Source of the DNA: Streptomyces sp. NBC_00582
Lineage (GTDB): Bacteria > Actinomycetota > Actinomycetes > Streptomycetales > Streptomycetaceae
Direction of reading: 5' to 3'
Length of the DNA: 64,000 nt
Assembly (NCBI RefSeq): GCF_036345155.1
Contig: NZ_CP107772.1
Coordinates: 4,526,001-4,590,000 of the forward strand
In this document: piece by piece, positions 1-64,000 of the stretch
Layout: every line of letters starts with the position of its first letter
How positions within the stretch are numbered: position 1 is the first letter of the stretch
Notes under the pieces: generated by a model
What the model saw: the letters and a program-made list of their open reading frames with translations, nothing else
Databases searched by the model: none
Told to the model about the DNA's origin: nothing
Translations under genes and position numbers: made by a program

Positions 1-816
1 GCCCTCGTCGAGCAGCTTGCGGAACATCTCGATACCGGTGACCGTGGTGGTGGTCTTCTCGGTCTTGATGCCGATGATGTCGACGGTCTCGTTGACCTTC
101 AGGACACCACGCTCGATACGGCCGGTGACGACCGTACCGCGACCGGTGATCGTGAAGACGTCCTCGATCGGCATGAGGAACGCCTTGTCGACGTCACGCT
201 CGGGCTGCGGGATCGACTCGTCGACGGCCTTCATCAGGTCCAGGACGGAGTTGGTCCACTCGGCGTCGCCCTCGAGCGCCTTCAGCGCGGAGACGCGGAC
301 GACCGGCAGGTCGTCGCCCGGGAACTCGTACTCGGAGAGGAGCTCACGGACCTCGAGCTCGACGAGCTCCAGGATCTCCTCGTCGTCCACCATGTCGGCC
401 TTGTTCAGGGCGACCACGATGTACGGAACGCCGACCTGGCGGGCCAGGAGCACGTGCTCCTTGGTCTGCGGCATCGGGCCGTCGGTGGCGGCGACCACGA
501 GGATCGCGCCGTCCATCTGCGCGGCACCGGTGATCATGTTCTTGATGTAGTCCGCGTGACCCGGGCAGTCGACGTGCGCGTAGTGACGCGTCTCCGTCTG
601 GTACTCGACGTGCGCGATGGAGATGGTGATACCGCGCTGACGCTCCTCGGGCGCCTTGTCGATGTTGTCGAACGCGGTGGCCTCGTTCAGGTCCGGGTAC
701 GCGTCGTGCAGCACCTTGGTAATGGCGGCCGTGAGGGTCGTCTTACCGTGGTCGATGTGACCGATGGTGCCGATGTTGACGTGCGGCTTAGTCCGCTCGA
801 ACTTCGCCTTCGCCAC
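1..816 (-). CDS. tuf: Elongation factor Tu, N-terminal 272 residues (runs off the window)
   Basis: Cytosolic GTPase that delivers aminoacyl-tRNA to the ribosomal A site. The minus-strand reading begins [20 protein letters not shown] and continues with the G1 loop [14 protein letters not shown] and NKAD motifs, all of EF-Tu type. The start is GTG at 814-816, with AGGAGG at 823-828 six bases upstream. About 272 of the usual ~397 residues are present; the C-terminal domains lie beyond base 1. It is the last gene of the str cluster, downstream of fusA, so it corresponds to the main tuf1 of streptomycetes. Identification is secure. Confidence 0.97.
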
Positions 817-917
817 TGGGGTCCTCCTGTGGAGTGTGCTGTACGCCTTGGTTCATCGGCGCCAGGTGATCTTTGCTGTTAAGTCCCGGGCCCCGGGTCA
901 TTCCGCCATGAATGCGG

Positions 918-946
918 AGGAACGACCCGCGAGGCTCCGGGGTCAA
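918..946 (-). promoter_or_regulatory. Candidate tuf promoter in the fusA-tuf spacer
   Basis: The 169-base spacer contains TTGACC on the minus strand at 941-946. A weak -10 (GTTCCT, 918-923) follows at 17 bases. An imperfect hairpin lies around 889-930 and could be a partial terminator after fusA. A separate tuf1 promoter in this spacer is known from other streptomycetes; the exact boxes here are inference. Confidence 0.35.
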
Positions 947-985
947 GCCTAAAGCGTGTATGCGCGGTGCGTTAAACGCGGTGCG

Positions 986-3112
<2,127 letters not shown>

Positions 3113-3151
3113 AAGGCTTCAGTCTTCTCTCGGTCTCGATGTGGACTGCGA

Positions 3152-3622
3152 CTACCAGCGGTAGTGCGCGAAGGCCTTGTTGGACTCGGCCATCTTGTGC
3201 GTGTCCTCGCGCTTCTTCACAGCGGCGCCGAGGCCGTTGGAGGCGTCGAGGAGCTCGTTCAGCAGACGCTCGGTCATGGTCTTCTCGCGACGGGCGCGGG
3301 AGTAACCGACGAGCCAGCGCAGCGCCAGGGTGCTGGCACGGCCGGGCTTGACCTCGACCGGGACCTGGTAGGTGGCGCCACCGACACGGCGGGACTTGAC
3401 CTCGATGGTCGGCTTGATGTTCTCGAGAGCGCGCTTGAGCGTGATGACCGGGTCGTTGCCGGTCTTCTCGCGCAGGCCCTCCATGGCGCCGTAAACGATC
3501 CGCTCGGCAGTCGAGCGCTTGCCGTTCAGCAGCACCTTGTTGATCAGGGAGGTCACCAGAGGGGAGCCGTAAACCGGGTCGATGATGACCGGGCGCTTCG
3601 GGGCGGGGCCCTTACGAGGCAT
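3152..3622 (-). CDS. rpsG: 30S ribosomal protein S7
   Basis: Primary 16S rRNA-binding protein of the 30S head, 156 residues, full length. It begins [20 protein letters not shown] and ends NKAFAHYRW, typical of actinobacterial S7. The ATG lies two bases after the rpsL stop, with GGAG inside the end of rpsL, so the two are translationally coupled. Confidence 0.98.
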
Positions 3623-3624
3623 TC

Positions 3625-3996
3625 TTACTTCTCCTTCTTGGCGCCGTAGCGGCTGCGGGCCTGCTTGCGGTTCTTGACACCCTGGGTGTCGAGCGAACCA
3701 CGGATGATCTTGTAGCGAACACCCGGCAGGTCCTTCACACGGCCGCCGCGCACGAGCACGATGGAGTGCTCCTGCAGGTTGTGTCCCTCACCCGGAATGT
3801 AAGCGGTGACCTCGATCCCGCTGGTCAGACGCACACGCGCGACCTTACGCAGGGCCGAGTTCGGCTTCTTCGGGGTGGTCGTGAACACACGCGTGCAGAC
3901 GCCGCGACGCTGAGGGGAACCCTCGAGTGCGGGCGTCTTGTTCTTCTCGACCTTGTCCTGCCGGCCCTTGCGGACCAGCTGCTGGATCGTAGGCAC
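3625..3996 (-). CDS. rpsL: 30S ribosomal protein S12
   Basis: Decoding-centre protein of the 30S subunit, 123 residues. I chose the GTG at 3994-3996 ([20 protein letters not shown]), preceded by GGAGA at 4001-4005, because this gives the standard N-terminus. The longer open frame upstream lacks S12 homology. Residues 43 and 88, where streptomycin-resistance changes arise, are both lysine, the sensitive wild-type state. It is the first gene of the str operon. Confidence 0.97.
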
Positions 3997-4190
3997 TACT
4001 TCTCCGGTTTCTGTGTGCCGATGGGTACAGCTAACCTGGAACTCCTCCGACCCACGCGGTCGGGTGTGTCGTACCCCGCGGACTTCCGCCGCGAGGCAGA
4101 AAGAAGGCAGGATCACGGTGGCCGGTCTCGGCCCCGATGCGGTGTGATGGCACGCACGAGGGCCAGGGCACACCCCAGGCACAAGGTCTG

Positions 4191-4219
4191 AGCGTACCCA
4201 GCGCAATCACTCCGGTCAA
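4191..4219 (-). promoter_or_regulatory. Promoter of the rpsL-rpsG-fusA(-tuf) operon
   Basis: On the minus strand TTGACC (4214-4219) is followed after exactly 17 bases by TACGCT (4191-4196). This is a good match to the principal-sigma (HrdB) consensus. It lies between the glycosyltransferase stop and the rpsL start and predicts a leader of about 190 bases. Confidence 0.65.
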
Positions 4220-4249
4220 AACAGAACCCGAATGCCCGGCAGACGCCGG

Positions 4250-5260
4250 TTACGTTCGCGAACCCGACCGCTGGTGTGGTACAGGCGTTTCCCCGCCCTT
4301 CTGCTCCGCGGCCGTGTCCTGACCGACGAAGTACGTCGGACGGTTCTGTACGGCCGTATAGATGCGGCCCACGTACTCGCCGAGCAGCCCCACGCAGATG
4401 AGCTGGACCGCGCCGATGAACAGCACGCCGGTGAACAGGGAGGTCCAGCCCGGGACCGTGTGGTCCAGGAAGTGGGCGCTCAGCGTGTACGCCATCAGTC
4501 CGATGCAGACCAGGAAGGCGAAGCCGCCGAGCCAGGTGGCGATGCGCAGCGGGGCCGCGGAGAACCCGGTGACGCTGTCGACGGCCAGCCGGATCATCCG
4601 CCCCAGCGGATACTTGCTCTGCCCGGCCGGGCGCGGGGCGCGCTCGTACGTCACCTGCCCGCTGGGGAAACCGAGCCAGGGCACCAGGAGCCGGTAGACG
4701 CGCTGCTGGTCCGGCAGCGCCTTCAGGGCGTCCACTGCGGCCCGGCCGAGCAGCCGGAAGTCACCGGCCTGGGCGGGCACGGACGGCCCGGCGAGCCGTC
4801 GTACGAGCCGGTAGTAGATCCCCGCCGTCCACCGCTTGAAGCCGGTGTCGCTGGCCCGGTCGGCGCGGATGCCGTAGACGATGTCGAGCCCCTCGCTCTG
4901 CGCGAGGGCGAGCATCTCGGGGATCTTCTCGGGCGGGTCCTGGAGGTCGGCGTCGATGCTGACGACATAGGCGCCGACGGCGCGGTCCAGGCCGGCGGTG
5001 AGGGCGGCCTGGTGGCCGGAGTTGCGGCGCAGGCCGATGATCCGCAGCTCGGGCCAGCCGAGGCGGAAGGCGGCGAGGAGTTCGGCGGTGCGGTCGGTGG
5101 ACCCGTCGTCCACGGCCACCACCTCGTACGGGGCGCCGAGTTCGTCGAGGACCGGACGCAACCTGCTGACCAGCGCCGGAAGGACTTCTTCCTCGTTGTA
5201 CATGGGTATGACGACCGACAGGACGGTCGCGCCCGTCGCCGTGTTCGGCCTCTCCGCCAT
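4250..5260 (-). CDS. GT2 family polyprenyl-phosphate glycosyltransferase-like protein with two C-terminal membrane helices
   Basis: Predicted membrane-bound GT2 enzyme transferring a sugar from a nucleotide sugar to a polyprenyl phosphate, as in the GtrB/DPM1 group. The GT-A domain shows LSVVIPMYNEEEVLP, EVVAVDDGSTD and the metal-binding DADLQDPPE. Two hydrophobic helices follow near residues 230-255 and 265-295, as in GtrB. The ATG at 5258-5260 is preceded by GGGGGAGGG; a start nine codons upstream is less likely. The length is 336 residues. It diverges from a multi-spanning glycosyltransferase-like gene, suggesting a lipid-linked sugar donor and its user. The sugar cannot be told from sequence. 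Confidence 0.85.
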   Translation of the reverse strand: MAERPNTATGATVLSVVIPMYNEEEVLPALVSRLRPVLDELGAPYEVVAVDDGSTDRTAELLAAFRLGWPELRIIGLRRNSGHQAALTAGLDRAVGAYVVSIDADLQDPPEKIPEMLALAQSEGLDIVYGIRADRASDTGFKRWTAGIYYRLVRRLAGPSVPAQAGDFRLLGRAAVDALKALPDQQRVYRLLVPWLGFPSGQVTYERAPRPAGQSKYPLGRMIRLAVDSVTGFSAAPLRIATWLGGFAFLVCIGLMAYTLSAHFLDHTVPGWTSLFTGVLFIGAVQLICVGLLGEYVGRIYTAVQNRPTYFVGQDTAAEQKGGETPVPHQRSGSRT

Positions 5261-5387
5261 GCGCCCTCCCCCTAACCTGTGGCGCACATGTGCGACTCTG
5301 GTGCGATCTTATGACCACGCTTCACGATCGTCCGGACCCCGGCCCCGACCCGGCCCGTCCGCCGATCGCCTAGGGGGGACCCCAGTC

Positions 5388-6665
5388 ATGAGCACGGCCC
5401 GCAGCGACGCGGCGACGGACTCCGCCCTGCCCGAGGAAGGGCGGGAGCGGCCACCGCGGGACCGCCGCCTCGCCCTGCCCGACGGTCTACGACCGTACCT
5501 CGCCCCGGTGCTCCTGTACGGCGTGACGAAGCTGGTGGGGCTGACCGTCTTCGCCTGGCTGCTGGAGGCGGCCGACGACTACCAGAAGAAGAACCCGCGC
5601 TTCGGGGGCGGCGCCCACTGGTGGGACGTCCTCGCCACCTGGGACGGCTGGTGGTACCTCCAGGTCGCCGAAAAGGGGTACGACCCGCGGCCGCTGGAGC
5701 CGCTGGCGCCCGGCGGACTGTTCACCGTGCAGCAGAACTCGGTGGCCTTCTTCCCGCTCTACCCCGGCCTGATCAGAGGCGTCTCGGAGGCCACGGGCCT
5801 CGGTCTGTACGGCTCCGCGATCCTCGTGTCGGTCCTCGCGTCCTTCGTCGCCGCGGCCGGGATCTACGCCGTGGTCGCGGCGCTCGCGGGGGTGCGGGCG
5901 GGCACGATCGCGGCCGGACTGTGGGCCGTGGTGCCGGGCGCCGGCGTGGAGTGGGCGGTCTACTCGGAGTCGGTGTTCGTCGCGATCGCGGCCTGGTGCT
6001 GCTACTGCGTGATGCGGAAGCGATGGGTGGCGGCCGGGCTGCTGGCCTTCCTCGCCGGGCTGAACCGGCCGACGTCCGCCGCGCTCATAGGGGCCGTGGG
6101 GCTCGCCGCGATCGTCACGCTGGCACGGCGGGAGAGCAGGCGCGAGCAGGGCGTGGCCGGTCCGGTGTACGCGATGATCGCCGCTCCGCTCGGACTGCTC
6201 ACCTACATCGCCTGGGTCGGGCTGAGCATGGGCGACCTGACCGCCTACTTCACGCTCCAGCGCGAGGGCTGGGCGCACTACTTCGACTTCGGCGAGTACA
6301 CCCTGGACGTGCTCGGCAACACCGCGGTCGGCCACAACAACTATCTGTTCGCCTTCTCGGTGCCCGACCTGCTCTGTGTGCAGATCGTGCTGGCGCTGCC
6401 GTTCCTCATCGCGCTGATGCTGCGCAAGAAGCCGCCGCTGGTGCTGGTGGCGTACGCGCTGGCGTCGATCGTGACCGTGCTGGGGACGCAGCAGATGTTC
6501 GGGAACACGGGCAGGTATCTGCTGCCCGTGTTCCCGCTGCTGCTGGCTCCGGCGGCGGCGCTGGGCCGGCTGAAGTGGCCGAGCCTGGCCGTGTTCTTCA
6601 CGACGGCGTCGATCGCGTCCGGCTGGTACGCGCACTACGTCATCTTCGAGCTGGGCATTCCGTAG
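5388..6665 (+). CDS. Multi-spanning mannosyltransferase-like (PIG-V type) membrane protein
   Basis: A 425-residue integral membrane protein with about eight to ten hydrophobic segments. An extracytoplasmic loop near residues 78-100 reads WWDVLATWDGWWYLQVAEKG. This D-x-W-D/G-W-Y pattern resembles the GPI mannosyltransferase II (PIG-V) family, which uses lipid-linked mannose. The ATG start at 5388 follows a GGGGGGACC stretch. The divergent GT2 gene could make its donor. Function is inferred from fold family and context; substrate and acceptor are unknown. Confidence 0.75.
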   Translation: MSTARSDAATDSALPEEGRERPPRDRRLALPDGLRPYLAPVLLYGVTKLVGLTVFAWLLEAADDYQKKNPRFGGGAHWWDVLATWDGWWYLQVAEKGYDPRPLEPLAPGGLFTVQQNSVAFFPLYPGLIRGVSEATGLGLYGSAILVSVLASFVAAAGIYAVVAALAGVRAGTIAAGLWAVVPGAGVEWAVYSESVFVAIAAWCCYCVMRKRWVAAGLLAFLAGLNRPTSAALIGAVGLAAIVTLARRESRREQGVAGPVYAMIAAPLGLLTYIAWVGLSMGDLTAYFTLQREGWAHYFDFGEYTLDVLGNTAVGHNNYLFAFSVPDLLCVQIVLALPFLIALMLRKKPPLVLVAYALASIVTVLGTQQMFGNTGRYLLPVFPLLLAPAAALGRLKWPSLAVFFTTASIASGWYAHYVIFELGIP

Positions 6666-6705
6666 CCGCGCCCGGGCCGCGTCGCCCGGGAGGCCGAGAT
6701 CGCCC

Positions 6706-7245
6706 TCAGGTGGACGAGACCGCCGCCATCATGAGGATCATCAGGAAGAACGCCCAGCCCGCCACCGACAGCCAGCCCAGGATGAGGCCGGCCAGGGCGA
6801 ACCCCTCGCCGCCCTCGCCGCTGCGGCGTATCTCGGCGCGGGCCTTGTGGCCGAGAATCACCGCGGGGATGCCGGTGAGCCCCATGGTCATGGTGGTGAG
6901 GACACCGCAGACCATCGAGCCGACCGCCTTGCCGTTGGTGGGCGGCGGCGGGGCGGGCAGGAAGGTGCGCGGGACGGGCGGGCCGAAGGCGGTCGGCGCG
7001 GCGAGGGCCGACGGGACGGCCATCGGTCCCTGCGGAAGGTCGGAGATGACGAGTTGCAGCTCGCCGACGGTGCGGGCCTGGTAGGCGCGCTGCACCCGCT
7101 TCTCGAACTCGTCCTGCTGCAGACGGCCTTCGCCGAAGCCCGCCCTGAGCACGTCCACCGCGCGCTCGCGGTCGGCGTGTGACGCGAGCATCGAAGCGCC
7201 GTTCGGCACCTGGCCCTGCGGCTGCCATGGCGACGGATACGACAC
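6706..7245 (-). CDS. DUF1707 and DUF4190 domain membrane protein
   Basis: About 179 residues. The N-terminal half carries a DUF1707-type segment, with HADRERAVDVLRAGFGEGRL then DEFEKRVQRAYQART, found in many actinobacterial proteins. A Pro/Ala linker follows, then two C-terminal transmembrane helices around a GHKARAEIRRSGEGGEG loop of DUF4190 type. The GTG at 7243-7245 is preferred because GGGAGG lies five bases upstream; a GTG two codons earlier overlaps that site. It converges with the membrane mannosyltransferase-like gene. The role is unknown. Confidence 0.8.
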   Translation of the reverse strand: MSYPSPWQPQGQVPNGASMLASHADRERAVDVLRAGFGEGRLQQDEFEKRVQRAYQARTVGELQLVISDLPQGPMAVPSALAAPTAFGPPVPRTFLPAPPPPTNGKAVGSMVCGVLTTMTMGLTGIPAVILGHKARAEIRRSGEGGEGFALAGLILGWLSVAGWAFFLMILMMAAVSST

Positions 7246-7428
7246 GGGCACCTCCCCCCGGACGGCTGAATGCCTCCATCATCCCTCAACGCGTTCCGGC
7301 CGCCCACGGTTCCCCCGCTCAGCGAGGGTCACGAAGCAGAGCACCGCTCATCGCTGCACGGGAGCATGGAATTCCGCGCGCGCAAGCAATCTAAGCTCGC
7401 ACTTACTCCCCGTAGGAAGCGAGCAGAG

Positions 7429-7857
7429 ATGACCACCCAGGACCTGGACGCGCTCGCCTCATGGGTCGAAGACCTCATGCGGGAGCGCGGCTACGACATC
7501 GACAGCCCACGCGGCGGCGGAAAGTCCCGCATCGCGGACGAGGCGGGCGTGCACCGCGCCGCCGTCACCCGCCTGCTGCGACGCCGGAGCATGCCGGACC
7601 TCGAGACCACCCGCCGCCTCGCGAGGGTGCTCGGCGTCCCGGTCCGCGACATGCTCATCCGCTCCGGCCGGCTGACCGTCGAGGAACTGGCCGACCCGCG
7701 CGGACAGGTGCCCTCGCCCGCGCCCGGCGCGGACGTCGCCCGCAGGCCCACCCTGGAGGAGGTCGCCGACCTGCTCGGCGTACCGGCCGAGCGGCGGGAG
7801 ATGTTCGTGCGGGTGGTGGAGCAGTTCCTGCCGGACGAGCCGGAGCGCACGGACTAG
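7429..7857 (+). CDS. Small helix-turn-helix (XRE-like) DNA-binding protein
   Basis: 142 residues. An N-terminal XRE-type HTH reads KSRIADEAGVHRAAVTRLLR then LARVLGVPVRDMLIRSG. A C-terminal segment (LEEVADLLGVPAERREMFV) looks like a second short helical region. The ATG at 7429 follows AGGAAG by nine bases. It ends 128 bases before the convergent rpoC stop, with a shared terminator between. Its targets are unknown. Confidence 0.8.
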   Translation: MTTQDLDALASWVEDLMRERGYDIDSPRGGGKSRIADEAGVHRAAVTRLLRRRSMPDLETTRRLARVLGVPVRDMLIRSGRLTVEELADPRGQVPSPAPGADVARRPTLEEVADLLGVPAERREMFVRVVEQFLPDEPERTD

Positions 7858-7936
7858 GCCGGCCGCGCCCTTTAGTTGCGTGCGCGCACGACCCCTGTCG
7901 GGTGCAGCGGCAGAGCCGGCTCACCGAGAAACGCCG

Positions 7937-7975
7937 AAGGGCGGTCACCCCGTACACAACGGGGTGACCGCCCTT
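7937..7975. terminator. Strong hairpin terminator downstream of rpoC
   Basis: A perfect 15-bp inverted repeat (7937-7951 with 7961-7975) around a 9-base loop lies between the convergent HTH gene and rpoC. It starts 10 bases past the rpoC stop. The T-tail is poor on both sides, as is common in Streptomyces. It probably serves both directions. Confidence 0.85.
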
Positions 7976-7985
7976 CTACTCGTTC

Positions 7986-11885
<3,900 letters not shown>

Positions 11886-11945
11886 TATGCGTCAATCCCT
11901 CTCAGGGTTGTAAGTCTTGGGGTCTGAAACGGGGGTCCCGGGGCC

Positions 11946-11970
11946 GGGGGCCTTCTGGCTGAAGGCCCCC
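11946..11970 (-). other. Perfect 10-bp hairpin in the rpoB-rpoC spacer
   Basis: Arms at 11946-11955 and 11961-11970 pair perfectly around a 5-base loop. There is no T-run, so this may be an RNA processing or stability element, or a weak attenuator, rather than a terminator. Confidence 0.6.
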
Positions 11971-11979
11971 GAACTCCCG

Positions 11980-14900
11980 TCAGACCTCTTCGACGCTGCT
12001 CGGCTCGCGCCGGGACAGGTCGATGCCGAGCTCCTCCGCAGCGCGGAAGACGTCCTCGTCGGTGTCACGCATCTCGATGGACATACCGTCGCTGGACAGC
12101 ACCTCCACGTTCAGGCAGAGCGACTGCATCTCCTTGATGAGCACCTTGAAGGACTCGGGGATGCCGGGCTCGGGGATGTTCTCGCCCTTGACGATGGCCT
12201 CGTAGACCTTCACGCGGCCGGTGACGTCGTCGGACTTGATGGTCAGCAGCTCCTGGAGGGCGTACGCGGCGCCGTACGCCTCCAGCGCCCACACCTCCAT
12301 CTCGCCGAACCGCTGGCCACCGAACTGCGCCTTACCACCCAGCGGCTGCTGGGTGATCATCGAGTACGGACCGGTCGAACGGGCGTGCAGCTTGTCGTCG
12401 ACCAGGTGGTGCAGCTTCAGGATGTACATGTAGCCGACCGAGATCGGGTCCGGGAACGGCTCACCGCTACGGCCGTCGAACAGCCGCGCCTTGCCGGACG
12501 GGAGCACCATGCGCTCGCCGTCGCGGTTCGGGATGGTGTGCTGGAGCAGACCCGCCAGCTCGTCCTCACGGGCGCCGTCGAAGACCGGGGTCGCGACGTT
12601 GGTGCCGGGGGCGACCTGGTCGGCGCCGATCACCTGGAGGCGCTGCGCCCACTCGTCGGCGAGACCGGAGACGTCCCAGCCGCGGCTGGCGAGCCAGCCG
12701 AGGTGGATCTCCAGGACCTGTCCCGGGTTCATTCGGGACGGCACACCGAGCGGGTTGAGGATGATGTCGACCGGGGTCCCGTCCTCGAGGAACGGCATGT
12801 CCTCGATGGGCAGGATCTTGGAGATGACACCCTTGTTGCCGTGACGGCCGGCGAGCTTGTCACCGTCGGTGATCTTGCGCTTCTGCGCGACGTAGACGCG
12901 GACCAGCTGGTTCACGCCCGGCGGAAGCTCGTCGCCCTCCTCGCGGTCGAAGACGCGCACGCCGATGACCTTGCCGGTCTCGCCGTGCGGCACCTTCAGC
13001 GAGGTGTCACGGACCTCACGGGCCTTCTCGCCGAAGATCGCGCGCAGCAGGCGCTCCTCGGGCGTCAGCTCGGTCTCACCCTTCGGGGTGACCTTGCCGA
13101 CGAGGATGTCACCGGCGATGACCTCGGCACCGATGCGGATGATGCCGCGCTCGTCGAGGTCGGCGAGGACCTCCTCGGAGACGTTCGGAATGTCCCGGGT
13201 GATCTCCTCGGGGCCGAGCTTGGTGTCACGGGCGTCGACCTCGTGCTCCTCGATGTGGATCGAGGAGAGGACGTCGTCCTGCACGAGGCGCTGCGACAGG
13301 ATGATCGCGTCCTCGTAGTTGTGACCCTCCCACGGCATGAACGCCACGAGCAGGTTCTTGCCGAGCGCCATCTCGCCGTTCTGGGTGGCCGGACCGTCGG
13401 CGAGGACCTGGCCCTCGATGATCCGGTCGCCCTCGTTGACGATGACCTTCTGGTTGACCGAGGTGCCCTGGTTGGAGCGGGCGAACTTGGCCAGCCGGTA
13501 GGTGATGTAGGTGCCGTCGTCGTTGGCGGTGGTGATGTAGTCCGCGGAGACCTCCTGGACCACACCCGCCTTCTCGGCCTTGACCACGTCGCCGGCGTCG
13601 ACGGCGGAGCGGTACTCCATGCCGGTGCCGACGAGCGGGGACTCGCTCTTGATGAGCGGCACGGCCTGGCGCATCATGTTCGCGCCCATGAGGGCACGGT
13701 TGGCGTCGTCGTGCTCGAGGAACGGGATCATGGCGGTCGCGACCGACACCATCTGGCGCGGCGAGACGTCCATGTAGTCCACGTCGTCACCGGCGACGTA
13801 GTCGACCTCGCCGCCACGGCGGCGGACCAGGACCCGGGCCTCGGTGAACCGCAGTTCGTCGTTGAGCGTGGCGTTGGCCTGCGCGATGACGAAGCGGTCC
13901 TCCTCGTCGGCGGTCAGGTAGTCGACCTCGTCGGTGACCTGGCCGTCGACGACCTTGCGGTACGGGGTCTCGACGAAACCGAACGCGTTGACCCGGCCGT
14001 AGGAGGCGAGCGAGCCGATCAGACCGATGTTCGGGCCTTCGGGCGTCTCGATCGGGCACATGCGGCCGTAGTGCGAGGGGTGCACGTCTCGGACCTCGAA
14101 GCCGGCCCGCTCACGGGAGAGACCACCCGGGCCAAGTGCCGACAGACGGCGCTTGTGGGTGAGACCCGACAGCGGGTTGTTCTGGTCCATGAACTGCGAC
14201 AGCTGGCTGGTGCCGAAGAACTCCTTGATGGAGGCGACGACCGGCCGGATGTTGATCAGGGTCTGCGGCGTGATCGCCTCGACGTCCTGGGTCGTCATGC
14301 GCTCACGGACGACGCGCTCCATACGGGCCAGGCCGGTGCGGACCTGGTTCTGGATGAGCTCGCCGACGCTGCGCAGACGACGGTTGCCGAAGTGGTCGAT
14401 GTCGTCGGTCTCGACGACGATCGTCTGACCGCTGTCGCCGACCGTCTCGACCTCGCCCGCGTGCAGCTTCACCAGGTACTTGATCGTCGCGATGATGTCT
14501 TCGACGGTCAGGACACCGGCGTCCAGCGGGGCGTCCGCGGCCAGCTTCTTGTTGACCTTGTAGCGGCCGACCTTGGCGAGGTCGTAGCGCTTGGGGTTGA
14601 AGTAGAGGTTCTCGAGCAGCGTCTGCGCGGCCTCACGCGTGGGGGGCTCGCCCGGACGGAGCTTGCGGTAGATGTCGAGCAGCGCGTCGTCCTGGCCCTG
14701 GGTGTGGTCCTTCTCCAGGGTGGCGCGCATGGACTCGTACTCGCCGAACTCCTCGAGGATCTGCTCGGTGGTCCAGCCGAGCGCCTTCAGGAGGACGGTC
14801 ACCGACTGCTTGCGCTTGCGGTCGATACGCACGCCGACCATGTCGCGCTTGTCGATCTCCATCTCCAGCCAGGCACCCCGGGACGGGATGATCTTGGCGG

Positions 14901-15465
14901 AGAAGATGTCCTTGTCGGACGTCTTGTCGATCGAGGAGTCGAAGTAGACGCCCGGCGAACGCACAAGCTGCGACACCACGACACGCTCGGTGCCGTTGAT
15001 GACGAACGTGCCCTTGTTCGTCATGAGCGGGAAGTCGCCCATGAAGACCGTCTGGGACTTGATCTCGCCGGTCTCGTTGTTGGTGAACTCGGCCGTCACG
15101 AACAGCGGAGCCGCGTACGTGAAGTCGCGCTCCTTGCACTCGTCGATGCTGTTCTTCGGCGGCTCGAAACGGTGGTCGCGGAAGGTCAGCGACATCGACC
15201 CGGAGAAGTCCTCGATCGGGGAGATCTCCTCGAAGATCTCCTCGAGGCCGGACTTGGTGGGGACGTCCTGACCGTTGTCCAGAGCCTCCTCGACCCGACT
15301 CTGCCAGGCGGTGTTGCCGAGCAGCCAGTCAAAGCTCTCGGTCTGCAGCGCGAGCAGGTTGGGAACCTCGAGAGGCTCCTTGATCTTTGCAAAGGAGATG
15401 CGCAGCGGGGCGGTGCTGGCGCCGTTGTTCGTATTCGCGGTCGAGGCGTTGCGCGAGGCGGCCAA
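11980..15465 (-). CDS. rpoB: DNA-directed RNA polymerase beta subunit
   Basis: Catalytic beta subunit. I place the start at TTG 15463-15465, preceded by GGAAGGA at seven bases. This gives 1161 residues beginning (M)[14 protein letters not shown], the length I recall for the S. coelicolor protein. The frame stays open 20 codons upstream but lacks homology there. The rifampicin pocket reads [18 protein letters not shown] then [14 protein letters not shown], with no recognisable resistance change. The C-terminus continues to [15 protein letters not shown]. Confidence 0.97.
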
Positions 15466-15631
15466 GAGGGGGTCCTTCCGAGGGCTCGGACTCACTACGC
15501 GCGTACCGGCCCCTCTCGTGCGCACAGAGACGGGAAAATCCCAGGTCAGGGATGATCTTGTCGTCGATGCTCAAGAGAGGGCAGACCCCTGGTGACGGAC
15601 AGGGGACAGCTAACAGGCAGCGCAAAGGGTC

Positions 15632-15660
15632 AGTGTAGCCACTCGGCACACTGATGTCCA
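15632..15660 (-). promoter_or_regulatory. Probable dedicated promoter for rpoB-rpoC
   Basis: On the minus strand TGGACA (15655-15660) and TACACT (15632-15637) are separated by exactly 17 bases, a good HrdB-type pair. It lies within the 549-base rplL-rpoB spacer, downstream of the rplL hairpin, and predicts a leader of about 160 bases. It suggests rpoBC is not driven only by read-through from rplJL. Confidence 0.6.
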
Positions 15661-15915
15661 GTCCCGTTTTTCAGAGACCCTTGCTGCCCTCAACGCCTGC
15701 GTCACATGCCTGCCTTCAACGCGTTGATACTGCCCTCTTCGTCGTCGATCCATGCCTCGGAGTCGGATCCTTGTGACGACGCGTCCTGAGAATTGCGCGC
15801 TGCGTGCGGTTCGTCAAGGCCCCCCTGCGTAAACCCGGGCCGCGGGAGACACGACGAAGATCACCATACCCCCCGCCGTCACGGGTGCAAGGCAACCGTG
15901 GCCGACCCCCCGGAA

Positions 15916-15957
15916 CGCCGAAGAGCGACCACCCGGATGGATGATCGCTCTTCGGCG
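15916..15957 (-). terminator. Terminator or attenuator after rplL
   Basis: Perfect 13-bp stem (15916-15928 with 15945-15957) with a 16-base loop, 57 bases past the rplL stop and upstream of the rpoB promoter. Partial termination between rplL and rpoB is a known control point in bacteria. No U-run is present, so efficiency cannot be judged. The rest of the 549-base spacer (15466-16014) shows no gene. Confidence 0.75.
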
Positions 15958-16014
15958 CTTGCGCGTTACAGGCTCGCTGAGCCCGCGTTCCGGGCCGGTG
16001 GGCCCGGAGGGGTG

Positions 16015-16395
16015 TTACTTGACCTCGACGGAGGCGCCGGCACCCTTGAGGGCCTCGGCGGCCTTCTCCGCGGCGTCCTTGGCGACCTTCTCGAGAACGG
16101 GCTTCGGGGCGCCGTCCACGAGGTCCTTGGCCTCCTTCAGGCCCAGCGAGGTCAGCTCACGCACGACCTTGATGACCTGGATCTTCTTGTCACCGGCGCC
16201 GGTCAGGACGACGTCGAACTCGTCCTTCTCCTCCTCGGCCTCGGCGGGGGCGGCCGGGCCGGCCGGGCCCGCGACGGCGACCGCGGCGGCGGCGGTGACG
16301 TCGAACTTCTCCTCGAACGCCTTCACGAACTCGGAGAGCTGGATCAGGGTCATGTTCTCGAACTCGGCGAGCAGTTCGTCCTGGGTGAGAGCCAT
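16015..16395 (-). CDS. rplL: 50S ribosomal protein L7/L12
   Basis: Stalk protein that recruits translation factors, 126 residues. The N-terminal dimerisation region ([20 protein letters not shown]) leads to an Ala/Pro/Glu-rich hinge near residues 35-60. The conserved C-terminal domain contains [20 protein letters not shown]. It follows rplJ and is expected to be made in excess of it. Confidence 0.98.
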
Positions 16396-16468
16396 GATGG
16401 CTTTCCTTCCACTAATTTCGGCTGGTGCCGGATGTACATGTCTGGCGGGCGTACGTTCGGCCCGCTAC

Positions 16469-16494
16469 GACCGCCGCCTCAGGCGGCTGCGGTC
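16469..16494 (-). other. Hairpin in the rplJ-rplL spacer
   Basis: Six- and four-base-pair helices (16469-16474 with 16489-16494; 16475-16478 with 16482-16485) form a stem with a small bulge, in the 114 bases between rplJ and rplL. It may influence rplL translation or mRNA processing. No U-tract is present. Confidence 0.4.
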
Positions 16495-16509
16495 ATTACG
16501 CGAGCCGAA

Positions 16510-17040
16510 TTACTCGGCACCGCCCTGCTCGGCCTGCTTGGCACGAAGCGCCTCCGCGGTGCGGACGAACTTCGACGGGAGCGCCTGGAAGACCTGAGCA
16601 GCCTGCGTCTGCTTGCCCTTCATGGCGCCCGCCAGCTTGGCGAGCAGAACCTCGCGGGACTCGAGGTCCGCAAGCTTCTTGATCTCGTCGGCGGACAGCG
16701 CCTTGCCGTCAAGGACACCGCCCTTGATGACGAGGTTCGGGTTGTCCTTGGCGAAGTCACGAAGACCCTTCGCCGACTCCACCGGGTCACCGGTGACGAA
16801 GGCGACCGCCGTCGGACCGTTGAACAGGTCGTCGAGCGTCGTGATCCCGGCCTCGTTGGCCGCAATCTTGGTCAGCGTGTTCTTCACCACGGCGTACTGG
16901 GCGTTCTCACCGAGCGAACGACGCAGCGTCTTGAGCTGCGCCACGGTGAGACCCCGGTACTCGGTCAGCACGGCGGCGCTCGAGCTACGGAACTGCTCCG
17001 TGAGCTCGGCCACCGCGGCAGCCTTGTCGGGCCTTGCCAT
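16510..17040 (-). CDS. rplJ: 50S ribosomal protein L10
   Basis: Base of the ribosomal stalk, anchoring L7/L12 dimers; 176 residues. The start [20 protein letters not shown] and the [17 protein letters not shown] motif are typical. The C-terminal helix that binds L12 is present. The ATG is at 17038-17040, with AGGAGG about eight bases upstream. In other bacteria L10(L12)4 represses its own mRNA through the leader. The leader here is long enough for that. Confidence 0.97.
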
Positions 17041-17308
17041 AGAGCGTCGGCCTCCTTCCGGGTGATGAGGACCGCTCGGAAGGGGCTGGGACAGACGAAA
17101 CGCCCCGGCGCAGGCGCACGGGGCGTAGCTCGACCGAACGAGATCCGTCGATGGACGGTTTCCGGCCCGGGAGCACTTCCACAGTCACCTGCGCGGGTCG
17201 TCCGCATATCAAGCGGATCCTTCGGCCGCCGCACCCTTTCGCAAGGGCACAGCAACGACCAGCGGTCTTTGGCTTCGGTAGGAGCGTACGGGAGACGGAC
17301 GGCGTCAA
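17041..17308 (-). promoter_or_regulatory. rplJ leader and candidate promoter
   Basis: About 240 bases of non-coding leader precede rplJ, the usual place for L10-mediated autoregulation. TTGACG is present at 17303-17308 on the minus strand. The matching -10 (around 17279-17285) is weak, so the promoter is tentative. No open reading frame is convincing here. Confidence 0.4.
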
Positions 17309-17356
17309 GCAAATCCGCCCGTACAGGGCCCGATGTCCCGGTGCGTCAGGGCGGAC

Positions 17357-18265
17357 TCAGCCGCCCGACTGCTGCCTCACCAGCTCGGTGAAGTCGGCCG
17401 TGTCGCTCGCCGGGGGCTCGTCCACGGCGACCTCGGTGCCGTAGTCGCTGTAGTACGCGGTCTGGCTGTACGCGCCCGCCGACGCCTCGCCCTTCTCGAC
17501 CTTCTTGACCAGCAGGTCGTGGTCGTCGACCCAGATGTCGACGGTCTCGGTGGTGACGCCGGCCTGCTGGAGGGTCTTCCTCAGCTCGTCGAGCTGGCTC
17601 TGGCCGAGGCCGGAGTTCTTCTCGGCGAGGTCGGCCACGTCGACCGTCCCCGAGTAGTGCGTGGTCCGCTGCCCGCGCACCTTCTCCTCACCGACCTCGC
17701 GGACGTCCCCGGAGGCCAGCAGGAGCTTCACCGACTGGTTCGGGGTGGTGTTCTGCATCTGGTCCTTCAGATACGCCCCACCGGTCCCGCCGAGGGTCTC
17801 CAGGTCGTCGTAGGCGTACTTGATCCAGTGCTTGCCGCCGGACTGCTCGGCGAAGGTGTCGCCCATCCGGGCGTAGTACGCGTCGGGGAGGTAGCGGGCC
17901 TCCATGGAGTCGCTGCCCATCTGACGCATCGTGTCGGCCATGGTGCCGCCGGTGTACGTGATGGTCAGGTTGCCGGTGAGGCCGTCGCCCCAGTCGAGGG
18001 CACCGTCGGCGGTCATGGACATCACCGAGCCCATGGTCGTGGTCGACTCGACCTTCGCCGAGTCGGCGCCGTCGGTGGACTTCTCGGCGGTGCGCAGCGC
18101 GGCGATGGGATCGAAGCCGCCCCCGGAGCCCCCCGAGGACCCGCCGGACGTGCCTCCGGAGCCCCCGGAGGAGCTGCAGGCCGTCACCCCCGCCAGCAGG
18201 CTCATCGTCGCGATGGACAGCCCCGCTGTCCGCACGAACGCACGCTTCATCCGCCCCACCCCCAT
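17357..18265 (-). CDS. Secreted lipoprotein of unknown function
   Basis: 302 residues. A type II signal peptide (basic MKRAFVRTAG, hydrophobic core, lipobox LAGVTAC) predicts lipidation at the cysteine near residue 30. A Ser/Gly linker of about 20 residues follows. The rest resembles the actinobacterial LppX/LprG-like or LolA-like lipoprotein group, with alternating beta-strand pattern and no catalytic motif. The ATG at 18265 has GGAA upstream; an ATG five codons in is equally plausible. It sits between rplJ and rplA, an insertion within the ribosomal cluster that I also recall from other streptomycetes. Confidence 0.8.
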   Translation of the reverse strand: MGVGRMKRAFVRTAGLSIATMSLLAGVTACSSSGGSGGTSGGSSGGSGGGFDPIAALRTAEKSTDGADSAKVESTTTMGSVMSMTADGALDWGDGLTGNLTITYTGGTMADTMRQMGSDSMEARYLPDAYYARMGDTFAEQSGGKHWIKYAYDDLETLGGTGGAYLKDQMQNTTPNQSVKLLLASGDVREVGEEKVRGQRTTHYSGTVDVADLAEKNSGLGQSQLDELRKTLQQAGVTTETVDIWVDDHDLLVKKVEKGEASAGAYSQTAYYSDYGTEVAVDEPPASDTADFTELVRQQSGG

Positions 18266-18336
18266 GAGAGTTCCGTGACTGCACGCTAACGCACAGCACT
18301 GACAGTCGTACGAAAAAAGCCTCTACGCCCCAAAGG

Positions 18337-18373
18337 GACGAGCCCCGCACCTCGAAAGGTTGCGGGGCTCGTC
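18337..18373 (-). terminator. Terminator downstream of rplA
   Basis: A perfect 13-bp GC-rich stem (18337-18349 with 18361-18373) and 11-base loop lie 26 bases past the rplA stop. A T6 run follows about 19 bases later on the minus strand. It separates rplKA from the lipoprotein gene. Confidence 0.85.
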
Positions 18374-18398
18374 GCCGACCGAAAGGGAACCGTCAGGT

Positions 18399-19124
18399 TC
18401 AGACCGCGGCCGGGTCCTCCTCGACGAGGAGGTTGCGGGTGCGGTTCGGGTCGATCTGGATGCCGGGGCCGATCGTGGTGCTGATCGCGGCCTTCTTGAT
18501 GTAGCGACCCTTCGCTGCGGACGGCTTGAGGCGGGTGATCTCCTCGAGCGCCGCGGCGTAGTTCTCCACCAGCTTGGTGTCGTCGAAGGACGTCTTGCCG
18601 ATGATGAAGTGCAGGTTCGAGTGCTTGTCGACGCGGAACTCGATCTTGCCGCCCTTGATGTCGGTGACGGCCTTGGCCACGTCGGGGGTGACGGTGCCGG
18701 TCTTCGGGTTCGGCATCAGACCACGGGGACCGAGCACGCGGCCGAGGCGGCCGACCTTGCCCATGAGGTCCGGGGTGGCGACGACGGCGTCGAAGTCCAG
18801 ACGGCCCTTCGCGACCTCGTCGATCAGTTCGTCGGAGCCGACGATGTCGGCGCCCGCGGCCTCCGCGGCCGCAGCACGGTCACCGGTCGCGAAGACCAGG
18901 ACCCGGGCGGTCTTGCCGGTGCCGTGCGGCAGGTTCACGGTGCCACGGACCATCTGGTCGGCCTTGCGCGGGTCGACACCCAGACGGAAGGCGACCTCGA
19001 CGGTGCCGTCGAACTTGGACGTGGAGGTCTCCTTGGCGAGACGGACGGCCTCGAGCGGGGCGTAGAGCTTCTCCCGGTCGACCTTGGCGTCCGCAGCGCG
19101 GAGAGACTTGCTGCGCTTGCTCAC
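18399..19124 (-). CDS. rplA: 50S ribosomal protein L1
   Basis: 23S rRNA-binding protein of the mobile L1 stalk; it also represses its own operon in many bacteria. It has 241 residues and starts [20 protein letters not shown]. The conserved [20 protein letters not shown] and TIGPGIQID segments are present. It is co-transcribed with rplK 82 bases upstream. Confidence 0.98.
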
Positions 19125-19206
19125 TACTGCTCCTGATGTGTCTGAGGAGTCGTGGTACGGGCCGAGCAGGCCCTGCCACTACTGCTGAAGTACGGGGTGG
19201 TGAAGG

Positions 19207-19641
19207 TCAGCCCTCGACCGTGATGCCCATGGAACGGGCGGTGCCGGCGATGATCTTCGCGGCGGCGTCCAGGTCGTTGGCGTTGAGGTCGGGAAGCTTG
19301 GTCGTGGCGATCTCGCGGACCTGCGCCTCGGTGATCTTGGCGACCTTGGTCTTGTGCGGCTCGCCGGAGCCCTTCTCCACACCCGCGGCCTTGAGGATCA
19401 TCTTCGCGGCCGGCGGGGTCTTGGTGACGAAGGTGAAGGAGCGGTCCTCGTAGACCGTGATCTCCACCGGGATGACCCAGCCACGCTGCGACTCGGTCGC
19501 GGCGTTGTAGGCCTTGCAGAACTCCATGATGTTGACACCGTGCTGACCGAGCGCGGGGCCGACCGGCGGGGCCGGGTTCGCCGCACCGGCGTTGATCTGG
19601 AGCTTGATGAGCCCCGTGACCTTCTTCTTCTTGGGAGGCAT
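19207..19641 (-). CDS. rplK: 50S ribosomal protein L11
   Basis: Protein of the GTPase-associated centre; 144 residues from ATG 19639-19641 ([20 protein letters not shown]). The N-terminal proline-rich segment ([21 protein letters not shown]), which binds thiopeptides and interacts with RelA, is intact. The longer upstream frame is not supported. A 166-base spacer separates it from nusG and contains the nusG terminator, so rplKA probably has its own promoter; I could not define one. Confidence 0.97.
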
Positions 19642-19738
19642 TACTCTCCGGGTCCTTTCATTCGGGTCCATGCCCGCGCCAGGGAACCAACCGAACGCAG
19701 GCATACCGCACAACGATAACGGGTATAGATGCGCGGCC

Positions 19739-19783
19739 AAAAACCGAGCAGGTCAGACAAGCTGTGACAGCCCGCCTGACCTG
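19739..19783 (-). terminator. Rho-independent terminator after nusG
   Basis: An 8-bp outer stem (19749-19756 with 19776-19783) with an inner paired segment is followed on the minus strand by a T5 run (19739-19743). It begins 25 bases after the nusG stop and is one of few classical U-tailed terminators in the window. Confidence 0.8.
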
Positions 19784-19807
19784 GTCGGAAGCTTTTCCCG
19801 GAAGAAG

Positions 19808-20674
19808 CTAGTTCTTCTGGATCTGGTCGAACGACAGCTCGACCGGCGTCTCACGCCCGAAGATCTCCACCAGACCCTTGACCTTCTTGGAGTCGGCGTT
19901 GATCTCGTTGATCGTGGCCTGCAGCGTGGCGAACGGACCGTCGGTGACGGTGACCGAGTCGCCCACCTCGAAGTCCAGCACCTGGACCTCGACCTTGCGC
20001 TGCGGAGCCGGCTTGCCCTCGGCCTCGGCCGCCTCGCGGGCCGCCTTCTCCTCGGCCTCCGGAGCGAGCATCTTGACGATCTCGTCCAGGGTCAGCGGGT
20101 ACGGGTCGTAGGCGTTGCCCACGAAGCCGGTGACGCCGGGGGTGTTGCGGACGACGCCCCAGGACTCGTTCGTCAGGTCCATGCGGACGAGAACGTATCC
20201 GGGGAGCTTGTTCTGGCGGATCGTCTTGCGGTCGCCGTTCTTGATCTGGACGACCTCTTCCTGCGGCACCTCGGCCTGGAAGATGTAGTCCTCGACGTTC
20301 AGCGAGACGGCGCGCTGCTCCAGGTTGGTCTTCACGCGGTTCTCGTAACCCGCGTACGTGTGGATCACGTACCACTCGCCGGGAAGGGTGCGCAGCTCCT
20401 CGCGCAGGGCGACGACGGGGTCGACGGGCTCGGCCGGCTCTTCTTCCTCGGCCTCGAACTCGTCCTCGGCGTCCACCGACTCCTCGGAACCGTCCTCGGC
20501 GTCCGCGTCCTCGGCGTCCTCGTCCTCGACGTGAAGCGCTGCTTCCTCCGCGGCCTCGCCCGCCTCATCGTCGGCAGCCTCGAACTCGTCCACCTCGTCC
20601 GCGCCCTCGACGATGTCGAGCTCGTCGTCGACCTCGTCGGGCTCGATGGCGTCGTTCAGGTTCTGGTCAGACAC
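19808..20674 (-). CDS. nusG: Transcription termination/antitermination factor NusG with acidic N-terminal extension
   Basis: 288 residues against about 180 in E. coli. Residues 1-90 are an Asp/Glu-rich low-complexity extension. The NGN domain then begins at [20 protein letters not shown] and includes [13 protein letters not shown] and [12 protein letters not shown]. An Ala/Glu linker leads to the C-terminal KOW domain ([19 protein letters not shown]). NusG couples RNA polymerase to Rho and ribosomes. The GTG start is at 20672-20674. It lies 80 bases after secE. Confidence 0.97.
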
Positions 20675-20719
20675 GGTGGCTGCTTCTTCCTGGATACAGA
20701 GGGGTGGAACATGCGAAAG

Positions 20720-20742
20720 GGGCGCCGGATACCTCGGCGCCC
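20720..20742 (-). other. Hairpin in the secE-nusG spacer
   Basis: A perfect 8-bp GC stem (20720-20727 with 20735-20742) with a 7-base loop lies 13 bases after the secE stop. It may attenuate or stabilise the message between secE and nusG. Confidence 0.5.
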
Positions 20743-20754
20743 TTCGCTCTCGGC

Positions 20755-21042
20755 TCAGCCAAAAACGTACTTGGCGGCGTGGCTGAGTCCATAGTCAATC
20801 ACGGTCACCAGGCCGATCATGACGACCACGAAGACGATGACCACCGTCGTGTACGTCGTCAGCTGTCCACGAGTGGGCCAGACGACCTTGCGGAGTTCCG
20901 CGATGATCTGGCGGTAGAAAAGCGCGAGTCGCTTCAGCGGGCCCTTCTTGGCGCGCTTTCCGCCCTTGCGGCCCTTCTTCTTGGCCTCAGGCAGCTCGTC
21001 CTGGGCATCAGGCGTGTCGATGGAGCCCACGGCATCCGCCAT
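20755..21042 (-). CDS. secE: Preprotein translocase subunit SecE
   Basis: Clamp subunit of the SecYEG channel, 95 residues. A hydrophilic Lys-rich N-terminus leads to the amphipathic [20 protein letters not shown] motif, then one transmembrane helix ([17 protein letters not shown]). This is the typical single-span Gram-positive form. It lies between tRNA-Trp and nusG. Confidence 0.96.
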
Positions 21043-21152
21043 TCGTCCTCACCTGTTCCCCGGGGTCGTGGCCGTGCCGCGCCCGGTCTGAGCCGCACGG
21101 CGGTGCATTGCTGTACGTACATGCGCACACATCCTGGCGAAGGAGTGTGTAG

Positions 21153-21225
21153 CAGGGCCGGAGGGACTTGAACCCCCAACCGCTGGTTTTGGAGACCAGT
21201 GCTCTACCAATTGAGCTACGACCCT
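21153..21225 (-). tRNA. tRNA-Trp (CCA anticodon)
   Basis: A 73-base cloverleaf. The acceptor pairs 21219-21225 with 21154-21160, the anticodon loop CTCCAAA gives CCA, and the T-loop GGTTCAAGTCC is present. The discriminator is G and CCA is not encoded. It is upstream of secE, probably in the same transcript. Confidence 0.96.
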
Positions 21226-21310
21226 TTGTGTGTCCCCAACGTACCGCATCCGACCGGGTGCTCGGTGTGCACCGGGTGAGGCACGGCCTGTTGAAGGCCA
21301 ACGACGGATG

Positions 21311-21340
21311 AGTGTACGTGGTCCTGAGCGTGCCGTCGAA
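21311..21340 (-). promoter_or_regulatory. Probable promoter for tRNA-Trp-secE-nusG
   Basis: On the minus strand TTCGAC (21335-21340) and TACACT (21311-21316) are 18 bases apart. The pair lies 86 bases upstream of tRNA-Trp, and no other gene intervenes. Confidence 0.5.
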
Positions 21341-21441
21341 CGGAAAGTGGTCTTGGACGAAATCAGTCTGGTGTTCAGCCAGTTGCCCAGTGGGTGAAAC
21401 CCGTGTGCCGGGCCCGTTTCCTGTCTGAAAACATGGGCCGT

Positions 21442-22668
21442 ATGAGCGCTGCAACCCCTCCCACCGAGCGCCGGGTCTCCGCCCGAGTCGGCGCGATCTC
21501 CGAGTCCGCCACCCTCGCCGTGGACGCCAAGGCCAAGGCCCTGAAGGCCGCCGGGCGTCCGGTGATCGGCTTCGGCGCCGGCGAGCCCGACTTCCCGACC
21601 CCGGACTACATCGTCGAGGCGGCCGTAGAGGCCTGCAAGAACCCCAAGTACCACCGCTACACACCGGCCGGCGGTCTTCCGGAGCTGAAGGCCGCGATCG
21701 CCGCCAAGACGCTGCGTGACTCCGGCTACGAGGTCGACGCCTCGCAGATCCTCGTCACCAACGGCGGCAAGCAGGCGATCTACAACGCCTTCGCCGCGAT
21801 CCTCGACCCGGGCGACGAGGTCATCGTCCCGGCGCCGTACTGGACGACCTACCCGGAGTCGATCCGTCTCGCCGGCGGTGTCCCGGTGGAGGTCGTCGCC
21901 GACGAGACGACCGGCTACCGGGTCTCGGTCGAGCAGCTGGAGGCCGCGCGCACCGAGAACACCAAGGTCGTGCTCTTCGTCTCCCCCTCGAACCCGACCG
22001 GCGCGGTCTACAGCGCCGAGGAGGCCGAGGCGATCGGCCGCTGGGCCGTGGAGCACGGTCTGTGGGTGCTGACGGACGAGATCTACGAGCACCTGGTCTA
22101 CGGCGACGCGACGTTCACCTCGCTGCCGGCGATCCTGCCCGAGCTGCGCGACAGGTGCGTGGTCGTCAACGGTGTCGCCAAGACGTACGCGATGACCGGC
22201 TGGCGGGTGGGCTGGATCATCGGCCCCAAGGACGTCGTCAAGGCCGCGACGAACCTCCAGTCGCACGCGACCTCCAACGTCTCGAACGTCGCCCAGGTCG
22301 CCGCGATCGCCGCCGTCTCCGGTGACCTGTCGGCGGTGGAGAGGATGAAGGAGGCGTTCGACCGTCGTCGCAAGACGATCGTGCGGATGCTGAACGAGAT
22401 CGACGGCGTGCTCTGCCCGGAGCCCGAGGGCGCGTTCTACGCGTACCCGTCGGTGAAGGCGCTGCTCGGCAAGGAGATCCGCGGCAAGCGCCCGCAGAGC
22501 AGCGTGGAGCTGGCCGAGCTGATCCTGGAGGAGGCCGAGGTCGCGGTCGTCCCGGGTGAGGCCTTCGGCACGCCGGGCTATCTGCGGCTGTCGTACGCGC
22601 TGGGCGACGAGGACCTCGTCGAGGGCGTGAGCCGCATCCAGAAGCTGCTGGCGGAGGCCAGGGACTGA
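21442..22668 (+). CDS. aspC: Aspartate (class I/II, type Ib) aminotransferase
   Basis: PLP enzyme of the AspAT Ib group interconverting aspartate/2-oxoglutarate and oxaloacetate/glutamate; 408 residues. The motifs include [37 protein letters not shown] and [12 protein letters not shown]. The PLP lysine is K247 in [16 protein letters not shown], and R389-type substrate binding is suggested by GYLRLSYAL. The ATG at 21442 gives the family N-terminus; an ATG three codons earlier is possible. It is oriented away from the tRNA-Trp transcript. Confidence 0.93.
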
Positions 22669-22678
22669 GTCGCGTCGC

Positions 22679-22716
22679 AGAGGGGGCGCCCGCCGGAAAC
22701 GGGGGGCGCCCCCTCT
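22679..22716 (+). terminator. Terminator after aspC
   Basis: A perfect 12-bp stem (22679-22690 with 22705-22716) and 14-base loop begin 10 bases past the aspC stop. Confidence 0.85.
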
Positions 22717-22790
22717 GCCATGTGTGCGAGCAAGACCACGTTCGGGGAATCGGCTACCGGGACGGCACGGCCGTACGGCAGGATCGGTGG

Positions 22791-23822
22791 ATGGAGCGTG
22801 TACGTGATGTCTCTGAGCTGCCGAAAGCCCATCTGCATCTGCACTTCACCGGGTCGATGCGGCCCACGACCGTGCTGGAGCTGGCCGACAAGTACGGGGT
22901 GCGCCTGCCCGAGGCGCTGACCGACGCGCTGACCAGCGGGGAACCGCCGAGACTGCGGGCCACGGACGAGCGGGGCTGGTTCCGCTTCCAGCGGCTGTAC
23001 GACGCGGCGAGGTCCTGTCTGCGCCGGCCCGAGGACATACAGCGCCTGGTGCGGGAGGCGGCGGAGGAGGACATCCGGGACGGCTCGGGGTGGCTGGAGA
23101 TCCAGGTCGACCCGACCTCGTACGCGCCCCGGCTGGGCGGGCTGATCCCGGCGCTGGAGATCATCCTGGACGCGGTGGAGTCGGCCTCGCGGGACACCGG
23201 GCTCGGGATGCGGGTGCTGGTCGCGGCGAACCGTATGAAGCATCCGCTGGACGCCCGGACGCTGGCCCGGCTGGCGGTGCGCTACGGGGACCGGGGCGTG
23301 GTCGGCTTCGGGCTGTCGAACGACGAACGACGGGGCATGGCACGGGACTTCGACCGGGCGTTCCACATCGCGCGCGAGGGCGGGCTGCTGTCCGCGCCGC
23401 ACGGCGGCGAGCTGACCGGTCCGTCGTCCGTACGGGACTGTCTGGACGATCTGCACGCCACCCGGATCGGGCACGGCGTCCGGGCGGCGGAGGACCCGAG
23501 GCTGCTGAAGCGGCTCGCGGAGCGGGGCGTGACCTGCGAGGTGTGCCCGGCGTCGAACGTGGCGCTGGGGGTGTACGAGAAGCCCGAGGACGTCCCGCTG
23601 CGGACACTGTTCGAGGCGGGGGTGCCGCTGGCGCTGGGCGCCGACGACCCGCTGCTGTTCGGCTCACGCCTGGCGGCGCAGTACGAGATCGCCCGCCACC
23701 ACCACGGCTTCACGGACGCGGAACTGGCGGAACTGGCCCGCCAGTCGGTACGGGGTTCGGCGGCCCCGGAGGACATGAAGGCCAAGCTGCTGGCGGGCGT
23801 GGACGACTGGCTGGCGTCCTGA
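22791..23822 (+). CDS. add: Adenosine deaminase family protein
   Basis: Zinc hydrolase converting adenosine to inosine in purine salvage; 343 residues. The N-terminal metal motif is AHLHLHFTGSM. Further signatures are APHGGELTG (proton-shuttle Glu), TRIGHGVRA, CEVCPASNVALG and LGADDPLLFGS (metal Asp), all in the family order. The ATG at 22791 places the HxH motif about 15 residues in, as in characterised enzymes. A related adenine or aminodeoxyfutalosine deaminase activity cannot be excluded. Confidence 0.88.
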   Translation: MERVRDVSELPKAHLHLHFTGSMRPTTVLELADKYGVRLPEALTDALTSGEPPRLRATDERGWFRFQRLYDAARSCLRRPEDIQRLVREAAEEDIRDGSGWLEIQVDPTSYAPRLGGLIPALEIILDAVESASRDTGLGMRVLVAANRMKHPLDARTLARLAVRYGDRGVVGFGLSNDERRGMARDFDRAFHIAREGGLLSAPHGGELTGPSSVRDCLDDLHATRIGHGVRAAEDPRLLKRLAERGVTCEVCPASNVALGVYEKPEDVPLRTLFEAGVPLALGADDPLLFGSRLAAQYEIARHHHGFTDAELAELARQSVRGSAAPEDMKAKLLAGVDDWLAS

Positions 23823-23832
23823 GCGGACGGTT

Positions 23833-24888
23833 CTACAGCTCTACGCCGACCATCACGGGTTCGTTGACGAGGGTGATCCCGAACGCCTCCCGCACCCCGG
23901 CGACGACCTCGCGGGCCAGCGCCAGCAGATCCTCCGTGGTGGCGGCACCGCGGTTGGTGAGGGCGAGGGTGTGCTTGGTGGAGATACGGGCGGGCCCGCT
24001 GCCGTAGCCCTTGGTGAAGCCGGCCCTGTCGATCAGCCAGGCGGCGGAGGTCTTGGTGTGCCCGGGCCCCGCGGGGTAGGCGGGCGGCTCCACGTCCGCG
24101 CCCAGCCGTTCCCTCACGCGCGCGTGGAAGACGGCGAAGTCGGCGTCGGTGAGGATCGGGTTGGTGAAGAACGACCCGGCCGACCAGGTGTCGTGGTCCT
24201 CGGGGTCGAGCACCATGCCCTTGCCGGCCCGCAGCTTCAGCACGGTCTCCCGGGCGTCGGCGAGCGGCACCCGGTCCCCGGGCTCGACGCCGAGCGCCCG
24301 CGCGGTCTCGGCGTACTTGATCGGCGCCGACAGCCCGTCCGCGTCCTCCAGGACGAAACGGACCCGCAGGACGACGTACCGCTCCGGGTCGGCCTTGAAG
24401 CGGCTGTGCCGGTAGGCGAAGGCGCACTCCTCGTTGGTGAGGGCGACCGTCTCGCCGGCCCGGCGGTCGTAGGCGACGACCTCGGTGATGGTGGAGGAGA
24501 CCTCCTGGCCGTACGCCCCCACGTTCTGGATGGGCGTGGCACCGGCGGAGCCGGGAATCCCGGCGAGGCACTCGATCCCGGCGAGCCCGGCCTCGACGGT
24601 GCGGGCGACGGCGTCGGTCCACACCTCACCGGCGGCCAGCTCCAGCGTCGTACCGACGAGCTCGAACCCGCGTGTGGCGATCCGCAGGGCGGTGCCCTCG
24701 AAGCCCTTGTCCCCGATGACGAGGTTCGACCCGCCGCCGACCACCAGCAACGGCGTCCCCGCGGCATCGGCCGCCCGCACGGCCTCGACCACCTCGGCGT
24801 CGGTGACCGCGGTCACCAGCCGCCGAGCGGCCCCCCCGAGCCGAAAGGTGGTGAGCGGAGCAAGCGAGGCATCGTGTTTTTCCAGCAC
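23833..24888 (-). CDS. murB: UDP-N-acetylenolpyruvoylglucosamine reductase
   Basis: FAD-dependent second committed step of peptidoglycan precursor synthesis, cytosolic; 351 residues. The FAD-binding region has TTFRLGGAARRLV, LVVGGGSNLVIGDKGF and IPGSAGATPIQNVGAYGQE. The catalytic region has AYRHSRFK and SAGSFFTNPI (active-site Ser). The start is GTG 24886-24888 (VLEKHDASLAPLTTF); its ribosome site is weak. It is convergent with add, only ten bases away, and follows the two dehydratase genes. Confidence 0.95.
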   Translation of the reverse strand: MLEKHDASLAPLTTFRLGGAARRLVTAVTDAEVVEAVRAADAAGTPLLVVGGGSNLVIGDKGFEGTALRIATRGFELVGTTLELAAGEVWTDAVARTVEAGLAGIECLAGIPGSAGATPIQNVGAYGQEVSSTITEVVAYDRRAGETVALTNEECAFAYRHSRFKADPERYVVLRVRFVLEDADGLSAPIKYAETARALGVEPGDRVPLADARETVLKLRAGKGMVLDPEDHDTWSAGSFFTNPILTDADFAVFHARVRERLGADVEPPAYPAGPGHTKTSAAWLIDRAGFTKGYGSGPARISTKHTLALTNRGAATTEDLLALAREVVAGVREAFGITLVNEPVMVGVEL

Positions 24889-24955
24889 GCGCCCAAGCGT
24901 ACGAGACTGAAACCCACCCCCGACCCACGCCGCCCGGCGGTCAGCGGGAGGGCGG

Positions 24956-25384
24956 TCAGCCCAACCGCACAACCGCCCGAGACATCCCCAACACCTTCTG
25001 CCCCCCACTCGTCACCGTCAGATCCACCCGCACGGTGTTGTCGTCCAGCTTGGCCGCCACCTTCCCTGCGACCTCGATCACCGCCCCCACCCCGTCGTTC
25101 GGCACGACCACGGGCCGGGTGAACCGCACCCCGTAGTCCACGACCGCCCCCGGATCCCCGACCCAGTCCGTCACGACCCGGATCGCCTCAGCCATGGTGA
25201 ACATGCCGTGCGCGATGACGTCCGGCAGCCCCACCTCCTTGGCGAACTTCTCGTTCCAGTGGATGGGATTGAAGTCCCCGGAGGCCCCCGCGTACTGCAC
25301 GAGTGTGGCCCGGTCCACGGAGAAGGACCGCGCCGGGAGCTCGGTCCCGACCTCGACGTCCGCGTAAGCGATCTTCGCCGTCAT
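24956..25384 (-). CDS. MaoC-like (R)-hydratase/dehydratase, HadB type
   Basis: Single hot-dog domain of 142 residues with the hydratase-2 motif YAGASGDFNPIHWNEKFAKE, containing the catalytic Asp and His, and AHGMFTMAEAIR. It probably hydrates or dehydrates acyl-thioesters as the catalytic subunit of a heterodimer with the adjacent HadA-like protein. The frame could start at a GTG overlapping the upstream stop (GTGA); I chose the ATG nine bases later because spacing to GGAGG is better. Mycobacterial homologues act in FAS-II, but the substrate here is unknown. Confidence 0.85.
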   Translation of the reverse strand: MTAKIAYADVEVGTELPARSFSVDRATLVQYAGASGDFNPIHWNEKFAKEVGLPDVIAHGMFTMAEAIRVVTDWVGDPGAVVDYGVRFTRPVVVPNDGVGAVIEVAGKVAAKLDDNTVRVDLTVTSGGQKVLGMSRAVVRLG

Positions 25385-25389
25385 CACCC

Positions 25390-25842
25390 TCACGCCTCCT
25401 CGGCCGCGCGGGCCACCAGCTTGGTCCAGGCGGTCACGACATGCTCTCCGGCCTCGTCGTGGACCTCACCCCGGATGTCCAGGATGTCGTTGCCCGCCAT
25501 GGACTTGATCGTCTCGATGGTGGACGTGACCGTGAGCCGGTCACCGGCCCGCACCGGCCGCTTGTAGGCGAACTTCTGGTCGCCGTGCACCACCCGGCTG
25601 TAGTCGAGGCCGAGCTGCGGGTCCTGGATGACCTGTCCGGCGGCCTTGAAGGTGATGGAGAACACGAAGGTCGGCGGGGCGATCACATCGGCGTACCCGA
25701 GCGCCTTGGCGGCCTCCGGGTCGGTGTACACCGGGTTGGTGTCCCCCACGGCCTCGGCGAACTCGCGGATCTTCTCCCGGCCGACCTCATAGGGATCGGT
25801 GGCCGGGTAGGTCCGCCCGACGAAGGACTGGTCGAGCGCCAT
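25390..25842 (-). CDS. MaoC-like dehydratase subunit, HadA type (UPF0336)
   Basis: 150-residue hot-dog protein starting MALDQSFVGRTYPATDPYEV. It has the N-terminal dehydratase features EFAEAVGDTNPVYTDPEAA and a VVHGDQKFAYKRPVRAGD strand. It lacks the full catalytic D-x-x-H pair, as expected for the substrate-binding partner of HadB. Its stop overlaps the candidate GTG of the next gene, suggesting equimolar production. It lies downstream of rpmG, as rpmG-hadA does in mycobacteria. Confidence 0.87.
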   Translation of the reverse strand: MALDQSFVGRTYPATDPYEVGREKIREFAEAVGDTNPVYTDPEAAKALGYADVIAPPTFVFSITFKAAGQVIQDPQLGLDYSRVVHGDQKFAYKRPVRAGDRLTVTSTIETIKSMAGNDILDIRGEVHDEAGEHVVTAWTKLVARAAEEA

Positions 25843-25913
25843 GGGCTCGGCACCTCCTCATTGTGTTTGCGCTTCCTGCCGGCTCTACTGACCGGTACTG
25901 GTCGCTCAACGAC

Positions 25914-25949
25914 GCGAGGCCGCCCCCGATCACTCGGGGACGGCCTCGC
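25914..25949 (-). terminator. Terminator after rpmG
   Basis: A 9-bp outer stem (25914-25922 with 25941-25949) encloses a second GC stem, making a long hairpin 14 bases past the rpmG stop. It separates rpmG from hadA, which must then use its own promoter or read-through. Confidence 0.75.
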
Positions 25950-25962
25950 ATACGAGCCTGAT

Positions 25963-26127
25963 TTATCGCGTCTCGCGGTGCGCGGTGTGCGCGTTGCAAC
26001 GCGGGCAGTGCTTCTTCATCTCCAGTCGGTCCGGGTTGTTACGCCGGTTCTTCTTGGTGATGTAGTTCCGCTCCTTGCACTCCACGCAGGCCAGCGTGAT
26101 CTTCGGGCGGACGTCGGTGGCAGCCAC
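25963..26127 (-). CDS. rpmG: 50S ribosomal protein L33, zinc-binding form
   Basis: 54 residues, too short for most gene calls. Translation from GTG 26125-26127 reads [20 protein letters not shown] and ends [10 protein letters not shown]. Two CxxC pairs (CVEC, CPRC) mark the zinc-containing C+ paralogue; streptomycetes often also carry a zinc-free version induced on zinc starvation. AAGGAG lies about ten bases upstream. It is downstream of tRNA-Met. Confidence 0.95.
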
Positions 26128-26174
26128 GTGAGTGCTCCTTGACGAACGGATGGGATTGGTTTAACGCAAGAAAG

Positions 26175-26212
26175 AGTAGCCGATCGAAGGACCGACCCCA
26201 CAATCGGCTACT
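26175..26212 (-). terminator. Hairpin terminator between tRNA-Met and rpmG
   Basis: A perfect 10-bp stem (26175-26184 with 26203-26212) has an 18-base loop, followed on the minus strand by a T-rich stretch (CTTTCTTG). It starts six bases beyond the 3' end of tRNA-Met. rpmG therefore probably has its own promoter between 26128 and 26174 or receives read-through. Confidence 0.65.
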
Positions 26213-26217
26213 GTCAG

Positions 26218-26290
26218 TAGCGGTGACCGGACTTGAACCGGTGACACAGCGATTATGAGCCGCTTGCTCTACCGACTGAGCTACACCGCT
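26218..26290 (-). tRNA. tRNA-Met (CAT anticodon), elongator type
   Basis: 73-base cloverleaf. The acceptor AGCGGTG pairs with CACCGCT, the anticodon loop is CTCATAA, and the T-loop is GGTTCAAGTCC. The first acceptor pair is A-U, not the unpaired C-A of initiators, so I call it elongator. Confidence 0.95.
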
Positions 26291-26336
26291 TTGATGTGAT
26301 CCGTCCCCGCCTCGCGACGGGAACCTCTCACACCAG

Positions 26337-26409
26337 AGCCCCAATACGGAATCGAACCGTAGACCTTCTCCTTACCATGGAGACGCTCTGCCGACTGAGC
26401 TATTGGGGC
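26337..26409 (-). tRNA. tRNA-Thr (GGT anticodon)
   Basis: 73-base cloverleaf with acceptor GCCCCAA/TTGGGGC, anticodon loop ATGGTAA and T-loop GGTTCGATTCC. It is 46 bases upstream of tRNA-Met and likely co-transcribed. Confidence 0.95.
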
Positions 26410-26420
26410 GAGCGATGAAG

Positions 26421-26450
26421 ACATTACACGGTCCGCAGCCGTTCACCCAA
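26421..26450 (-). promoter_or_regulatory. Candidate promoter for tRNA-Thr-tRNA-Met
   Basis: On the minus strand TTGGGT (26445-26450) and TAATGT (26421-26426) are 18 bases apart, 12 bases upstream of tRNA-Thr. The remainder of 26451-26724 shows no gene; it is GC-rich and must hold the promoter of the divergent amidohydrolase. Confidence 0.45.
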
Positions 26451-26724
26451 ATCCGTTTCGCGGCCCTCCGGAGGGACCCGCCGCGCAGCCCTGCGGACGG
26501 CCCCGGCACCGGTCCCGGCGGCCCCGTGGACCTCCCCCACCCCGCACGGGACCACCGCGACCACCCCCACCACACCGGTACGACTATTGCGCTCCTCCCC
26601 GCCCGCGCCGGAGCGCCGCCCTAGGCTCGACTCACTCTGAGTGACCTTGCCTCCCCCACCCAGCTCCTCACGAGCTCCGAGCTCCCCGCCCCGAGCCCCG
26701 AGCCCCCGAACCCTCTGGAGCGCG

Positions 26725-27996
26725 ATGCCCGACAGCCGGCCCGAGCCACCCCCGCCGTCCTCCTCCCCGTCCGGCGCCCCGGGCGGCACGGACCCGGCCG
26801 CGCTGCTGCTGTGCGGGGCACGGCTGACGGACGGCAGGACCGTGGACGTCCGGCTGGCCCGCGGCCGGATCGAGGCGGTCGGCACGGCCGGCAGCCTGGC
26901 GCCCGGCCCGTCCCCCACCGGCGCCACACGGGTCGACCTCTCCGGCCACCTCCTCCTGCCGGCCCCCGCCGAGCCCCACGCGCACATGGACACGGCCCTG
27001 ACGGCCGACCTCGACGGCCCCGTCCCGTACAGCCCCCAGGACGTCCAGCGCCGCGCCGTCGAGGCCGCCCTGCTCCAGCTCGGGCACGGCGCGACCGCGC
27101 TGCGGGCCCAGGTGCGCGTGGGCGACGTCCAGGGCCTCGGCGCGCTGACCGCCGTCCTGCGGGCCGCTCGTTCGCTGCGCGGGCTCGCCGAGGTGACCAC
27201 GGTGGCGATGCCGCGACTGCTGACCGGCGTGGCCGGCGCGGACGGTCTCGCGATGCTGCGGGACGCGCTGAAGATGGGCGCCTCGGTGGCCGGCGGCTGC
27301 CCCGACCTCGACCCCGACCCGACCGGGTATGTGGAGAGCGTCCTGGAGGTCGCCGCCGAGCACGGCTGCCCGGTCGATCTGCACACCGACGCCCGCGACC
27401 CGGCCCGCCTCGCCCGGCTCGCGGCGATGGCCGGCGGGCTGCGCCCCGGGGTCACCCTGAGCCCCTGCGGCGGCCTCGGCCGGCTCTCCGCCACCGCGGC
27501 CGGCCGCACCGCGGACCGACTGGCCGCCGCCGGGGTGACGGTGGTGTGCCTCCCGCAGGGCGGCTGCGGCGCCTCGGAGGACGACGGCACGGCGCCCGTA
27601 CGGCTGTTGCGCGCGGCCGGGGTACGGGTGGCGGCCGGCAGCGGGGCCCTGCGCGACCTGTCCAACCCCGTAGGCCGCGGCGATCCGCTGGAGGCGGCCT
27701 ACCTCCTCGTCTCCCGCCACGGCCTGCGCCCCGAGGAGGCCTACGACGCCGTGAGCACCCGCGCGCGGGCGGCCCTCGGGCTGCCGGAGATCCGCGTCGA
27801 GGCGGGCTTCCCGGCCGACCTGCTGGCCGTGCGCGGCGCCCGCCTGGCGGGCGCGCTCTCCCTCGGCTACAGCCGCGTCGTGATCCACCGCGGCCGGGTG
27901 GTCGCCCGTACGAGCGCGGTCCGCGAGTACTGCGACTCCTCGACGCCCCCGGCGGAACCGGGACTGCCGAGGCAGGGGCGCGGGGAGTTGTCGTAG
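26725..27996 (+). CDS. Cytosine-deaminase-like amidohydrolase with missing metal ligands
   Basis: 423 residues; the ATG at 26725 follows GGAG by six bases. The fold order matches cytosine deaminase: an N-terminal beta-sandwich strand, GHLLLPAPAEPHAHMDTALT (H85, H87), VDLHTDARD (H220) and a C-terminal DLLAVRGARL strand. The expected SH motif after strand 6 is SPC (246-248). The H-D-D region near the C-terminal end of the barrel is GSGALRDLSNPVG (305-317), losing the catalytic His and metal-binding Asp. It is therefore either non-catalytic or changed in mechanism. The N-terminus is Pro/Ser-rich. Function is unknown. Confidence 0.8.
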   Translation: MPDSRPEPPPPSSSPSGAPGGTDPAALLLCGARLTDGRTVDVRLARGRIEAVGTAGSLAPGPSPTGATRVDLSGHLLLPAPAEPHAHMDTALTADLDGPVPYSPQDVQRRAVEAALLQLGHGATALRAQVRVGDVQGLGALTAVLRAARSLRGLAEVTTVAMPRLLTGVAGADGLAMLRDALKMGASVAGGCPDLDPDPTGYVESVLEVAAEHGCPVDLHTDARDPARLARLAAMAGGLRPGVTLSPCGGLGRLSATAAGRTADRLAAAGVTVVCLPQGGCGASEDDGTAPVRLLRAAGVRVAAGSGALRDLSNPVGRGDPLEAAYLLVSRHGLRPEEAYDAVSTRARAALGLPEIRVEAGFPADLLAVRGARLAGALSLGYSRVVIHRGRVVARTSAVREYCDSSTPPAEPGLPRQGRGELS

Positions 27997-28071
27997 CGCG
28001 TCGGCGTCTCCCGGGCGCGTCCCAGGGCTCGCGCCCGGCAGTCCCGTACACCCGGGCGTACGGTCGGAAGC

Positions 28072-28728
28072 ATGCGCATTGTCATCGCTGGTGGACATGG
28101 TCGGATCGCGCTGCGGCTGGAGCGGTTGCTCGCCGGGCGCGGGGACGAGGTCGCGGGGATCATCCGCACGGCGGAACAGGCCGCGGATCTGCGGGCGGCC
28201 GGCGCCGAACCGGTCGTACTGGACCTGGAGTCGGCGTCGGTGGAGGCGGTCGCCGAGCGGCTGCGGGGCGCGGACGCGGCGGTGTTCGCGGCGGGCGCGG
28301 GACCGGGCAGCGGGGCGGCCCGCAAGGACACCGTCGACAAGGGCGCGGCGGTGCTGTTCGCCGACGCGGCGGTCCTGGCGGGCGTACGGCGCTTCGTCAT
28401 CGTGTCGTCGATGGGCGCGGACCCCGGGCACCGGGGCCAGGAGGTCTTCGACGTCTATCAACGCGCCAAGGGCGAGGCCGACGCCCACGTACGGGGTCTG
28501 GACTCCCTCGACTGGACGATCCTGCGTCCCGGACTGCTCACGGACGATCCCGGGACCGGCCTGGTCCGGCTGGAGGCCCACACGGGCCGCGGCCCGATCC
28601 CGCGTGACGACGTGGCGACCGTCCTCGCGGAACTCCTGGACACCCCGGCCACCTCCGGCCTCACCCTGGAGCTGATCAGCGGTTCGGCACCGGTGTCGGT
28701 GGCGGTGAAGTCGGTGGCGGGGAACTGA
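28072..28728 (+). CDS. NAD(P)-binding atypical SDR protein
   Basis: 218 residues with a Rossmann start MRIVIAGGHGRIALRLERLL (GGxGxIA variant of GxxGxxG), RFVIVSSMGADPG and YQRAKGEADAHVR. This is the NmrA/YwnB-like group of atypical short-chain dehydrogenases or sensor proteins. The YxxxK-like YQRAK may be catalytic. GGAAG precedes the ATG. The substrate is unknown; it may be a quinone or a regulatory nucleotide. Confidence 0.85.
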   Translation: MRIVIAGGHGRIALRLERLLAGRGDEVAGIIRTAEQAADLRAAGAEPVVLDLESASVEAVAERLRGADAAVFAAGAGPGSGAARKDTVDKGAAVLFADAAVLAGVRRFVIVSSMGADPGHRGQEVFDVYQRAKGEADAHVRGLDSLDWTILRPGLLTDDPGTGLVRLEAHTGRGPIPRDDVATVLAELLDTPATSGLTLELISGSAPVSVAVKSVAGN

Positions 28729-28750
28729 GGGGGACTCAGCCGAGCCGCCG

Positions 28751-28972
28751 TCAGAACAGCGAGAGCTGCCCCGGGAACTCGGGCACGACGTACCCGTCCA
28801 ACGACGGTTGCAGGGCGCCCAGTTGCGCCGTCCTGCGCGACCCGGGGCAGTAGACGAGTTCCCCGCTCTCGCGTGCCCCCGGCGGGTCGTGCCGGGCGAA
28901 CCGTCCGGCGACGACGGCGATCTCGCGACGGCACTCGGGACAGACTCTGCGACGGCTGGCTCCGCTGGACAT
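28751..28972 (-). CDS. Small putative zinc protein ending in a clamp-binding-like motif
   Basis: 73 residues from ATG 28972. An N-terminal CPECRRE pair (C11, C14), H28 and C42 (VYCPGSRR) could form a zinc site of C2HC type. The protein ends in PGQLSLF. The last five residues match the consensus QL[S/D]LF by which many DNA-processing proteins bind the DNA polymerase sliding clamp. I do not recognise a named family. It converges with the SDR gene, 22 bases apart. Confidence 0.7.
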   Translation of the reverse strand: MSSGASRRRVCPECRREIAVVAGRFARHDPPGARESGELVYCPGSRRTAQLGALQPSLDGYVVPEFPGQLSLF

Positions 28973-29070
28973 GGGGCCAGTGTGCCGCAGTGGGCCACGC
29001 GGGTAGCGGGCCGCGGCACCCGCCCCGCTCGCCGCGCGGATCGGCCGCGACCTCCCTAGCATCCGGACAT

Positions 29071-29343
29071 ATGGCACATACCTTCGAGGAACTCGTGGCG
29101 ATGCAGCGACTGGCCGACGAGACCCACGCAAGGGTCGAGGAGCTACGGGACGCCTACGGCCCTCCGACGGCCACGCCCTGGTCGGAGACCCAGACCGAGA
29201 CCTACGAAACCGCCTGGAGAGCCTGGCGCGACCTCGCCCGCGACGTCCAGGCGGCGGTTACGGAGTACGCCAAGGCCGAGGGGAGACCACGCAGCGACGT
29301 GGAAGCAGAGGTGAAACAGGCAACGAAGCAGCCCGACAGCTGA
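29071..29343 (+). CDS. Small helical hypothetical protein
   Basis: 90 residues (MAHTFEELVAMQRLADETHA ...), rich in Glu, Ala and Arg with heptad-like spacing. It is probably one or two long helices around WSETQTETYETAWRAWRD. No signal peptide or membrane segment. ATG at 29071 after a weak ribosome site. It diverges from the small zinc protein and is followed by a strong terminator. I do not recognise the family, though short proteins of this look are common in streptomycetes. Confidence 0.7.
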   Translation: MAHTFEELVAMQRLADETHARVEELRDAYGPPTATPWSETQTETYETAWRAWRDLARDVQAAVTEYAKAEGRPRSDVEAEVKQATKQPDS

Positions 29344-29380
29344 CCCACCCGGGCTGCCGGGCCGGCACCCGACACATACG

Positions 29381-29427
29381 ACAAAGGGCCCGTGACCTGC
29401 TTCGACAGCAGGTCACGGGCCCTTTGT
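29381..29427. terminator. Very strong 20-bp hairpin terminator
   Basis: Arms 29381-29400 and 29408-29427 pair perfectly around a 7-base loop. It lies 38 bases after the small helical gene and 9 bases beyond the 3' end of the convergent tRNA-Tyr. It has A/T-containing ends on both sides and is probably bidirectional. Confidence 0.9.
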
Positions 29428-29435
29428 TTCCCGTG

Positions 29436-29517
29436 TGGCGGCGCCAGGATTCGAACCTGGGAAGGCTGAGCCGGCAGATTTACAGTCTGCTCCCTTTGGC
29501 CGCTCGGGCACACCGCC
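29436..29517 (-). tRNA. tRNA-Tyr (GTA anticodon)
   Basis: 82-base class II tRNA. The acceptor GGCGGTG pairs with CGCCGCC, the anticodon loop is CTGTAAA, the variable arm is long, and the T-loop is GGTTCGAATCC. The discriminator is A and CCA is not encoded. Confidence 0.95.
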
Positions 29518-29742
29518 GGGGTTTGCTGCCGTTCGAACCGCTTTTCGGCGGTGCTCCCTGGCAACGACGTAAACAATACCCGATGCCGAGGGGTGCTTCG
29601 CCACCCGATTGATCTCCACCCGGAGGACCACGGGTGGCTAGGCTTGTCCGGATGCGGCCCCGGATCACCCGGGGCTCGGCGGCCGCCCCCACGTACGCCG
29701 ACACGCACCTCACACGCACCCCGATACAAGGAGCCACAGGAC

Positions 29743-30231
29743 ATGGCCGACTCCAGTTTCGACATCGTCTCGAAGGTCGAGCGGCAGGAGGTCGACAACG
29801 CCCTCAACCAGGCCGCCAAGGAGATCTCGCAGCGCTACGACTTCAAGGGCGTGGGCGCCTCGATCTCGTGGTCCGGTGAAAAGATCCTGATGGAGGCGAA
29901 CTCCGAGGACCGGGTGAAGGCTGTCCTCGACGTCTTCCAGTCGAAGCTGATCAAGCGCGGGATCTCGCTGAAGGCGCTGGAAGCGGGCGAGCCCCAGCTC
30001 TCCGGCAAGGAGTACAAGCTCTTCGCGGAGATCAAGGAGGGCATCTCCCAGGAGAACGCGAAGAAGGTCGCGAAGCTCATCCGCGACGAGGGCCCCAAGG
30101 GCGTGAAGGCCCAGGTCCAGGGCGACGAACTGCGCGTCAGCTCCAAGAGCCGTGACGACCTGCAGGCCGTCATCGCCCTGCTGAAGGGTCAGGACTTCGA
30201 CTTCGCGCTGCAGTTCGTGAACTACCGGTAG
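29743..30231 (+). CDS. YajQ family cyclic-di-GMP/nucleotide-binding protein
   Basis: 162 residues starting [20 protein letters not shown], with [13 protein letters not shown] and a [20 protein letters not shown] segment and ending LQFVNYR, diagnostic of YajQ (UPF0234). AAGGAG lies ten bases before the ATG. Some members bind c-di-GMP and regulate virulence genes in proteobacteria; the role in actinobacteria is not established. It has two ferredoxin-like repeats by family knowledge. Confidence 0.93.
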
Positions 30232-30264
30232 TCGGCCGACCGGCCGGACACTCCCGGTGGCGAC

Positions 30265-30297
30265 GAAGGGCGGGCACCCCCGCAGTGCCCGCCCTTC
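30265..30297. terminator. Bidirectional terminator between yajQ-like and glsB-like genes
   Basis: A perfect 13-bp stem (30265-30277 with 30285-30297) with a 7-base loop lies between two convergent genes. Extra pairing is possible outside. Confidence 0.85.
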
Positions 30298-30331
30298 TCG
30301 TCCGCCGGACGGTCCGCCGCCCTTCCCCGCG

Positions 30332-30598
30332 TCAGTCGCGCGAGTTGCCGAACAGCAGCCGGTAGACGATCAACAGCACGAGCGATCCGCCGATCGCCGC
30401 CACCCACGTGGCGCCGTCGTAGAAGTCCTTGGTGATGGGGTGGTCCAGCCAACGGGCCGAGATCCAGCCGCCGCTGAACGCGCCCGCGATGCCGATGAAG
30501 GTCGTGCCGATGAACCCGCCCGGGTCACGCCCCGGCAGCAGGACCTTGGCGATGACTCCGGCCAACAGTCCCAGGATGATCCAGCTGATGATGCCCAT
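30332..30598 (-). CDS. GlsB/YeaQ/YmgE family small membrane stress protein
   Basis: 88 residues with three hydrophobic helices: MGIISWIILGLLAGVIAKVL, GFIGTTFIGIAGAFSGGWI and WVAAIGGSLVLLIVYRLLF. The transglycosylase-associated (GlsB) glycine pattern LLPGRDPGGFIGT is present. I chose ATG 30598; the frame extends 15 codons upstream without membrane character. It is commonly linked to general stress, but its mechanism is unknown. Confidence 0.88.
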   Translation of the reverse strand: MGIISWIILGLLAGVIAKVLLPGRDPGGFIGTTFIGIAGAFSGGWISARWLDHPITKDFYDGATWVAAIGGSLVLLIVYRLLFGNSRD

Positions 30599-30821
30599 GC
30601 CCTGAACCTGCCCTTCCGCGCTGTGCCCGTGCTGTCCGGGCACTGTGATCTCGCTCGCTCCGGACGGGCCGTCCTCGGCGTGACACGTCCCGCCCCGACG
30701 TCCTCCGTCGCCCGCGGGTCCGTGTCGCGTTCACTCGGGTTCATGTCGTGTTCTCGCCGTGTTGTCCCGGACGACGTCATCACGGCATCCGGTGGTTCCG
30801 CCGGTCAGTAGGGTGCGGCCC

Positions 30822-32075
30822 ATGACACAGTCGGGAGCCCCCTCCGCACTGCGCCGAACCCTCGGCGTCGGCGACGCCGTGGTCATCGGGCTCGGCTCGA
30901 TGATCGGAGCCGGCGTCTTCGCCGCCCTCGCCCCCGCCGCGCACGCCGCGGGCTCCGGGCTGCTGCTCGGCCTGGCCCTCGCCGCGCTGGTCGCCTACTG
31001 CAACGCCATGTCGTCGGCCCGCCTCGCCGCCCTGTACCCGGCCTCGGGCGGGACGTACGTCTACGGGCGCGAACGTCTCGGCGAGTTCTGGGGGTACCTG
31101 GCCGGCTGGTCGTTCGTGGTCGGCAAGACGGCCTCCTGTGCGGCGATGGCGCTGACGGTCGGGGCGTACGTCTGGCCGGGGCAGGCGCACGCGGTGGCGG
31201 TCGCGGCCGTGGTGGCGCTGACCGCGGTCAATTACGGCGGTATCCAGAAGTCGGCCTGGCTGACGCGGGCGATCGTGACGGTGGTCCTGGCGGTCCTCGC
31301 TTCCGTGGTCGTGGTGTGTCTCGGCTCCGGGGCGTCCGACGCCGGGCGGCTGGACATCGGGGCCTCGGAAGGCCTGGGCGGGGTGCTGCAGGCTGCCGGT
31401 CTGCTGTTCTTCGCGTTCGCCGGGTACGCGCGCATCGCGACCCTCGGTGAGGAGGTACGGGATCCGGCGCGCACCATCCCCCGCGCGATCCCGCTCGCGC
31501 TGGGCATCACCCTCGCCGTCTACGCGTGCGTGGCGGTCGCCGTCCTCTCCGTGCTCGGCGCCGGGGAGCTCGGGCGGGCGCAGGCCCCCCTGGCCGACGC
31601 GGTGCGGGCGGCCGGCGCACCGGGGATGGTTCCGGTCGTCCGGGTGGGCGCGGCCGTGGCCGCGCTGGGCTCCCTGCTCGCGCTCATCCTGGGCGTCTCC
31701 CGCACGACCCTGGCGATGGCCCGCGACCACCACCTGACCGGCGCCCTGGCGGCCGTCCACCCGCGCTTCCAGGTGCCTCACCGCGCCGAACTGGCCGTCG
31801 GCGCGGTGGTGGCGGTCCTCGCCGCCACGGTGGACGTACGGGGCGCGATCGGTTTCTCCTCCTTCGGAGTACTCGCCTACTACGCGGTGGCCAACGCCTC
31901 GGCCTGGACCCTGGACGACTCCGCGACGGCGAGGGCGCTTCCCGCGGTGGGCCTGCTGGGCTGTGTGACGCTGGCGTTCGCCCTGCCGGTGACGTCCGTG
32001 GTGACGGGCGCGGCCGTCCTGGCGGTGGGCGTGGTCGCATACGGGGTGCGGAGGCGGCCGACCGGGCGGCGGTGA
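30822..32075 (+). CDS. APC-superfamily amino acid permease
   Basis: 417 residues, about 12 transmembrane helices. TM1 has the GLGSMIGAGVFAALAPAAHA motif of the APC fold and TM6 holds LLFFAFAGYARIATLGEEVR. EEVRDPARTIPRAI follows as in the cationic amino acid and YfnA-like groups. The ATG at 30822 gives the normal N-terminus. Substrate unknown; an amino acid or polyamine is likely. It runs toward the yccF-htpX pair, which is convergent. Confidence 0.88.
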   Translation: MTQSGAPSALRRTLGVGDAVVIGLGSMIGAGVFAALAPAAHAAGSGLLLGLALAALVAYCNAMSSARLAALYPASGGTYVYGRERLGEFWGYLAGWSFVVGKTASCAAMALTVGAYVWPGQAHAVAVAAVVALTAVNYGGIQKSAWLTRAIVTVVLAVLASVVVVCLGSGASDAGRLDIGASEGLGGVLQAAGLLFFAFAGYARIATLGEEVRDPARTIPRAIPLALGITLAVYACVAVAVLSVLGAGELGRAQAPLADAVRAAGAPGMVPVVRVGAAVAALGSLLALILGVSRTTLAMARDHHLTGALAAVHPRFQVPHRAELAVGAVVAVLAATVDVRGAIGFSSFGVLAYYAVANASAWTLDDSATARALPAVGLLGCVTLAFALPVTSVVTGAAVLAVGVVAYGVRRRPTGRR

Positions 32076-32254
32076 ACGGCTGGGCGGCTGGTGAGCGGCC
32101 GGACGCTCCGTGATGCGGTGGCTATGGCTTCTGCGGTATCTGCTCGTGCTCGGTCATGCGTTCATGGTGCCGGACGCCACTGACAACGGCGTCTGCCTGT
32201 GGACGACCGGCCGCTTGTGGACAACCGCCTCACCCGCGGCTCGCCGCGTCACCG

Positions 32255-32641
32255 TCAGGCGAACGGCTGGTCCGTGGGCACGATCTCGCGGCCCAGCGGG
32301 AACAGCGAGACCGGGATCAGCTTGAAGTTCGCGATGCCGAACGGAATCCCGATGATGGTCACGCACAGGGCGATCCCGGTGACGATGTGTCCGAGGGCCA
32401 GCCACCAGCCGGCGAGGACCAGCCAGAGCACATTGCCGACGCAGGAGGGCGCACCCGCGTCCCGCCGCTCGACCGTGGTGTAGCCGAAGGGCCAGAGGGC
32501 GTAGACGCCGATACGGAACGCGGCGATGCCGAACGGAATGCCGATAACTGTGACGCACAGCAGTAGGCCCGCGAGGAGGTAGGCGAGGAACAGCCAGAAA
32601 CCGCTCAGGACGAGCCAGATGACGTTCAGGATGGTCTTCAC
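32255..32641 (-). CDS. YccF domain membrane protein
   Basis: 128 residues with two repeated YccF units, each W-L-x(n)-G followed by [16 protein letters not shown] or [16 protein letters not shown], and about four membrane helices. The GTG start (32639-32641) overlaps the htpX stop as GTGA, so translation is coupled. Function unknown; the tie to HtpX suggests a role in membrane protein quality. Confidence 0.88.
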
Positions 32642-33501
32642 TGGGGGCGACCTGCCATTTTCTCGAGCCGGGCGATGCGTTCCGCCATCGGCGGGTGGGT
32701 CGAGAACATCTTGGAGAGGCCCTGGCCGGGACGGAAGGGGTTCGCGATCATCATGTGGCTCGCGGTCTCGATCCGGGGCTCGGGGGGCAGCGGGAGCTGT
32801 TTGGTGCCCATCTCCAGTTTGCGCAGGGCGCCGGCGAGGGCAAGCGGATCGCCGGTGAGCTGGGCTCCGGAGGCGTCCGCCTCGTACTCCCGGGAGCGGC
32901 TGATGGCGAGTTGGATGAGGCTGGCGGCGAGCGGGCCGAGGATCATGATCAGGAGCATGCCCAGCAGACCGGGGCCGTCGTCGTCGTCGGAGCGGCCGAT
33001 CGGGATCAGCCAGGCGAAGTTGACCAGGAACATGATCACGGAGGCGAGGGCTCCGGCGACGGAGGAGATGAGGATGTCGCGGTTGTAGACGTGGCTGAGC
33101 TCGTGGCCGATGACTCCGCGCAGTTCGCGCTCGTCGAGGATGCGCAGGATGCCCTCGGTGCAGCACACGGCGGCGTTGCGCGGGTTGCGGCCGGTGGCGA
33201 AGGCGTTGGGGGCCTCGGTCGGGGAGATGTACAGCCGTGGCATGGGCTGGCGGGCCTGGGTGGAGAGGTCCCGGACCATCCGGTACAGGGCGGGTGCCTC
33301 GAACTCGCTGACGGGACGGGCGCGCATCGCGCGGAGCGCCAGCTTGTCGCTGTTCCAGTACGCGTACGCGTTCGTCCCGAGGGCGATCACGAGCGCGACG
33401 ACGAGCCCCGTGCGGCCGAAGAAGCTGCCGATGACGATGATGAGCGCGGACAGTCCCCCGAGGAGTACTGCCGTCCTGAGCCCGTTGTGCCGGCGGTGCA
33501 C
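32638..33501 (-). CDS. htpX: Membrane zinc metalloprotease HtpX
   Basis: 287 residues. The GTG at 33499-33501 follows GGAGGG by six bases. Two N-terminal helices ([20 protein letters not shown] ...) precede the [10 protein letters not shown] zinc motif, with the third ligand in [11 protein letters not shown]. HtpX degrades misfolded membrane proteins together with FtsH. It is the first gene of an htpX-yccF pair, immediately after nuoN but separated from it by 224 bases. Confidence 0.93.
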
Positions 33502-33566
33502 GGTACGCCCTCCAAATCGTGCAGCAGGGGAACCCTTTGCTTGCGGATGTTCCGTCTCTCCGGTGC

Positions 33567-33596
33567 CCACTGGAGTCGTGGTGTCACGTCCAGTGG
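33567..33596 (-). other. Hairpin in the nuoN-htpX spacer
   Basis: Perfect 8-bp arms (33567-33574 and 33589-33596) enclose a 14-base loop within 33502-33725. It could be a weak terminator for the nuo operon or a regulatory site for htpX. Nothing else is evident in this spacer. Confidence 0.4.
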
Positions 33597-33725
33597 ACCC
33601 TCCCGTACTGGTCAACGCCAGGTGGGAGTCACTAGTTCCCTTGTGCGTACGGGCAGGGGTGTGGGCCGTCGGGGTGACGGTGGGGCGTGCGTGCCTCGGC
33701 GGGTGTGTACGCGCGCGTGGGGCGC

Positions 33726-35273
33726 TCAGAAGAGGCCGGTGTCGGTGAAGCGCAGGATCAGCTGGGGTGCTCCGGACAGGACGATGCCGAGGGCGGCGGT
33801 GAGGGTGATCGCGGCGGTGAGCGGGGCGGGGACGCGGTGCTTGACCGTTTCGCCCTCGGTTTCGCCCTCGGGGGCGCGGAACAGCAGAGCCGTCCACTGG
33901 AGGTAGTAGTACAGGGCGATCACGACGTTGACGGCCATGAGGACGGCGAGCCAGCCCAGGCCCGCGTCGACGGCCGCCGAGAAGACGGTGACCTTCGCGA
34001 AGAGCCCGATGATGCCCGGCGGCAGTCCGGCCAGGCAGAGCAGGAAGAAGGCCAGGAGGAGTGCGGAGAGGGGGTTGCGGGCGTAGAGGCCCCGGTAGTC
34101 CGTGAGGCGGTTCTGCGGGCTCGTACGGCCCACCAGGGCGGCCACGGCGAAGGCGCCGAGGTTCACGGCGGCGTACATGAGGGCGTAGGCGACGGTGGAG
34201 CCGATGGCGTGCTCGGCGTCGTCGGTGTACGCGGCGGCGGCGATCGGTACGAGGAGGTAGCCGGCCTGTCCGACGGAGGACCAGGCGAGCAGGCGTACGG
34301 CGCTGTACGCGCGCGTGGCCTGTTGGCGGAGGGCGCCGACGTTGCCGACGGTCATGGTGAGGGCGGCCAGCGCGGCCAGGGCGGGGCCCCAGACGTCGGC
34401 GTAGGAGGGCAGGCCGACGACCGTGACGAGGATGAGGCCGGAGAAGCCGACGGCCTTGCCGACGACGGACAGATAGGCGGCGATCGGCAGGGGGGCGCCG
34501 ACGTAGGTGTCGGGGACCCAGAAGTGGAAGGGGACGGCGGCCGTCTTGAAGGCGAAGCCGACGAGGGTGAGGACGACGCCGGTCTGGGCGAGGGTGTCGA
34601 GTCGGCCGTCGACGTGCTGGATGCGGTCGGCGACCTGGGTGAGGTAGAGGGTGCCGGTCGTGGCGTAGAGGAAGCTGATGCCCATCAGGCTGACGGCGGT
34701 GGCGGTGACCGACGACAGGAAGAACTTCAGGGCGGCCTCGGCGGACCTGCGGTCGCCGTGGCGGATGCCGACGAGGGCGAACGCGGGCAGGGAGGCGACC
34801 TCCAGGGCGACGACGAGGGTGGCGAGGTCGCGGGAGGCGGGCAGCAGGGCGGCGCCTGCGGCGGAGGACAGCAGCAGGAACCAGAACTCGCCTTCGGGGA
34901 GTCTGCCGCGCGCGTCCTTCAGGACGGTGACCGACAGGAGGGCGGCCAGCAGGGCTCCGCCGAGGACCAGGAACTGGATGACGAGGGTGAAGCGGTCGGC
35001 GGTGTAGCTGCACGCGTCCGGGTCGGCGGTCAGACAGAAGGTGGAGCGGTCGCCGTCGAGGAGGGGCAGCAGGAGGGCGGTGGAGGCGGCGAGTCCGGCG
35101 ACGGAGAGCCAGCCGAGGAGCGGCTTGCGCGCGTCGGCGACGAACAGGTCGGCGACCAGGACGACGAGGGCGACGACCGCCGCGAGCGTGGGCGGGGCGA
35201 TCGCGAGCCAGTCGACGGACTGGACCAGTGACGCGGCCAGGGGCTGGGCAAGGAGCTGGGCCGGGGAGCTCAT
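33726..35273 (-). CDS. nuoN: NADH-quinone oxidoreductase subunit N-like proton channel
   Basis: Antiporter-type membrane subunit, 515 residues, about 14 helices. The conserved [23 protein letters not shown] carries the TM7-8 lysine and HxW motif. [19 protein letters not shown] is the TM12 lysine region. The ATG (35271-35273) overlaps the nuoM stop as ATGA. It is the last gene of the ten-gene operon. Confidence 0.93.
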
Positions 35274-36844
35274 CGGGTGCCTCCTGCGAGGAGCTGCTGC
35301 ACGGCCGGGTCGGTCAGGCCGAGGAGGGCCTTCGGCCACAGGCCGGCTACGACGGTGAGGGCGACGAGCGGGGTCCAGGCCGCGAACTCGTACGACTGGA
35401 CGTCGGTGAGCTTCGGCGTGTCCTGCGGGAGGGCGCCCATGCAGACGCGGCGGACCACGACGAGCAGGTAAGCGGCCGTGAGCAGGGTGCCGAAGGCGGC
35501 GATCGCGGTGAAGGTGAGGAAGGCCGGGCGGCTGAGGTCGGCGGCCGGGTCGAACGCGCCGAACATGGCTAGCATCTCGCCCCAGAATCCGGCGAGGCCG
35601 GGCAGGCCCAGGGAGGCGACGGCGGCGAAGGCGAGCAGTCCGCCGAGGCGGGGTGCCTTGCCGTAGAGCGCGGCGCCGGTCTGTTCGGCGAGGGCGTCCA
35701 GGTCGGTGGTGCCGGTGCGGTCCTTCAGGGCGCCGACGAGGAAGAACAGCAGGCCGGTGATGAGGCCGTGGGCGATGTTGGCGAACAGGGCGCCGTTCAC
35801 GCCGGTGGGGGTGGTGGACGCGATGCCGAGCAGGACGAAGCCCATGTGGCCGACGGAGGAGTAGGCGATGAGCCGCTTGAGATCGCCCTTGGCGCCCTGC
35901 TTGGCGAGGGCCAGGCAGGCGAGGGATCCGTAGATGATCCCGACGACGGCGAAGGCGGCGAGGTAGGGCGCGAAGGTGTGGAAGCCGTCGGGTGCGATCG
36001 GGAGGAGGATCCGGACGAACCCGTACGTACCCATCTTCAGCAGGACGCCGGCGAGCAGGACGGAGCCGACGGTCGGGGCGGCGGTGTGGGCGTCGGGCAG
36101 CCAGCTGTGCAGGGGCCACATCGGGGTCTTGACGGCGAGCCCGATCCCGATCGTCAGAACCGCGATGACCTGCACGGATGTGCTGAGCGACCGGCCGTTG
36201 TCAGTGGCGAGTGCGACCATGTCGAAGGTGCCCGCCTTGATTCCGATCAGGAGCAGGCCGAGCAGCATGACCACGGATCCGAGCAGCGTGAACAGGATGA
36301 ACTTCGTCGCCGCCCGGGCCCGGCCCTCGCCGCCCCAGCGGGCGATGAGGAAGTACATCGGGATGAGGACCGTCTCGAAGGCGAGGAAGAACAGCAGCAG
36401 GTCGAGGACGGCGAAGGTGGCGAGGGTGCCGGACTCGAGGACGAGCAGCAGTGCGACGAAGGCCTTGGGGGTCGGCCCCGAAGGCATCTTGAAGTACGAG
36501 TAGAGCGCGCAGAGGAAGGTCAGCAGCGCGGTCAGGACCACGAGGGGGAGGGAGATGCCGTCGATGCCCAGGTGGATGCGCACGTCGAGTGCCGGGATCC
36601 AGCTGATGTCCGTGCTGGCCTGCATCTTCGACGGGTGGTCGTGGTCGAAGCCCAGTGCGAGGACGATCGCGGCGGCGAGGATCACGCCGGTCACCGTGAC
36701 GCCGTGCCGGAGCACGGCCTGCTCGGGTGACTTCCCCTTCAGCCCCGGCGGGGCGGGCAGGAGAGCGGCGGCGGCGCCGAGGAGCGGGCCGACGACGACG
36801 AACGCCAGAAGGAACTGCATCACGGACTCGTTGATATCGATCAC
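35270..36844 (-). CDS. nuoM: NADH-quinone oxidoreductase subunit M-like proton channel
   Basis: 524 residues, about 14 helices. The key acidic residue lies in [23 protein letters not shown], and the TM7-8 segment in [37 protein letters not shown] matches TM12. The GTG start (36842-36844) lies six bases after the nuoL stop; an ATG at codon 9 is an alternative. Pumps protons in complex I. Confidence 0.93.
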
Positions 36845-36850
36845 GCCTGC

Positions 36851-38845
36851 TCACGCTCCCGAGGCGACGAGGAGGACGGCGACCGCCAGGACGACGGTGC
36901 CGGCGAGCAGCGCGCTCACATAGGTCTGGACGTTGCCGGTCTGGGCGCGCCGTACGGCCGCGCCGAGCCAGCGGGGCAGGGCGCCCGCGCCGCGTACGTA
37001 GGTGTCGACGACCTCGCGGTCGAGGAACCGGACGAGGCTCGCGCCGCCCTGGACGGGGCGGACGAACAGCGCCGAGTACACGGCGTCGAGGTGGAAGCCG
37101 GCGGCGGCGTGGCGGTGCAGCGGGCCGAGCAGGAGCCGTCCGGGGTCCGCCGGGTCGGGCGCGGAGGCCACGTCGCCGTAGGCGGGCTCGTGGGTCGCGA
37201 TGGCCTCGGCCTCGACCTGGGCGGCGTCGCCCTCGGGGTGTGCGGCGACCGCGCCCAGGGGGGCGACGGCCGCCAGCGCCCGGAGGTGGCGCCAGGCGGC
37301 GTACGCGACGAGTGCGCCGGCCAGGGCGACCCCCGTGCCGAGCACGGAGGTGGTGACGGTCGGGGCGAGGTCGTTGCCGTCGAACCAGCCGGGGAGCGTG
37401 CGGTAGGCGAGTGCGCCGAGGCCCAGGGACGGGACGGCGAGGACCCACAGCACGACGGTCATGGTCAGCGGCTGGCGGCCGTGGTCGGGGGCCTCGGCGC
37501 CCCGGCCGTAAAAGGCCAGCAGCCACAGCCGGGTGGCATAGGCGGCGGTGAGGAGGGCGGTGATCAGTCCGGCGATCAGGATCAGCCAGCCGGCGGCGCC
37601 GGGGGCGTGCTCGGTGTGGCCGGTGGTGACGTGCTCGGCGGCGCCGAGGACGGACTCCTTGGAGAAGAAGCCGCTGAACGGCGGGATCGCGGCGAGCGCG
37701 AGGAGCGCCACGGTCATCGTCCAGTAGGCGTCGGGGATGCGTTCGCGCAGCCGGCTCATCCGGGACATGGCGGCGAGCGAGTTGGTGCCGGCGGCGTGGA
37801 TGATCACGCCGGCGGCGAGGAACAGCAGCGCTTTGAAGGCGCCGTGCGAGAGGAGGTGGAAGACGGCGGCCGAGCGGTCGCCGACGGCGAGGGCGCCGGT
37901 CATGTAGCCGAGCTGGCCGATCGTCGAGTAGGCGAGGACGCGTTTGATGTCGTCCTGCGCGAGCGCCGCGAGGCCGGAGCCGACCATGGTGACGGCGGCC
38001 ATCACGGCGAGGACGACCATCGCGGCCTGGGAGGCCTCGAAGACCGGGAGGAGCCGGGCGATGAAGTAGACACCGGCGGCGACCATCGTCGCGGCGTGGA
38101 TCAGCGCGGAGACGGGGGTGGGGCCGGCCATCGCGTCGGGGAGCCAGGTGTGCAGCGGGAACTGCGCGGACTTGCCGGCGACGCCCGCGAGGAGCAGCAG
38201 GGCGATGACGGTGGGGTGGTCGAGCCCGCCGTGGGCGACGGCGTCGAGGATCTTCGTGATCTCGAAGGAGCCGGCGTCGGTGGCGAGGGCGAACAGGCCG
38301 ATGAGGAAGGGGACGTCGCCGAGCTTGGTGACCAGGAAGGCCTTGAGGGAGGCGGCGCGGGCCTCGGGGGTCTCCCAGTAGTGGCCGACGAGGAAGTAGG
38401 AGCAGATGCCCATGACCTCCCAGCCGACCAGCAGCACGATCAGGTCGCCGGTGTAGACGACCAGGAACATCGCGGAGGTGAAGAGGGAGACGAGCGCGGC
38501 GTACGACGGGTAGCGCGGGTCCTCGCGGAGGTAGCCGGTCGAGTAGATCTGCACACAGGTGGCGACCGTGCCGACCAGGACGGCGACCAGGGCGGCGAAG
38601 CCGTCGATGTACAGGGAGAGCTCGATCGGGATCGAGCCGGTGGGGGTGAGTTCGGTGGCCGCGGTGAGGGCGGCGTCACCGCCCTGGCGTACGGCGACGA
38701 CGGCGGCGAGGACGAGGGAGGTGAGGGTGGGCAGGACGGCGAGGGGGCGGACGAATCCGGGGGCGTTGCGTCCGAGGAGCAGGCCGGCCACCGCGCCCAG
38801 GAAGGGAAGGAGGGGGACGAGGACGGCGAGGGTGGTCGTGGTCAC
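36851..38845 (-). CDS. nuoL: NADH-quinone oxidoreductase subunit L-like proton channel
   Basis: 664 residues with the NuoL signatures [39 protein letters not shown] and [16 protein letters not shown]. The long C-terminal region matches the lateral helix HL with its anchor, down to the last helix ([16 protein letters not shown]). Length is normal. The GTG start overlaps the nuoK stop (GTGA). Confidence 0.94.
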
Positions 38846-39219
38846 GCGGTGGCCTCAGCCTTCTCGGTGCCCGGCCCGGTCTCGGGGGTGTCGGTGTCGT
38901 GGCCCTCGGCGGTGTCGCGGAGCCGGTCGATGTCCGAGGTGCCGCGAGCCCGGTACACGGCGAGGACGATGGCCAGGCCGATGCCGATCTCGGCGGCGGC
39001 GATGGCGATGGTGAACAGGGTCAGGGCCTGCCCGGAGTGCAGGGTCTCCTCGGCGGCGCGGCTGAGCCAGACGTCGAAGGCGACGAGGTTGAGGTTGACG
39101 GCGTTGAGCATCAGCTCGACCGACATCAGGACCAGGATCGCGTTGCGACGGGCGAGGACGCCGTAGAGGCCGGTGCAGAAGAGGAGGGCGGCGAGGACGG
39201 CGGGATAGGCGAGGTGCAT
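38842..39219 (-). CDS. nuoK: NADH-quinone oxidoreductase subunit K
   Basis: 125 residues, three helices. The conserved membrane glutamates are in [12 protein letters not shown] and [14 protein letters not shown] hydrophilic tail of about 35 residues ([15 protein letters not shown]) extends beyond the usual ~100-residue length. The ATG overlaps the nuoJ stop by one base (TGATG). Confidence 0.94.
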
Positions 39220-39902
39220 CAGCGGGCGCCTTCCTGCTCGGCCGAGGTGCCGGGAATTTTCTCGCCACTTTCTGTGACCGATGAGGAACTCCTGGTGACG
39301 CCCCGGGCGTTCACGGGGGGAGAGCTCGCATCGGGCTCCGCCTTCGCCTTGCGGGACAGGACGATCGCGCCGACCAGGGCCGCGAGGAGGAGGACGGAGA
39401 GGGCCTCGAAGGGAAGGACCCAGTTCTGGAAGAGGCTCGCTCCGGTGACCTCGGTGGAGCCGGCGGCGGGGCCGTCCAGGTCGATCCAGGTGGTGCGGAA
39501 GGCGTCGACGACCACCCAGACGAGCGCGGCGGCCGCGGCGACGGCGACCGTGAGGGCGGCCCAGCGGTTGCCGGAGTCGGCGTCCGGGGACCGGCCGATG
39601 GGGGCCTTGGTGAGCATCAGACCGAAGAGGAGGAGGACGACGACGGAACCGACGTAGATGAGGACCTGCACCCAGGCGATGAACTCCGCGGTGAGCAGAA
39701 GGTACTCGACGGCGAGGCCGCCGAGGGCGACCACCAGCCACAGGGCGGCGTGGACCAGTTGCCGGGTGGTGACGGTGACGAGGGCGGCACCCAAGGTGGC
39801 CAGGCCCACGAGGACGAAGGCGATCTCCACTCCGGTCGGGGAGAGGAAGCCGTGCGGTGCGGCGGCCAGGGCCGCGGTGGCGACGGAGGAGGCGGGGCTC
39901 AC
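39219..39902 (-). CDS. nuoJ: NADH-quinone oxidoreductase subunit J
   Basis: 227 residues from GTG 39900-39902, which overlaps the nuoI stop (GTGA). Five helices are seen. [20 protein letters not shown], with the pi-bulge TM3 pattern and following [14 protein letters not shown], is diagnostic. A charged C-terminal tail of about 40 residues is present. Confidence 0.93.
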
Positions 39903-40504
39903 GACTCTCCTCCCTGGGGACCTGCCGGATCGACGGGCTCGGCGGGCTGGGCGGGCTCGGCGGGATCGGTGGGCTGGGCCTGGGCGGCGGCCAGCTTCTC
40001 CGCCGTCTTGCGGGCGGCGGCGATCTCCTTCGGCTCCTCGGCGGCGGGGTCGAGGGCGGGCGGGGCCGGAACCGTCCACATCCACTCGCGGAGCTTGTCC
40101 CGCTCGTGGGTGAGCTCACGGATGTCGGTCTCGGCGTACTCGAACTCCGGGGACCAGAACAGGGCGTCGAAAGGACAGACCTCGATGCAGATACCGCAGT
40201 ACATGCACAGGGAGAAGTCGATGGCGAAGCGGTCGAGGACGTTGCGGCTGCGCTCACGGCCGCCGGGGGCGGCGGGCGGGACGGTCTCCTTGTGGGAGTC
40301 GATGTAGATGCACCAGTCGGGGCACTCACGGGCGCAGAGCATGCAGACCGTGCAGTTCTCCTCGAAGAGACCGATCACGCCCCGGGTGCGGGGCGGGAGC
40401 TCCGGCTGGGCGTCCGGGTACTGCTCGGTGACGGACTTCCTCGTCATCGTGCGCAGGGTGACGGCCAGGCCCTTGGCGAGGCCGGAGCCAGGAATGGGGG
40501 CCAC
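39899..40504 (-). CDS. nuoI: NADH-quinone oxidoreductase subunit I, two [4Fe-4S] clusters
   Basis: 201 residues. Two ferredoxin-type motifs, [12 protein letters not shown] and [12 protein letters not shown], hold clusters N6a and N6b. In canonical complex I these carry electrons from NuoG to NuoB; here no NuoG is encoded, so they are the likely entry point from a soluble donor. An Ala/Pro-rich tail of about 50 residues follows. The GTG start overlaps the nuoH stop by one base. Confidence 0.94.
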
Positions 40505-41472
40505 TAGGAGATCACCACCTTGACGACGCCGGTGAGGGCGATCTGGGCGAGAGAGAGGGGGACGAGGAGGGTCCAGGAGAGTTTCTGGAGCTGGTCCTCG
40601 CGCAGCCGGGGATAGGTGACGCGCAGCCAGATGACGACGAAGGCGAGGACGGCCGTCTTCAGCAGGGTCCACACCCAGCCGAGGCCGTCGGCACCCCAGG
40701 GGCCGTGCCAGCCGCCCAGGAAGAGGACGGTGGTCAGGCCGCACAGGACGACGATCCCGGCGTACTCGGCGAGGAGGAAGAGGGCGAACCGCAGACCGGT
40801 GTACTCGGTGTACGCGCCGAAGATGATCTCCGAGTCGGCGACGGGCATGTCGAACGGCGGGCGCTGCAGTTCGGCGAGGCCGGCGACGAAGAAGACGATC
40901 GCGCCGACGATCTGCCAGGGCAGCCACCACCACTCGAAGGCGTCGACGATGCCGGGCAGGGAGACCGTCCCGGCCGCCATCGCCACCGAGGCGGCGGTGA
41001 GCAGCATCGGGAGTTCGTAGGCGAGGAGCTGGGCGGCGGTGCGCAGACCGCCGAGGAGGGAGAACTTGTTGGCGCTGGCCCAGCCGGCCATGAGGGAGCC
41101 GAGCACACCGACGCCCATCACGGCGAGGACGAAGAACACACCGGCGTCCAGGGCCTGGCCGACGGCGCCCTCGCCGGGGCCGATCGGGATGGCGAGGAGG
41201 ACGAGGAGGTAGGGCAGGAGGGCGACGGCGGGGGCGAGCTGGAAGATACGGCGGTCCGCGCCGGCGGGGACCACGTCCTCCTTCTGCGCGAACTTCACGC
41301 CGTCCGCGATGAGCTGGGCCCAGCCGTGGAAGCCGCCCGCGTACATCGGTCCGAGGCGGCCCTGCATATGGGCCATCACCTTGTGCTCGGTCTGACCGAC
41401 GATCAGGGGGAAGGTGAGGAAGACGACGAAGACGAGCAGGAGTCGCAGGGTGACGTCCACTGCGTCGTTCAC
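40504..41472 (-). CDS. nuoH: NADH-quinone oxidoreductase subunit H
   Basis: 322 residues, about eight helices. The quinone-site loops [21 protein letters not shown] and [17 protein letters not shown] are conserved, including the ERPPFD-like acidic loop (here QRPPFD) and [18 protein letters not shown]. NuoH links the peripheral arm to the membrane arm. The GTG overlaps the nuoC stop (GTGA). Confidence 0.94.
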
Positions 41473-43202
41473 TGCGGGCCTCCTGACGGGTTCTCGGGCT
41501 CGGGGGGTTCGGGGTGGGCCTCGGGCGCGCGTTCGGGCACGGATTCGGGCTGGGTCGCTTGCTCGGGCACGGATTCGGGCTGGGTCGCTTGCTCGGGCAC
41601 GGATTCGGGCTGGGTCGCTTGCTCGGGCACGGATTCGGGCTGGGTCGCTTGCTCGGGCACAGCCGTCGGTTTCGCGTCCGGGGCGGTGGTGCCCGACGGC
41701 TCGGATGCGGGGGCCTGCTCCCGCTCCTGCTTCGGCTCCCGGCCCTTCACCGGCTCCGGCTTCGGCTCGCGCTCCCTCTCCGGCTCCAGCTTCGGCTCGC
41801 GCTCCCTCTCCGGCTCCTGGTCCCGCTCCTTGCGGGCGCGCTCCGCTTCCGGCTCGTCGAAGGCCGGGCGGGCGTGGTGCCAGGGAGCGTCGGAGCTGCG
41901 GGGGGTCCGGGCGGGGCGCGGTTCGGGGGCCGGGGGCTGGGTGCGCTGGGAAGCCGAGCCCTCGGAGGCGGTACGGGCGCGGCGGGGGCCGGACGGGGGG
42001 CGTCCGGTCACCGGGGCCGGGGGCGAGGTCGGGGCCGTGTCGGCGACGCTGCCTGTAGCCGCGCCTGCCTCGCCGGCGCCTTCCGTGCCGGTGCCTTCCG
42101 TCCCCATGCCTTCCGTGCCGGTGCCTTCCGTCCCCATGCCTGCCGTGCCGGTGTCCGCCGTGCTGTTCGTGGCCTGCGGCGCGTCGGTTCCCTGGGGGGT
42201 TGGCCTTCCCGCTGCTTCCTGCGGGGCCGTTGTGGCTTCAGGGGTTTGGGGGGCCTCGGGGCGCTGGGAGGCCGAGCCCTGGCTTGCGGTTCTTGATCGG
42301 CGTGCCGTCGGCGCGGGCGGGGATGTCTCCGAGGCCGCACCGACGGCCGAGGCGGGGGTTTCCGGGGCCGGCTGGCCGGCGGCCGGGGCGGGAGTTTCCC
42401 GGGACGGCTGGCCGGCGGCCGGGGTTTCCGGGGCCGGCTGGCCGGCGGCCGGGGCGGGAGTTTCCCGGGCCGGCTGGCCGGCGGCCGGGGTTTCCGGGGC
42501 TGTCTGGCTGGCGGAGCCCTGGGCTGCCGTGCGGGTGCGGCGGGCCGGGCGGTCGCCGGTGGTGGCTCGGGTCGGGCGGTCGCCTGCGGCGCGGGCCCCC
42601 GCTGCCCGGGCCGGGCGGGCCGGGGCGGGCGGGAGTTGGCCCTTGAGGGGGCCCCAGTCGTTGGGGTCGGGGACGCCGGGGGGCAGCATCTGGCGGCGCT
42701 TGGGGCCGCCGTGCTCGGATTCGCCGGGTTCCTTGGCGCCGGGCCAGGCCTTGGCGACCCGGGCCGCGAGGACGAAGTCCTTGCGGAGGGGGTGGCCTTC
42801 GAAGGTCTCGGGAAGGAGGAGGTGGTGCAGGAAGGGGTGTCCCTCGAAGGCGACGCCGAACATCTCGTGGGTCTCGCGCTCGTGCCAGGCGGCGCCCGCG
42901 TAGACGTCGACGGCGGAGGCGAGGGCCGGGGACTCGTGCGGGACGGTCGTGCGCAGGAGCAGACGGCGGACCGGGCCGAGGGCGACGACGTGGGCGGAGA
43001 CACGGAAACCGGTGCCCGGTTCGTCGACGGCGCTCAGCCAGTCGAAGTAGGTGCAGGAGAGTTCGTCGCGGGCGGTGCGCAGGGCGGTGGTCCAGGACGC
43101 GGGCGGGACGTCGACGGTCAGGACGTCGTAGGACTCCTCGGCCGTGGCGTCCGTGCCGAAGAGGTCCTCGACGGGGGCCGGCAGCCAACCGATCGTGGTC
43201 AT
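41469..43202 (-). CDS. nuoC: NADH-quinone oxidoreductase subunit C with a long repetitive C-terminal tail
   Basis: 577 residues against about 200-250 for typical NuoC. Residues 1-190 are the 30-kDa subunit, including [20 protein letters not shown] and [13 protein letters not shown]. From about 195 on the chain is low-complexity Pro/Ala/Gln/Glu/Thr, with repeats of AAGQPA.ETPA, GTEG and SAS-Q blocks. A charged [10 protein letters not shown] stretch and four exact decapeptide repeats ([10 protein letters not shown] type) follow near the end. The tail contains no NuoD sequence. The ATG overlaps the nuoB stop. The tail is probably disordered and of unknown role. Confidence 0.92.
41533..41652 (-). 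repeat. Tandem 30-bp repeat, four copies, inside nuoC
   Basis: Copies start at 41533, 41563, 41593 and 41623 and look identical base for base; an 8-base partial copy follows at 41653. The unit is ten codons, so copy number can change without frameshift. Confidence 0.95.
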
Positions 43203-43837
43203 CCCGCGTTCCCCTCTGCGGTGGGCGGCTGAGCGGCCGGCGGCTTGACCAGGTCGCTCTGCAGGGCGGCGGCCGACGGACGGTGGGTGCCGTAGCGCTC
43301 GTGCAGGGACTCCCGGGCGATCTTCTCCTGGAGCTTGAGGATGCCCTGGAGGAGGGCTTCGGGGCGGGGCGGGCAGCCGGGGACGTAGACGTCGACGGGG
43401 ATGATCTGGTCGACGCCCTTCGTCACGGAGTAGGAGTCCCAGTAGGGGCCGCCGCAGTTGCTGCAGGCGCCGAAGGAGATGACGTACTTGGGCTCGGGCA
43501 TCTGCTCGTACAGGCGCTTCACGGCCGGGGCCATCTTGTCCGTGACCGTGCCGGAGACGACCATCAGGTCGGCCTGGCGGGGGCCCGGGGCGAAGGGGAT
43601 GACGCCGAGGCGGATGAAGTCGTGGCGGGCCATCGACGCGGCGATGAACTCGATGGCGCAGCAGGCGAGGCCGAAGTTGAAGACCCAGAGCGAGTAGCGG
43701 CGGCCCCAGTTGAGGACGACCTTCATGGGCTCGGGGGCGAGACGGGCGAGGGCACCCAGGCGCTTCGGCTCCGGGAGGAGAACGGGTGCGGAGGCGGTCG
43801 TTTCGGCGGAAGCGGCCGTCTCTGGGGTCACGTCCAT
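43199..43837 (-). CDS. nuoB: NADH-quinone oxidoreductase subunit B, cluster N2
   Basis: 212 residues from ATG 43835-43837. The N2 ligands are visible: tandem cysteines in [10 protein letters not shown], then [10 protein letters not shown] and [12 protein letters not shown]2 normally reduces quinone at the NuoB-NuoD interface; no NuoD is encoded here. N- and C-terminal extensions are short and Pro/Ala-rich. The start overlaps nuoA by ten bases. Confidence 0.95.
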
Positions 43838-44223
43838 GTCAGGACGCCCTTCTTGTATGCGTACAGCAGGCCGACGGCGAGGAAGCCGAGGAAGATGAAC
43901 ATCTCCACGAGGGTCGTGGCGCCGTAGCCGGGGGCGGCGAAGACCGTCGCCCAGGGGAACAGGAAGATCGAGTCGACGGCGAAGATGACGTAGAGGAAGG
44001 CGTAGACGTAGTAGCGGACCTGGGTGTGGGCCCAGCCCTCGCCGACGGGGTCGACGCCGCACTCGTACGTCAGGAGTTTCTCGGGGGTCGGCACCACGGG
44101 GCGCAGCAGGCGTCCCGCGCCGAAGGCGACAGCCACGAACAGCACACCGATGACGGCGAGCAGTCCGACGACCGAATAGGACCGGAAGTAGTCCGCCGCG
44201 ATCTCGACGGTCGGTTCCCGCAC
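43828..44223 (-). CDS. nuoA: NADH-quinone oxidoreductase subunit A
   Basis: 131 residues from GTG 44221-44223, with a purine-rich GAGGGGAC upstream. Three helices are seen. The conserved loop [20 protein letters not shown] and [20 protein letters not shown] are typical. It is the first gene of the nuo operon and diverges from the first sensor kinase. Confidence 0.93.
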
Positions 44224-44302
44224 GTCCGTCCCCTCGCTCCCTGACCTCAGCCTCTTCGGCTTCTTCGGCCACTCGGGCCTCTTCGACGATCTGTACGCAC
44301 GG

Positions 44303-44331
44303 AGTCTAGGCCCTGATAAAGGGACGGTAAG
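44303..44331 (-). promoter_or_regulatory. Candidate promoter of the nuo operon
   Basis: On the minus strand TAGACT (44303-44308) is preceded at 17 bases by CTTACC (44326-44331). The -10 is good and the -35 is partial, which would fit a regulated promoter. It lies in the 209-base divergent region shared with the sensor kinase. Confidence 0.4.
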
Positions 44332-44432
44332 CAGGCCGTCGCGCCTTGGAGCGTGGGACGGGGGTTTTCCCCAGGGAGCGGGGGCGGGGAACCTCATGGC
44401 GCGGGGGCGTGCGGCGCGGCAGGCTAGCCCAT

Positions 44433-45617
44433 ATGACCACTTCCCACCAGCCCGACGGCGGGCGGCTCGACGGTGAGGTGCCGCCGGTGCGGCCCGCTCT
44501 CGATGTGCAGACATGGAAGGAGATCGCGCATCTCCTGGCGAATCTGCCGATGTCGTTGTTCGGGTTCGTCTATGTGATGACGGTGTTGTTCACGGGCGCC
44601 TCGCTGACGATCACCGTGGTCGGGTTGCCGCTGCTGGCGCTCGGTCTGGCGGGGGCGCGGGTGGTGGGCCGGTTCGAGCGGGCGCGGGCGCGGTTGCTGC
44701 TCGGGGTGCGGGTCGACGAGCCGAGCCCGCTGCCGTGGCGCCGGGCGGGCGGGCCGGTGGCGCAGATGTGGCTGGCGTTGAAGGATCCGGTGGCCTGGCG
44801 GACGGTGCTGTACGACTTCGTCCGGCTGCCGTGGGGCATCCTCACGTTCAGCGTCGTGGTCCCCGCCCTGTTCGTGCTGTGGCCGGTCCTGCCGTATCTG
44901 GCGCGGGGGCTGACCAATGTGGACCGGGCGATGGTGCGGGCGCTGTTGTCGCCGTCCGACGAGCTGGAGCGGCGGATCGCCGAGCTGGAGTCGGACCGGG
45001 GGGTCGTGGTGGACACGGCGGCGGCGGATCTGCGGCGGATCGAGCGGGATCTGCACGACGGGGCGCAGGCGCGGCTGGTGAATCTGGCGATGGGGCTGGG
45101 GCTGGCGAAGGAGAAGTTGCAGGAGGGGCAGGCGGACGACGCGGTGGCGGCGATGGTGGAGGAGGCGCACGGCGAGGTGAAGCTGGCGCTGCAGGAGCTG
45201 CGGGATCTGGCGCGGGGCATCCACCCCGCGGTGCTGACGGACCGCGGGCTCGATGCCGCGCTGTCGGCGGTGGCTTCGCGGTGCACGGTGCCGGTGAAGG
45301 TGACCGTCGATCTGGTGTCCAGACCGGCGCCGGCCATCGAGGGGATCGCCTACTTCACCGTGTCGGAGCTGTTGCAGAACATCAGCAAGCACAGCGGGGC
45401 GCGGTCGGCCTCGGTGGATGTGTGGCGGACGGACGAACGGCTGCTCATCCAGGTCGGGGACGACGGCCGGGGCGGGGCGCGGCTCGACGCGGGGACGGGG
45501 ATGCGGGGGCTCGCGGAGCGGCTGGACGCCGTCGACGGGGTGTTCGTGGTGGAGTCGCCGGTGGGGGGTCCTACGACGGTGACGGCGGAGCTGCCGTGGC
45601 GGGAGCCGGAGCGGTAG
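44433..45617 (+). CDS. Membrane sensor histidine kinase (NarL/DesK type)
   Basis: 394 residues. Four hydrophobic segments span about residues 35-75 and 130-160. A HisKA_3 box follows, RRIERDLHDGAQARLVNLAM with H208 the predicted phosphoacceptor. The HATPase domain has TVSELLQNISKHS, VGDDGRGGARL and GMRGLAERL. No extracellular sensor domain is apparent, so it probably senses within the membrane. It is the first of two tandem paralogues with a response regulator downstream. Confidence 0.92.
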   Translation: MTTSHQPDGGRLDGEVPPVRPALDVQTWKEIAHLLANLPMSLFGFVYVMTVLFTGASLTITVVGLPLLALGLAGARVVGRFERARARLLLGVRVDEPSPLPWRRAGGPVAQMWLALKDPVAWRTVLYDFVRLPWGILTFSVVVPALFVLWPVLPYLARGLTNVDRAMVRALLSPSDELERRIAELESDRGVVVDTAAADLRRIERDLHDGAQARLVNLAMGLGLAKEKLQEGQADDAVAAMVEEAHGEVKLALQELRDLARGIHPAVLTDRGLDAALSAVASRCTVPVKVTVDLVSRPAPAIEGIAYFTVSELLQNISKHSGARSASVDVWRTDERLLIQVGDDGRGGARLDAGTGMRGLAERLDAVDGVFVVESPVGGPTTVTAELPWREPER

Positions 45618-45771
45618 CCGGGGCGGTAGCGCCGAGGTAGGGAAAACCCCCCTTTCGACAGACCGACGGACTGGATGGCCCGCGGGGGCGGTGCCGGGGA
45701 GGGTGGAGGCGGGTCACAGCGGCTGCGCGATGAGCGGGGCGTGTGGAGACGAGTAGAAACGGACGGCGCCG

Positions 45772-47142
45772 ATGGCCACGCAGTATGGGCGGTACGGGAC
45801 GTATGGGCGGGACGAGGGCGAGTACGCGTACGGGGCCCGTGAGGGTCGACGGCGCCGGATGCCCGCCGTGCTGCTCGAGCCGGTGAGCGGGCGGCACTGG
45901 CGTGAGCTCGCCTATGTGCTGCTCGGTTTCCCGGTGAGTGTCACGCTGTTCGTGTTCACCGTGACCATGCTGTCGGTCGGGGCGGGGCTGCTGGTGACGT
46001 TCCTCGGCATTCCGGTGCTGGCGGCGGGCCTGGCGGCCTGCCGGGGCTTCGGGGTGGTGGAACGGGCGAGGGCGCGGGGGCTGCTGGGGCTGGAGGTGCG
46101 GGATCCGGAGCCGTTGCGGGTGCGGGGGCGGGACGGGCGTGCCGGGGTGATGGCGTGGATGGCGGCCGTGCTGCGGAGCGGGAGCTCGTGGCGGCATGCC
46201 CTGTTCGTGCTGGTGCAGTTTCCGTGGGCGGTGTTCTCGTTCTGCGTGACGCTCACGGTGTGGGTGTTCGGCTGGACGATGCTGACGTATCCGCTGTGGT
46301 TCTGGGTGTTCCCGATGTACGCGGGGCAGGACGGCCTTCAGCTGTACGGCGACCAGCACCACCGGGTGTACCTGGACAACCCCTTCGAGATCACCGTCAC
46401 GGCGTCGGTGGGGCTGCTCGTCACGCTGGCGACGCCGTGGATCGTGCGGGCGCTGACGACGGTGGACCGGCTGCTGGTGCACGGGCTGCTCGGGCCGTCG
46501 CGGCTGGCGTCACGGGTGGTGGAGCTGGAGTCGGACCGGGGGGTGGTGGTGGACACGGCGGCGGCGGATCTGCGGCGGATCGAGCGGGATCTGCACGACG
46601 GGGCGCAGGCGCGGCTGGTGGCGCTGGCGATGGATCTGGGGCTGGCGAAGGAGAGGCTGCGGGAGGATCCGCGGGGGGCGGCGCGGATGGTGGACGAGGC
46701 GCACGGCGAGGTGAAGACGGCGCTGCAGGAGCTGCGGGATCTGGCGCGGGGGATTCATCCCGCGGTGCTGACCGACCGGGGGCTGGACGCGGCGTTGTCG
46801 GCGGTGGCTTCGCGGTGCACGGTGCCGGTGCGGGTGGAGGTGGATCTGGGGGCGCGGCCGGTGGCCGCGATCGAGGGGATCGCTTATTTCACGGTGTCGG
46901 AGTTGTTGCAGAACGTGAGCAAGCACAGCCGGGCTCGGTCGGCGTCGGTGGATGTGTGGCGGGTGGAGGATCGGTTGATGCTGCAGGTGGTGGATGACGG
47001 GGTGGGTGGCGCGGAGGCCTCGGGCGGGTCCGGGCTGGCGGGGCTGGCGGAGCGGTTGGACGCGGTGGACGGGATTCTGGTGGTGGATTCGCCGGTCGGG
47101 GGGCCCACGCGGGTGACGGCGGAGCTGCCCTGGCGGGCGTGA
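45772..47142 (+). CDS. Second membrane sensor histidine kinase, paralogue of the preceding gene
   Basis: 456 residues. The architecture matches its neighbour but with a Tyr/Gly-rich N-terminus and longer membrane part; H275 lies in RRIERDLHDGAQARLVALAM. The loop between helices (MYAGQDGLQLYGDQHHRVYL) is longer than in the first kinase. From the linker to the HATPase domain the two genes are nearly identical in DNA. Both probably signal to the single downstream regulator. Confidence 0.92.
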   Translation: MATQYGRYGTYGRDEGEYAYGAREGRRRRMPAVLLEPVSGRHWRELAYVLLGFPVSVTLFVFTVTMLSVGAGLLVTFLGIPVLAAGLAACRGFGVVERARARGLLGLEVRDPEPLRVRGRDGRAGVMAWMAAVLRSGSSWRHALFVLVQFPWAVFSFCVTLTVWVFGWTMLTYPLWFWVFPMYAGQDGLQLYGDQHHRVYLDNPFEITVTASVGLLVTLATPWIVRALTTVDRLLVHGLLGPSRLASRVVELESDRGVVVDTAAADLRRIERDLHDGAQARLVALAMDLGLAKERLREDPRGAARMVDEAHGEVKTALQELRDLARGIHPAVLTDRGLDAALSAVASRCTVPVRVEVDLGARPVAAIEGIAYFTVSELLQNVSKHSRARSASVDVWRVEDRLMLQVVDDGVGGAEASGGSGLAGLAERLDAVDGILVVDSPVGGPTRVTAELPWRA

Positions 47143-47228
47143 GGTGCCGGCCCCGCCGCCCGCCGCCCTCGCCCGCCCTCGCCCTGGCGGGCGTGAGGTG
47201 CCGGCCCCGCCGCCCGCCGCCCTCGCCC
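47127..47228 (+). repeat. 54-bp-period direct duplication across the second kinase stop codon
   Basis: A 48-base sequence at 47127-47174 recurs exactly at 47181-47228, duplicating the last coding bases, the stop and the following GC-rich stretch. The remaining spacer to 47496 is C-rich and shows no gene. Confidence 0.9.
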
Positions 47229-47496
47229 TTCCCGTCCTCCAGACGCTCCGCCCCTCGCTCCTCCGCCCCCGCCGAGGGGCACCGCCCCCTGGACCCCCGG
47301 AAGGGCCGCGTCCGGTTCTGTCGGGAAGTCGCACCCCCACCCCGCAGGGCCCTATTCCCGCCCTCGTCCCGGTCTCTTCGCGTCGTCCTCCCCTGGCATC
47401 GGCCCATTGACAGGCACAGAGGGCCCCCTTGCTGGAATGCTGGAGGTGTTCGACTGACGGGTGGACGGCTGGGGGGCCGGGAGCGTGGAGGACAGG

Positions 47497-48156
47497 GTGC
47501 GGGTGGTCATCGCCGAGGACTCGGTGCTGTTGCGGGAGGGGCTGACCCGGTTGCTGACCGACCGGGGGCACGAGGTGGTCGCGGGGGTCGGGGACGCCGA
47601 CGCGTTGGTCAAGACGATCACCGAGCTGCATGACGAGGGGGCGCTGCCGGACGTGGTCGTCGCCGATGTGCGGATGCCGCCCACGCACACCGACGAGGGG
47701 GTGCGGGCCGCCGTACAGCTGAGGAAGGCGCATCCGGGGCTCGGGGTGCTGGTGCTGTCACAGTACGTGGAGGAGAGGTACGCCACCGAACTGCTGGCCG
47801 GTTCGAGTCGCGGGGTGGGGTATCTGCTCAAGGACCGGGTCGCCGAGGTGCGGGAGTTCGTGGACGCCGTGGTGCGGGTGGCCTCCGGGGGGACCGCGCT
47901 CGATCCGGAGGTGGTCGCGCAGCTGCTGGGGCGCAGCAGGAAGCAGGACGTGCTCGCCGCCCTCACCCCGCGTGAGCGGGAGGTGCTGGGGCTGATGGCC
48001 GAGGGGCGGACCAACTCCGCCGTCGCCCGGCAGCTCGTCGTCAGCGACGGGGCCGTGGAGAAGCACGTCAGCAACATCTTCCTGAAGCTGGGGCTCTCGC
48101 CGAGTGACGGGGATCACCGTCGAGTTCTAGCAGTACTCACCTATCTCAATTCATGA
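47497..48156 (+). CDS. NarL/FixJ-family response regulator
   Basis: 219 residues. The receiver domain starts [20 protein letters not shown], with acidic E7/D8, phosphoacceptor D57 in VVVADVRMP, and K108-type lysine in [10 protein letters not shown]. The LuxR-type HTH is [20 protein letters not shown] then [14 protein letters not shown]. The GTG at 47497 has GGAGG five bases upstream; GTG codons 12 and 36 bases earlier are less likely. It is presumably the partner of the two kinases. Targets may include nuoA and korA. Confidence 0.9.
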
Positions 48157-48440
48157 GCGAGTGGCACTGTGGCCCGACGGTGATCCTTGAAGGCGTTGAA
48201 GGTGATCGGACCGCGTCCGGCGTCGTTCCCCGCGTGAACCGGGGAACTCGGTCGGTGCGTCTACCAGGGCGACACCGTGGGGCGGGAAATCATGACAAGT
48301 CGGGGTGCCGGGCCGTCTCGGGGCAGTGACCGTCATACGAACGGCCGAGGGAAGGCGACCCTTACAGACGTAGGGTTGATCCAGGGAGGGCCTTCACGAA
48401 GACCCCTCCGGGACAGCCACCTCGAGGGAGGTCCAGTTCA

Positions 48441-50393
48441 GTGACCAGTCGGGTCAGCAGCGCAACGGGACAGACCGGGCAGGCCGAGCAGGCCGACGGG
48501 ACCGTCGTGGGAGAGCAGCGCAAACCGGGCGCGACGGCGAAGGACGTACGCCGTCTCGACCGGGTGATCATCAGGTTCGCGGGTGACTCGGGTGACGGTA
48601 TGCAGCTCACCGGTGACCGGTTCACCTCGGAGACGGCGTCGTTCGGCAACGATCTGTCCACCCTGCCGAACTTCCCCGCCGAGATCCGCGCGCCCGCCGG
48701 CACGCTGCCCGGCGTCTCCTCGTTCCAGTTGCACTTCGCCGACCACGACATCCTCACCCCGGGCGACGCGCCGAATGTGCTGGTCGCGATGAATCCGGCG
48801 GCCCTGAAGGCGAACATCGCGGATGTGCCGCGCGGGGCGGAGATCATCGTCAACACCGACGAGTTCACCAAGCGTGCGATGCAGAAGGTGGGGTACGCGG
48901 CCTCGCCGCTGGAGGACGGCTCCCTCGACGGCTACCAGCTCCATCCGGTCCCGCTGACCACCCTGACCGTCGAGGCTCTCAAGGAATTCGACCTCACCCG
49001 CAAGGAGGCCGAGCGCAGCAAGAACATGTTCGCGCTCGGCCTCCTTTCGTGGATGTACCACCGGCCCACCGAGGGCACCGAGAAGTTCCTGAGATCGAAG
49101 TTCGCGAAGAAGCCCGACATCGCGGCCGCCAACATCGCCGCCTTCCGCGCCGGGTGGAACTTCGGGGAGACGACCGAGGACTTCGCCGTCAGTTATGAGG
49201 TCGCCCCGGCCGCGAAGGCCTTCCCCGTGGGGACCTACCGGAACATCTCCGGGAACCTGGCGCTCGCGTACGGGCTGGTCACGGCCTCGCGGCAGGCGGA
49301 TCTGCCGCTGTTCCTCGGCTCGTACCCGATCACACCGGCCTCGGACATCCTGCACGAGCTGAGCCGGCACAAGAACTTCGGTGTGCGCACCTTCCAGGCC
49401 GAGGACGAGATCGCCGGCATCGGCGCCGCCCTCGGGGCGGCCTTCGGGGGGTCCCTCGCCGTCACCACGACCTCCGGGCCCGGCGTGGCGCTGAAGTCCG
49501 AGACCATCGGGCTCGCGGTGTCGCTGGAGCTGCCGCTGCTGGTCGTCGACATCCAGCGGGGCGGCCCCTCCACCGGGCTGCCGACCAAGACCGAGCAGGC
49601 GGATCTGCTGCAGGCCATGTACGGGCGCAACGGCGAGGCGCCGGTGCCGGTCGTCGCCCCCCGCACCCCCGCGGACTGCTTCGACGCCGCCCTGGAGGCC
49701 GCGCGGATCGCCCTGGTCTACCGCACCCCCGTCTTCCTGCTCTCCGACGGCTATCTCGCCAACGGTTCCGAGCCGTGGCGGATCCCCGAGCTGGACGAGC
49801 TGCCGGATCTGCGGGTGCAGTTCACGCAGGGCCCGAACCACACCCTGGAGGACGGCACCGAGGTCTTCTGGCCGTACAAGCGGGATCCGCAGACCCTCGC
49901 CCGGCCGTGGGCGATCCCGGGCACCCCGGGGCTAGAACACCGCATCGGCGGCATCGAGAAGGAGGACGGGACCGGGAACATCTCCTACTCCCCCGCCAAC
50001 CACGACTTCATGGTCCGCACCCGCCAGGCCAAGATCGACGGCATCGAGGTCCCGGACCTCCAGGTCGACGATCCCCACCGGGCCACCACGCTCGTCCTGG
50101 GCTGGGGTTCGACGTACGGGCCGATCACCGCCGCCGTACGACGGCTGCGGGCGGCCGGGGAGGCGGTCGCGCAGGCGCATCTGCGGCATCTGAACCCCTT
50201 CCCACGCAACCTGGGCGAGGTGCTGAAGGCCTACGACAAGGTCGTCGTCCCGGAGATGAACCTCGGCCAGCTCGCCACCCTCATCCGGGCGAAGTACCTG
50301 GTCGACGCCCACTCGTACAACCAGGTGAACGGCATGCCGTTCAAGGCGGAGCAGCTCGCCGCGGCGCTCAAGGAGGCCATCCATGACCACTGA
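48441..50393 (+). CDS. korA: 2-oxoacid:ferredoxin oxidoreductase, alpha (gamma-alpha fused) subunit
   Basis: 650 residues from GTG 48441, with GGGAGGTCC upstream. Residues 40-230 form the gamma domain (RFAGDSGDGMQLTGDRFTSE). From about 270 the alpha domain has SYPITPASDILHELSRHK and AEDEIAGIGAALGAAFGGS. This is the KorA type of 2-oxoglutarate ferredoxin oxidoreductase, oxidising 2-oxoglutarate to succinyl-CoA with ferredoxin as acceptor. It is preceded by 284 bases of non-coding DNA after the regulator and overlaps korB. Confidence 0.94.
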   Translation: MTSRVSSATGQTGQAEQADGTVVGEQRKPGATAKDVRRLDRVIIRFAGDSGDGMQLTGDRFTSETASFGNDLSTLPNFPAEIRAPAGTLPGVSSFQLHFADHDILTPGDAPNVLVAMNPAALKANIADVPRGAEIIVNTDEFTKRAMQKVGYAASPLEDGSLDGYQLHPVPLTTLTVEALKEFDLTRKEAERSKNMFALGLLSWMYHRPTEGTEKFLRSKFAKKPDIAAANIAAFRAGWNFGETTEDFAVSYEVAPAAKAFPVGTYRNISGNLALAYGLVTASRQADLPLFLGSYPITPASDILHELSRHKNFGVRTFQAEDEIAGIGAALGAAFGGSLAVTTTSGPGVALKSETIGLAVSLELPLLVVDIQRGGPSTGLPTKTEQADLLQAMYGRNGEAPVPVVAPRTPADCFDAALEAARIALVYRTPVFLLSDGYLANGSEPWRIPELDELPDLRVQFTQGPNHTLEDGTEVFWPYKRDPQTLARPWAIPGTPGLEHRIGGIEKEDGTGNISYSPANHDFMVRTRQAKIDGIEVPDLQVDDPHRATTLVLGWGSTYGPITAAVRRLRAAGEAVAQAHLRHLNPFPRNLGEVLKAYDKVVVPEMNLGQLATLIRAKYLVDAHSYNQVNGMPFKAEQLAAALKEAIHDH

Positions 50394-51435
50394 GCCACTC
50401 TCTCTCGTGCCCAAGGCCGAAGGCCGGCAGTCCATGAAGGACTTCAAGTCGGACCAGGAAGTGCGCTGGTGCCCGGGCTGCGGTGACTACGCGATCCTGG
50501 CGGCCGTCCAGGGCTTCATGCCGGAGCTGGGGCTGGCCAGGGAGAACATCGTCTTCGTCTCCGGCATCGGCTGCTCCTCGCGCTTCCCGTACTACATGAA
50601 CACCTACGGGATGCACTCCATCCACGGGCGGGCCCCCGCGATCGCGACCGGCCTCGCCGCGAGCCGGCGGGACCTGTCCGTGTGGGTGGTCACGGGCGAC
50701 GGGGACGCGCTGTCCATCGGCGGCAACCATCTCATCCATGCCCTGCGCCGGAACGTCAACCTGAAGATCCTGCTCTTCAACAACCGGATCTACGGCCTGA
50801 CCAAGGGCCAGTACTCCCCCACCTCCGAGGTCGGCAAGATCACCAAGTCGACGCCGATGGGGTCGCTGGACGCGCCGTTCAACCCGGTGTCGCTGGCGAT
50901 CGGCGCCGAGGCGTCCTTCGTCGCCCGCACCATCGACTCCGACCGCAAGCATCTGACGGAGGTGCTCCGGCAGGCCGCCGCCCACCCGGGCACGGCGCTG
51001 ATCGAGATCTACCAGAACTGCAACATCTTCAACGACGGCGCCTTCGACGCGGTCAAGGACAAGCAGCAGGCCGAGGAGGCCGTGATCCGGCTGGAGCACG
51101 GGCAGCCGATCCGGTTCGGCGCCGAGCTGGGCAAGGGTGTCGTACGGGATCCGGCGACCGGTGATCTGCGGGTGGTCGCCGTGACGCCGGAGAACGAGGG
51201 CGAGATCCTGGTCCACGACGCGCACTCCGCGTCCCCGACCACCGCCTTCGCGCTCTCCCGCCTCGCCGATCCGGACACCCTGCACAACACCCCGATCGGT
51301 GTCCTGCGCTCCGTCGAGCGGCCGGTCTACGACACCCAGATGGCCGACCAGCTCGACACGGCCGTCGAACAGCACGGCAAGGGCGATCTGGCCGCGTTGC
51401 TGGCGGGCGGGGACACCTGGACGGTCGTCGGCTGA
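50383..51435 (+). CDS. korB: 2-oxoacid:ferredoxin oxidoreductase, beta (TPP/Fe-S) subunit
   Basis: 350 residues; starts 11 bases inside the end of korA. Cluster ligands C30 and C33 are in VRWCPGCGDYA and C64 in GIGCSSR, with a further Cys in IYQNCNIF. The TPP-binding motif runs TGDGDALSIGGNHLIHALRR. With KorA it forms an oxygen-tolerant enzyme in actinobacteria, so this is likely a TCA-cycle route to reduced ferredoxin. Confidence 0.95.
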   Translation: MTTEPLSLVPKAEGRQSMKDFKSDQEVRWCPGCGDYAILAAVQGFMPELGLARENIVFVSGIGCSSRFPYYMNTYGMHSIHGRAPAIATGLAASRRDLSVWVVTGDGDALSIGGNHLIHALRRNVNLKILLFNNRIYGLTKGQYSPTSEVGKITKSTPMGSLDAPFNPVSLAIGAEASFVARTIDSDRKHLTEVLRQAAAHPGTALIEIYQNCNIFNDGAFDAVKDKQQAEEAVIRLEHGQPIRFGAELGKGVVRDPATGDLRVVAVTPENEGEILVHDAHSASPTTAFALSRLADPDTLHNTPIGVLRSVERPVYDTQMADQLDTAVEQHGKGDLAALLAGGDTWTVVG

Positions 51436-51470
51436 ACCCACACGAGCGATATCAGTGCAGCTCAGGGACA

Positions 51471-51510
51471 CTTACCTCAGAGCAAGTACCTTACCTCAAA
51501 GTGGGTACTT
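51471..51510. promoter_or_regulatory. Operator-like repeats upstream of the qorB-like gene
   Basis: A 9-base direct repeat CTTACCTCA occurs at 51471-51479 and 51490-51498. A 7-base inverted repeat AAGTACC/GGTACTT occurs at 51484-51490 and 51504-51510. A -10-like TAGGGT sits at 51532-51537. Sites with GTAC half-sites are typical for HxlR-type regulators that control quinone reductases, but no such regulator is in the window. Confidence 0.55.
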
Positions 51511-51576
51511 TCGCTGAGTTAGCGCTACCCCTAGGGTGGGTGGCAGACCCGCTACCCCCCTAGGAGTTCCTGAGCC

Positions 51577-52431
51577 ATGAGCATCGTCGTCACCGGAGCC
51601 ACCGGAAAGCTCGGCCGCCACGTCGTCGAGCAGCTGCTGGAGAAGGTTCCGGCGGAGCAGATCACGGCCGTCGTGCGCGATGAGGCCAAGGCCGCCGACT
51701 TCGCAGCCCGCGGTGTGCGGATCGCTGTCGCCGACTACAACGCCCCCGAGACCTTCGACGGCCTGTTCGCCGCCGGCGACAAGGTGCTGCTGATCTCGGG
51801 CAACGAGTTCGACAAGGGCCGCCCCGCGCAGCACCAGGTCGTCATCGACCGGGCGAAGGCCGCCGGGGTCGCGCTGCTGGCGTACACCAGCGCACTGGGC
51901 TCGCTGACCGCCGCGCTCGCCGACGACCACCGGGCCACCGAGGAGGCGCTGACCACCTCGGGCGTGCCGTACGCGCTGCTGCGCAACGGCTGGTACCACG
52001 AGAACTACACCGAGAACCTCGCCCCGGTCCTGGAGCACAACGCCGTCGTCGCGGCCGCCGGTGAGGGCCGGGTGTCCTCGGCCTCCCGCGCGGACTACGC
52101 GGCCGCCGCCGTCGCCGTGCTGACCGGTGAGGGCCACGAGAACCAGACGTACGAGCTGGGCGGCGACGAGGCGTGGAGCTTCGCCGAGTACGCGGCCGAG
52201 CTGAGCCGGCAGACCGGCAAGGAGATCGCCTACAACTCCGTGCCCGCCGAGGTGCTCACCGGCATCCTGACCGGCGCGGGGGTGCCCGAGCCGTTCGCGG
52301 CGACCCTGGTCGGCGTGGACGCGTCGATCGAGAAGGGCGAGCTGGTGGCCTCCAGCGGCGACCTCTCCCGCCTGGCGGGCCGCCCCACCACCCCGTTCGC
52401 GGAGACGATCGCGGCCGCGCTCAAGGGCTGA
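51577..52431 (+). CDS. qorB: QorB-like NAD(P)H:quinone oxidoreductase (atypical SDR)
   Basis: 284 residues. The Rossmann start MSIVVTGATGKLGRHVVEQL, AYTSALGSLTAALADDHRAT, YALLRNGWYHENYTENLAPV and the GRPTTPFAETIAAALKG end track the E. coli QorB/YtfG protein closely. It probably reduces quinones with NAD(P)H as detoxification. GGAG lies about ten bases before the ATG. The operator-like repeats upstream suggest inducible expression. Confidence 0.88.
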   Translation: MSIVVTGATGKLGRHVVEQLLEKVPAEQITAVVRDEAKAADFAARGVRIAVADYNAPETFDGLFAAGDKVLLISGNEFDKGRPAQHQVVIDRAKAAGVALLAYTSALGSLTAALADDHRATEEALTTSGVPYALLRNGWYHENYTENLAPVLEHNAVVAAAGEGRVSSASRADYAAAAVAVLTGEGHENQTYELGGDEAWSFAEYAAELSRQTGKEIAYNSVPAEVLTGILTGAGVPEPFAATLVGVDASIEKGELVASSGDLSRLAGRPTTPFAETIAAALKG

Positions 52432-52577
52432 CCGGCCCCTCGGCGCCGCCGGGCACCCCCTCACCCCCGCCTGTCATGACCGTATGGCGATACGGGCATG
52501 ACGGACGGGGGTCTTCGGCGTTACCTTCGTGCACGCGTATGTGAAGGCGCGCGAGGACGTGAGAAGGAGGGTCGCCC

Positions 52578-53528
52578 GTGGCCGGGTCGTCGAAGGGTGA
52601 GGGCCGGATAGGCCTGCTGAACGGCTTCGCGGCGTATGGGATGTGGGGGCTGGTCCCCCTGTTCTGGCCCCTGCTCAAGCCCGCCGGCGCGGTGGAGATC
52701 CTCGCCCACCGCATGGTGTGGTCCCTCGCCTTCGTCGCCGCGGCCCTGGTCGTCGTACGGCGCTGGGCATGGGCCGGGGAGCTGCTGCGGCAGCCGCGCC
52801 GGCTCGCTCTGGTGGTGATCGCGGCGGCCGTCATCACCGTGAACTGGGGGGTCTACATCTGGGCCGTGAACTCCGGGCACGTGGTGGAGGCGTCCCTCGG
52901 GTACTTCATCAACCCGCTGGTCACCATCGCGATGGGTGTGCTGATCCTGAAGGAGCGGCTGCGGCCCGCGCAGTGGGCGGCGGTCGGCATCGGTCTGGCC
53001 GCGGTGCTCGTCCTGACCGTCGGCTACGGCCGTCCGCCGTGGATCTCCCTGTGTCTCGCCTTCTCCTTCGCCACGTACGGCCTGGTGAAGAAGAAGGTCA
53101 ACCTCGGCGGGGTGGAGTCGCTGGCCGCCGAGACGGCGATCCAGTTCCTGCCCGCGCTGGGATATCTGCTGTGGCTGTCGGCGCACGGCGGCGCCACCTT
53201 CGCCTCCGAGGGCGCCGGTCACGCGGCCCTGCTGGCCTCGACGGGCGTGGTCACCGCGCTGCCGTTGGTGTGCTTCGGGGCCGCCGCCATCCGGGTGCCG
53301 CTGTCCACGCTGGGGCTGCTGCAGTATCTGGCGCCGGTGTTCCAGTTCCTGCTCGGGGTCGTGTACTTCGGCGAGGAGATGCCGGCCGAGCGGTGGGCCG
53401 GGTTCGGGCTGGTGTGGCTGGCGCTGGTGCTGCTGACCGCCGACGCGTGGCGCTCCGCGCGGCGACCGAAGCACGTGGTGGAGGTGCCGCCGGTTTCCCA
53501 GGTGCCATCCGCCGCAATGGACGTGTGA
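52578..53528 (+). CDS. rarD: RarD/EamA-family (DMT) transporter
   Basis: 316 residues, ten hydrophobic helices in two EamA repeats. Starts GTG 52578 with AAGGAGG seven bases upstream. The RarD-type N-terminus GLLNGFAAYGMWGLVPLFWP and RMVWSLAFVA, INPLVTIAMGVLILKERL and LGLLQYLAPVFQFLLGVVYF are present. Substrate unproven; E. coli RarD was linked to chloramphenicol sensitivity. Confidence 0.9.
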   Translation: MAGSSKGEGRIGLLNGFAAYGMWGLVPLFWPLLKPAGAVEILAHRMVWSLAFVAAALVVVRRWAWAGELLRQPRRLALVVIAAAVITVNWGVYIWAVNSGHVVEASLGYFINPLVTIAMGVLILKERLRPAQWAAVGIGLAAVLVLTVGYGRPPWISLCLAFSFATYGLVKKKVNLGGVESLAAETAIQFLPALGYLLWLSAHGGATFASEGAGHAALLASTGVVTALPLVCFGAAAIRVPLSTLGLLQYLAPVFQFLLGVVYFGEEMPAERWAGFGLVWLALVLLTADAWRSARRPKHVVEVPPVSQVPSAAMDV

Positions 53529-53558
53529 GCCGGCCGGGAGACTGGTTGAGTGGTCGGC

Positions 53559-54041
53559 ATGACGCAGACGCCCGCACCCACCCCCGCCCCTACACCCGTC
53601 CACTGGAAGCTGGTCGTCGACGCCGGCGATCCGCATGCGCAGGCCGATTTCTGGGCCGGGGCGCTGCACTACGAGGTGGAGGACAACAGCGCGCTGATCG
53701 AGCGGCTGCTGGCGGCCGGGGCGCTGCCGGGGGCGGCGACGGTGGAGTTCCACGGGCGTCCGGCCTTCCGGGACCTGATCGCCGTACGGCATCCGGACGA
53801 CCCGTTCGACGCGGACAGCGGGACCGGGCTGGGGCGGCGGCTGCTGTTCCAGCGGGTGCCGGAGGCCAAGACGGTGAAGAACCGGCTCCATCTCGATCTG
53901 CACCCCGGCGCGGGGCGGCGGGAGGAGGAGGTGCAGCGGCTGCGGGCGCTGGGCGCGAGCGTGCTGCGGGAGGTGAGGGAGCCGTCCGGGGAGTGGGTGG
54001 TGATGGCCGACCCCGAGGGGAACGAGTTCTGCGTGCAGTGA
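53559..54041 (+). CDS. VOC (glyoxalase-like) family protein
   Basis: 160 residues. HWKLVVDAGDPHAQADFWAG, KNRLHLDLHPG and VVMADPEGNEFCVQ show a glyoxalase/bleomycin-resistance fold of the DUF1259-like/VOC type common in streptomycetes. The start is the ATG at 53559; a GTG three codons earlier is possible. Enzyme activity cannot be assigned. Confidence 0.85.
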   Translation: MTQTPAPTPAPTPVHWKLVVDAGDPHAQADFWAGALHYEVEDNSALIERLLAAGALPGAATVEFHGRPAFRDLIAVRHPDDPFDADSGTGLGRRLLFQRVPEAKTVKNRLHLDLHPGAGRREEEVQRLRALGASVLREVREPSGEWVVMADPEGNEFCVQ

Positions 54042-54064
54042 GCGCGTGTCCGTCCGGAATGTGA

Positions 54065-55117
<1,053 letters not shown>

Positions 55118-55125
55118 CCCGCGCC

Positions 55126-56754
55126 TTAGTGGCCCTGCAGACCGGCCTTGCGGGCGCGTTCCGCGAGCCGGACCATGCGGGCGCGGGCCGACTCCAGCTG
55201 CTCGACGTCGTCGGCGGCCGGGCCCTCCTCGGTGGTCAGCTCCGTCCACAGACCGAGGAGTTCGGTCCCCAGGTTGAGGCCCTGCAAGGGGTCGCGTACG
55301 GCACGCCAGGCCGCCGCGGCGCTCTGGACGTTGCCGTACGCGGCCTCGCCGTCCCGTGCGCGGCGGTGGATCCGGGCCAGGTCGAGGGAGACATGGAAGG
55401 CGCGCAGCGGGTCCCCCGCCAAGTAGGCGATGTACGCGCCGAGTTCCCGCAGACGGAGCACCTCGGGGTGCTCCGGCCCCAGCGTTCCCGAGGCCTCCCG
55501 CACGGTCCGCTCGGCGAGTCCGGCGGCCACGTCTGTGCGACCGGCCCGCACGGCCTCGTTGATCTGCGCCATCGGCTCGCCGAGGAGCGCGGGGGCGCCG
55601 TCGTCGCCGGGGAGGGTGCGGGGGTCGGCCCCGAGCACCGCCTCCGCCACGGCGTCGAAGCCCCGGGCGGGGGTGGGCTTGGGGTCGGGGTCGAGCTCGT
55701 GGACCGGCTCCGGGTCGGGGAGGTGCGTGAGGAGGGGCTTGAGCTTCGGCTCGGGGGCGGCGTTCCGCAAAGGTGCGGGTGCCGGGGCGGGTTCCTGCGC
55801 GGGTTCCGGGAGGCGGTCCCACGGGCGGTCCGGGGCGGCGGGCGCCTCGGGATCCGCGTGCGGGTCCATCGCCGGGGGCGGACCGAAGACCCCGGTCGGG
55901 GCTACGACGGTGCCGGGGGCCTGCGCCGAGGACGGGGCCGGGGGCACGGGCGCGGGCGGGAGGTCGTCCTGCCGCTCCCGCGACGCCTGGACCTGCCGTA
56001 GGACGTGCGTGGGCTTGTCGCGCCGGGGTTCCTCGGGGGCGGACGCCGGGGCCTCCGGCGCGGCGTCCGCCGACATCGGAGGAACCCCCGTGGTCGGCGC
56101 GGTCGCAGGAACGGCAGGGGCCGTCGGAGGCGCCGCGGCCGCCGGGACCGCCGGGGCCGACAAGACCGGAAGGACCACCGTGGCCGCCGGGACATCGGGA
56201 CCGGCCGGGGCACCGGAACCGGCCGGAGCTGCCGGACCCGCCGGGGCCGCCGGGGCCGCCGCAGCACCCGAACCGGCCAGGACACCCGGAGCCGCCGGGG
56301 CCGCCGCAGCACCCGAACCGGCCAGGACAGCCGGACCCGCCGGGGCCGGCGGACCGGTCGGAGCCGGCGGACCGGTCGGAGCCGGCGGACCGGCCGGAGC
56401 CGATGGACCGGTCGGAGCCGATGGAGTCGGCTGGGTCGCGGGCAGAGGCGGGTGCCGGAGAGGCTCGGCCGTGAAGTGGCTGGAGCCGTCCGTGTCGACG
56501 CGGAGGGGGACGACGTAACCGATGCGTTCGTCGTGGACCGTGGCGAGAACGGGGTGTCCGGTGGCGAGGGCGATGCGGTGGAGGTGGCCGAGGACGGCGT
56601 GCTGGATCTCCTCGCCGTCGGTCGCCGCGACCGGTACACCGCCTATCGTCGCCGGGCCGCCCGCGCGGACATGGACGTCGAGCGGCGCGGCCACGGCGGT
56701 GGGCCACCCGGTGCGGTGCTGTTCCCGCTTCTTCTCTCGGCTGAGTCGAGACAT
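55126..56754 (-). CDS. Pro/Ala-rich protein with C-terminal TPR-like helical domain
   Basis: 542 residues. The start is ATG 56752-56754, preceded by GAGGAA. Residues 1-110 are a compact domain ([20 protein letters not shown] ... [20 protein letters not shown]). Residues 110-390 are low-complexity Pro/Ala/Gly, containing near-perfect repeats such as [15 protein letters not shown]. Residues 410-540 form tetratricopeptide-like helices ([40 protein letters not shown]). No signal or membrane segment. It diverges from the P-loop-like gene, and the two may act together. Function unknown. Confidence 0.8.
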
Positions 56755-56945
56755 CGGTTCCTCACTCGGATGCGTCGTCACGCTCCGGTCGTCCAGGTAC
56801 GCGTGCGCGTGCACGTACTGTTGAGTCTCTCCGTTCGCTCCCGGCCGACGCGTCACCACGACGTCACAGCCTCGTTCCAAGGACCCACACCGGCCTTGCC
56901 GGGAGCGCCCCGGAGGGACGGCGACCAGAAGGAGGGCGTACGGCC

Positions 56946-57479
56946 ATGCGGACGACGGGGACGACTCAGGCACCGGCGGGGCAGCCGGGCCCGGAGCTGC
57001 GCGGGCCGGAGATCTGGCTGCGCGGACCGGTCCCCGTACCCGAGCCGGTACCGGGACCCTACGCCCCGGCTCCCCGCCGCTTCTCCTGGCTCGGCACGCA
57101 CGGCGGGGCGGGAGCCTCCACGCTCGCCGCGGTTTACGGCGGCCACGACTGCGGACGGGACTGGCCCGCCCTCGGTGATCCGCCGTCCGTGCTGCTGGTG
57201 GCCCGCACCCATGCGTACGGGCTGGAGTCGGCCCTGCGCGCCCTGGAGGTCTTCCGGCACGGGGAGGCCCCGCACGGGCTCGATCTGGACGCGGTGGTGC
57301 TGGTCGCGGACGCGCCGGGAAGGCTGCCGCGCCCGCTGGCCCAGCGGATGCGGGTCATCGAATCGGCCGTCGACGTGTACCGCGTCCCGTGGGTGACCGA
57401 GTGGCGCCTCGGCGAGCTCGGCGGCGGGCCGCCCCGGGAGACCGAGGCGCTGGCCCGGCTCACCGGGGTGAGGCGCTGA
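56946..57479 (+). CDS. P-loop-like protein of the DUF6668 type
   Basis: 177 residues. A Pro-rich N-terminus precedes [19 protein letters not shown], which looks like a ParA/MinD Walker A motif with the key lysine replaced (GGAGAST). Strands [12 protein letters not shown] and [13 protein letters not shown] follow as in a deviant Walker ATPase fold, with a C-terminal [13 protein letters not shown]. No clear Walker B is visible. The ATG at 56946 has GGAGG upstream. It overlaps the amidase gene and probably has a structural or regulatory role. Confidence 0.75.
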
Positions 57480-58717
57480 CCCGGGGGACGCGCCGGGCGC
57501 CGTCCGCGGTGGAGATCGCCTCGGCCGTACGGGAGGGGCGGCTGCGGGCCGTGGAGGTGGTGGCGGAGGCCCTGGAACGCATCGCCCGGGTGGATCCCTC
57601 CCTGAGTTCCTTCGCCGAGGTGTGGGAGAGGGAGGCGGTCGAGCGGGCGCGCGCGGTGGACGCGCGGGTCGGGGCGGGTGAGCGGCTGCCGCTGGCCGGG
57701 GTGCCGATCGGGGTCAAGGGGCGGCACGGGCTGCGGGCGGCGGGGCCGTTGGTCGCCGCGGGCTGTGTGCCGGTGGGGGCGACGGCGGTGCCGGGGCCCG
57801 GAACGCCCTGGCAGACCTGGGGGGTCGGCGCGCACGGCCGTACCGTCAACCCGTGGCGGTCCGACCGCACCCCGGGTGGATCCTCGGCCGGGTCGGCGGT
57901 GGCGGTGGCGGCCGGGCTGGTGCCGCTGGCGACGGGCAGCGACGGGGCGGGCTCGGTGCGGATCCCGGCGGCCTGGTGCGGGGTGATCGGCCTGAAGACG
58001 ACGAACGGCCGGCTGCCGTCCCCGGACCGTACGGGTCTCGCGGCCCCCGGAGTCCTGGTGCGCCACGCGGCGGACGCGGAGGCGTACTGGCGGGCGATGA
58101 CGGCGGCGACGGACGAGCCGACACTCCCCCGGCCCCCTGACGCGCACATACCCCTCACCGCCGCGTCTGCGCAGCTCACCGACGTGCCTGCGGCCGTCAC
58201 CGCCGTCTTCTCCCCCGATCTGGGTTTCGCCTCCGGTTCTCCCGACCCCGGGCCGTTGGCCCTCGCGCGGGCCGCCGTCGAGCGGCTCGCCGCCGCGGGT
58301 GTCGTACGGCTGCTGCCGGGTGAGGCGTCCGTGCGGCTGGAGGACCCCGCGCCCGCCTGGCTGGCGTCGCGCGGGGCGGGGGGCGGCGGGCTCGGTGAGG
58401 CCGGGCGGATCCGGGAGGTCAACGAGCGGCGGCTGGCCGCTCTCTTCGCCCGGGCCGATCTGCTGCTGACGCCGACCACACCGAACGCGGCGCATGGGCA
58501 CGAAGGGCCGGGTGAGCGCTACTCCACCGCGTTGACCTGGGCGTTCAATGTGAGTGGGCACCCGGCGGCCAGCCTTCCGGCGGGCATCGGGGCCGACGGC
58601 TGTCCGGTGGGGGTGCAGCTCGTCGCCGCGCGGGGGCGGGAGGCGCTGCTGCTGGCGGTGGCCGGTGCGGCCGAGAGAGCGGGAGCCCTTCCCCTTGATA
58701 CATGCATACGCATATGA
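57476..58717 (+). CDS. Amidase signature family hydrolase
   Basis: About 413 residues. The Ser-cisSer-Lys triad is present: Lys in [13 protein letters not shown] and [36 protein letters not shown] with both serines. The start is uncertain. The frame has no ATG near the family N-terminus. A CTG at 57476 overlaps the upstream stop as CTGA and fits best; GTG codons at 57389, 57401 and 57509 are alternatives. It may hydrolyse an amide such as allophanate or an aryl amide, but the substrate is unknown. Confidence 0.82.
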
Positions 58718-58761
58718 TGCAGACGCAGATTATCGCCGCACGCCGATCACTTGGGGGAGTC

Positions 58762-59346
58762 ATGGACCGCCGTTTTCTCTTCGTCCTGGGCAGCAGCCGT
58801 ACGGACGGCAACACGGAGGCGCTGGCCCGCAGGGCCGCCGAACAGCTGGCCCCTTCCGTCGACCAGACCTGGATCAGCCTGACCGAGCATCCACTGCCCG
58901 ACTTCGAGGACGTGCGGCACGACAGCGACCACGCCCGGCCCACCGAGGGCGATCTCGCGCTGCTGCTCGACGCGACCCTGGCCGCGACGGACGTCGTCAT
59001 CGTCTCGCCGCTGTACTGGTACTCGGTGTCCACCCAGGTCAAGCGCTACCTCGACCACTGGTCGGGCTGGCTGCGCACGCCCGGCGTCGACTTCAGGGCG
59101 ACCATGGCGGGGCGCACGCTCTGGGGGGTGACCGTGCTCGCCGATCCGCAGGCCTCGGTCGCCGATCCGCTGGTCGGCACGCTCAACAACTCGGCCGCGT
59201 ATCTGGGGATGCGGTTCGGAGGGGTCCTGCTCGGCAACGGCAGCAAGCCAGGTGACGTACTCGGCGACATGGACGCGCTGGCCCGCGCCAAGTCGTTCTT
59301 CGCGGGCGAGGCGCCCTTCGCGCGCTTCCCGTACGAGACGCGCTGA
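58762..59346 (+). CDS. NADPH-dependent FMN reductase/flavodoxin-like protein
   Basis: 194 residues from ATG 58762, with GGGGGAG upstream. The flavodoxin-fold FMN loop is LFVLGSSRTDGNTEALAR, and VIVSPLYWYSVSTQVKRYLD is the second flavin loop, followed by WGVTVLADPQASVADPL. This matches NAD(P)H-dependent oxidoreductases or azoreductases. An AT-richer stretch at 58698-58735, overlapping the amidase end, may hold its promoter. Confidence 0.87.
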   Translation: MDRRFLFVLGSSRTDGNTEALARRAAEQLAPSVDQTWISLTEHPLPDFEDVRHDSDHARPTEGDLALLLDATLAATDVVIVSPLYWYSVSTQVKRYLDHWSGWLRTPGVDFRATMAGRTLWGVTVLADPQASVADPLVGTLNNSAAYLGMRFGGVLLGNGSKPGDVLGDMDALARAKSFFAGEAPFARFPYETR

Positions 59347-59350
59347 ACCG

Positions 59351-60256
59351 CTATGCCGTGATGTCCTTCGCCGTGAACCGCGCCCATGCCGCCGAGCCGA
59401 ACACCGCCACGTACAGGGCCTGGAGGCCGAGGTTCCTGACCAGGTCGTCCCAGTAGACGGGGTCGCGGACCAGGTCGGCGAAGGACAGCCAGTAGTGGGA
59501 GAAGAGGTACGGCTGGATCGCGTGGAGCTGGGGGATCTGGTCGAGGAGCTGGACGGTGATCAGCAGGCCGACGGTGGTCGCCATCGCGGCGATGCCACTG
59601 CCGGTCAGCGTGGAGACGAACAGGCCGAGCGCCGCCACCCCGGTCAGCGAGGCGGCCACGACCAGGGCGATCAGCAGGGCCCGGCCCAGCCCGTCGGCGA
59701 AACTGATCGTCGTACCGGAGATGGTGGTGACATCCCCCAGGGGGAACAGCAGCGCGCCGACCGTCAGGGCCGAGAGCGCCACCACGAGGGTGGCCACCAG
59801 GCAGAAGGCCAGCACGGTCGCGTACTTGGTGAGGAGCAGACGGGTGCGGCCGGCGGGGGCGACGAGGAGGTAGCGCAGGGTGCCGGCGTTCGCCTCGCCG
59901 GCGATCGCGTCGCCCGCGACGACGCCGATGGCCATCGGCAGGAAGAACGGCAGGGTCGCGGCCAGCGCGGTGAACACCAGGAACAGGCCGTTGTTGGTGA
60001 CCTGCGCGATGAAGGCCGGTCCGCCTCCTCCGCCGTCGGGTCCCCCCGGCCCGCCGGAGGAGCCGTCGCCGGTCTCGATCCTCACCGCGATGCCGATGAG
60101 GACCGGCACGGCCGCCAGGACGGCGAGCAGCGCGAGGGTGCGCCAGCGGCGGAAGGTGATCAGCAGTTCGCTGCGGAGCAGACCGAGGGACCACAAGGGG
60201 CTCGGTCTGCGGACGGCCTCGAGCGGTGCCGCCCCCGTCGTCTCAGCCCGCGACAT
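59351..60256 (-). CDS. ABC-2 type transporter permease
   Basis: 301 residues, six hydrophobic segments. An N-terminal cytoplasmic segment leads to LLAVLAAVPVLIGIAVRIET and a Gly-rich extracytoplasmic loop. Then come AGEANAGTLRYLLVAPAGRT, the ABC-2 coupling region, and GVAALGLFVSTLTGSGIAAM. The ATG overlaps the ATPase gene by 14 bases. Substrate unknown; it converges with the FMN reductase. Confidence 0.88.
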   Translation of the reverse strand: MSRAETTGAAPLEAVRRPSPLWSLGLLRSELLITFRRWRTLALLAVLAAVPVLIGIAVRIETGDGSSGGPGGPDGGGGGPAFIAQVTNNGLFLVFTALAATLPFFLPMAIGVVAGDAIAGEANAGTLRYLLVAPAGRTRLLLTKYATVLAFCLVATLVVALSALTVGALLFPLGDVTTISGTTISFADGLGRALLIALVVAASLTGVAALGLFVSTLTGSGIAAMATTVGLLITVQLLDQIPQLHAIQPYLFSHYWLSFADLVRDPVYWDDLVRNLGLQALYVAVFGSAAWARFTAKDITA

Positions 60257-61181
60257 CGAACCCCTCCCCCGTGAGCGCCACGAACGCGTCCTCCAGGGAG
60301 GCCCGTTCGACGGTGAAGCCCCGAACGCGGACGCCGGCCGTCACCAGCGCGGCGTTGACCTCGGCGAGATCGCGGTCCGGGGGCTCGGCGACGACCCGGT
60401 CCTCACCGGCGACCACGTCCGCCGCGCCCTGTTCCTTCAGCACGCGCGCCGCCTCCGCGGTGTCGGGCGTGCTCACCACCAGCCGGCCGCGCGCTCCGGC
60501 CGCCAGCTCGGCCACCGGGCCCTGGGTGATCAGCCGGCCCTGCGCCATCACGGCCACATGGGTGCACACCTGCTCGATCTCGTCGAGGAGGTGGGAGGAG
60601 AGGAACACGGTGGTGCCGTCGGAGGCCAGCTCCCGCACCAGGGAGCGGATCTCCCGCATGCCCTGCGGGTCGAGGCCGTTGGTCGGCTCGTCCAGGACGA
60701 GGAGCCGACGGGGCTGGAGGAGTGCGGCGGCCAGGCCCAGCCGCTGTTTCATGCCGAGCGAGTACGCCTTCGCCTTCTTGCCGGCCGCGGCCGTCAGCCC
60801 GACCCGCTCCAGCGCCGTGGCGACACGGGTCCGCCGGGTGCGGGGGTCGGCGGTCGGGTCGGCGGCGTCGTAGCGCAGGAGGTTGTCCCGGCCGGAGAGG
60901 AAGCCGTACAGCGCGGGGCCCTCGATCAGGGCGCCGACCTGGGGCAGCACGGTGCGCGCGGCCCGGGGCACGGGCTGCCCCAGGACGCGCGCCGCGCCGG
61001 ACGTGGGTTCGATCAGGCCCATCAGCATGCGGATCGTGGTGGTCTTGCCGGAGCCGTTGGGGCCGAGGAAGCCGAAGACGCTGCCCGCCGGGACGGTGAG
61101 GTCGAGGCGGTCCACGGCGAGCTGGCCGCCGCGGTAGCGCTTGGTGAGGGCGTGGGTGTGGATGACGGGTTCCTCACCCAT
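60243..61181 (-). CDS. ABC transporter ATP-binding protein
   Basis: 312 residues from ATG 61179-61181 with GGGGGAG upstream. Walker A is FLGPNGSGKTTTIRML, the signature is YSLGMKQRLGLA, and Walker B is LLVLDEPTNGLDPQG, with the H-loop in SSHLLDEI. The C-terminal extension (ARVLKEQGAADVVAGEDRVV) is of the BcrA/drug-export type. It forms an exporter with the overlapping permease. It follows the LolA-like gene by 65 bases. Confidence 0.92.
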   Translation of the reverse strand: MGEEPVIHTHALTKRYRGGQLAVDRLDLTVPAGSVFGFLGPNGSGKTTTIRMLMGLIEPTSGAARVLGQPVPRAARTVLPQVGALIEGPALYGFLSGRDNLLRYDAADPTADPRTRRTRVATALERVGLTAAAGKKAKAYSLGMKQRLGLAAALLQPRRLLVLDEPTNGLDPQGMREIRSLVRELASDGTTVFLSSHLLDEIEQVCTHVAVMAQGRLITQGPVAELAAGARGRLVVSTPDTAEAARVLKEQGAADVVAGEDRVVAEPPDRDLAEVNAALVTAGVRVRGFTVERASLEDAFVALTGEGFDVAG

Positions 61182-61246
61182 GGGCTCCCCCTTCGCTCGC
61201 TTCCCCGGGCCTGCGGGCTCCACGGACCGCTTGCCTTCCCGCCTTC

Positions 61247-62518
61247 CTACTTCCCGGAGTCGGCGGCCTTCACCAGGGCGTCCTTGGTGACCGCGCCGAC
61301 GTACACCTTGCCGTCGTCCGTGACCAGGGCGTTGATCAGGCGGGTGGAGAAGACGGTGCCGGAGCCGAACTTGCCGCTCACCTTGTCGCCGAAGGAGCCG
61401 AGGAAGCCGCTGAGGGCACCGCCGGCGTCGGAGCCGAGCTCGGAGTTGAGCTCGGAGTCGGAGGGGACGCCCTTGCCGCCGGTCTCGATGACGGCGACCG
61501 AGGTCCAGCCCTTGCCGAGGACGTCGAAGCCCTCGGGCTCCTCGGCACCACCGAGGCCGTCCAGGCCGTCGAGGCCTTCGAGGCCCTTGGTGAGGTCCTC
61601 GTCGGACGCGCCGGGCTTGCCGGAGTGCTCCGGTGCCTCCCCCGTCTCGTCCCCCTCGGTCACCTTGGCGCCCTTGGGCGGGGTGAAGTCGAACGTGGAG
61701 GCGGCGGGCTTGGCGAAGGTGACCTGGGTGAAGCCGGCGTCCACGACGGCGGCGCCGCCGCTCGCCGGGGTCAGCGTGAACTTCAGCGGCAGCCCGGTCT
61801 TCGCGTCCACCGCCACGCTGATGGCGCCGACCGTGGAGCCGGACTGCTTGGGCTTGATCAGCAGCTTGTAGGCGTCGCGGCCCGCCACGTGGACCGTGCC
61901 GTCGACGGTCACCGAGGTGGTGTCGTCGACCGCCTTCAGGGCGTCCTCGGTGAGGTCCTTGGGGGTGGCCGGCGGCTCCGCTTCCGAGGAGCTCTCGTCC
62001 ACGGTGGAGTGGTGGACCTCGTTGGAGGCGCTGTCGTAGCCCCACACGTCCTTGCCGTTGTGGATGACGCTGTACTCGGCCGCGTCCTCGATCAGGGACA
62101 GCTTCTGCCGGTCGGGACCGTCGGCGGCCACGCGCAGGGTGTGGGTGCCGGAGGCGAGTTCGGTGAGCTTGGCCGAGGGGTCGGCGGACGATCCGTCACC
62201 GCCCTTGCCCGCGGCGCCGGAGAGCAGGCCGCTCTCCAGGCCGCCGAGGTCGGGCAGGCCCAGGTCGGTGGTGATCTTCACCGTGCCGGACAGCTGCTGG
62301 ACGTCCGAGGCGGCGATCTTGTCGAGGAGCTGCTGGGCGGTGATCTTCGGCAGATCCGGGTCGCCCGAGTCGGCGAGCGCCGGGACCAGGCCGATCGTCG
62401 CGGCGGCGACGCCGATCACGGTGACCGGGACGACGTACCGCACGGCCTTGCGCCGCCCGACGCGCAGGTCGTCCGTCTCCCCGCCGGTCGTGCTGTCGTC
62501 GGTTGCGTTCGGTGCCAT
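61247..62518 (-). CDS. Membrane-anchored LolA-like protein
   Basis: 423 residues from ATG 62516-62518. A cytoplasmic Asp/Thr-rich start is followed by one signal-anchor helix (YVVPVTVIGVAAATIGLVPA). The extracytoplasmic domain starts ITAQQLLDKIAASDVQQLSG and has LolA/RseB-like beta-strands (YSVIHNGKDVWGYDSASNEV, LPLKFTLTPASGGAAVVDAG). A Gly/Glu-rich region with LEGLDGLDGLGG repeats follows. It probably binds a lipid or hydrophobic ligand or acts with the downstream ABC exporter. Function is inferred. Confidence 0.82.
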   Translation of the reverse strand: MAPNATDDSTTGGETDDLRVGRRKAVRYVVPVTVIGVAAATIGLVPALADSGDPDLPKITAQQLLDKIAASDVQQLSGTVKITTDLGLPDLGGLESGLLSGAAGKGGDGSSADPSAKLTELASGTHTLRVAADGPDRQKLSLIEDAAEYSVIHNGKDVWGYDSASNEVHHSTVDESSSEAEPPATPKDLTEDALKAVDDTTSVTVDGTVHVAGRDAYKLLIKPKQSGSTVGAISVAVDAKTGLPLKFTLTPASGGAAVVDAGFTQVTFAKPAASTFDFTPPKGAKVTEGDETGEAPEHSGKPGASDEDLTKGLEGLDGLDGLGGAEEPEGFDVLGKGWTSVAVIETGGKGVPSDSELNSELGSDAGGALSGFLGSFGDKVSGKFGSGTVFSTRLINALVTDDGKVYVGAVTKDALVKAADSGK

Positions 62519-62739
62519 GTGTGCCTTACCTCCGTCGTCGGCGGCGGCTGGTCTTCTCCCGAGGAACGTCCCCACCCCGTGCCGCCATTCTCACCCGAAT
62601 CGGTGAGGAGTGGTGTTTTCCGTGATTCCCATCTGACCAAATGCCGCTTGAGGAAGCGTCACCCCACGGACTCAACTCCGCGTACGCCTGCGGTATGACA
62701 CGGAGGGAGGTCGGGGTCATCCGCCCCCTAGGGGTGGCG

Positions 62740-62876
62740 GACGACGACGGCTCGGGGACGGCTACGGTCGGGGACGACGACGGCTCGGGGACGGCTACGG
62801 TCGGGGACGACGACGGCTCGGGGACGGCTACGGTCGGGGACGACGACGGGTCGGGGACGACGACGGCCCCGGGGAC
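62740..62876. repeat. 33-bp tandem repeat (minisatellite)
   Basis: Three full units start at 62740, 62773 and 62806; a degenerate fourth runs from 62839 to about 62876. The repeats fill the end of the 365-base spacer (62519-62883) between the LolA-like gene and the polyprenyl synthase. The remainder of the spacer shows no gene. Confidence 0.9.
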
Positions 62877-62883
62877 TGAGGCG

Positions 62884-63894
62884 TCAGCCGGCCCGGTGGA
62901 CCACCGCGTCGCACAGCCCCATGAGGGCCGCCTTGGCGTCGCACTCGGCGAGGGGGGCCAGCGCGGCGCGGGCCTCCTCGGCGTAGCGCACGGTGTCACG
63001 GCGGGCCCGCTCCAGCGCCGGGTGGGCGCGCAGGGCCGCGACGGCCTCGGCGAGCTTGGCGTCGTCGCTCAGGTCGGAGTCCAGGAGCTCGCACAGGGCG
63101 ATGTCCTCGGGCAGCGCCTGCTGGGCCGCCCGCTCGCGCAGTCGCAGCACGGGCAGGGTGGGGACGCCCTCGCGCAGGTCCGTGCCGGGCGTCTTGCCCG
63201 ACTCGTGGGAGTCGGAGGCGATGTCCAGGACGTCGTCGGCGAGCTGGAAGGCCACCCCGAGCCGCTCCCCGTACTGGGTGAGCACGTCCACGACCGTCTC
63301 GTCGGCGCCGGACATCATGGCGCCGAAGCGACAGGACACCGCGACCAGGGAGCCGGTCTTTCCGCCGAGGACGTCGAGGTAGTGGTCGACCGGGTCCCGG
63401 CCGTCGACCGGGCCCGCGGTCTCCAGGATCTGGCCGGTGACCAGCCTCTCGAACGCCTCCGCCTGCACCCGCACCGCCTCCGGGCCGAGGTCGGCCAGGA
63501 TGTGCGAGGCGCGGGCGAAGAGGAAGTCACCGGTGAGGACGGCGAGCGAGTTGCCCCAGCGGGCGTTCGCGCTGGGCACCCCGCGCCGCACGGCGGCCTC
63601 GTCCATCACGTCGTCGTGGTACAGCGTCGCCAGATGGGTCAGCTCGACGACGACGGCGGAGGGGACGACCCCCGGCGCGTACGGGTCGCCGAAGCGGGCC
63701 GCGAGCATCACGAGCAGCGGCCGGAACCGCTTCCCACCGGCCCGCAGCAGATGCTGGGCCGCCTCGGTGATGAAGGGGACCTCGCTCTTGGTGGCCTCGA
63801 GCAAGCCTTCCTCGACAGCCGCCAATCCGGCCTGGACATCGGCTTCCAGAGCCTGGTCCCGCACGCTCAGCCCAAACGGCTCGACGACGGTCAC
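62884..63894 (-). CDS. Polyprenyl diphosphate synthase (long-chain)
   Basis: 336 residues from GTG 63892-63894, with AGGAG eight bases upstream. The first Asp-rich motif is THLATLYHDDVMDEA (D94, D95, D98) and the second FQLADDVLDIASD. GGKRFRPLL and GKTGSLVAVSCRFGA are family-typical. Small residues just before the first motif suggest long products such as the side chain of menaquinone. It fits the electron-transport content of the window. Chain length not determinable. Confidence 0.92.
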   Translation of the reverse strand: MTVVEPFGLSVRDQALEADVQAGLAAVEEGLLEATKSEVPFITEAAQHLLRAGGKRFRPLLVMLAARFGDPYAPGVVPSAVVVELTHLATLYHDDVMDEAAVRRGVPSANARWGNSLAVLTGDFLFARASHILADLGPEAVRVQAEAFERLVTGQILETAGPVDGRDPVDHYLDVLGGKTGSLVAVSCRFGAMMSGADETVVDVLTQYGERLGVAFQLADDVLDIASDSHESGKTPGTDLREGVPTLPVLRLRERAAQQALPEDIALCELLDSDLSDDAKLAEAVAALRAHPALERARRDTVRYAEEARAALAPLAECDAKAALMGLCDAVVHRAG

Positions 63895-64000
63895 GAGGAG
63901 TCTCCTGTCTGCTGGTGTCTATCGGCGGCTACGCGGTTTGTCGATAGGTCTCTGCGCTCACTCAAGTCAGCGTATCCGGTCAGGTTTCGATCACCGCGAG
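63895..64000 (-). other. Upstream region of the polyprenyl synthase gene
   Basis: 106 bases to the window edge. A TTGAGT on the minus strand is present, but I see no convincing paired -10. Confidence 0.2.

Follow-up and report, generated by a model that had tools for sequence, protein, structure and literature searches.

Ten nuo2 genes and an unlinked nuoD2 in Streptomyces most likely encode an 11-subunit complex I without NuoEFG

The stretch of DNA analysed here, called the window, comprises 64,000 nucleotides of Streptomyces sp. NBC_00582 (contig NZ_CP107772.1, positions 4,526,001 to 4,590,000). Ten nuo genes, assigned from Pfam and NCBIfam matches and from their translations, lie contiguous and mostly overlapping on the minus strand between 33726 and 44223. 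Their coordinate order is nuoN2, M2, L2, K2, J2, I2, H2, C2, B2, A2, and the operon is transcribed as nuoA2-B2-C2-H2-I2-J2-K2-L2-M2-N2. Divergent from it, family matches on the plus strand identify two sensor kinases, a regulator and KorA-KorB. The gene content is that described in an earlier note made from the letters of the window. The features are as follows.

33726..35273, minus strand: nuoN2 (Proton_antipo_M and TIGR01770)
35270..36844, minus strand: nuoM2 (TIGR01972, 553.8 bits)
36851..38845, minus strand: nuoL2 (TIGR01974, 474 bits)
38842..39219, minus strand: nuoK2 (PF00420)
39219..39905, minus strand: nuoJ2 (PF00499)
39899..40447, minus strand: nuoI2 (Fer4 family matches; two [4Fe-4S] motifs)
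40504..41472, minus strand: nuoH2 (PF00146, 338.5 bits)
41469..43202, minus strand: nuoC2 (PF00329, the 30-kDa domain, at residues 30-148)
43199..43837, minus strand: nuoB2 (family matches; N2 cysteines kept)
43828..44223, minus strand: nuoA2 (PF00507)
44346..45617, plus strand: sensor kinase 1, AbrC1-like by position (PF13796, HisKA_3; placed as SCO4598 in the excerpted text of PMC9739823)
45772..47142, plus strand: sensor kinase 2, AbrC2-like by position (Sensor/HisKA_3; 56% identical to kinase 1)
47461..48156, plus strand: LuxR-type response regulator, AbrC3-like by position (Response_reg and GerE)
48441..50393, plus strand: korA, 2-oxoacid:ferredoxin oxidoreductase alpha subunit (POR, POR_N, PFOR_II)
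50383..51435, plus strand: korB, TPP-binding beta subunit (TPP_enzyme_C)

The membrane set (A, H, J, K, L, M and N) is complete, with pump residues intact in K, L, M and N. NuoN2 keeps the equivalents of E133, K217, K247 and K395, NuoM2 those of E144, K234, K265 and E407, and NuoL2 those of E144, K229, K342 and K399, in E. coli numbering; both membrane glutamates of NuoK2 are kept. NuoH2 matches chain 8e9g_H (E 1.1e-61) with an altered acidic loop, in which PVADSE stands in place of the PEAEGE of that chain. The Fe-S ligands of cluster N2 in NuoB2 and of NuoI2 are intact. NuoI2 contains its eight ligand cysteines and a fifth cysteine in the motif CxxCxxCxxxCPDWC. This extra cysteine also occurs in relatives. 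Among 11-subunit complex I loci elsewhere, those of Bacillus, Paenibacillus, SAR202 and Bacteroidetes have it and some, such as Desulfosporosinus, lack it. No Rex operator (up to three mismatches) was found in the window.

The absence of NuoD, E, F and G from the window is confirmed: the NuoD family profile has no match within the 64 kb, and NuoD, E, F and G of the genome's other nuo operon (nuo1) give no tblastn hit there at E 1e-3. Fusion of C and D, with NuoD hidden within the NuoC2 reading frame, was ruled out, as the roughly 400-residue NuoC2 tail consists of low-complexity tandem repeats rich in Pro, Ala, Glu and Thr and has no NuoD match; its length differs from genome to genome. Both a further nuo operon and an orphan nuoD, for which the earlier note proposed a genome search, are present. 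NuoD1 belongs to nuo1, some 27 kb after the window ends (Pfam identifies A, C, D, E, F and G of that operon, the translation B, and tblastn H-N), and the orphan nuoD2 lies about 214 kb beyond the window. The two operons occupy one chromosome region. With B2, C2 and I2 in the window and D2 elsewhere in the genome, the Q-module is complete. The earlier view that NuoD is missing or borrowed from a full operon is not borne out, and a NuoD lent by nuo1 was rejected on the existence of this dedicated NuoD2 and on the Arg/Thr switch described below.

NuoD2 and NuoI2, although encoded by unlinked genes, were followed across 216 genomes of the class: both are present in 87, NuoI2 alone in 5, NuoD2 alone in 4 and neither in 120, counts that do not amount to a probability because the genomes share kinship. 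Six of the nine genomes with only one of the two are 70-85% complete. The NuoI2 module is present in 92 of the 216 genomes; NuoD2 was found in 54 of 56 having NuoH2, and NuoH2, I2 and D2 in all 18 Streptomyces. An apparent occurrence of NuoD2 without nuo2 in many genomes was wrong, NuoH2 being the wrong marker; NuoB2, C2 and I2 are present in those genomes. None of 20 loci in the class carries nuoD inside a nuo2-type operon. Outside the class, 18 of 20 loci have the operon order A-B-C-D-H to N, with NuoD2 between C and H. D also lies in the operon in 19 named loci, 18 of them titled as actinobacteria. Gene order is unnecessary for the formation of a protein complex. The co-occurrence and the gene order outside the class together indicate that nuo2 and the unlinked nuoD2 most likely encode a complete 11-subunit, NuoEFG-less complex I. 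In genome G186, a single NuoH, a single NuoB and a single NuoD hit remain with score thresholds applied, and therefore nuo2 appears to stand alone there, without nuo1.

NuoD2 has Trp81 in place of the complex I quinone tyrosine and retains the quinone-site His32. The arginine beside N2 is also placed differently in the two complexes. NuoD2 has Arg (HRGAEK) where NuoD1 has Thr (HTGIEK), and NuoB2 has Thr (SGTVTDK) at the position of T. thermophilus Nqo6-R83, the reverse of nuo1. Among genomes with the motifs resolved, NuoD2 has Arg and Trp in 69/69, NuoD1 has Thr and Tyr in 13/13 (10 of these Streptomyces) and NuoB1 has Arg in 4/4; NuoB2 has Thr in 75/76, the last being a script artefact and also Thr. 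Because the switch is reciprocal, each NuoD seems matched to its own NuoB, which argues against mixed nuo1/nuo2 assembly. An exchange of this arginine between subunits is known from T. thermophilus and Yarrowia (PMC8042128). The same two positions trade Arg and Thr here, but a single genome holds both versions, each in a different paralogous complex. The tryptophan could reflect impaired or different quinone chemistry. Trp is also seen in L186, a locus titled Acidobacteria.

Near nuoD2 lies a gene for a methyltransferase with a PF02636 match. A fold search with a model of the ortholog from Streptomyces iakyrus, which shares 84% identity with the protein of this genome, returned COG1565, DUF185 or MidA as all six best matches (E 2e-17 or better). 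The NDUFAF7/MidA family methylates the N2-side arginine of NDUFS2 in human complex I (PMC3829151). Family and fold are common to both systems, and the candidate target arginine is present in NuoD2 and replaced by Thr in NuoD1; unlike that system, this one is actinobacterial, the gene lies near that of its putative substrate, and the activity is putative. The methyltransferase was found in 82 of 91 NuoD2 genomes (missing in 9) and in 7 genomes without NuoD2. It is on the same contig as nuoD2 and at most 12 kb away in 76 of the 82, within 300 bases in 32. Outside the class it directly follows nuoN2 in 5 of 20 loci, with a stop inside the matched range of one of these hits (L165).

Where korB and nuoI2 share a contig they are at most 16 kb apart in 50 of 52 genomes; in 21 more they are on different contigs. 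However, 89 of 169 KorB-bearing genomes have no nuo2 module and 12 of 92 module-bearing genomes have no KorB (in one of these, G075, korA sits where a contig ends). KorAB is thus often found beside complex I genes but is not a strict partner. The earlier note had proposed a ferredoxin-fed proton pump, against which separate loss of nuo and kor in many genomes would count, and the counts above go part of the way towards such a refutation. The linkage stands, joint presence and loss does not. The NuoEFG-less gene set, kor linkage, pump residues and Fe-S ligands support part of that proposal. A ferredoxin feed is plausible, and strict kor partnership falls away.

The two Sensor-domain kinases and LuxR-type regulator are arranged divergently from nuo2 as are AbrC1/C2/C3, a likeness by position, and in S. 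coelicolor that system is tied to antibiotic regulation (excerpts of PMC9739823 and PMC4428217). Kinases of the window type were not detected by tblastn in the other 20 nuo2 loci, one of which is from Streptomyces (G147). The gap between nuoA2 and korA, which occur together in 14 loci, contains another kind of kinase-regulator pair in one of them (G066), this one with a GAF domain. Regulation of nuo2 by the neighbouring kinases, also suggested in the earlier note, is weakly supported: the genes are present here, but window-type kinases were not detected in the 20 other loci.

We put the probability of the whole proposal, namely a complete nuo2 complex with NuoD2, ferredoxin entry, the Trp site, Arg58 dimethylation and nuoD2 relocation, at about three in four. 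A low-potential carrier, most likely ferredoxin, would deliver electrons to NuoI2, with KorAB as one source of the reduced carrier, and the electrons would pass through N2 in NuoB2 to menaquinone at the Trp-modified site while the membrane arm pumps protons. Arg58 of NuoD2 would be dimethylated by the neighbouring methyltransferase during assembly. We expect that nuoD2 once occupied its usual operon place and moved out in this class, and that the membrane arm subsequently disappeared from several lineages.

Thirty-six of the 92 module-bearing genomes have NuoB2-C2-I2 and no NuoH2; G128, a contig break rather than an arm loss, is left out of this count. The NuoB/C/I tree indicates about three losses or more, a number made uncertain by the weak support of its inner nodes (27-66). 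Of 35 arm-less loci examined, 32 have B2, C2 and I2 side by side, and 30 of those 32 adjoin korAB or nuo1. In three arm-less loci, no fourth conserved gene common to all follows nuoI2: a CorA transporter is found in L087 and L089 and an M48 peptidase in L093. A limited literature search found no description of a B-C-D-I-type module in actinobacteria. In such genomes NuoB2-C2-I2 with D2 may form an alternative front end docking on the nuo1 membrane arm, to which we give somewhat less than an even chance. The contiguity of the module fits this, as do the nuo1-type genes present at 18 of the 32 loci, a strong nuo1 NuoH in 31 of 33 arm-less genomes queried (none in G118, fragments in G082) and purifying selection on the module genes (pN/pS 0.04-0.69 over five pairs of arm-less genomes). 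However, a free soluble enzyme would show identical genes, and the presence of nuo1 proves little, given how common it is in the class. A more tentative extension is that a second type of peripheral arm (NuoB2-C2-D2-I2, with Trp and a methylated Arg) might be a swappable ferredoxin-fed front end in Actinomycetota, with its own membrane arm in Streptomyces and others and elsewhere docked on a canonical arm or acting as a KorAB-linked soluble oxidoreductase.

A hybrid complex, in which nuo2 subunits, chiefly the antiporters, are exchanged into the canonical complex and NuoD1 is shared, is proposed in the excerpts of PMC3765725 and PMC9239103 together with a conserved RNA antisense to nuoL2/M2, and would suit the proximity of the two operons. 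We consider it improbable: a NuoD1-NuoB2 pair would lack the N2 arginine because both carry Thr there, NuoH2 is nearly always accompanied by its dedicated NuoD2, and G186 seems to have nuo2 only.

Electrons might alternatively come from NADH through NuoEFG of nuo1, present in the same genome, or from F420H2, as actinobacteria make F420. This source is also unlikely. The 11-gene relatives outside the class have no match to nuo1 F or G, the queries used, among the matches listed; the five-cysteine motif of NuoI2 recurs in several 11-subunit operons from other phyla but not in nuo1 NuoI; and no FpoF-type PF04432 protein was found in the genome. Lastly, a decaying relic of little function, as repeated arm loss, a remnant NuoH2 in G089 and korAB fragments in G252 might suggest, is very hard to reconcile with the breadth of conservation in Streptomyces and the class, the purifying selection in arm-less genomes, the intact cofactor and pump residues, and the expression and regulation of S. 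coelicolor nuo2 reported in parts of PMC3765725 and PMC9239103.

The 11-subunit complex I proposed here resembles those of Bacillus/Paenibacillus, SAR202 Chloroflexi and others in the order A-B-C-D-H to N, the NuoD Arg and the NuoB Thr. It differs in that every resolved NuoD of those complexes has Tyr rather than Trp and their nuoD is in the operon. Cyanobacterial NDH-1, which is ferredoxin-dependent, likewise lacks NuoEFG. Among solved structures it is the closest match to NuoL2, N2 and K2 (6hum), whereas for NuoH2 and NuoM2 other complexes come closest. A Streptomyces nuo2 cluster whose nuoD2 is unlinked has already been published as SCO4599-4608 (PMC3765725, PMC8388888, in excerpt), and the operon, AbrC1/C2/C3 neighbours (PMC9739823) and separated nuoD2 of S. 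coelicolor correspond to those here. The available text of PMC9239103 states that C, D and L are missing from nuo2 and that its ‘function is unclear’, and the excerpts of PMC3765725 and PMC8388888 list no nuoC2; this genome, however, has both C2 and L2, and its D2 is associated with the complex. In the same portions of the published Streptomyces nuo2 accounts we found no description of the Trp, the Arg/Thr switch, the methyltransferase link or the membrane-arm-less form.

With these results, an oddity of a model genus becomes a defined enzyme whose parts can be tested. The Tyr-to-Trp change, which is natural and widely conserved, bears on the coupling of quinone reduction to pumping and, if the more tentative extension above is true, would mean that complex I can couple without a supposedly essential tyrosine. 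The opposite Arg/Thr placement in one cell, with a methyltransferase beside the Arg version, offers a way to probe genetically what the modification does, and the membrane-arm-less form raises the question of complex I module exchange. The ferredoxin link, if true, would provide a low-potential route into the respiration of aerobic actinobacteria.

nuo2 lies on the minus strand of the window, with genes of a different kind on the plus strand:

44223 down to 33726, minus strand: nuoA2, nuoB2, nuoC2, nuoH2, nuoI2, nuoJ2, nuoK2, nuoL2, nuoM2 and nuoN2, mostly overlapping by a few bases
plus strand: two sensor kinases, a LuxR-type regulator, korA and korB

NuoD, E, F and G were not found in the 64-kb window. 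Each nuo2 subunit is 30–51% identical to its nuo1 counterpart, a level that indicates an old paralogous set. The operon and its separated nuoD2 are already known from earlier publications on Streptomyces and so are not new. In PMC9239103, nuo2 corresponds to SCO4599–4608 and lacks C, D, E, F, G and L, its function is called unclear, and a hybrid with nuo1 is thought possible; the S. ambofaciens account in PMC8388888 is close to the other Streptomyces description. NuoC2 combines a normal 30-kDa domain with a repeat tail of ~400 residues, which contains several tandem arrays (window 41469–42700; 30-, 36- and 66-base units among them). The tail measures 125 residues in another Streptomyces genome (G147) and mostly <50 residues elsewhere, and long tails (161–443 residues) occur in 5 of 20 loci outside the Actinomycetes (the class); these strong differences in length suggest a variable segment that is probably not catalytic.

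The genome contains two NuoD genes. NuoD1 lies ~27 kb beyond the window end, inside the nuo1 operon, whose A, C, D, E, F, G and I genes were identified by Pfam, B by translation and H to N by tblastn. nuoD2 (383 residues, P0005) lies ~214 kb beyond the window; the 20 kb surrounding it gave no further nuo2-type match. Two bacterial PH-domain (bPH_2) genes are divergent beside nuoD2 (locus L013, 11072–12954); relatives of the larger one were seen near nuoD2 in 10 of 21 loci compared, and in some genomes folate and pantothenate genes lie in this region as well.

Co-occurrence was tabulated by hand for the same 216 genomes of the class, queried with NuoD2, NuoH2, KorB, the methyltransferase encoded beside nuoD2, NuoB2 and NuoI2. 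NuoI2 and NuoD2 occur together in 87 genomes, NuoI2 only in 5, NuoD2 only in 4 and neither in 120; the Fisher value for this association is descriptive only, because related genomes are not independent. Six of the nine mismatches (G074, G082, G100, G141, G155 and G166) are genomes 70–85% complete and one (G128) reflects a contig break, leaving G064 (93% complete) and G248 (94%). Across 227 genomes of the phylum NuoI2 is present in 87, 11 of them in the class. Outside the class, NuoD2 is encoded between nuoC2 and nuoH2 in 18 of 20 loci; both loci without it (L161 and L170) belong to family f49. These f49 operons, which branch outside the class, may record an independent relocation or loss of nuoD2. 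Among named loci, D is in the operon in 19, of which 18 are titled actinobacteria, including Ilumatobacter and Ferrithrix thermotolerans MAGs, and one (L186) an Acidobacteria MAG. Together, these patterns indicate that NuoD2 belongs to nuo2, and the position of D inside the operons outside the class suggests that the ancestral unit was probably an 11-gene operon from which nuoD2 moved out in the class.

The residues surrounding cluster N2 bear on the proposed hybrid. According to PMC8042128, Yarrowia carries the arginine beside N2 in NuoD, and T. thermophilus carries it in NuoB (Nqo6-R83) and has threonine in NuoD. In our genome, nuo2 has the motifs HRGAEK in NuoD2 and SGTVTDK in NuoB2, and nuo1 has HTGIEK in NuoD1 and AGRVSQK in NuoB1. 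Counted as distinct genomes with the motif resolved, arginine is found in NuoD2 in 69/69 and in NuoB1 in 4/4, and threonine in NuoD1 in 13/13 (10 of them Streptomyces) and in NuoB2 in 75/76; the one exception (G123) is a script artefact that was separately read as threonine. A NuoD1–NuoB2 hybrid would have no arginine by N2, which argues against mixed assembly. So does G186, a genome listed as 100% complete, in which the single NuoD, NuoH and NuoB matches at the thresholds used are all of nuo2 type.

Alignment of NuoD2 with T. thermophilus Nqo4 places Arg58 on Thr64, His32 on His38 and Trp81 on Tyr87. This tyrosine is generally regarded as binding the quinone head group, and its replacement by tryptophan is therefore the most surprising single feature of nuo2. 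PMC8042128 likewise describes the tyrosine as a headgroup-ligating residue. Tryptophan is present in 69/69 NuoD2 genomes and tyrosine in 13/13 NuoD1. Among named loci, with several rows unresolved, 52 NuoD2-type rows carry arginine and tryptophan; arginine is paired with tyrosine in 21 rows, which come from Bacillus, Paenibacillus, Desulfosporosinus, SAR202 Chloroflexi and other phyla. The sole tryptophan row without an actinobacterial title is L186; its NuoD is 78% identical to an Acidimicrobiia-like query, so its Acidobacteria label may be wrong. No description of this tryptophan was found in the open-access literature searched. Along with the tryptophan in NuoD2, the acidic loop of NuoH2 near the quinone site is altered (PVADSE, window 40504–41472, versus PEAEGE in mycobacterial NuoH).

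A PF02636 protein is encoded ~20 bases from nuoD2. By sequence, its relatives of known structure are COG1565, DUF185 and MidA/NDUFAF7, and a fold search with a Streptomyces ortholog modelled at high confidence (mean pLDDT 91) returned the same groups as the six best matches (E 2e-17 or better; next 6e-5). The gene is present in 82 of 91 NuoD2 genomes and in 7 genomes without NuoD2. In 76 of the 82 it shares the nuoD2 contig; the distance between the two never exceeds 12 kb, and is no more than 5 kb in 71 genomes and no more than 300 bases in 32. Of 20 loci read outside the class, 5 have it directly 3′ of nuoN2; in one of the 5 (L165) a stop falls inside the matched range. Weak partial matches in two genomes of one genus without the nuo2 module (G136 and G224) possibly represent another member of the family or a degenerate copy. 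NDUFAF7 dimethylates Arg85 of human NDUFS2 (PMC3829151), and PMC3750175 describes the modification as conserved in Paracoccus and absent in E. coli; the MidA structure paper, by its title, claims a proteobacterial origin for it. The residue equivalent to Arg85 is present in NuoD2 but missing from NuoD1, and by analogy we infer a putative methylation of NuoD2 Arg58.

The charged pumping residues are kept in NuoL2, M2, N2 and K2, and the cysteines of N2 and NuoI are all retained. The first NuoI2 cluster motif has a fifth cysteine (CPDWC, window 39899–40447), also seen in relatives at L061–L140 and L157–L176 and in several 11-subunit operons of other phyla, though not in every one, whereas nuo1 NuoI lacks it; it might tune a cluster or bind the donor. 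With these features, the lack of NuoEFG and the absence of any encoded FpoF-type protein from this genome favour a ferredoxin-like donor. By position, KorAB is the natural candidate source: of the 52 genomes that carry both on one contig, 50 have KorB no more than 16 kb from NuoI2 (exceptions G089, 39 kb, and G153, 1.6 Mb). The two are on different contigs in 21 further genomes, among them G106 and G254, which have few contigs. In 89 genomes KorAB occurs in the absence of the module, and 12 module-bearing genomes gave no KorAB match, so KorAB cannot be the only donor.

A regulatory link between the two-component system and nuo2 is only weakly indicated. Kinases like those of the window had no match in 20 other nuo2 loci, one of them Streptomyces (G147); nuoA2 and korA are both present in 14 of the 20. 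In one of the 14, G066 (L070, 6730–8895), the gap from korA to nuoA2 contains a GAF-domain histidine kinase and a LuxR-type regulator, and in three of family f17 it contains a polysaccharide deacetylase. A kinase–regulator pair thus occupies the gap in the window and in one distant relative, and the types differ. GAF-type kinases can sense oxygen or redox state, so the G066 pair may be informative on nuo2 regulation. PMC9739823 places the AbrC1/C2/C3 system divergently beside nuo2, and PMC4428217 names antibiotic regulators as AbrC3 targets. PMC5355995 shows Rex at nuoA1–N1, and no Rex-like site was found in the window.

NuoI2 is present in 56/56 NuoH2 genomes and in 36 without NuoH2, 33 of which have NuoD2. 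Loci were read for 35 of these 36 arm-less genomes, all but G064, and in 32 NuoB2, C2 and I2 form one uninterrupted block that lacks a membrane subunit of its own. In G219, 4 kb separate B2–C2 from I2; in G076 these genes are split over two contigs; and G089 retains NuoH2 remnant pieces between C2 and I2 (L084, 10924–11226), a membrane-arm loss caught in progress. Arm loss is not certain in some genomes with short contigs (G075, G118). KorA or KorAB is divergent alongside in 19 of the 32 contiguous loci, nuo1-type genes are on the same locus in 18, and one or the other in 30; G252 has only korB and korA fragments beside its B2-C2-I2 operon (L122, 6645–6997). The cysteines and the threonine are retained in the arm-less rows read, a few being unresolved, and pN/pS of 0.04–0.69 in five arm-less genome pairs indicates that these genes are maintained. 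In a NuoB+C+I tree rooted on other phyla, D-bearing operons are basal and arm-less forms nested, 31 of them in one clade (support 83) with G219, G089 and G118 separate. A NuoH-family search of 33 arm-less genomes found a strong nuo1 NuoH in 31; the arm-less form may dock on nuo1 or may work as a soluble enzyme. Extra weak NuoH-family matches (97–137 bits) in G071, G079, G089 and G261 are of neither nuo1 nor nuo2 type and perhaps belong to group 4 hydrogenase-type complexes.

nuo2 is thus most likely a complete second complex I of the known 11-subunit kind with its D gene unlinked, a tryptophan at the quinone site, a matching Arg/Thr switch and methyltransferase, and a recurrent arm-less form.
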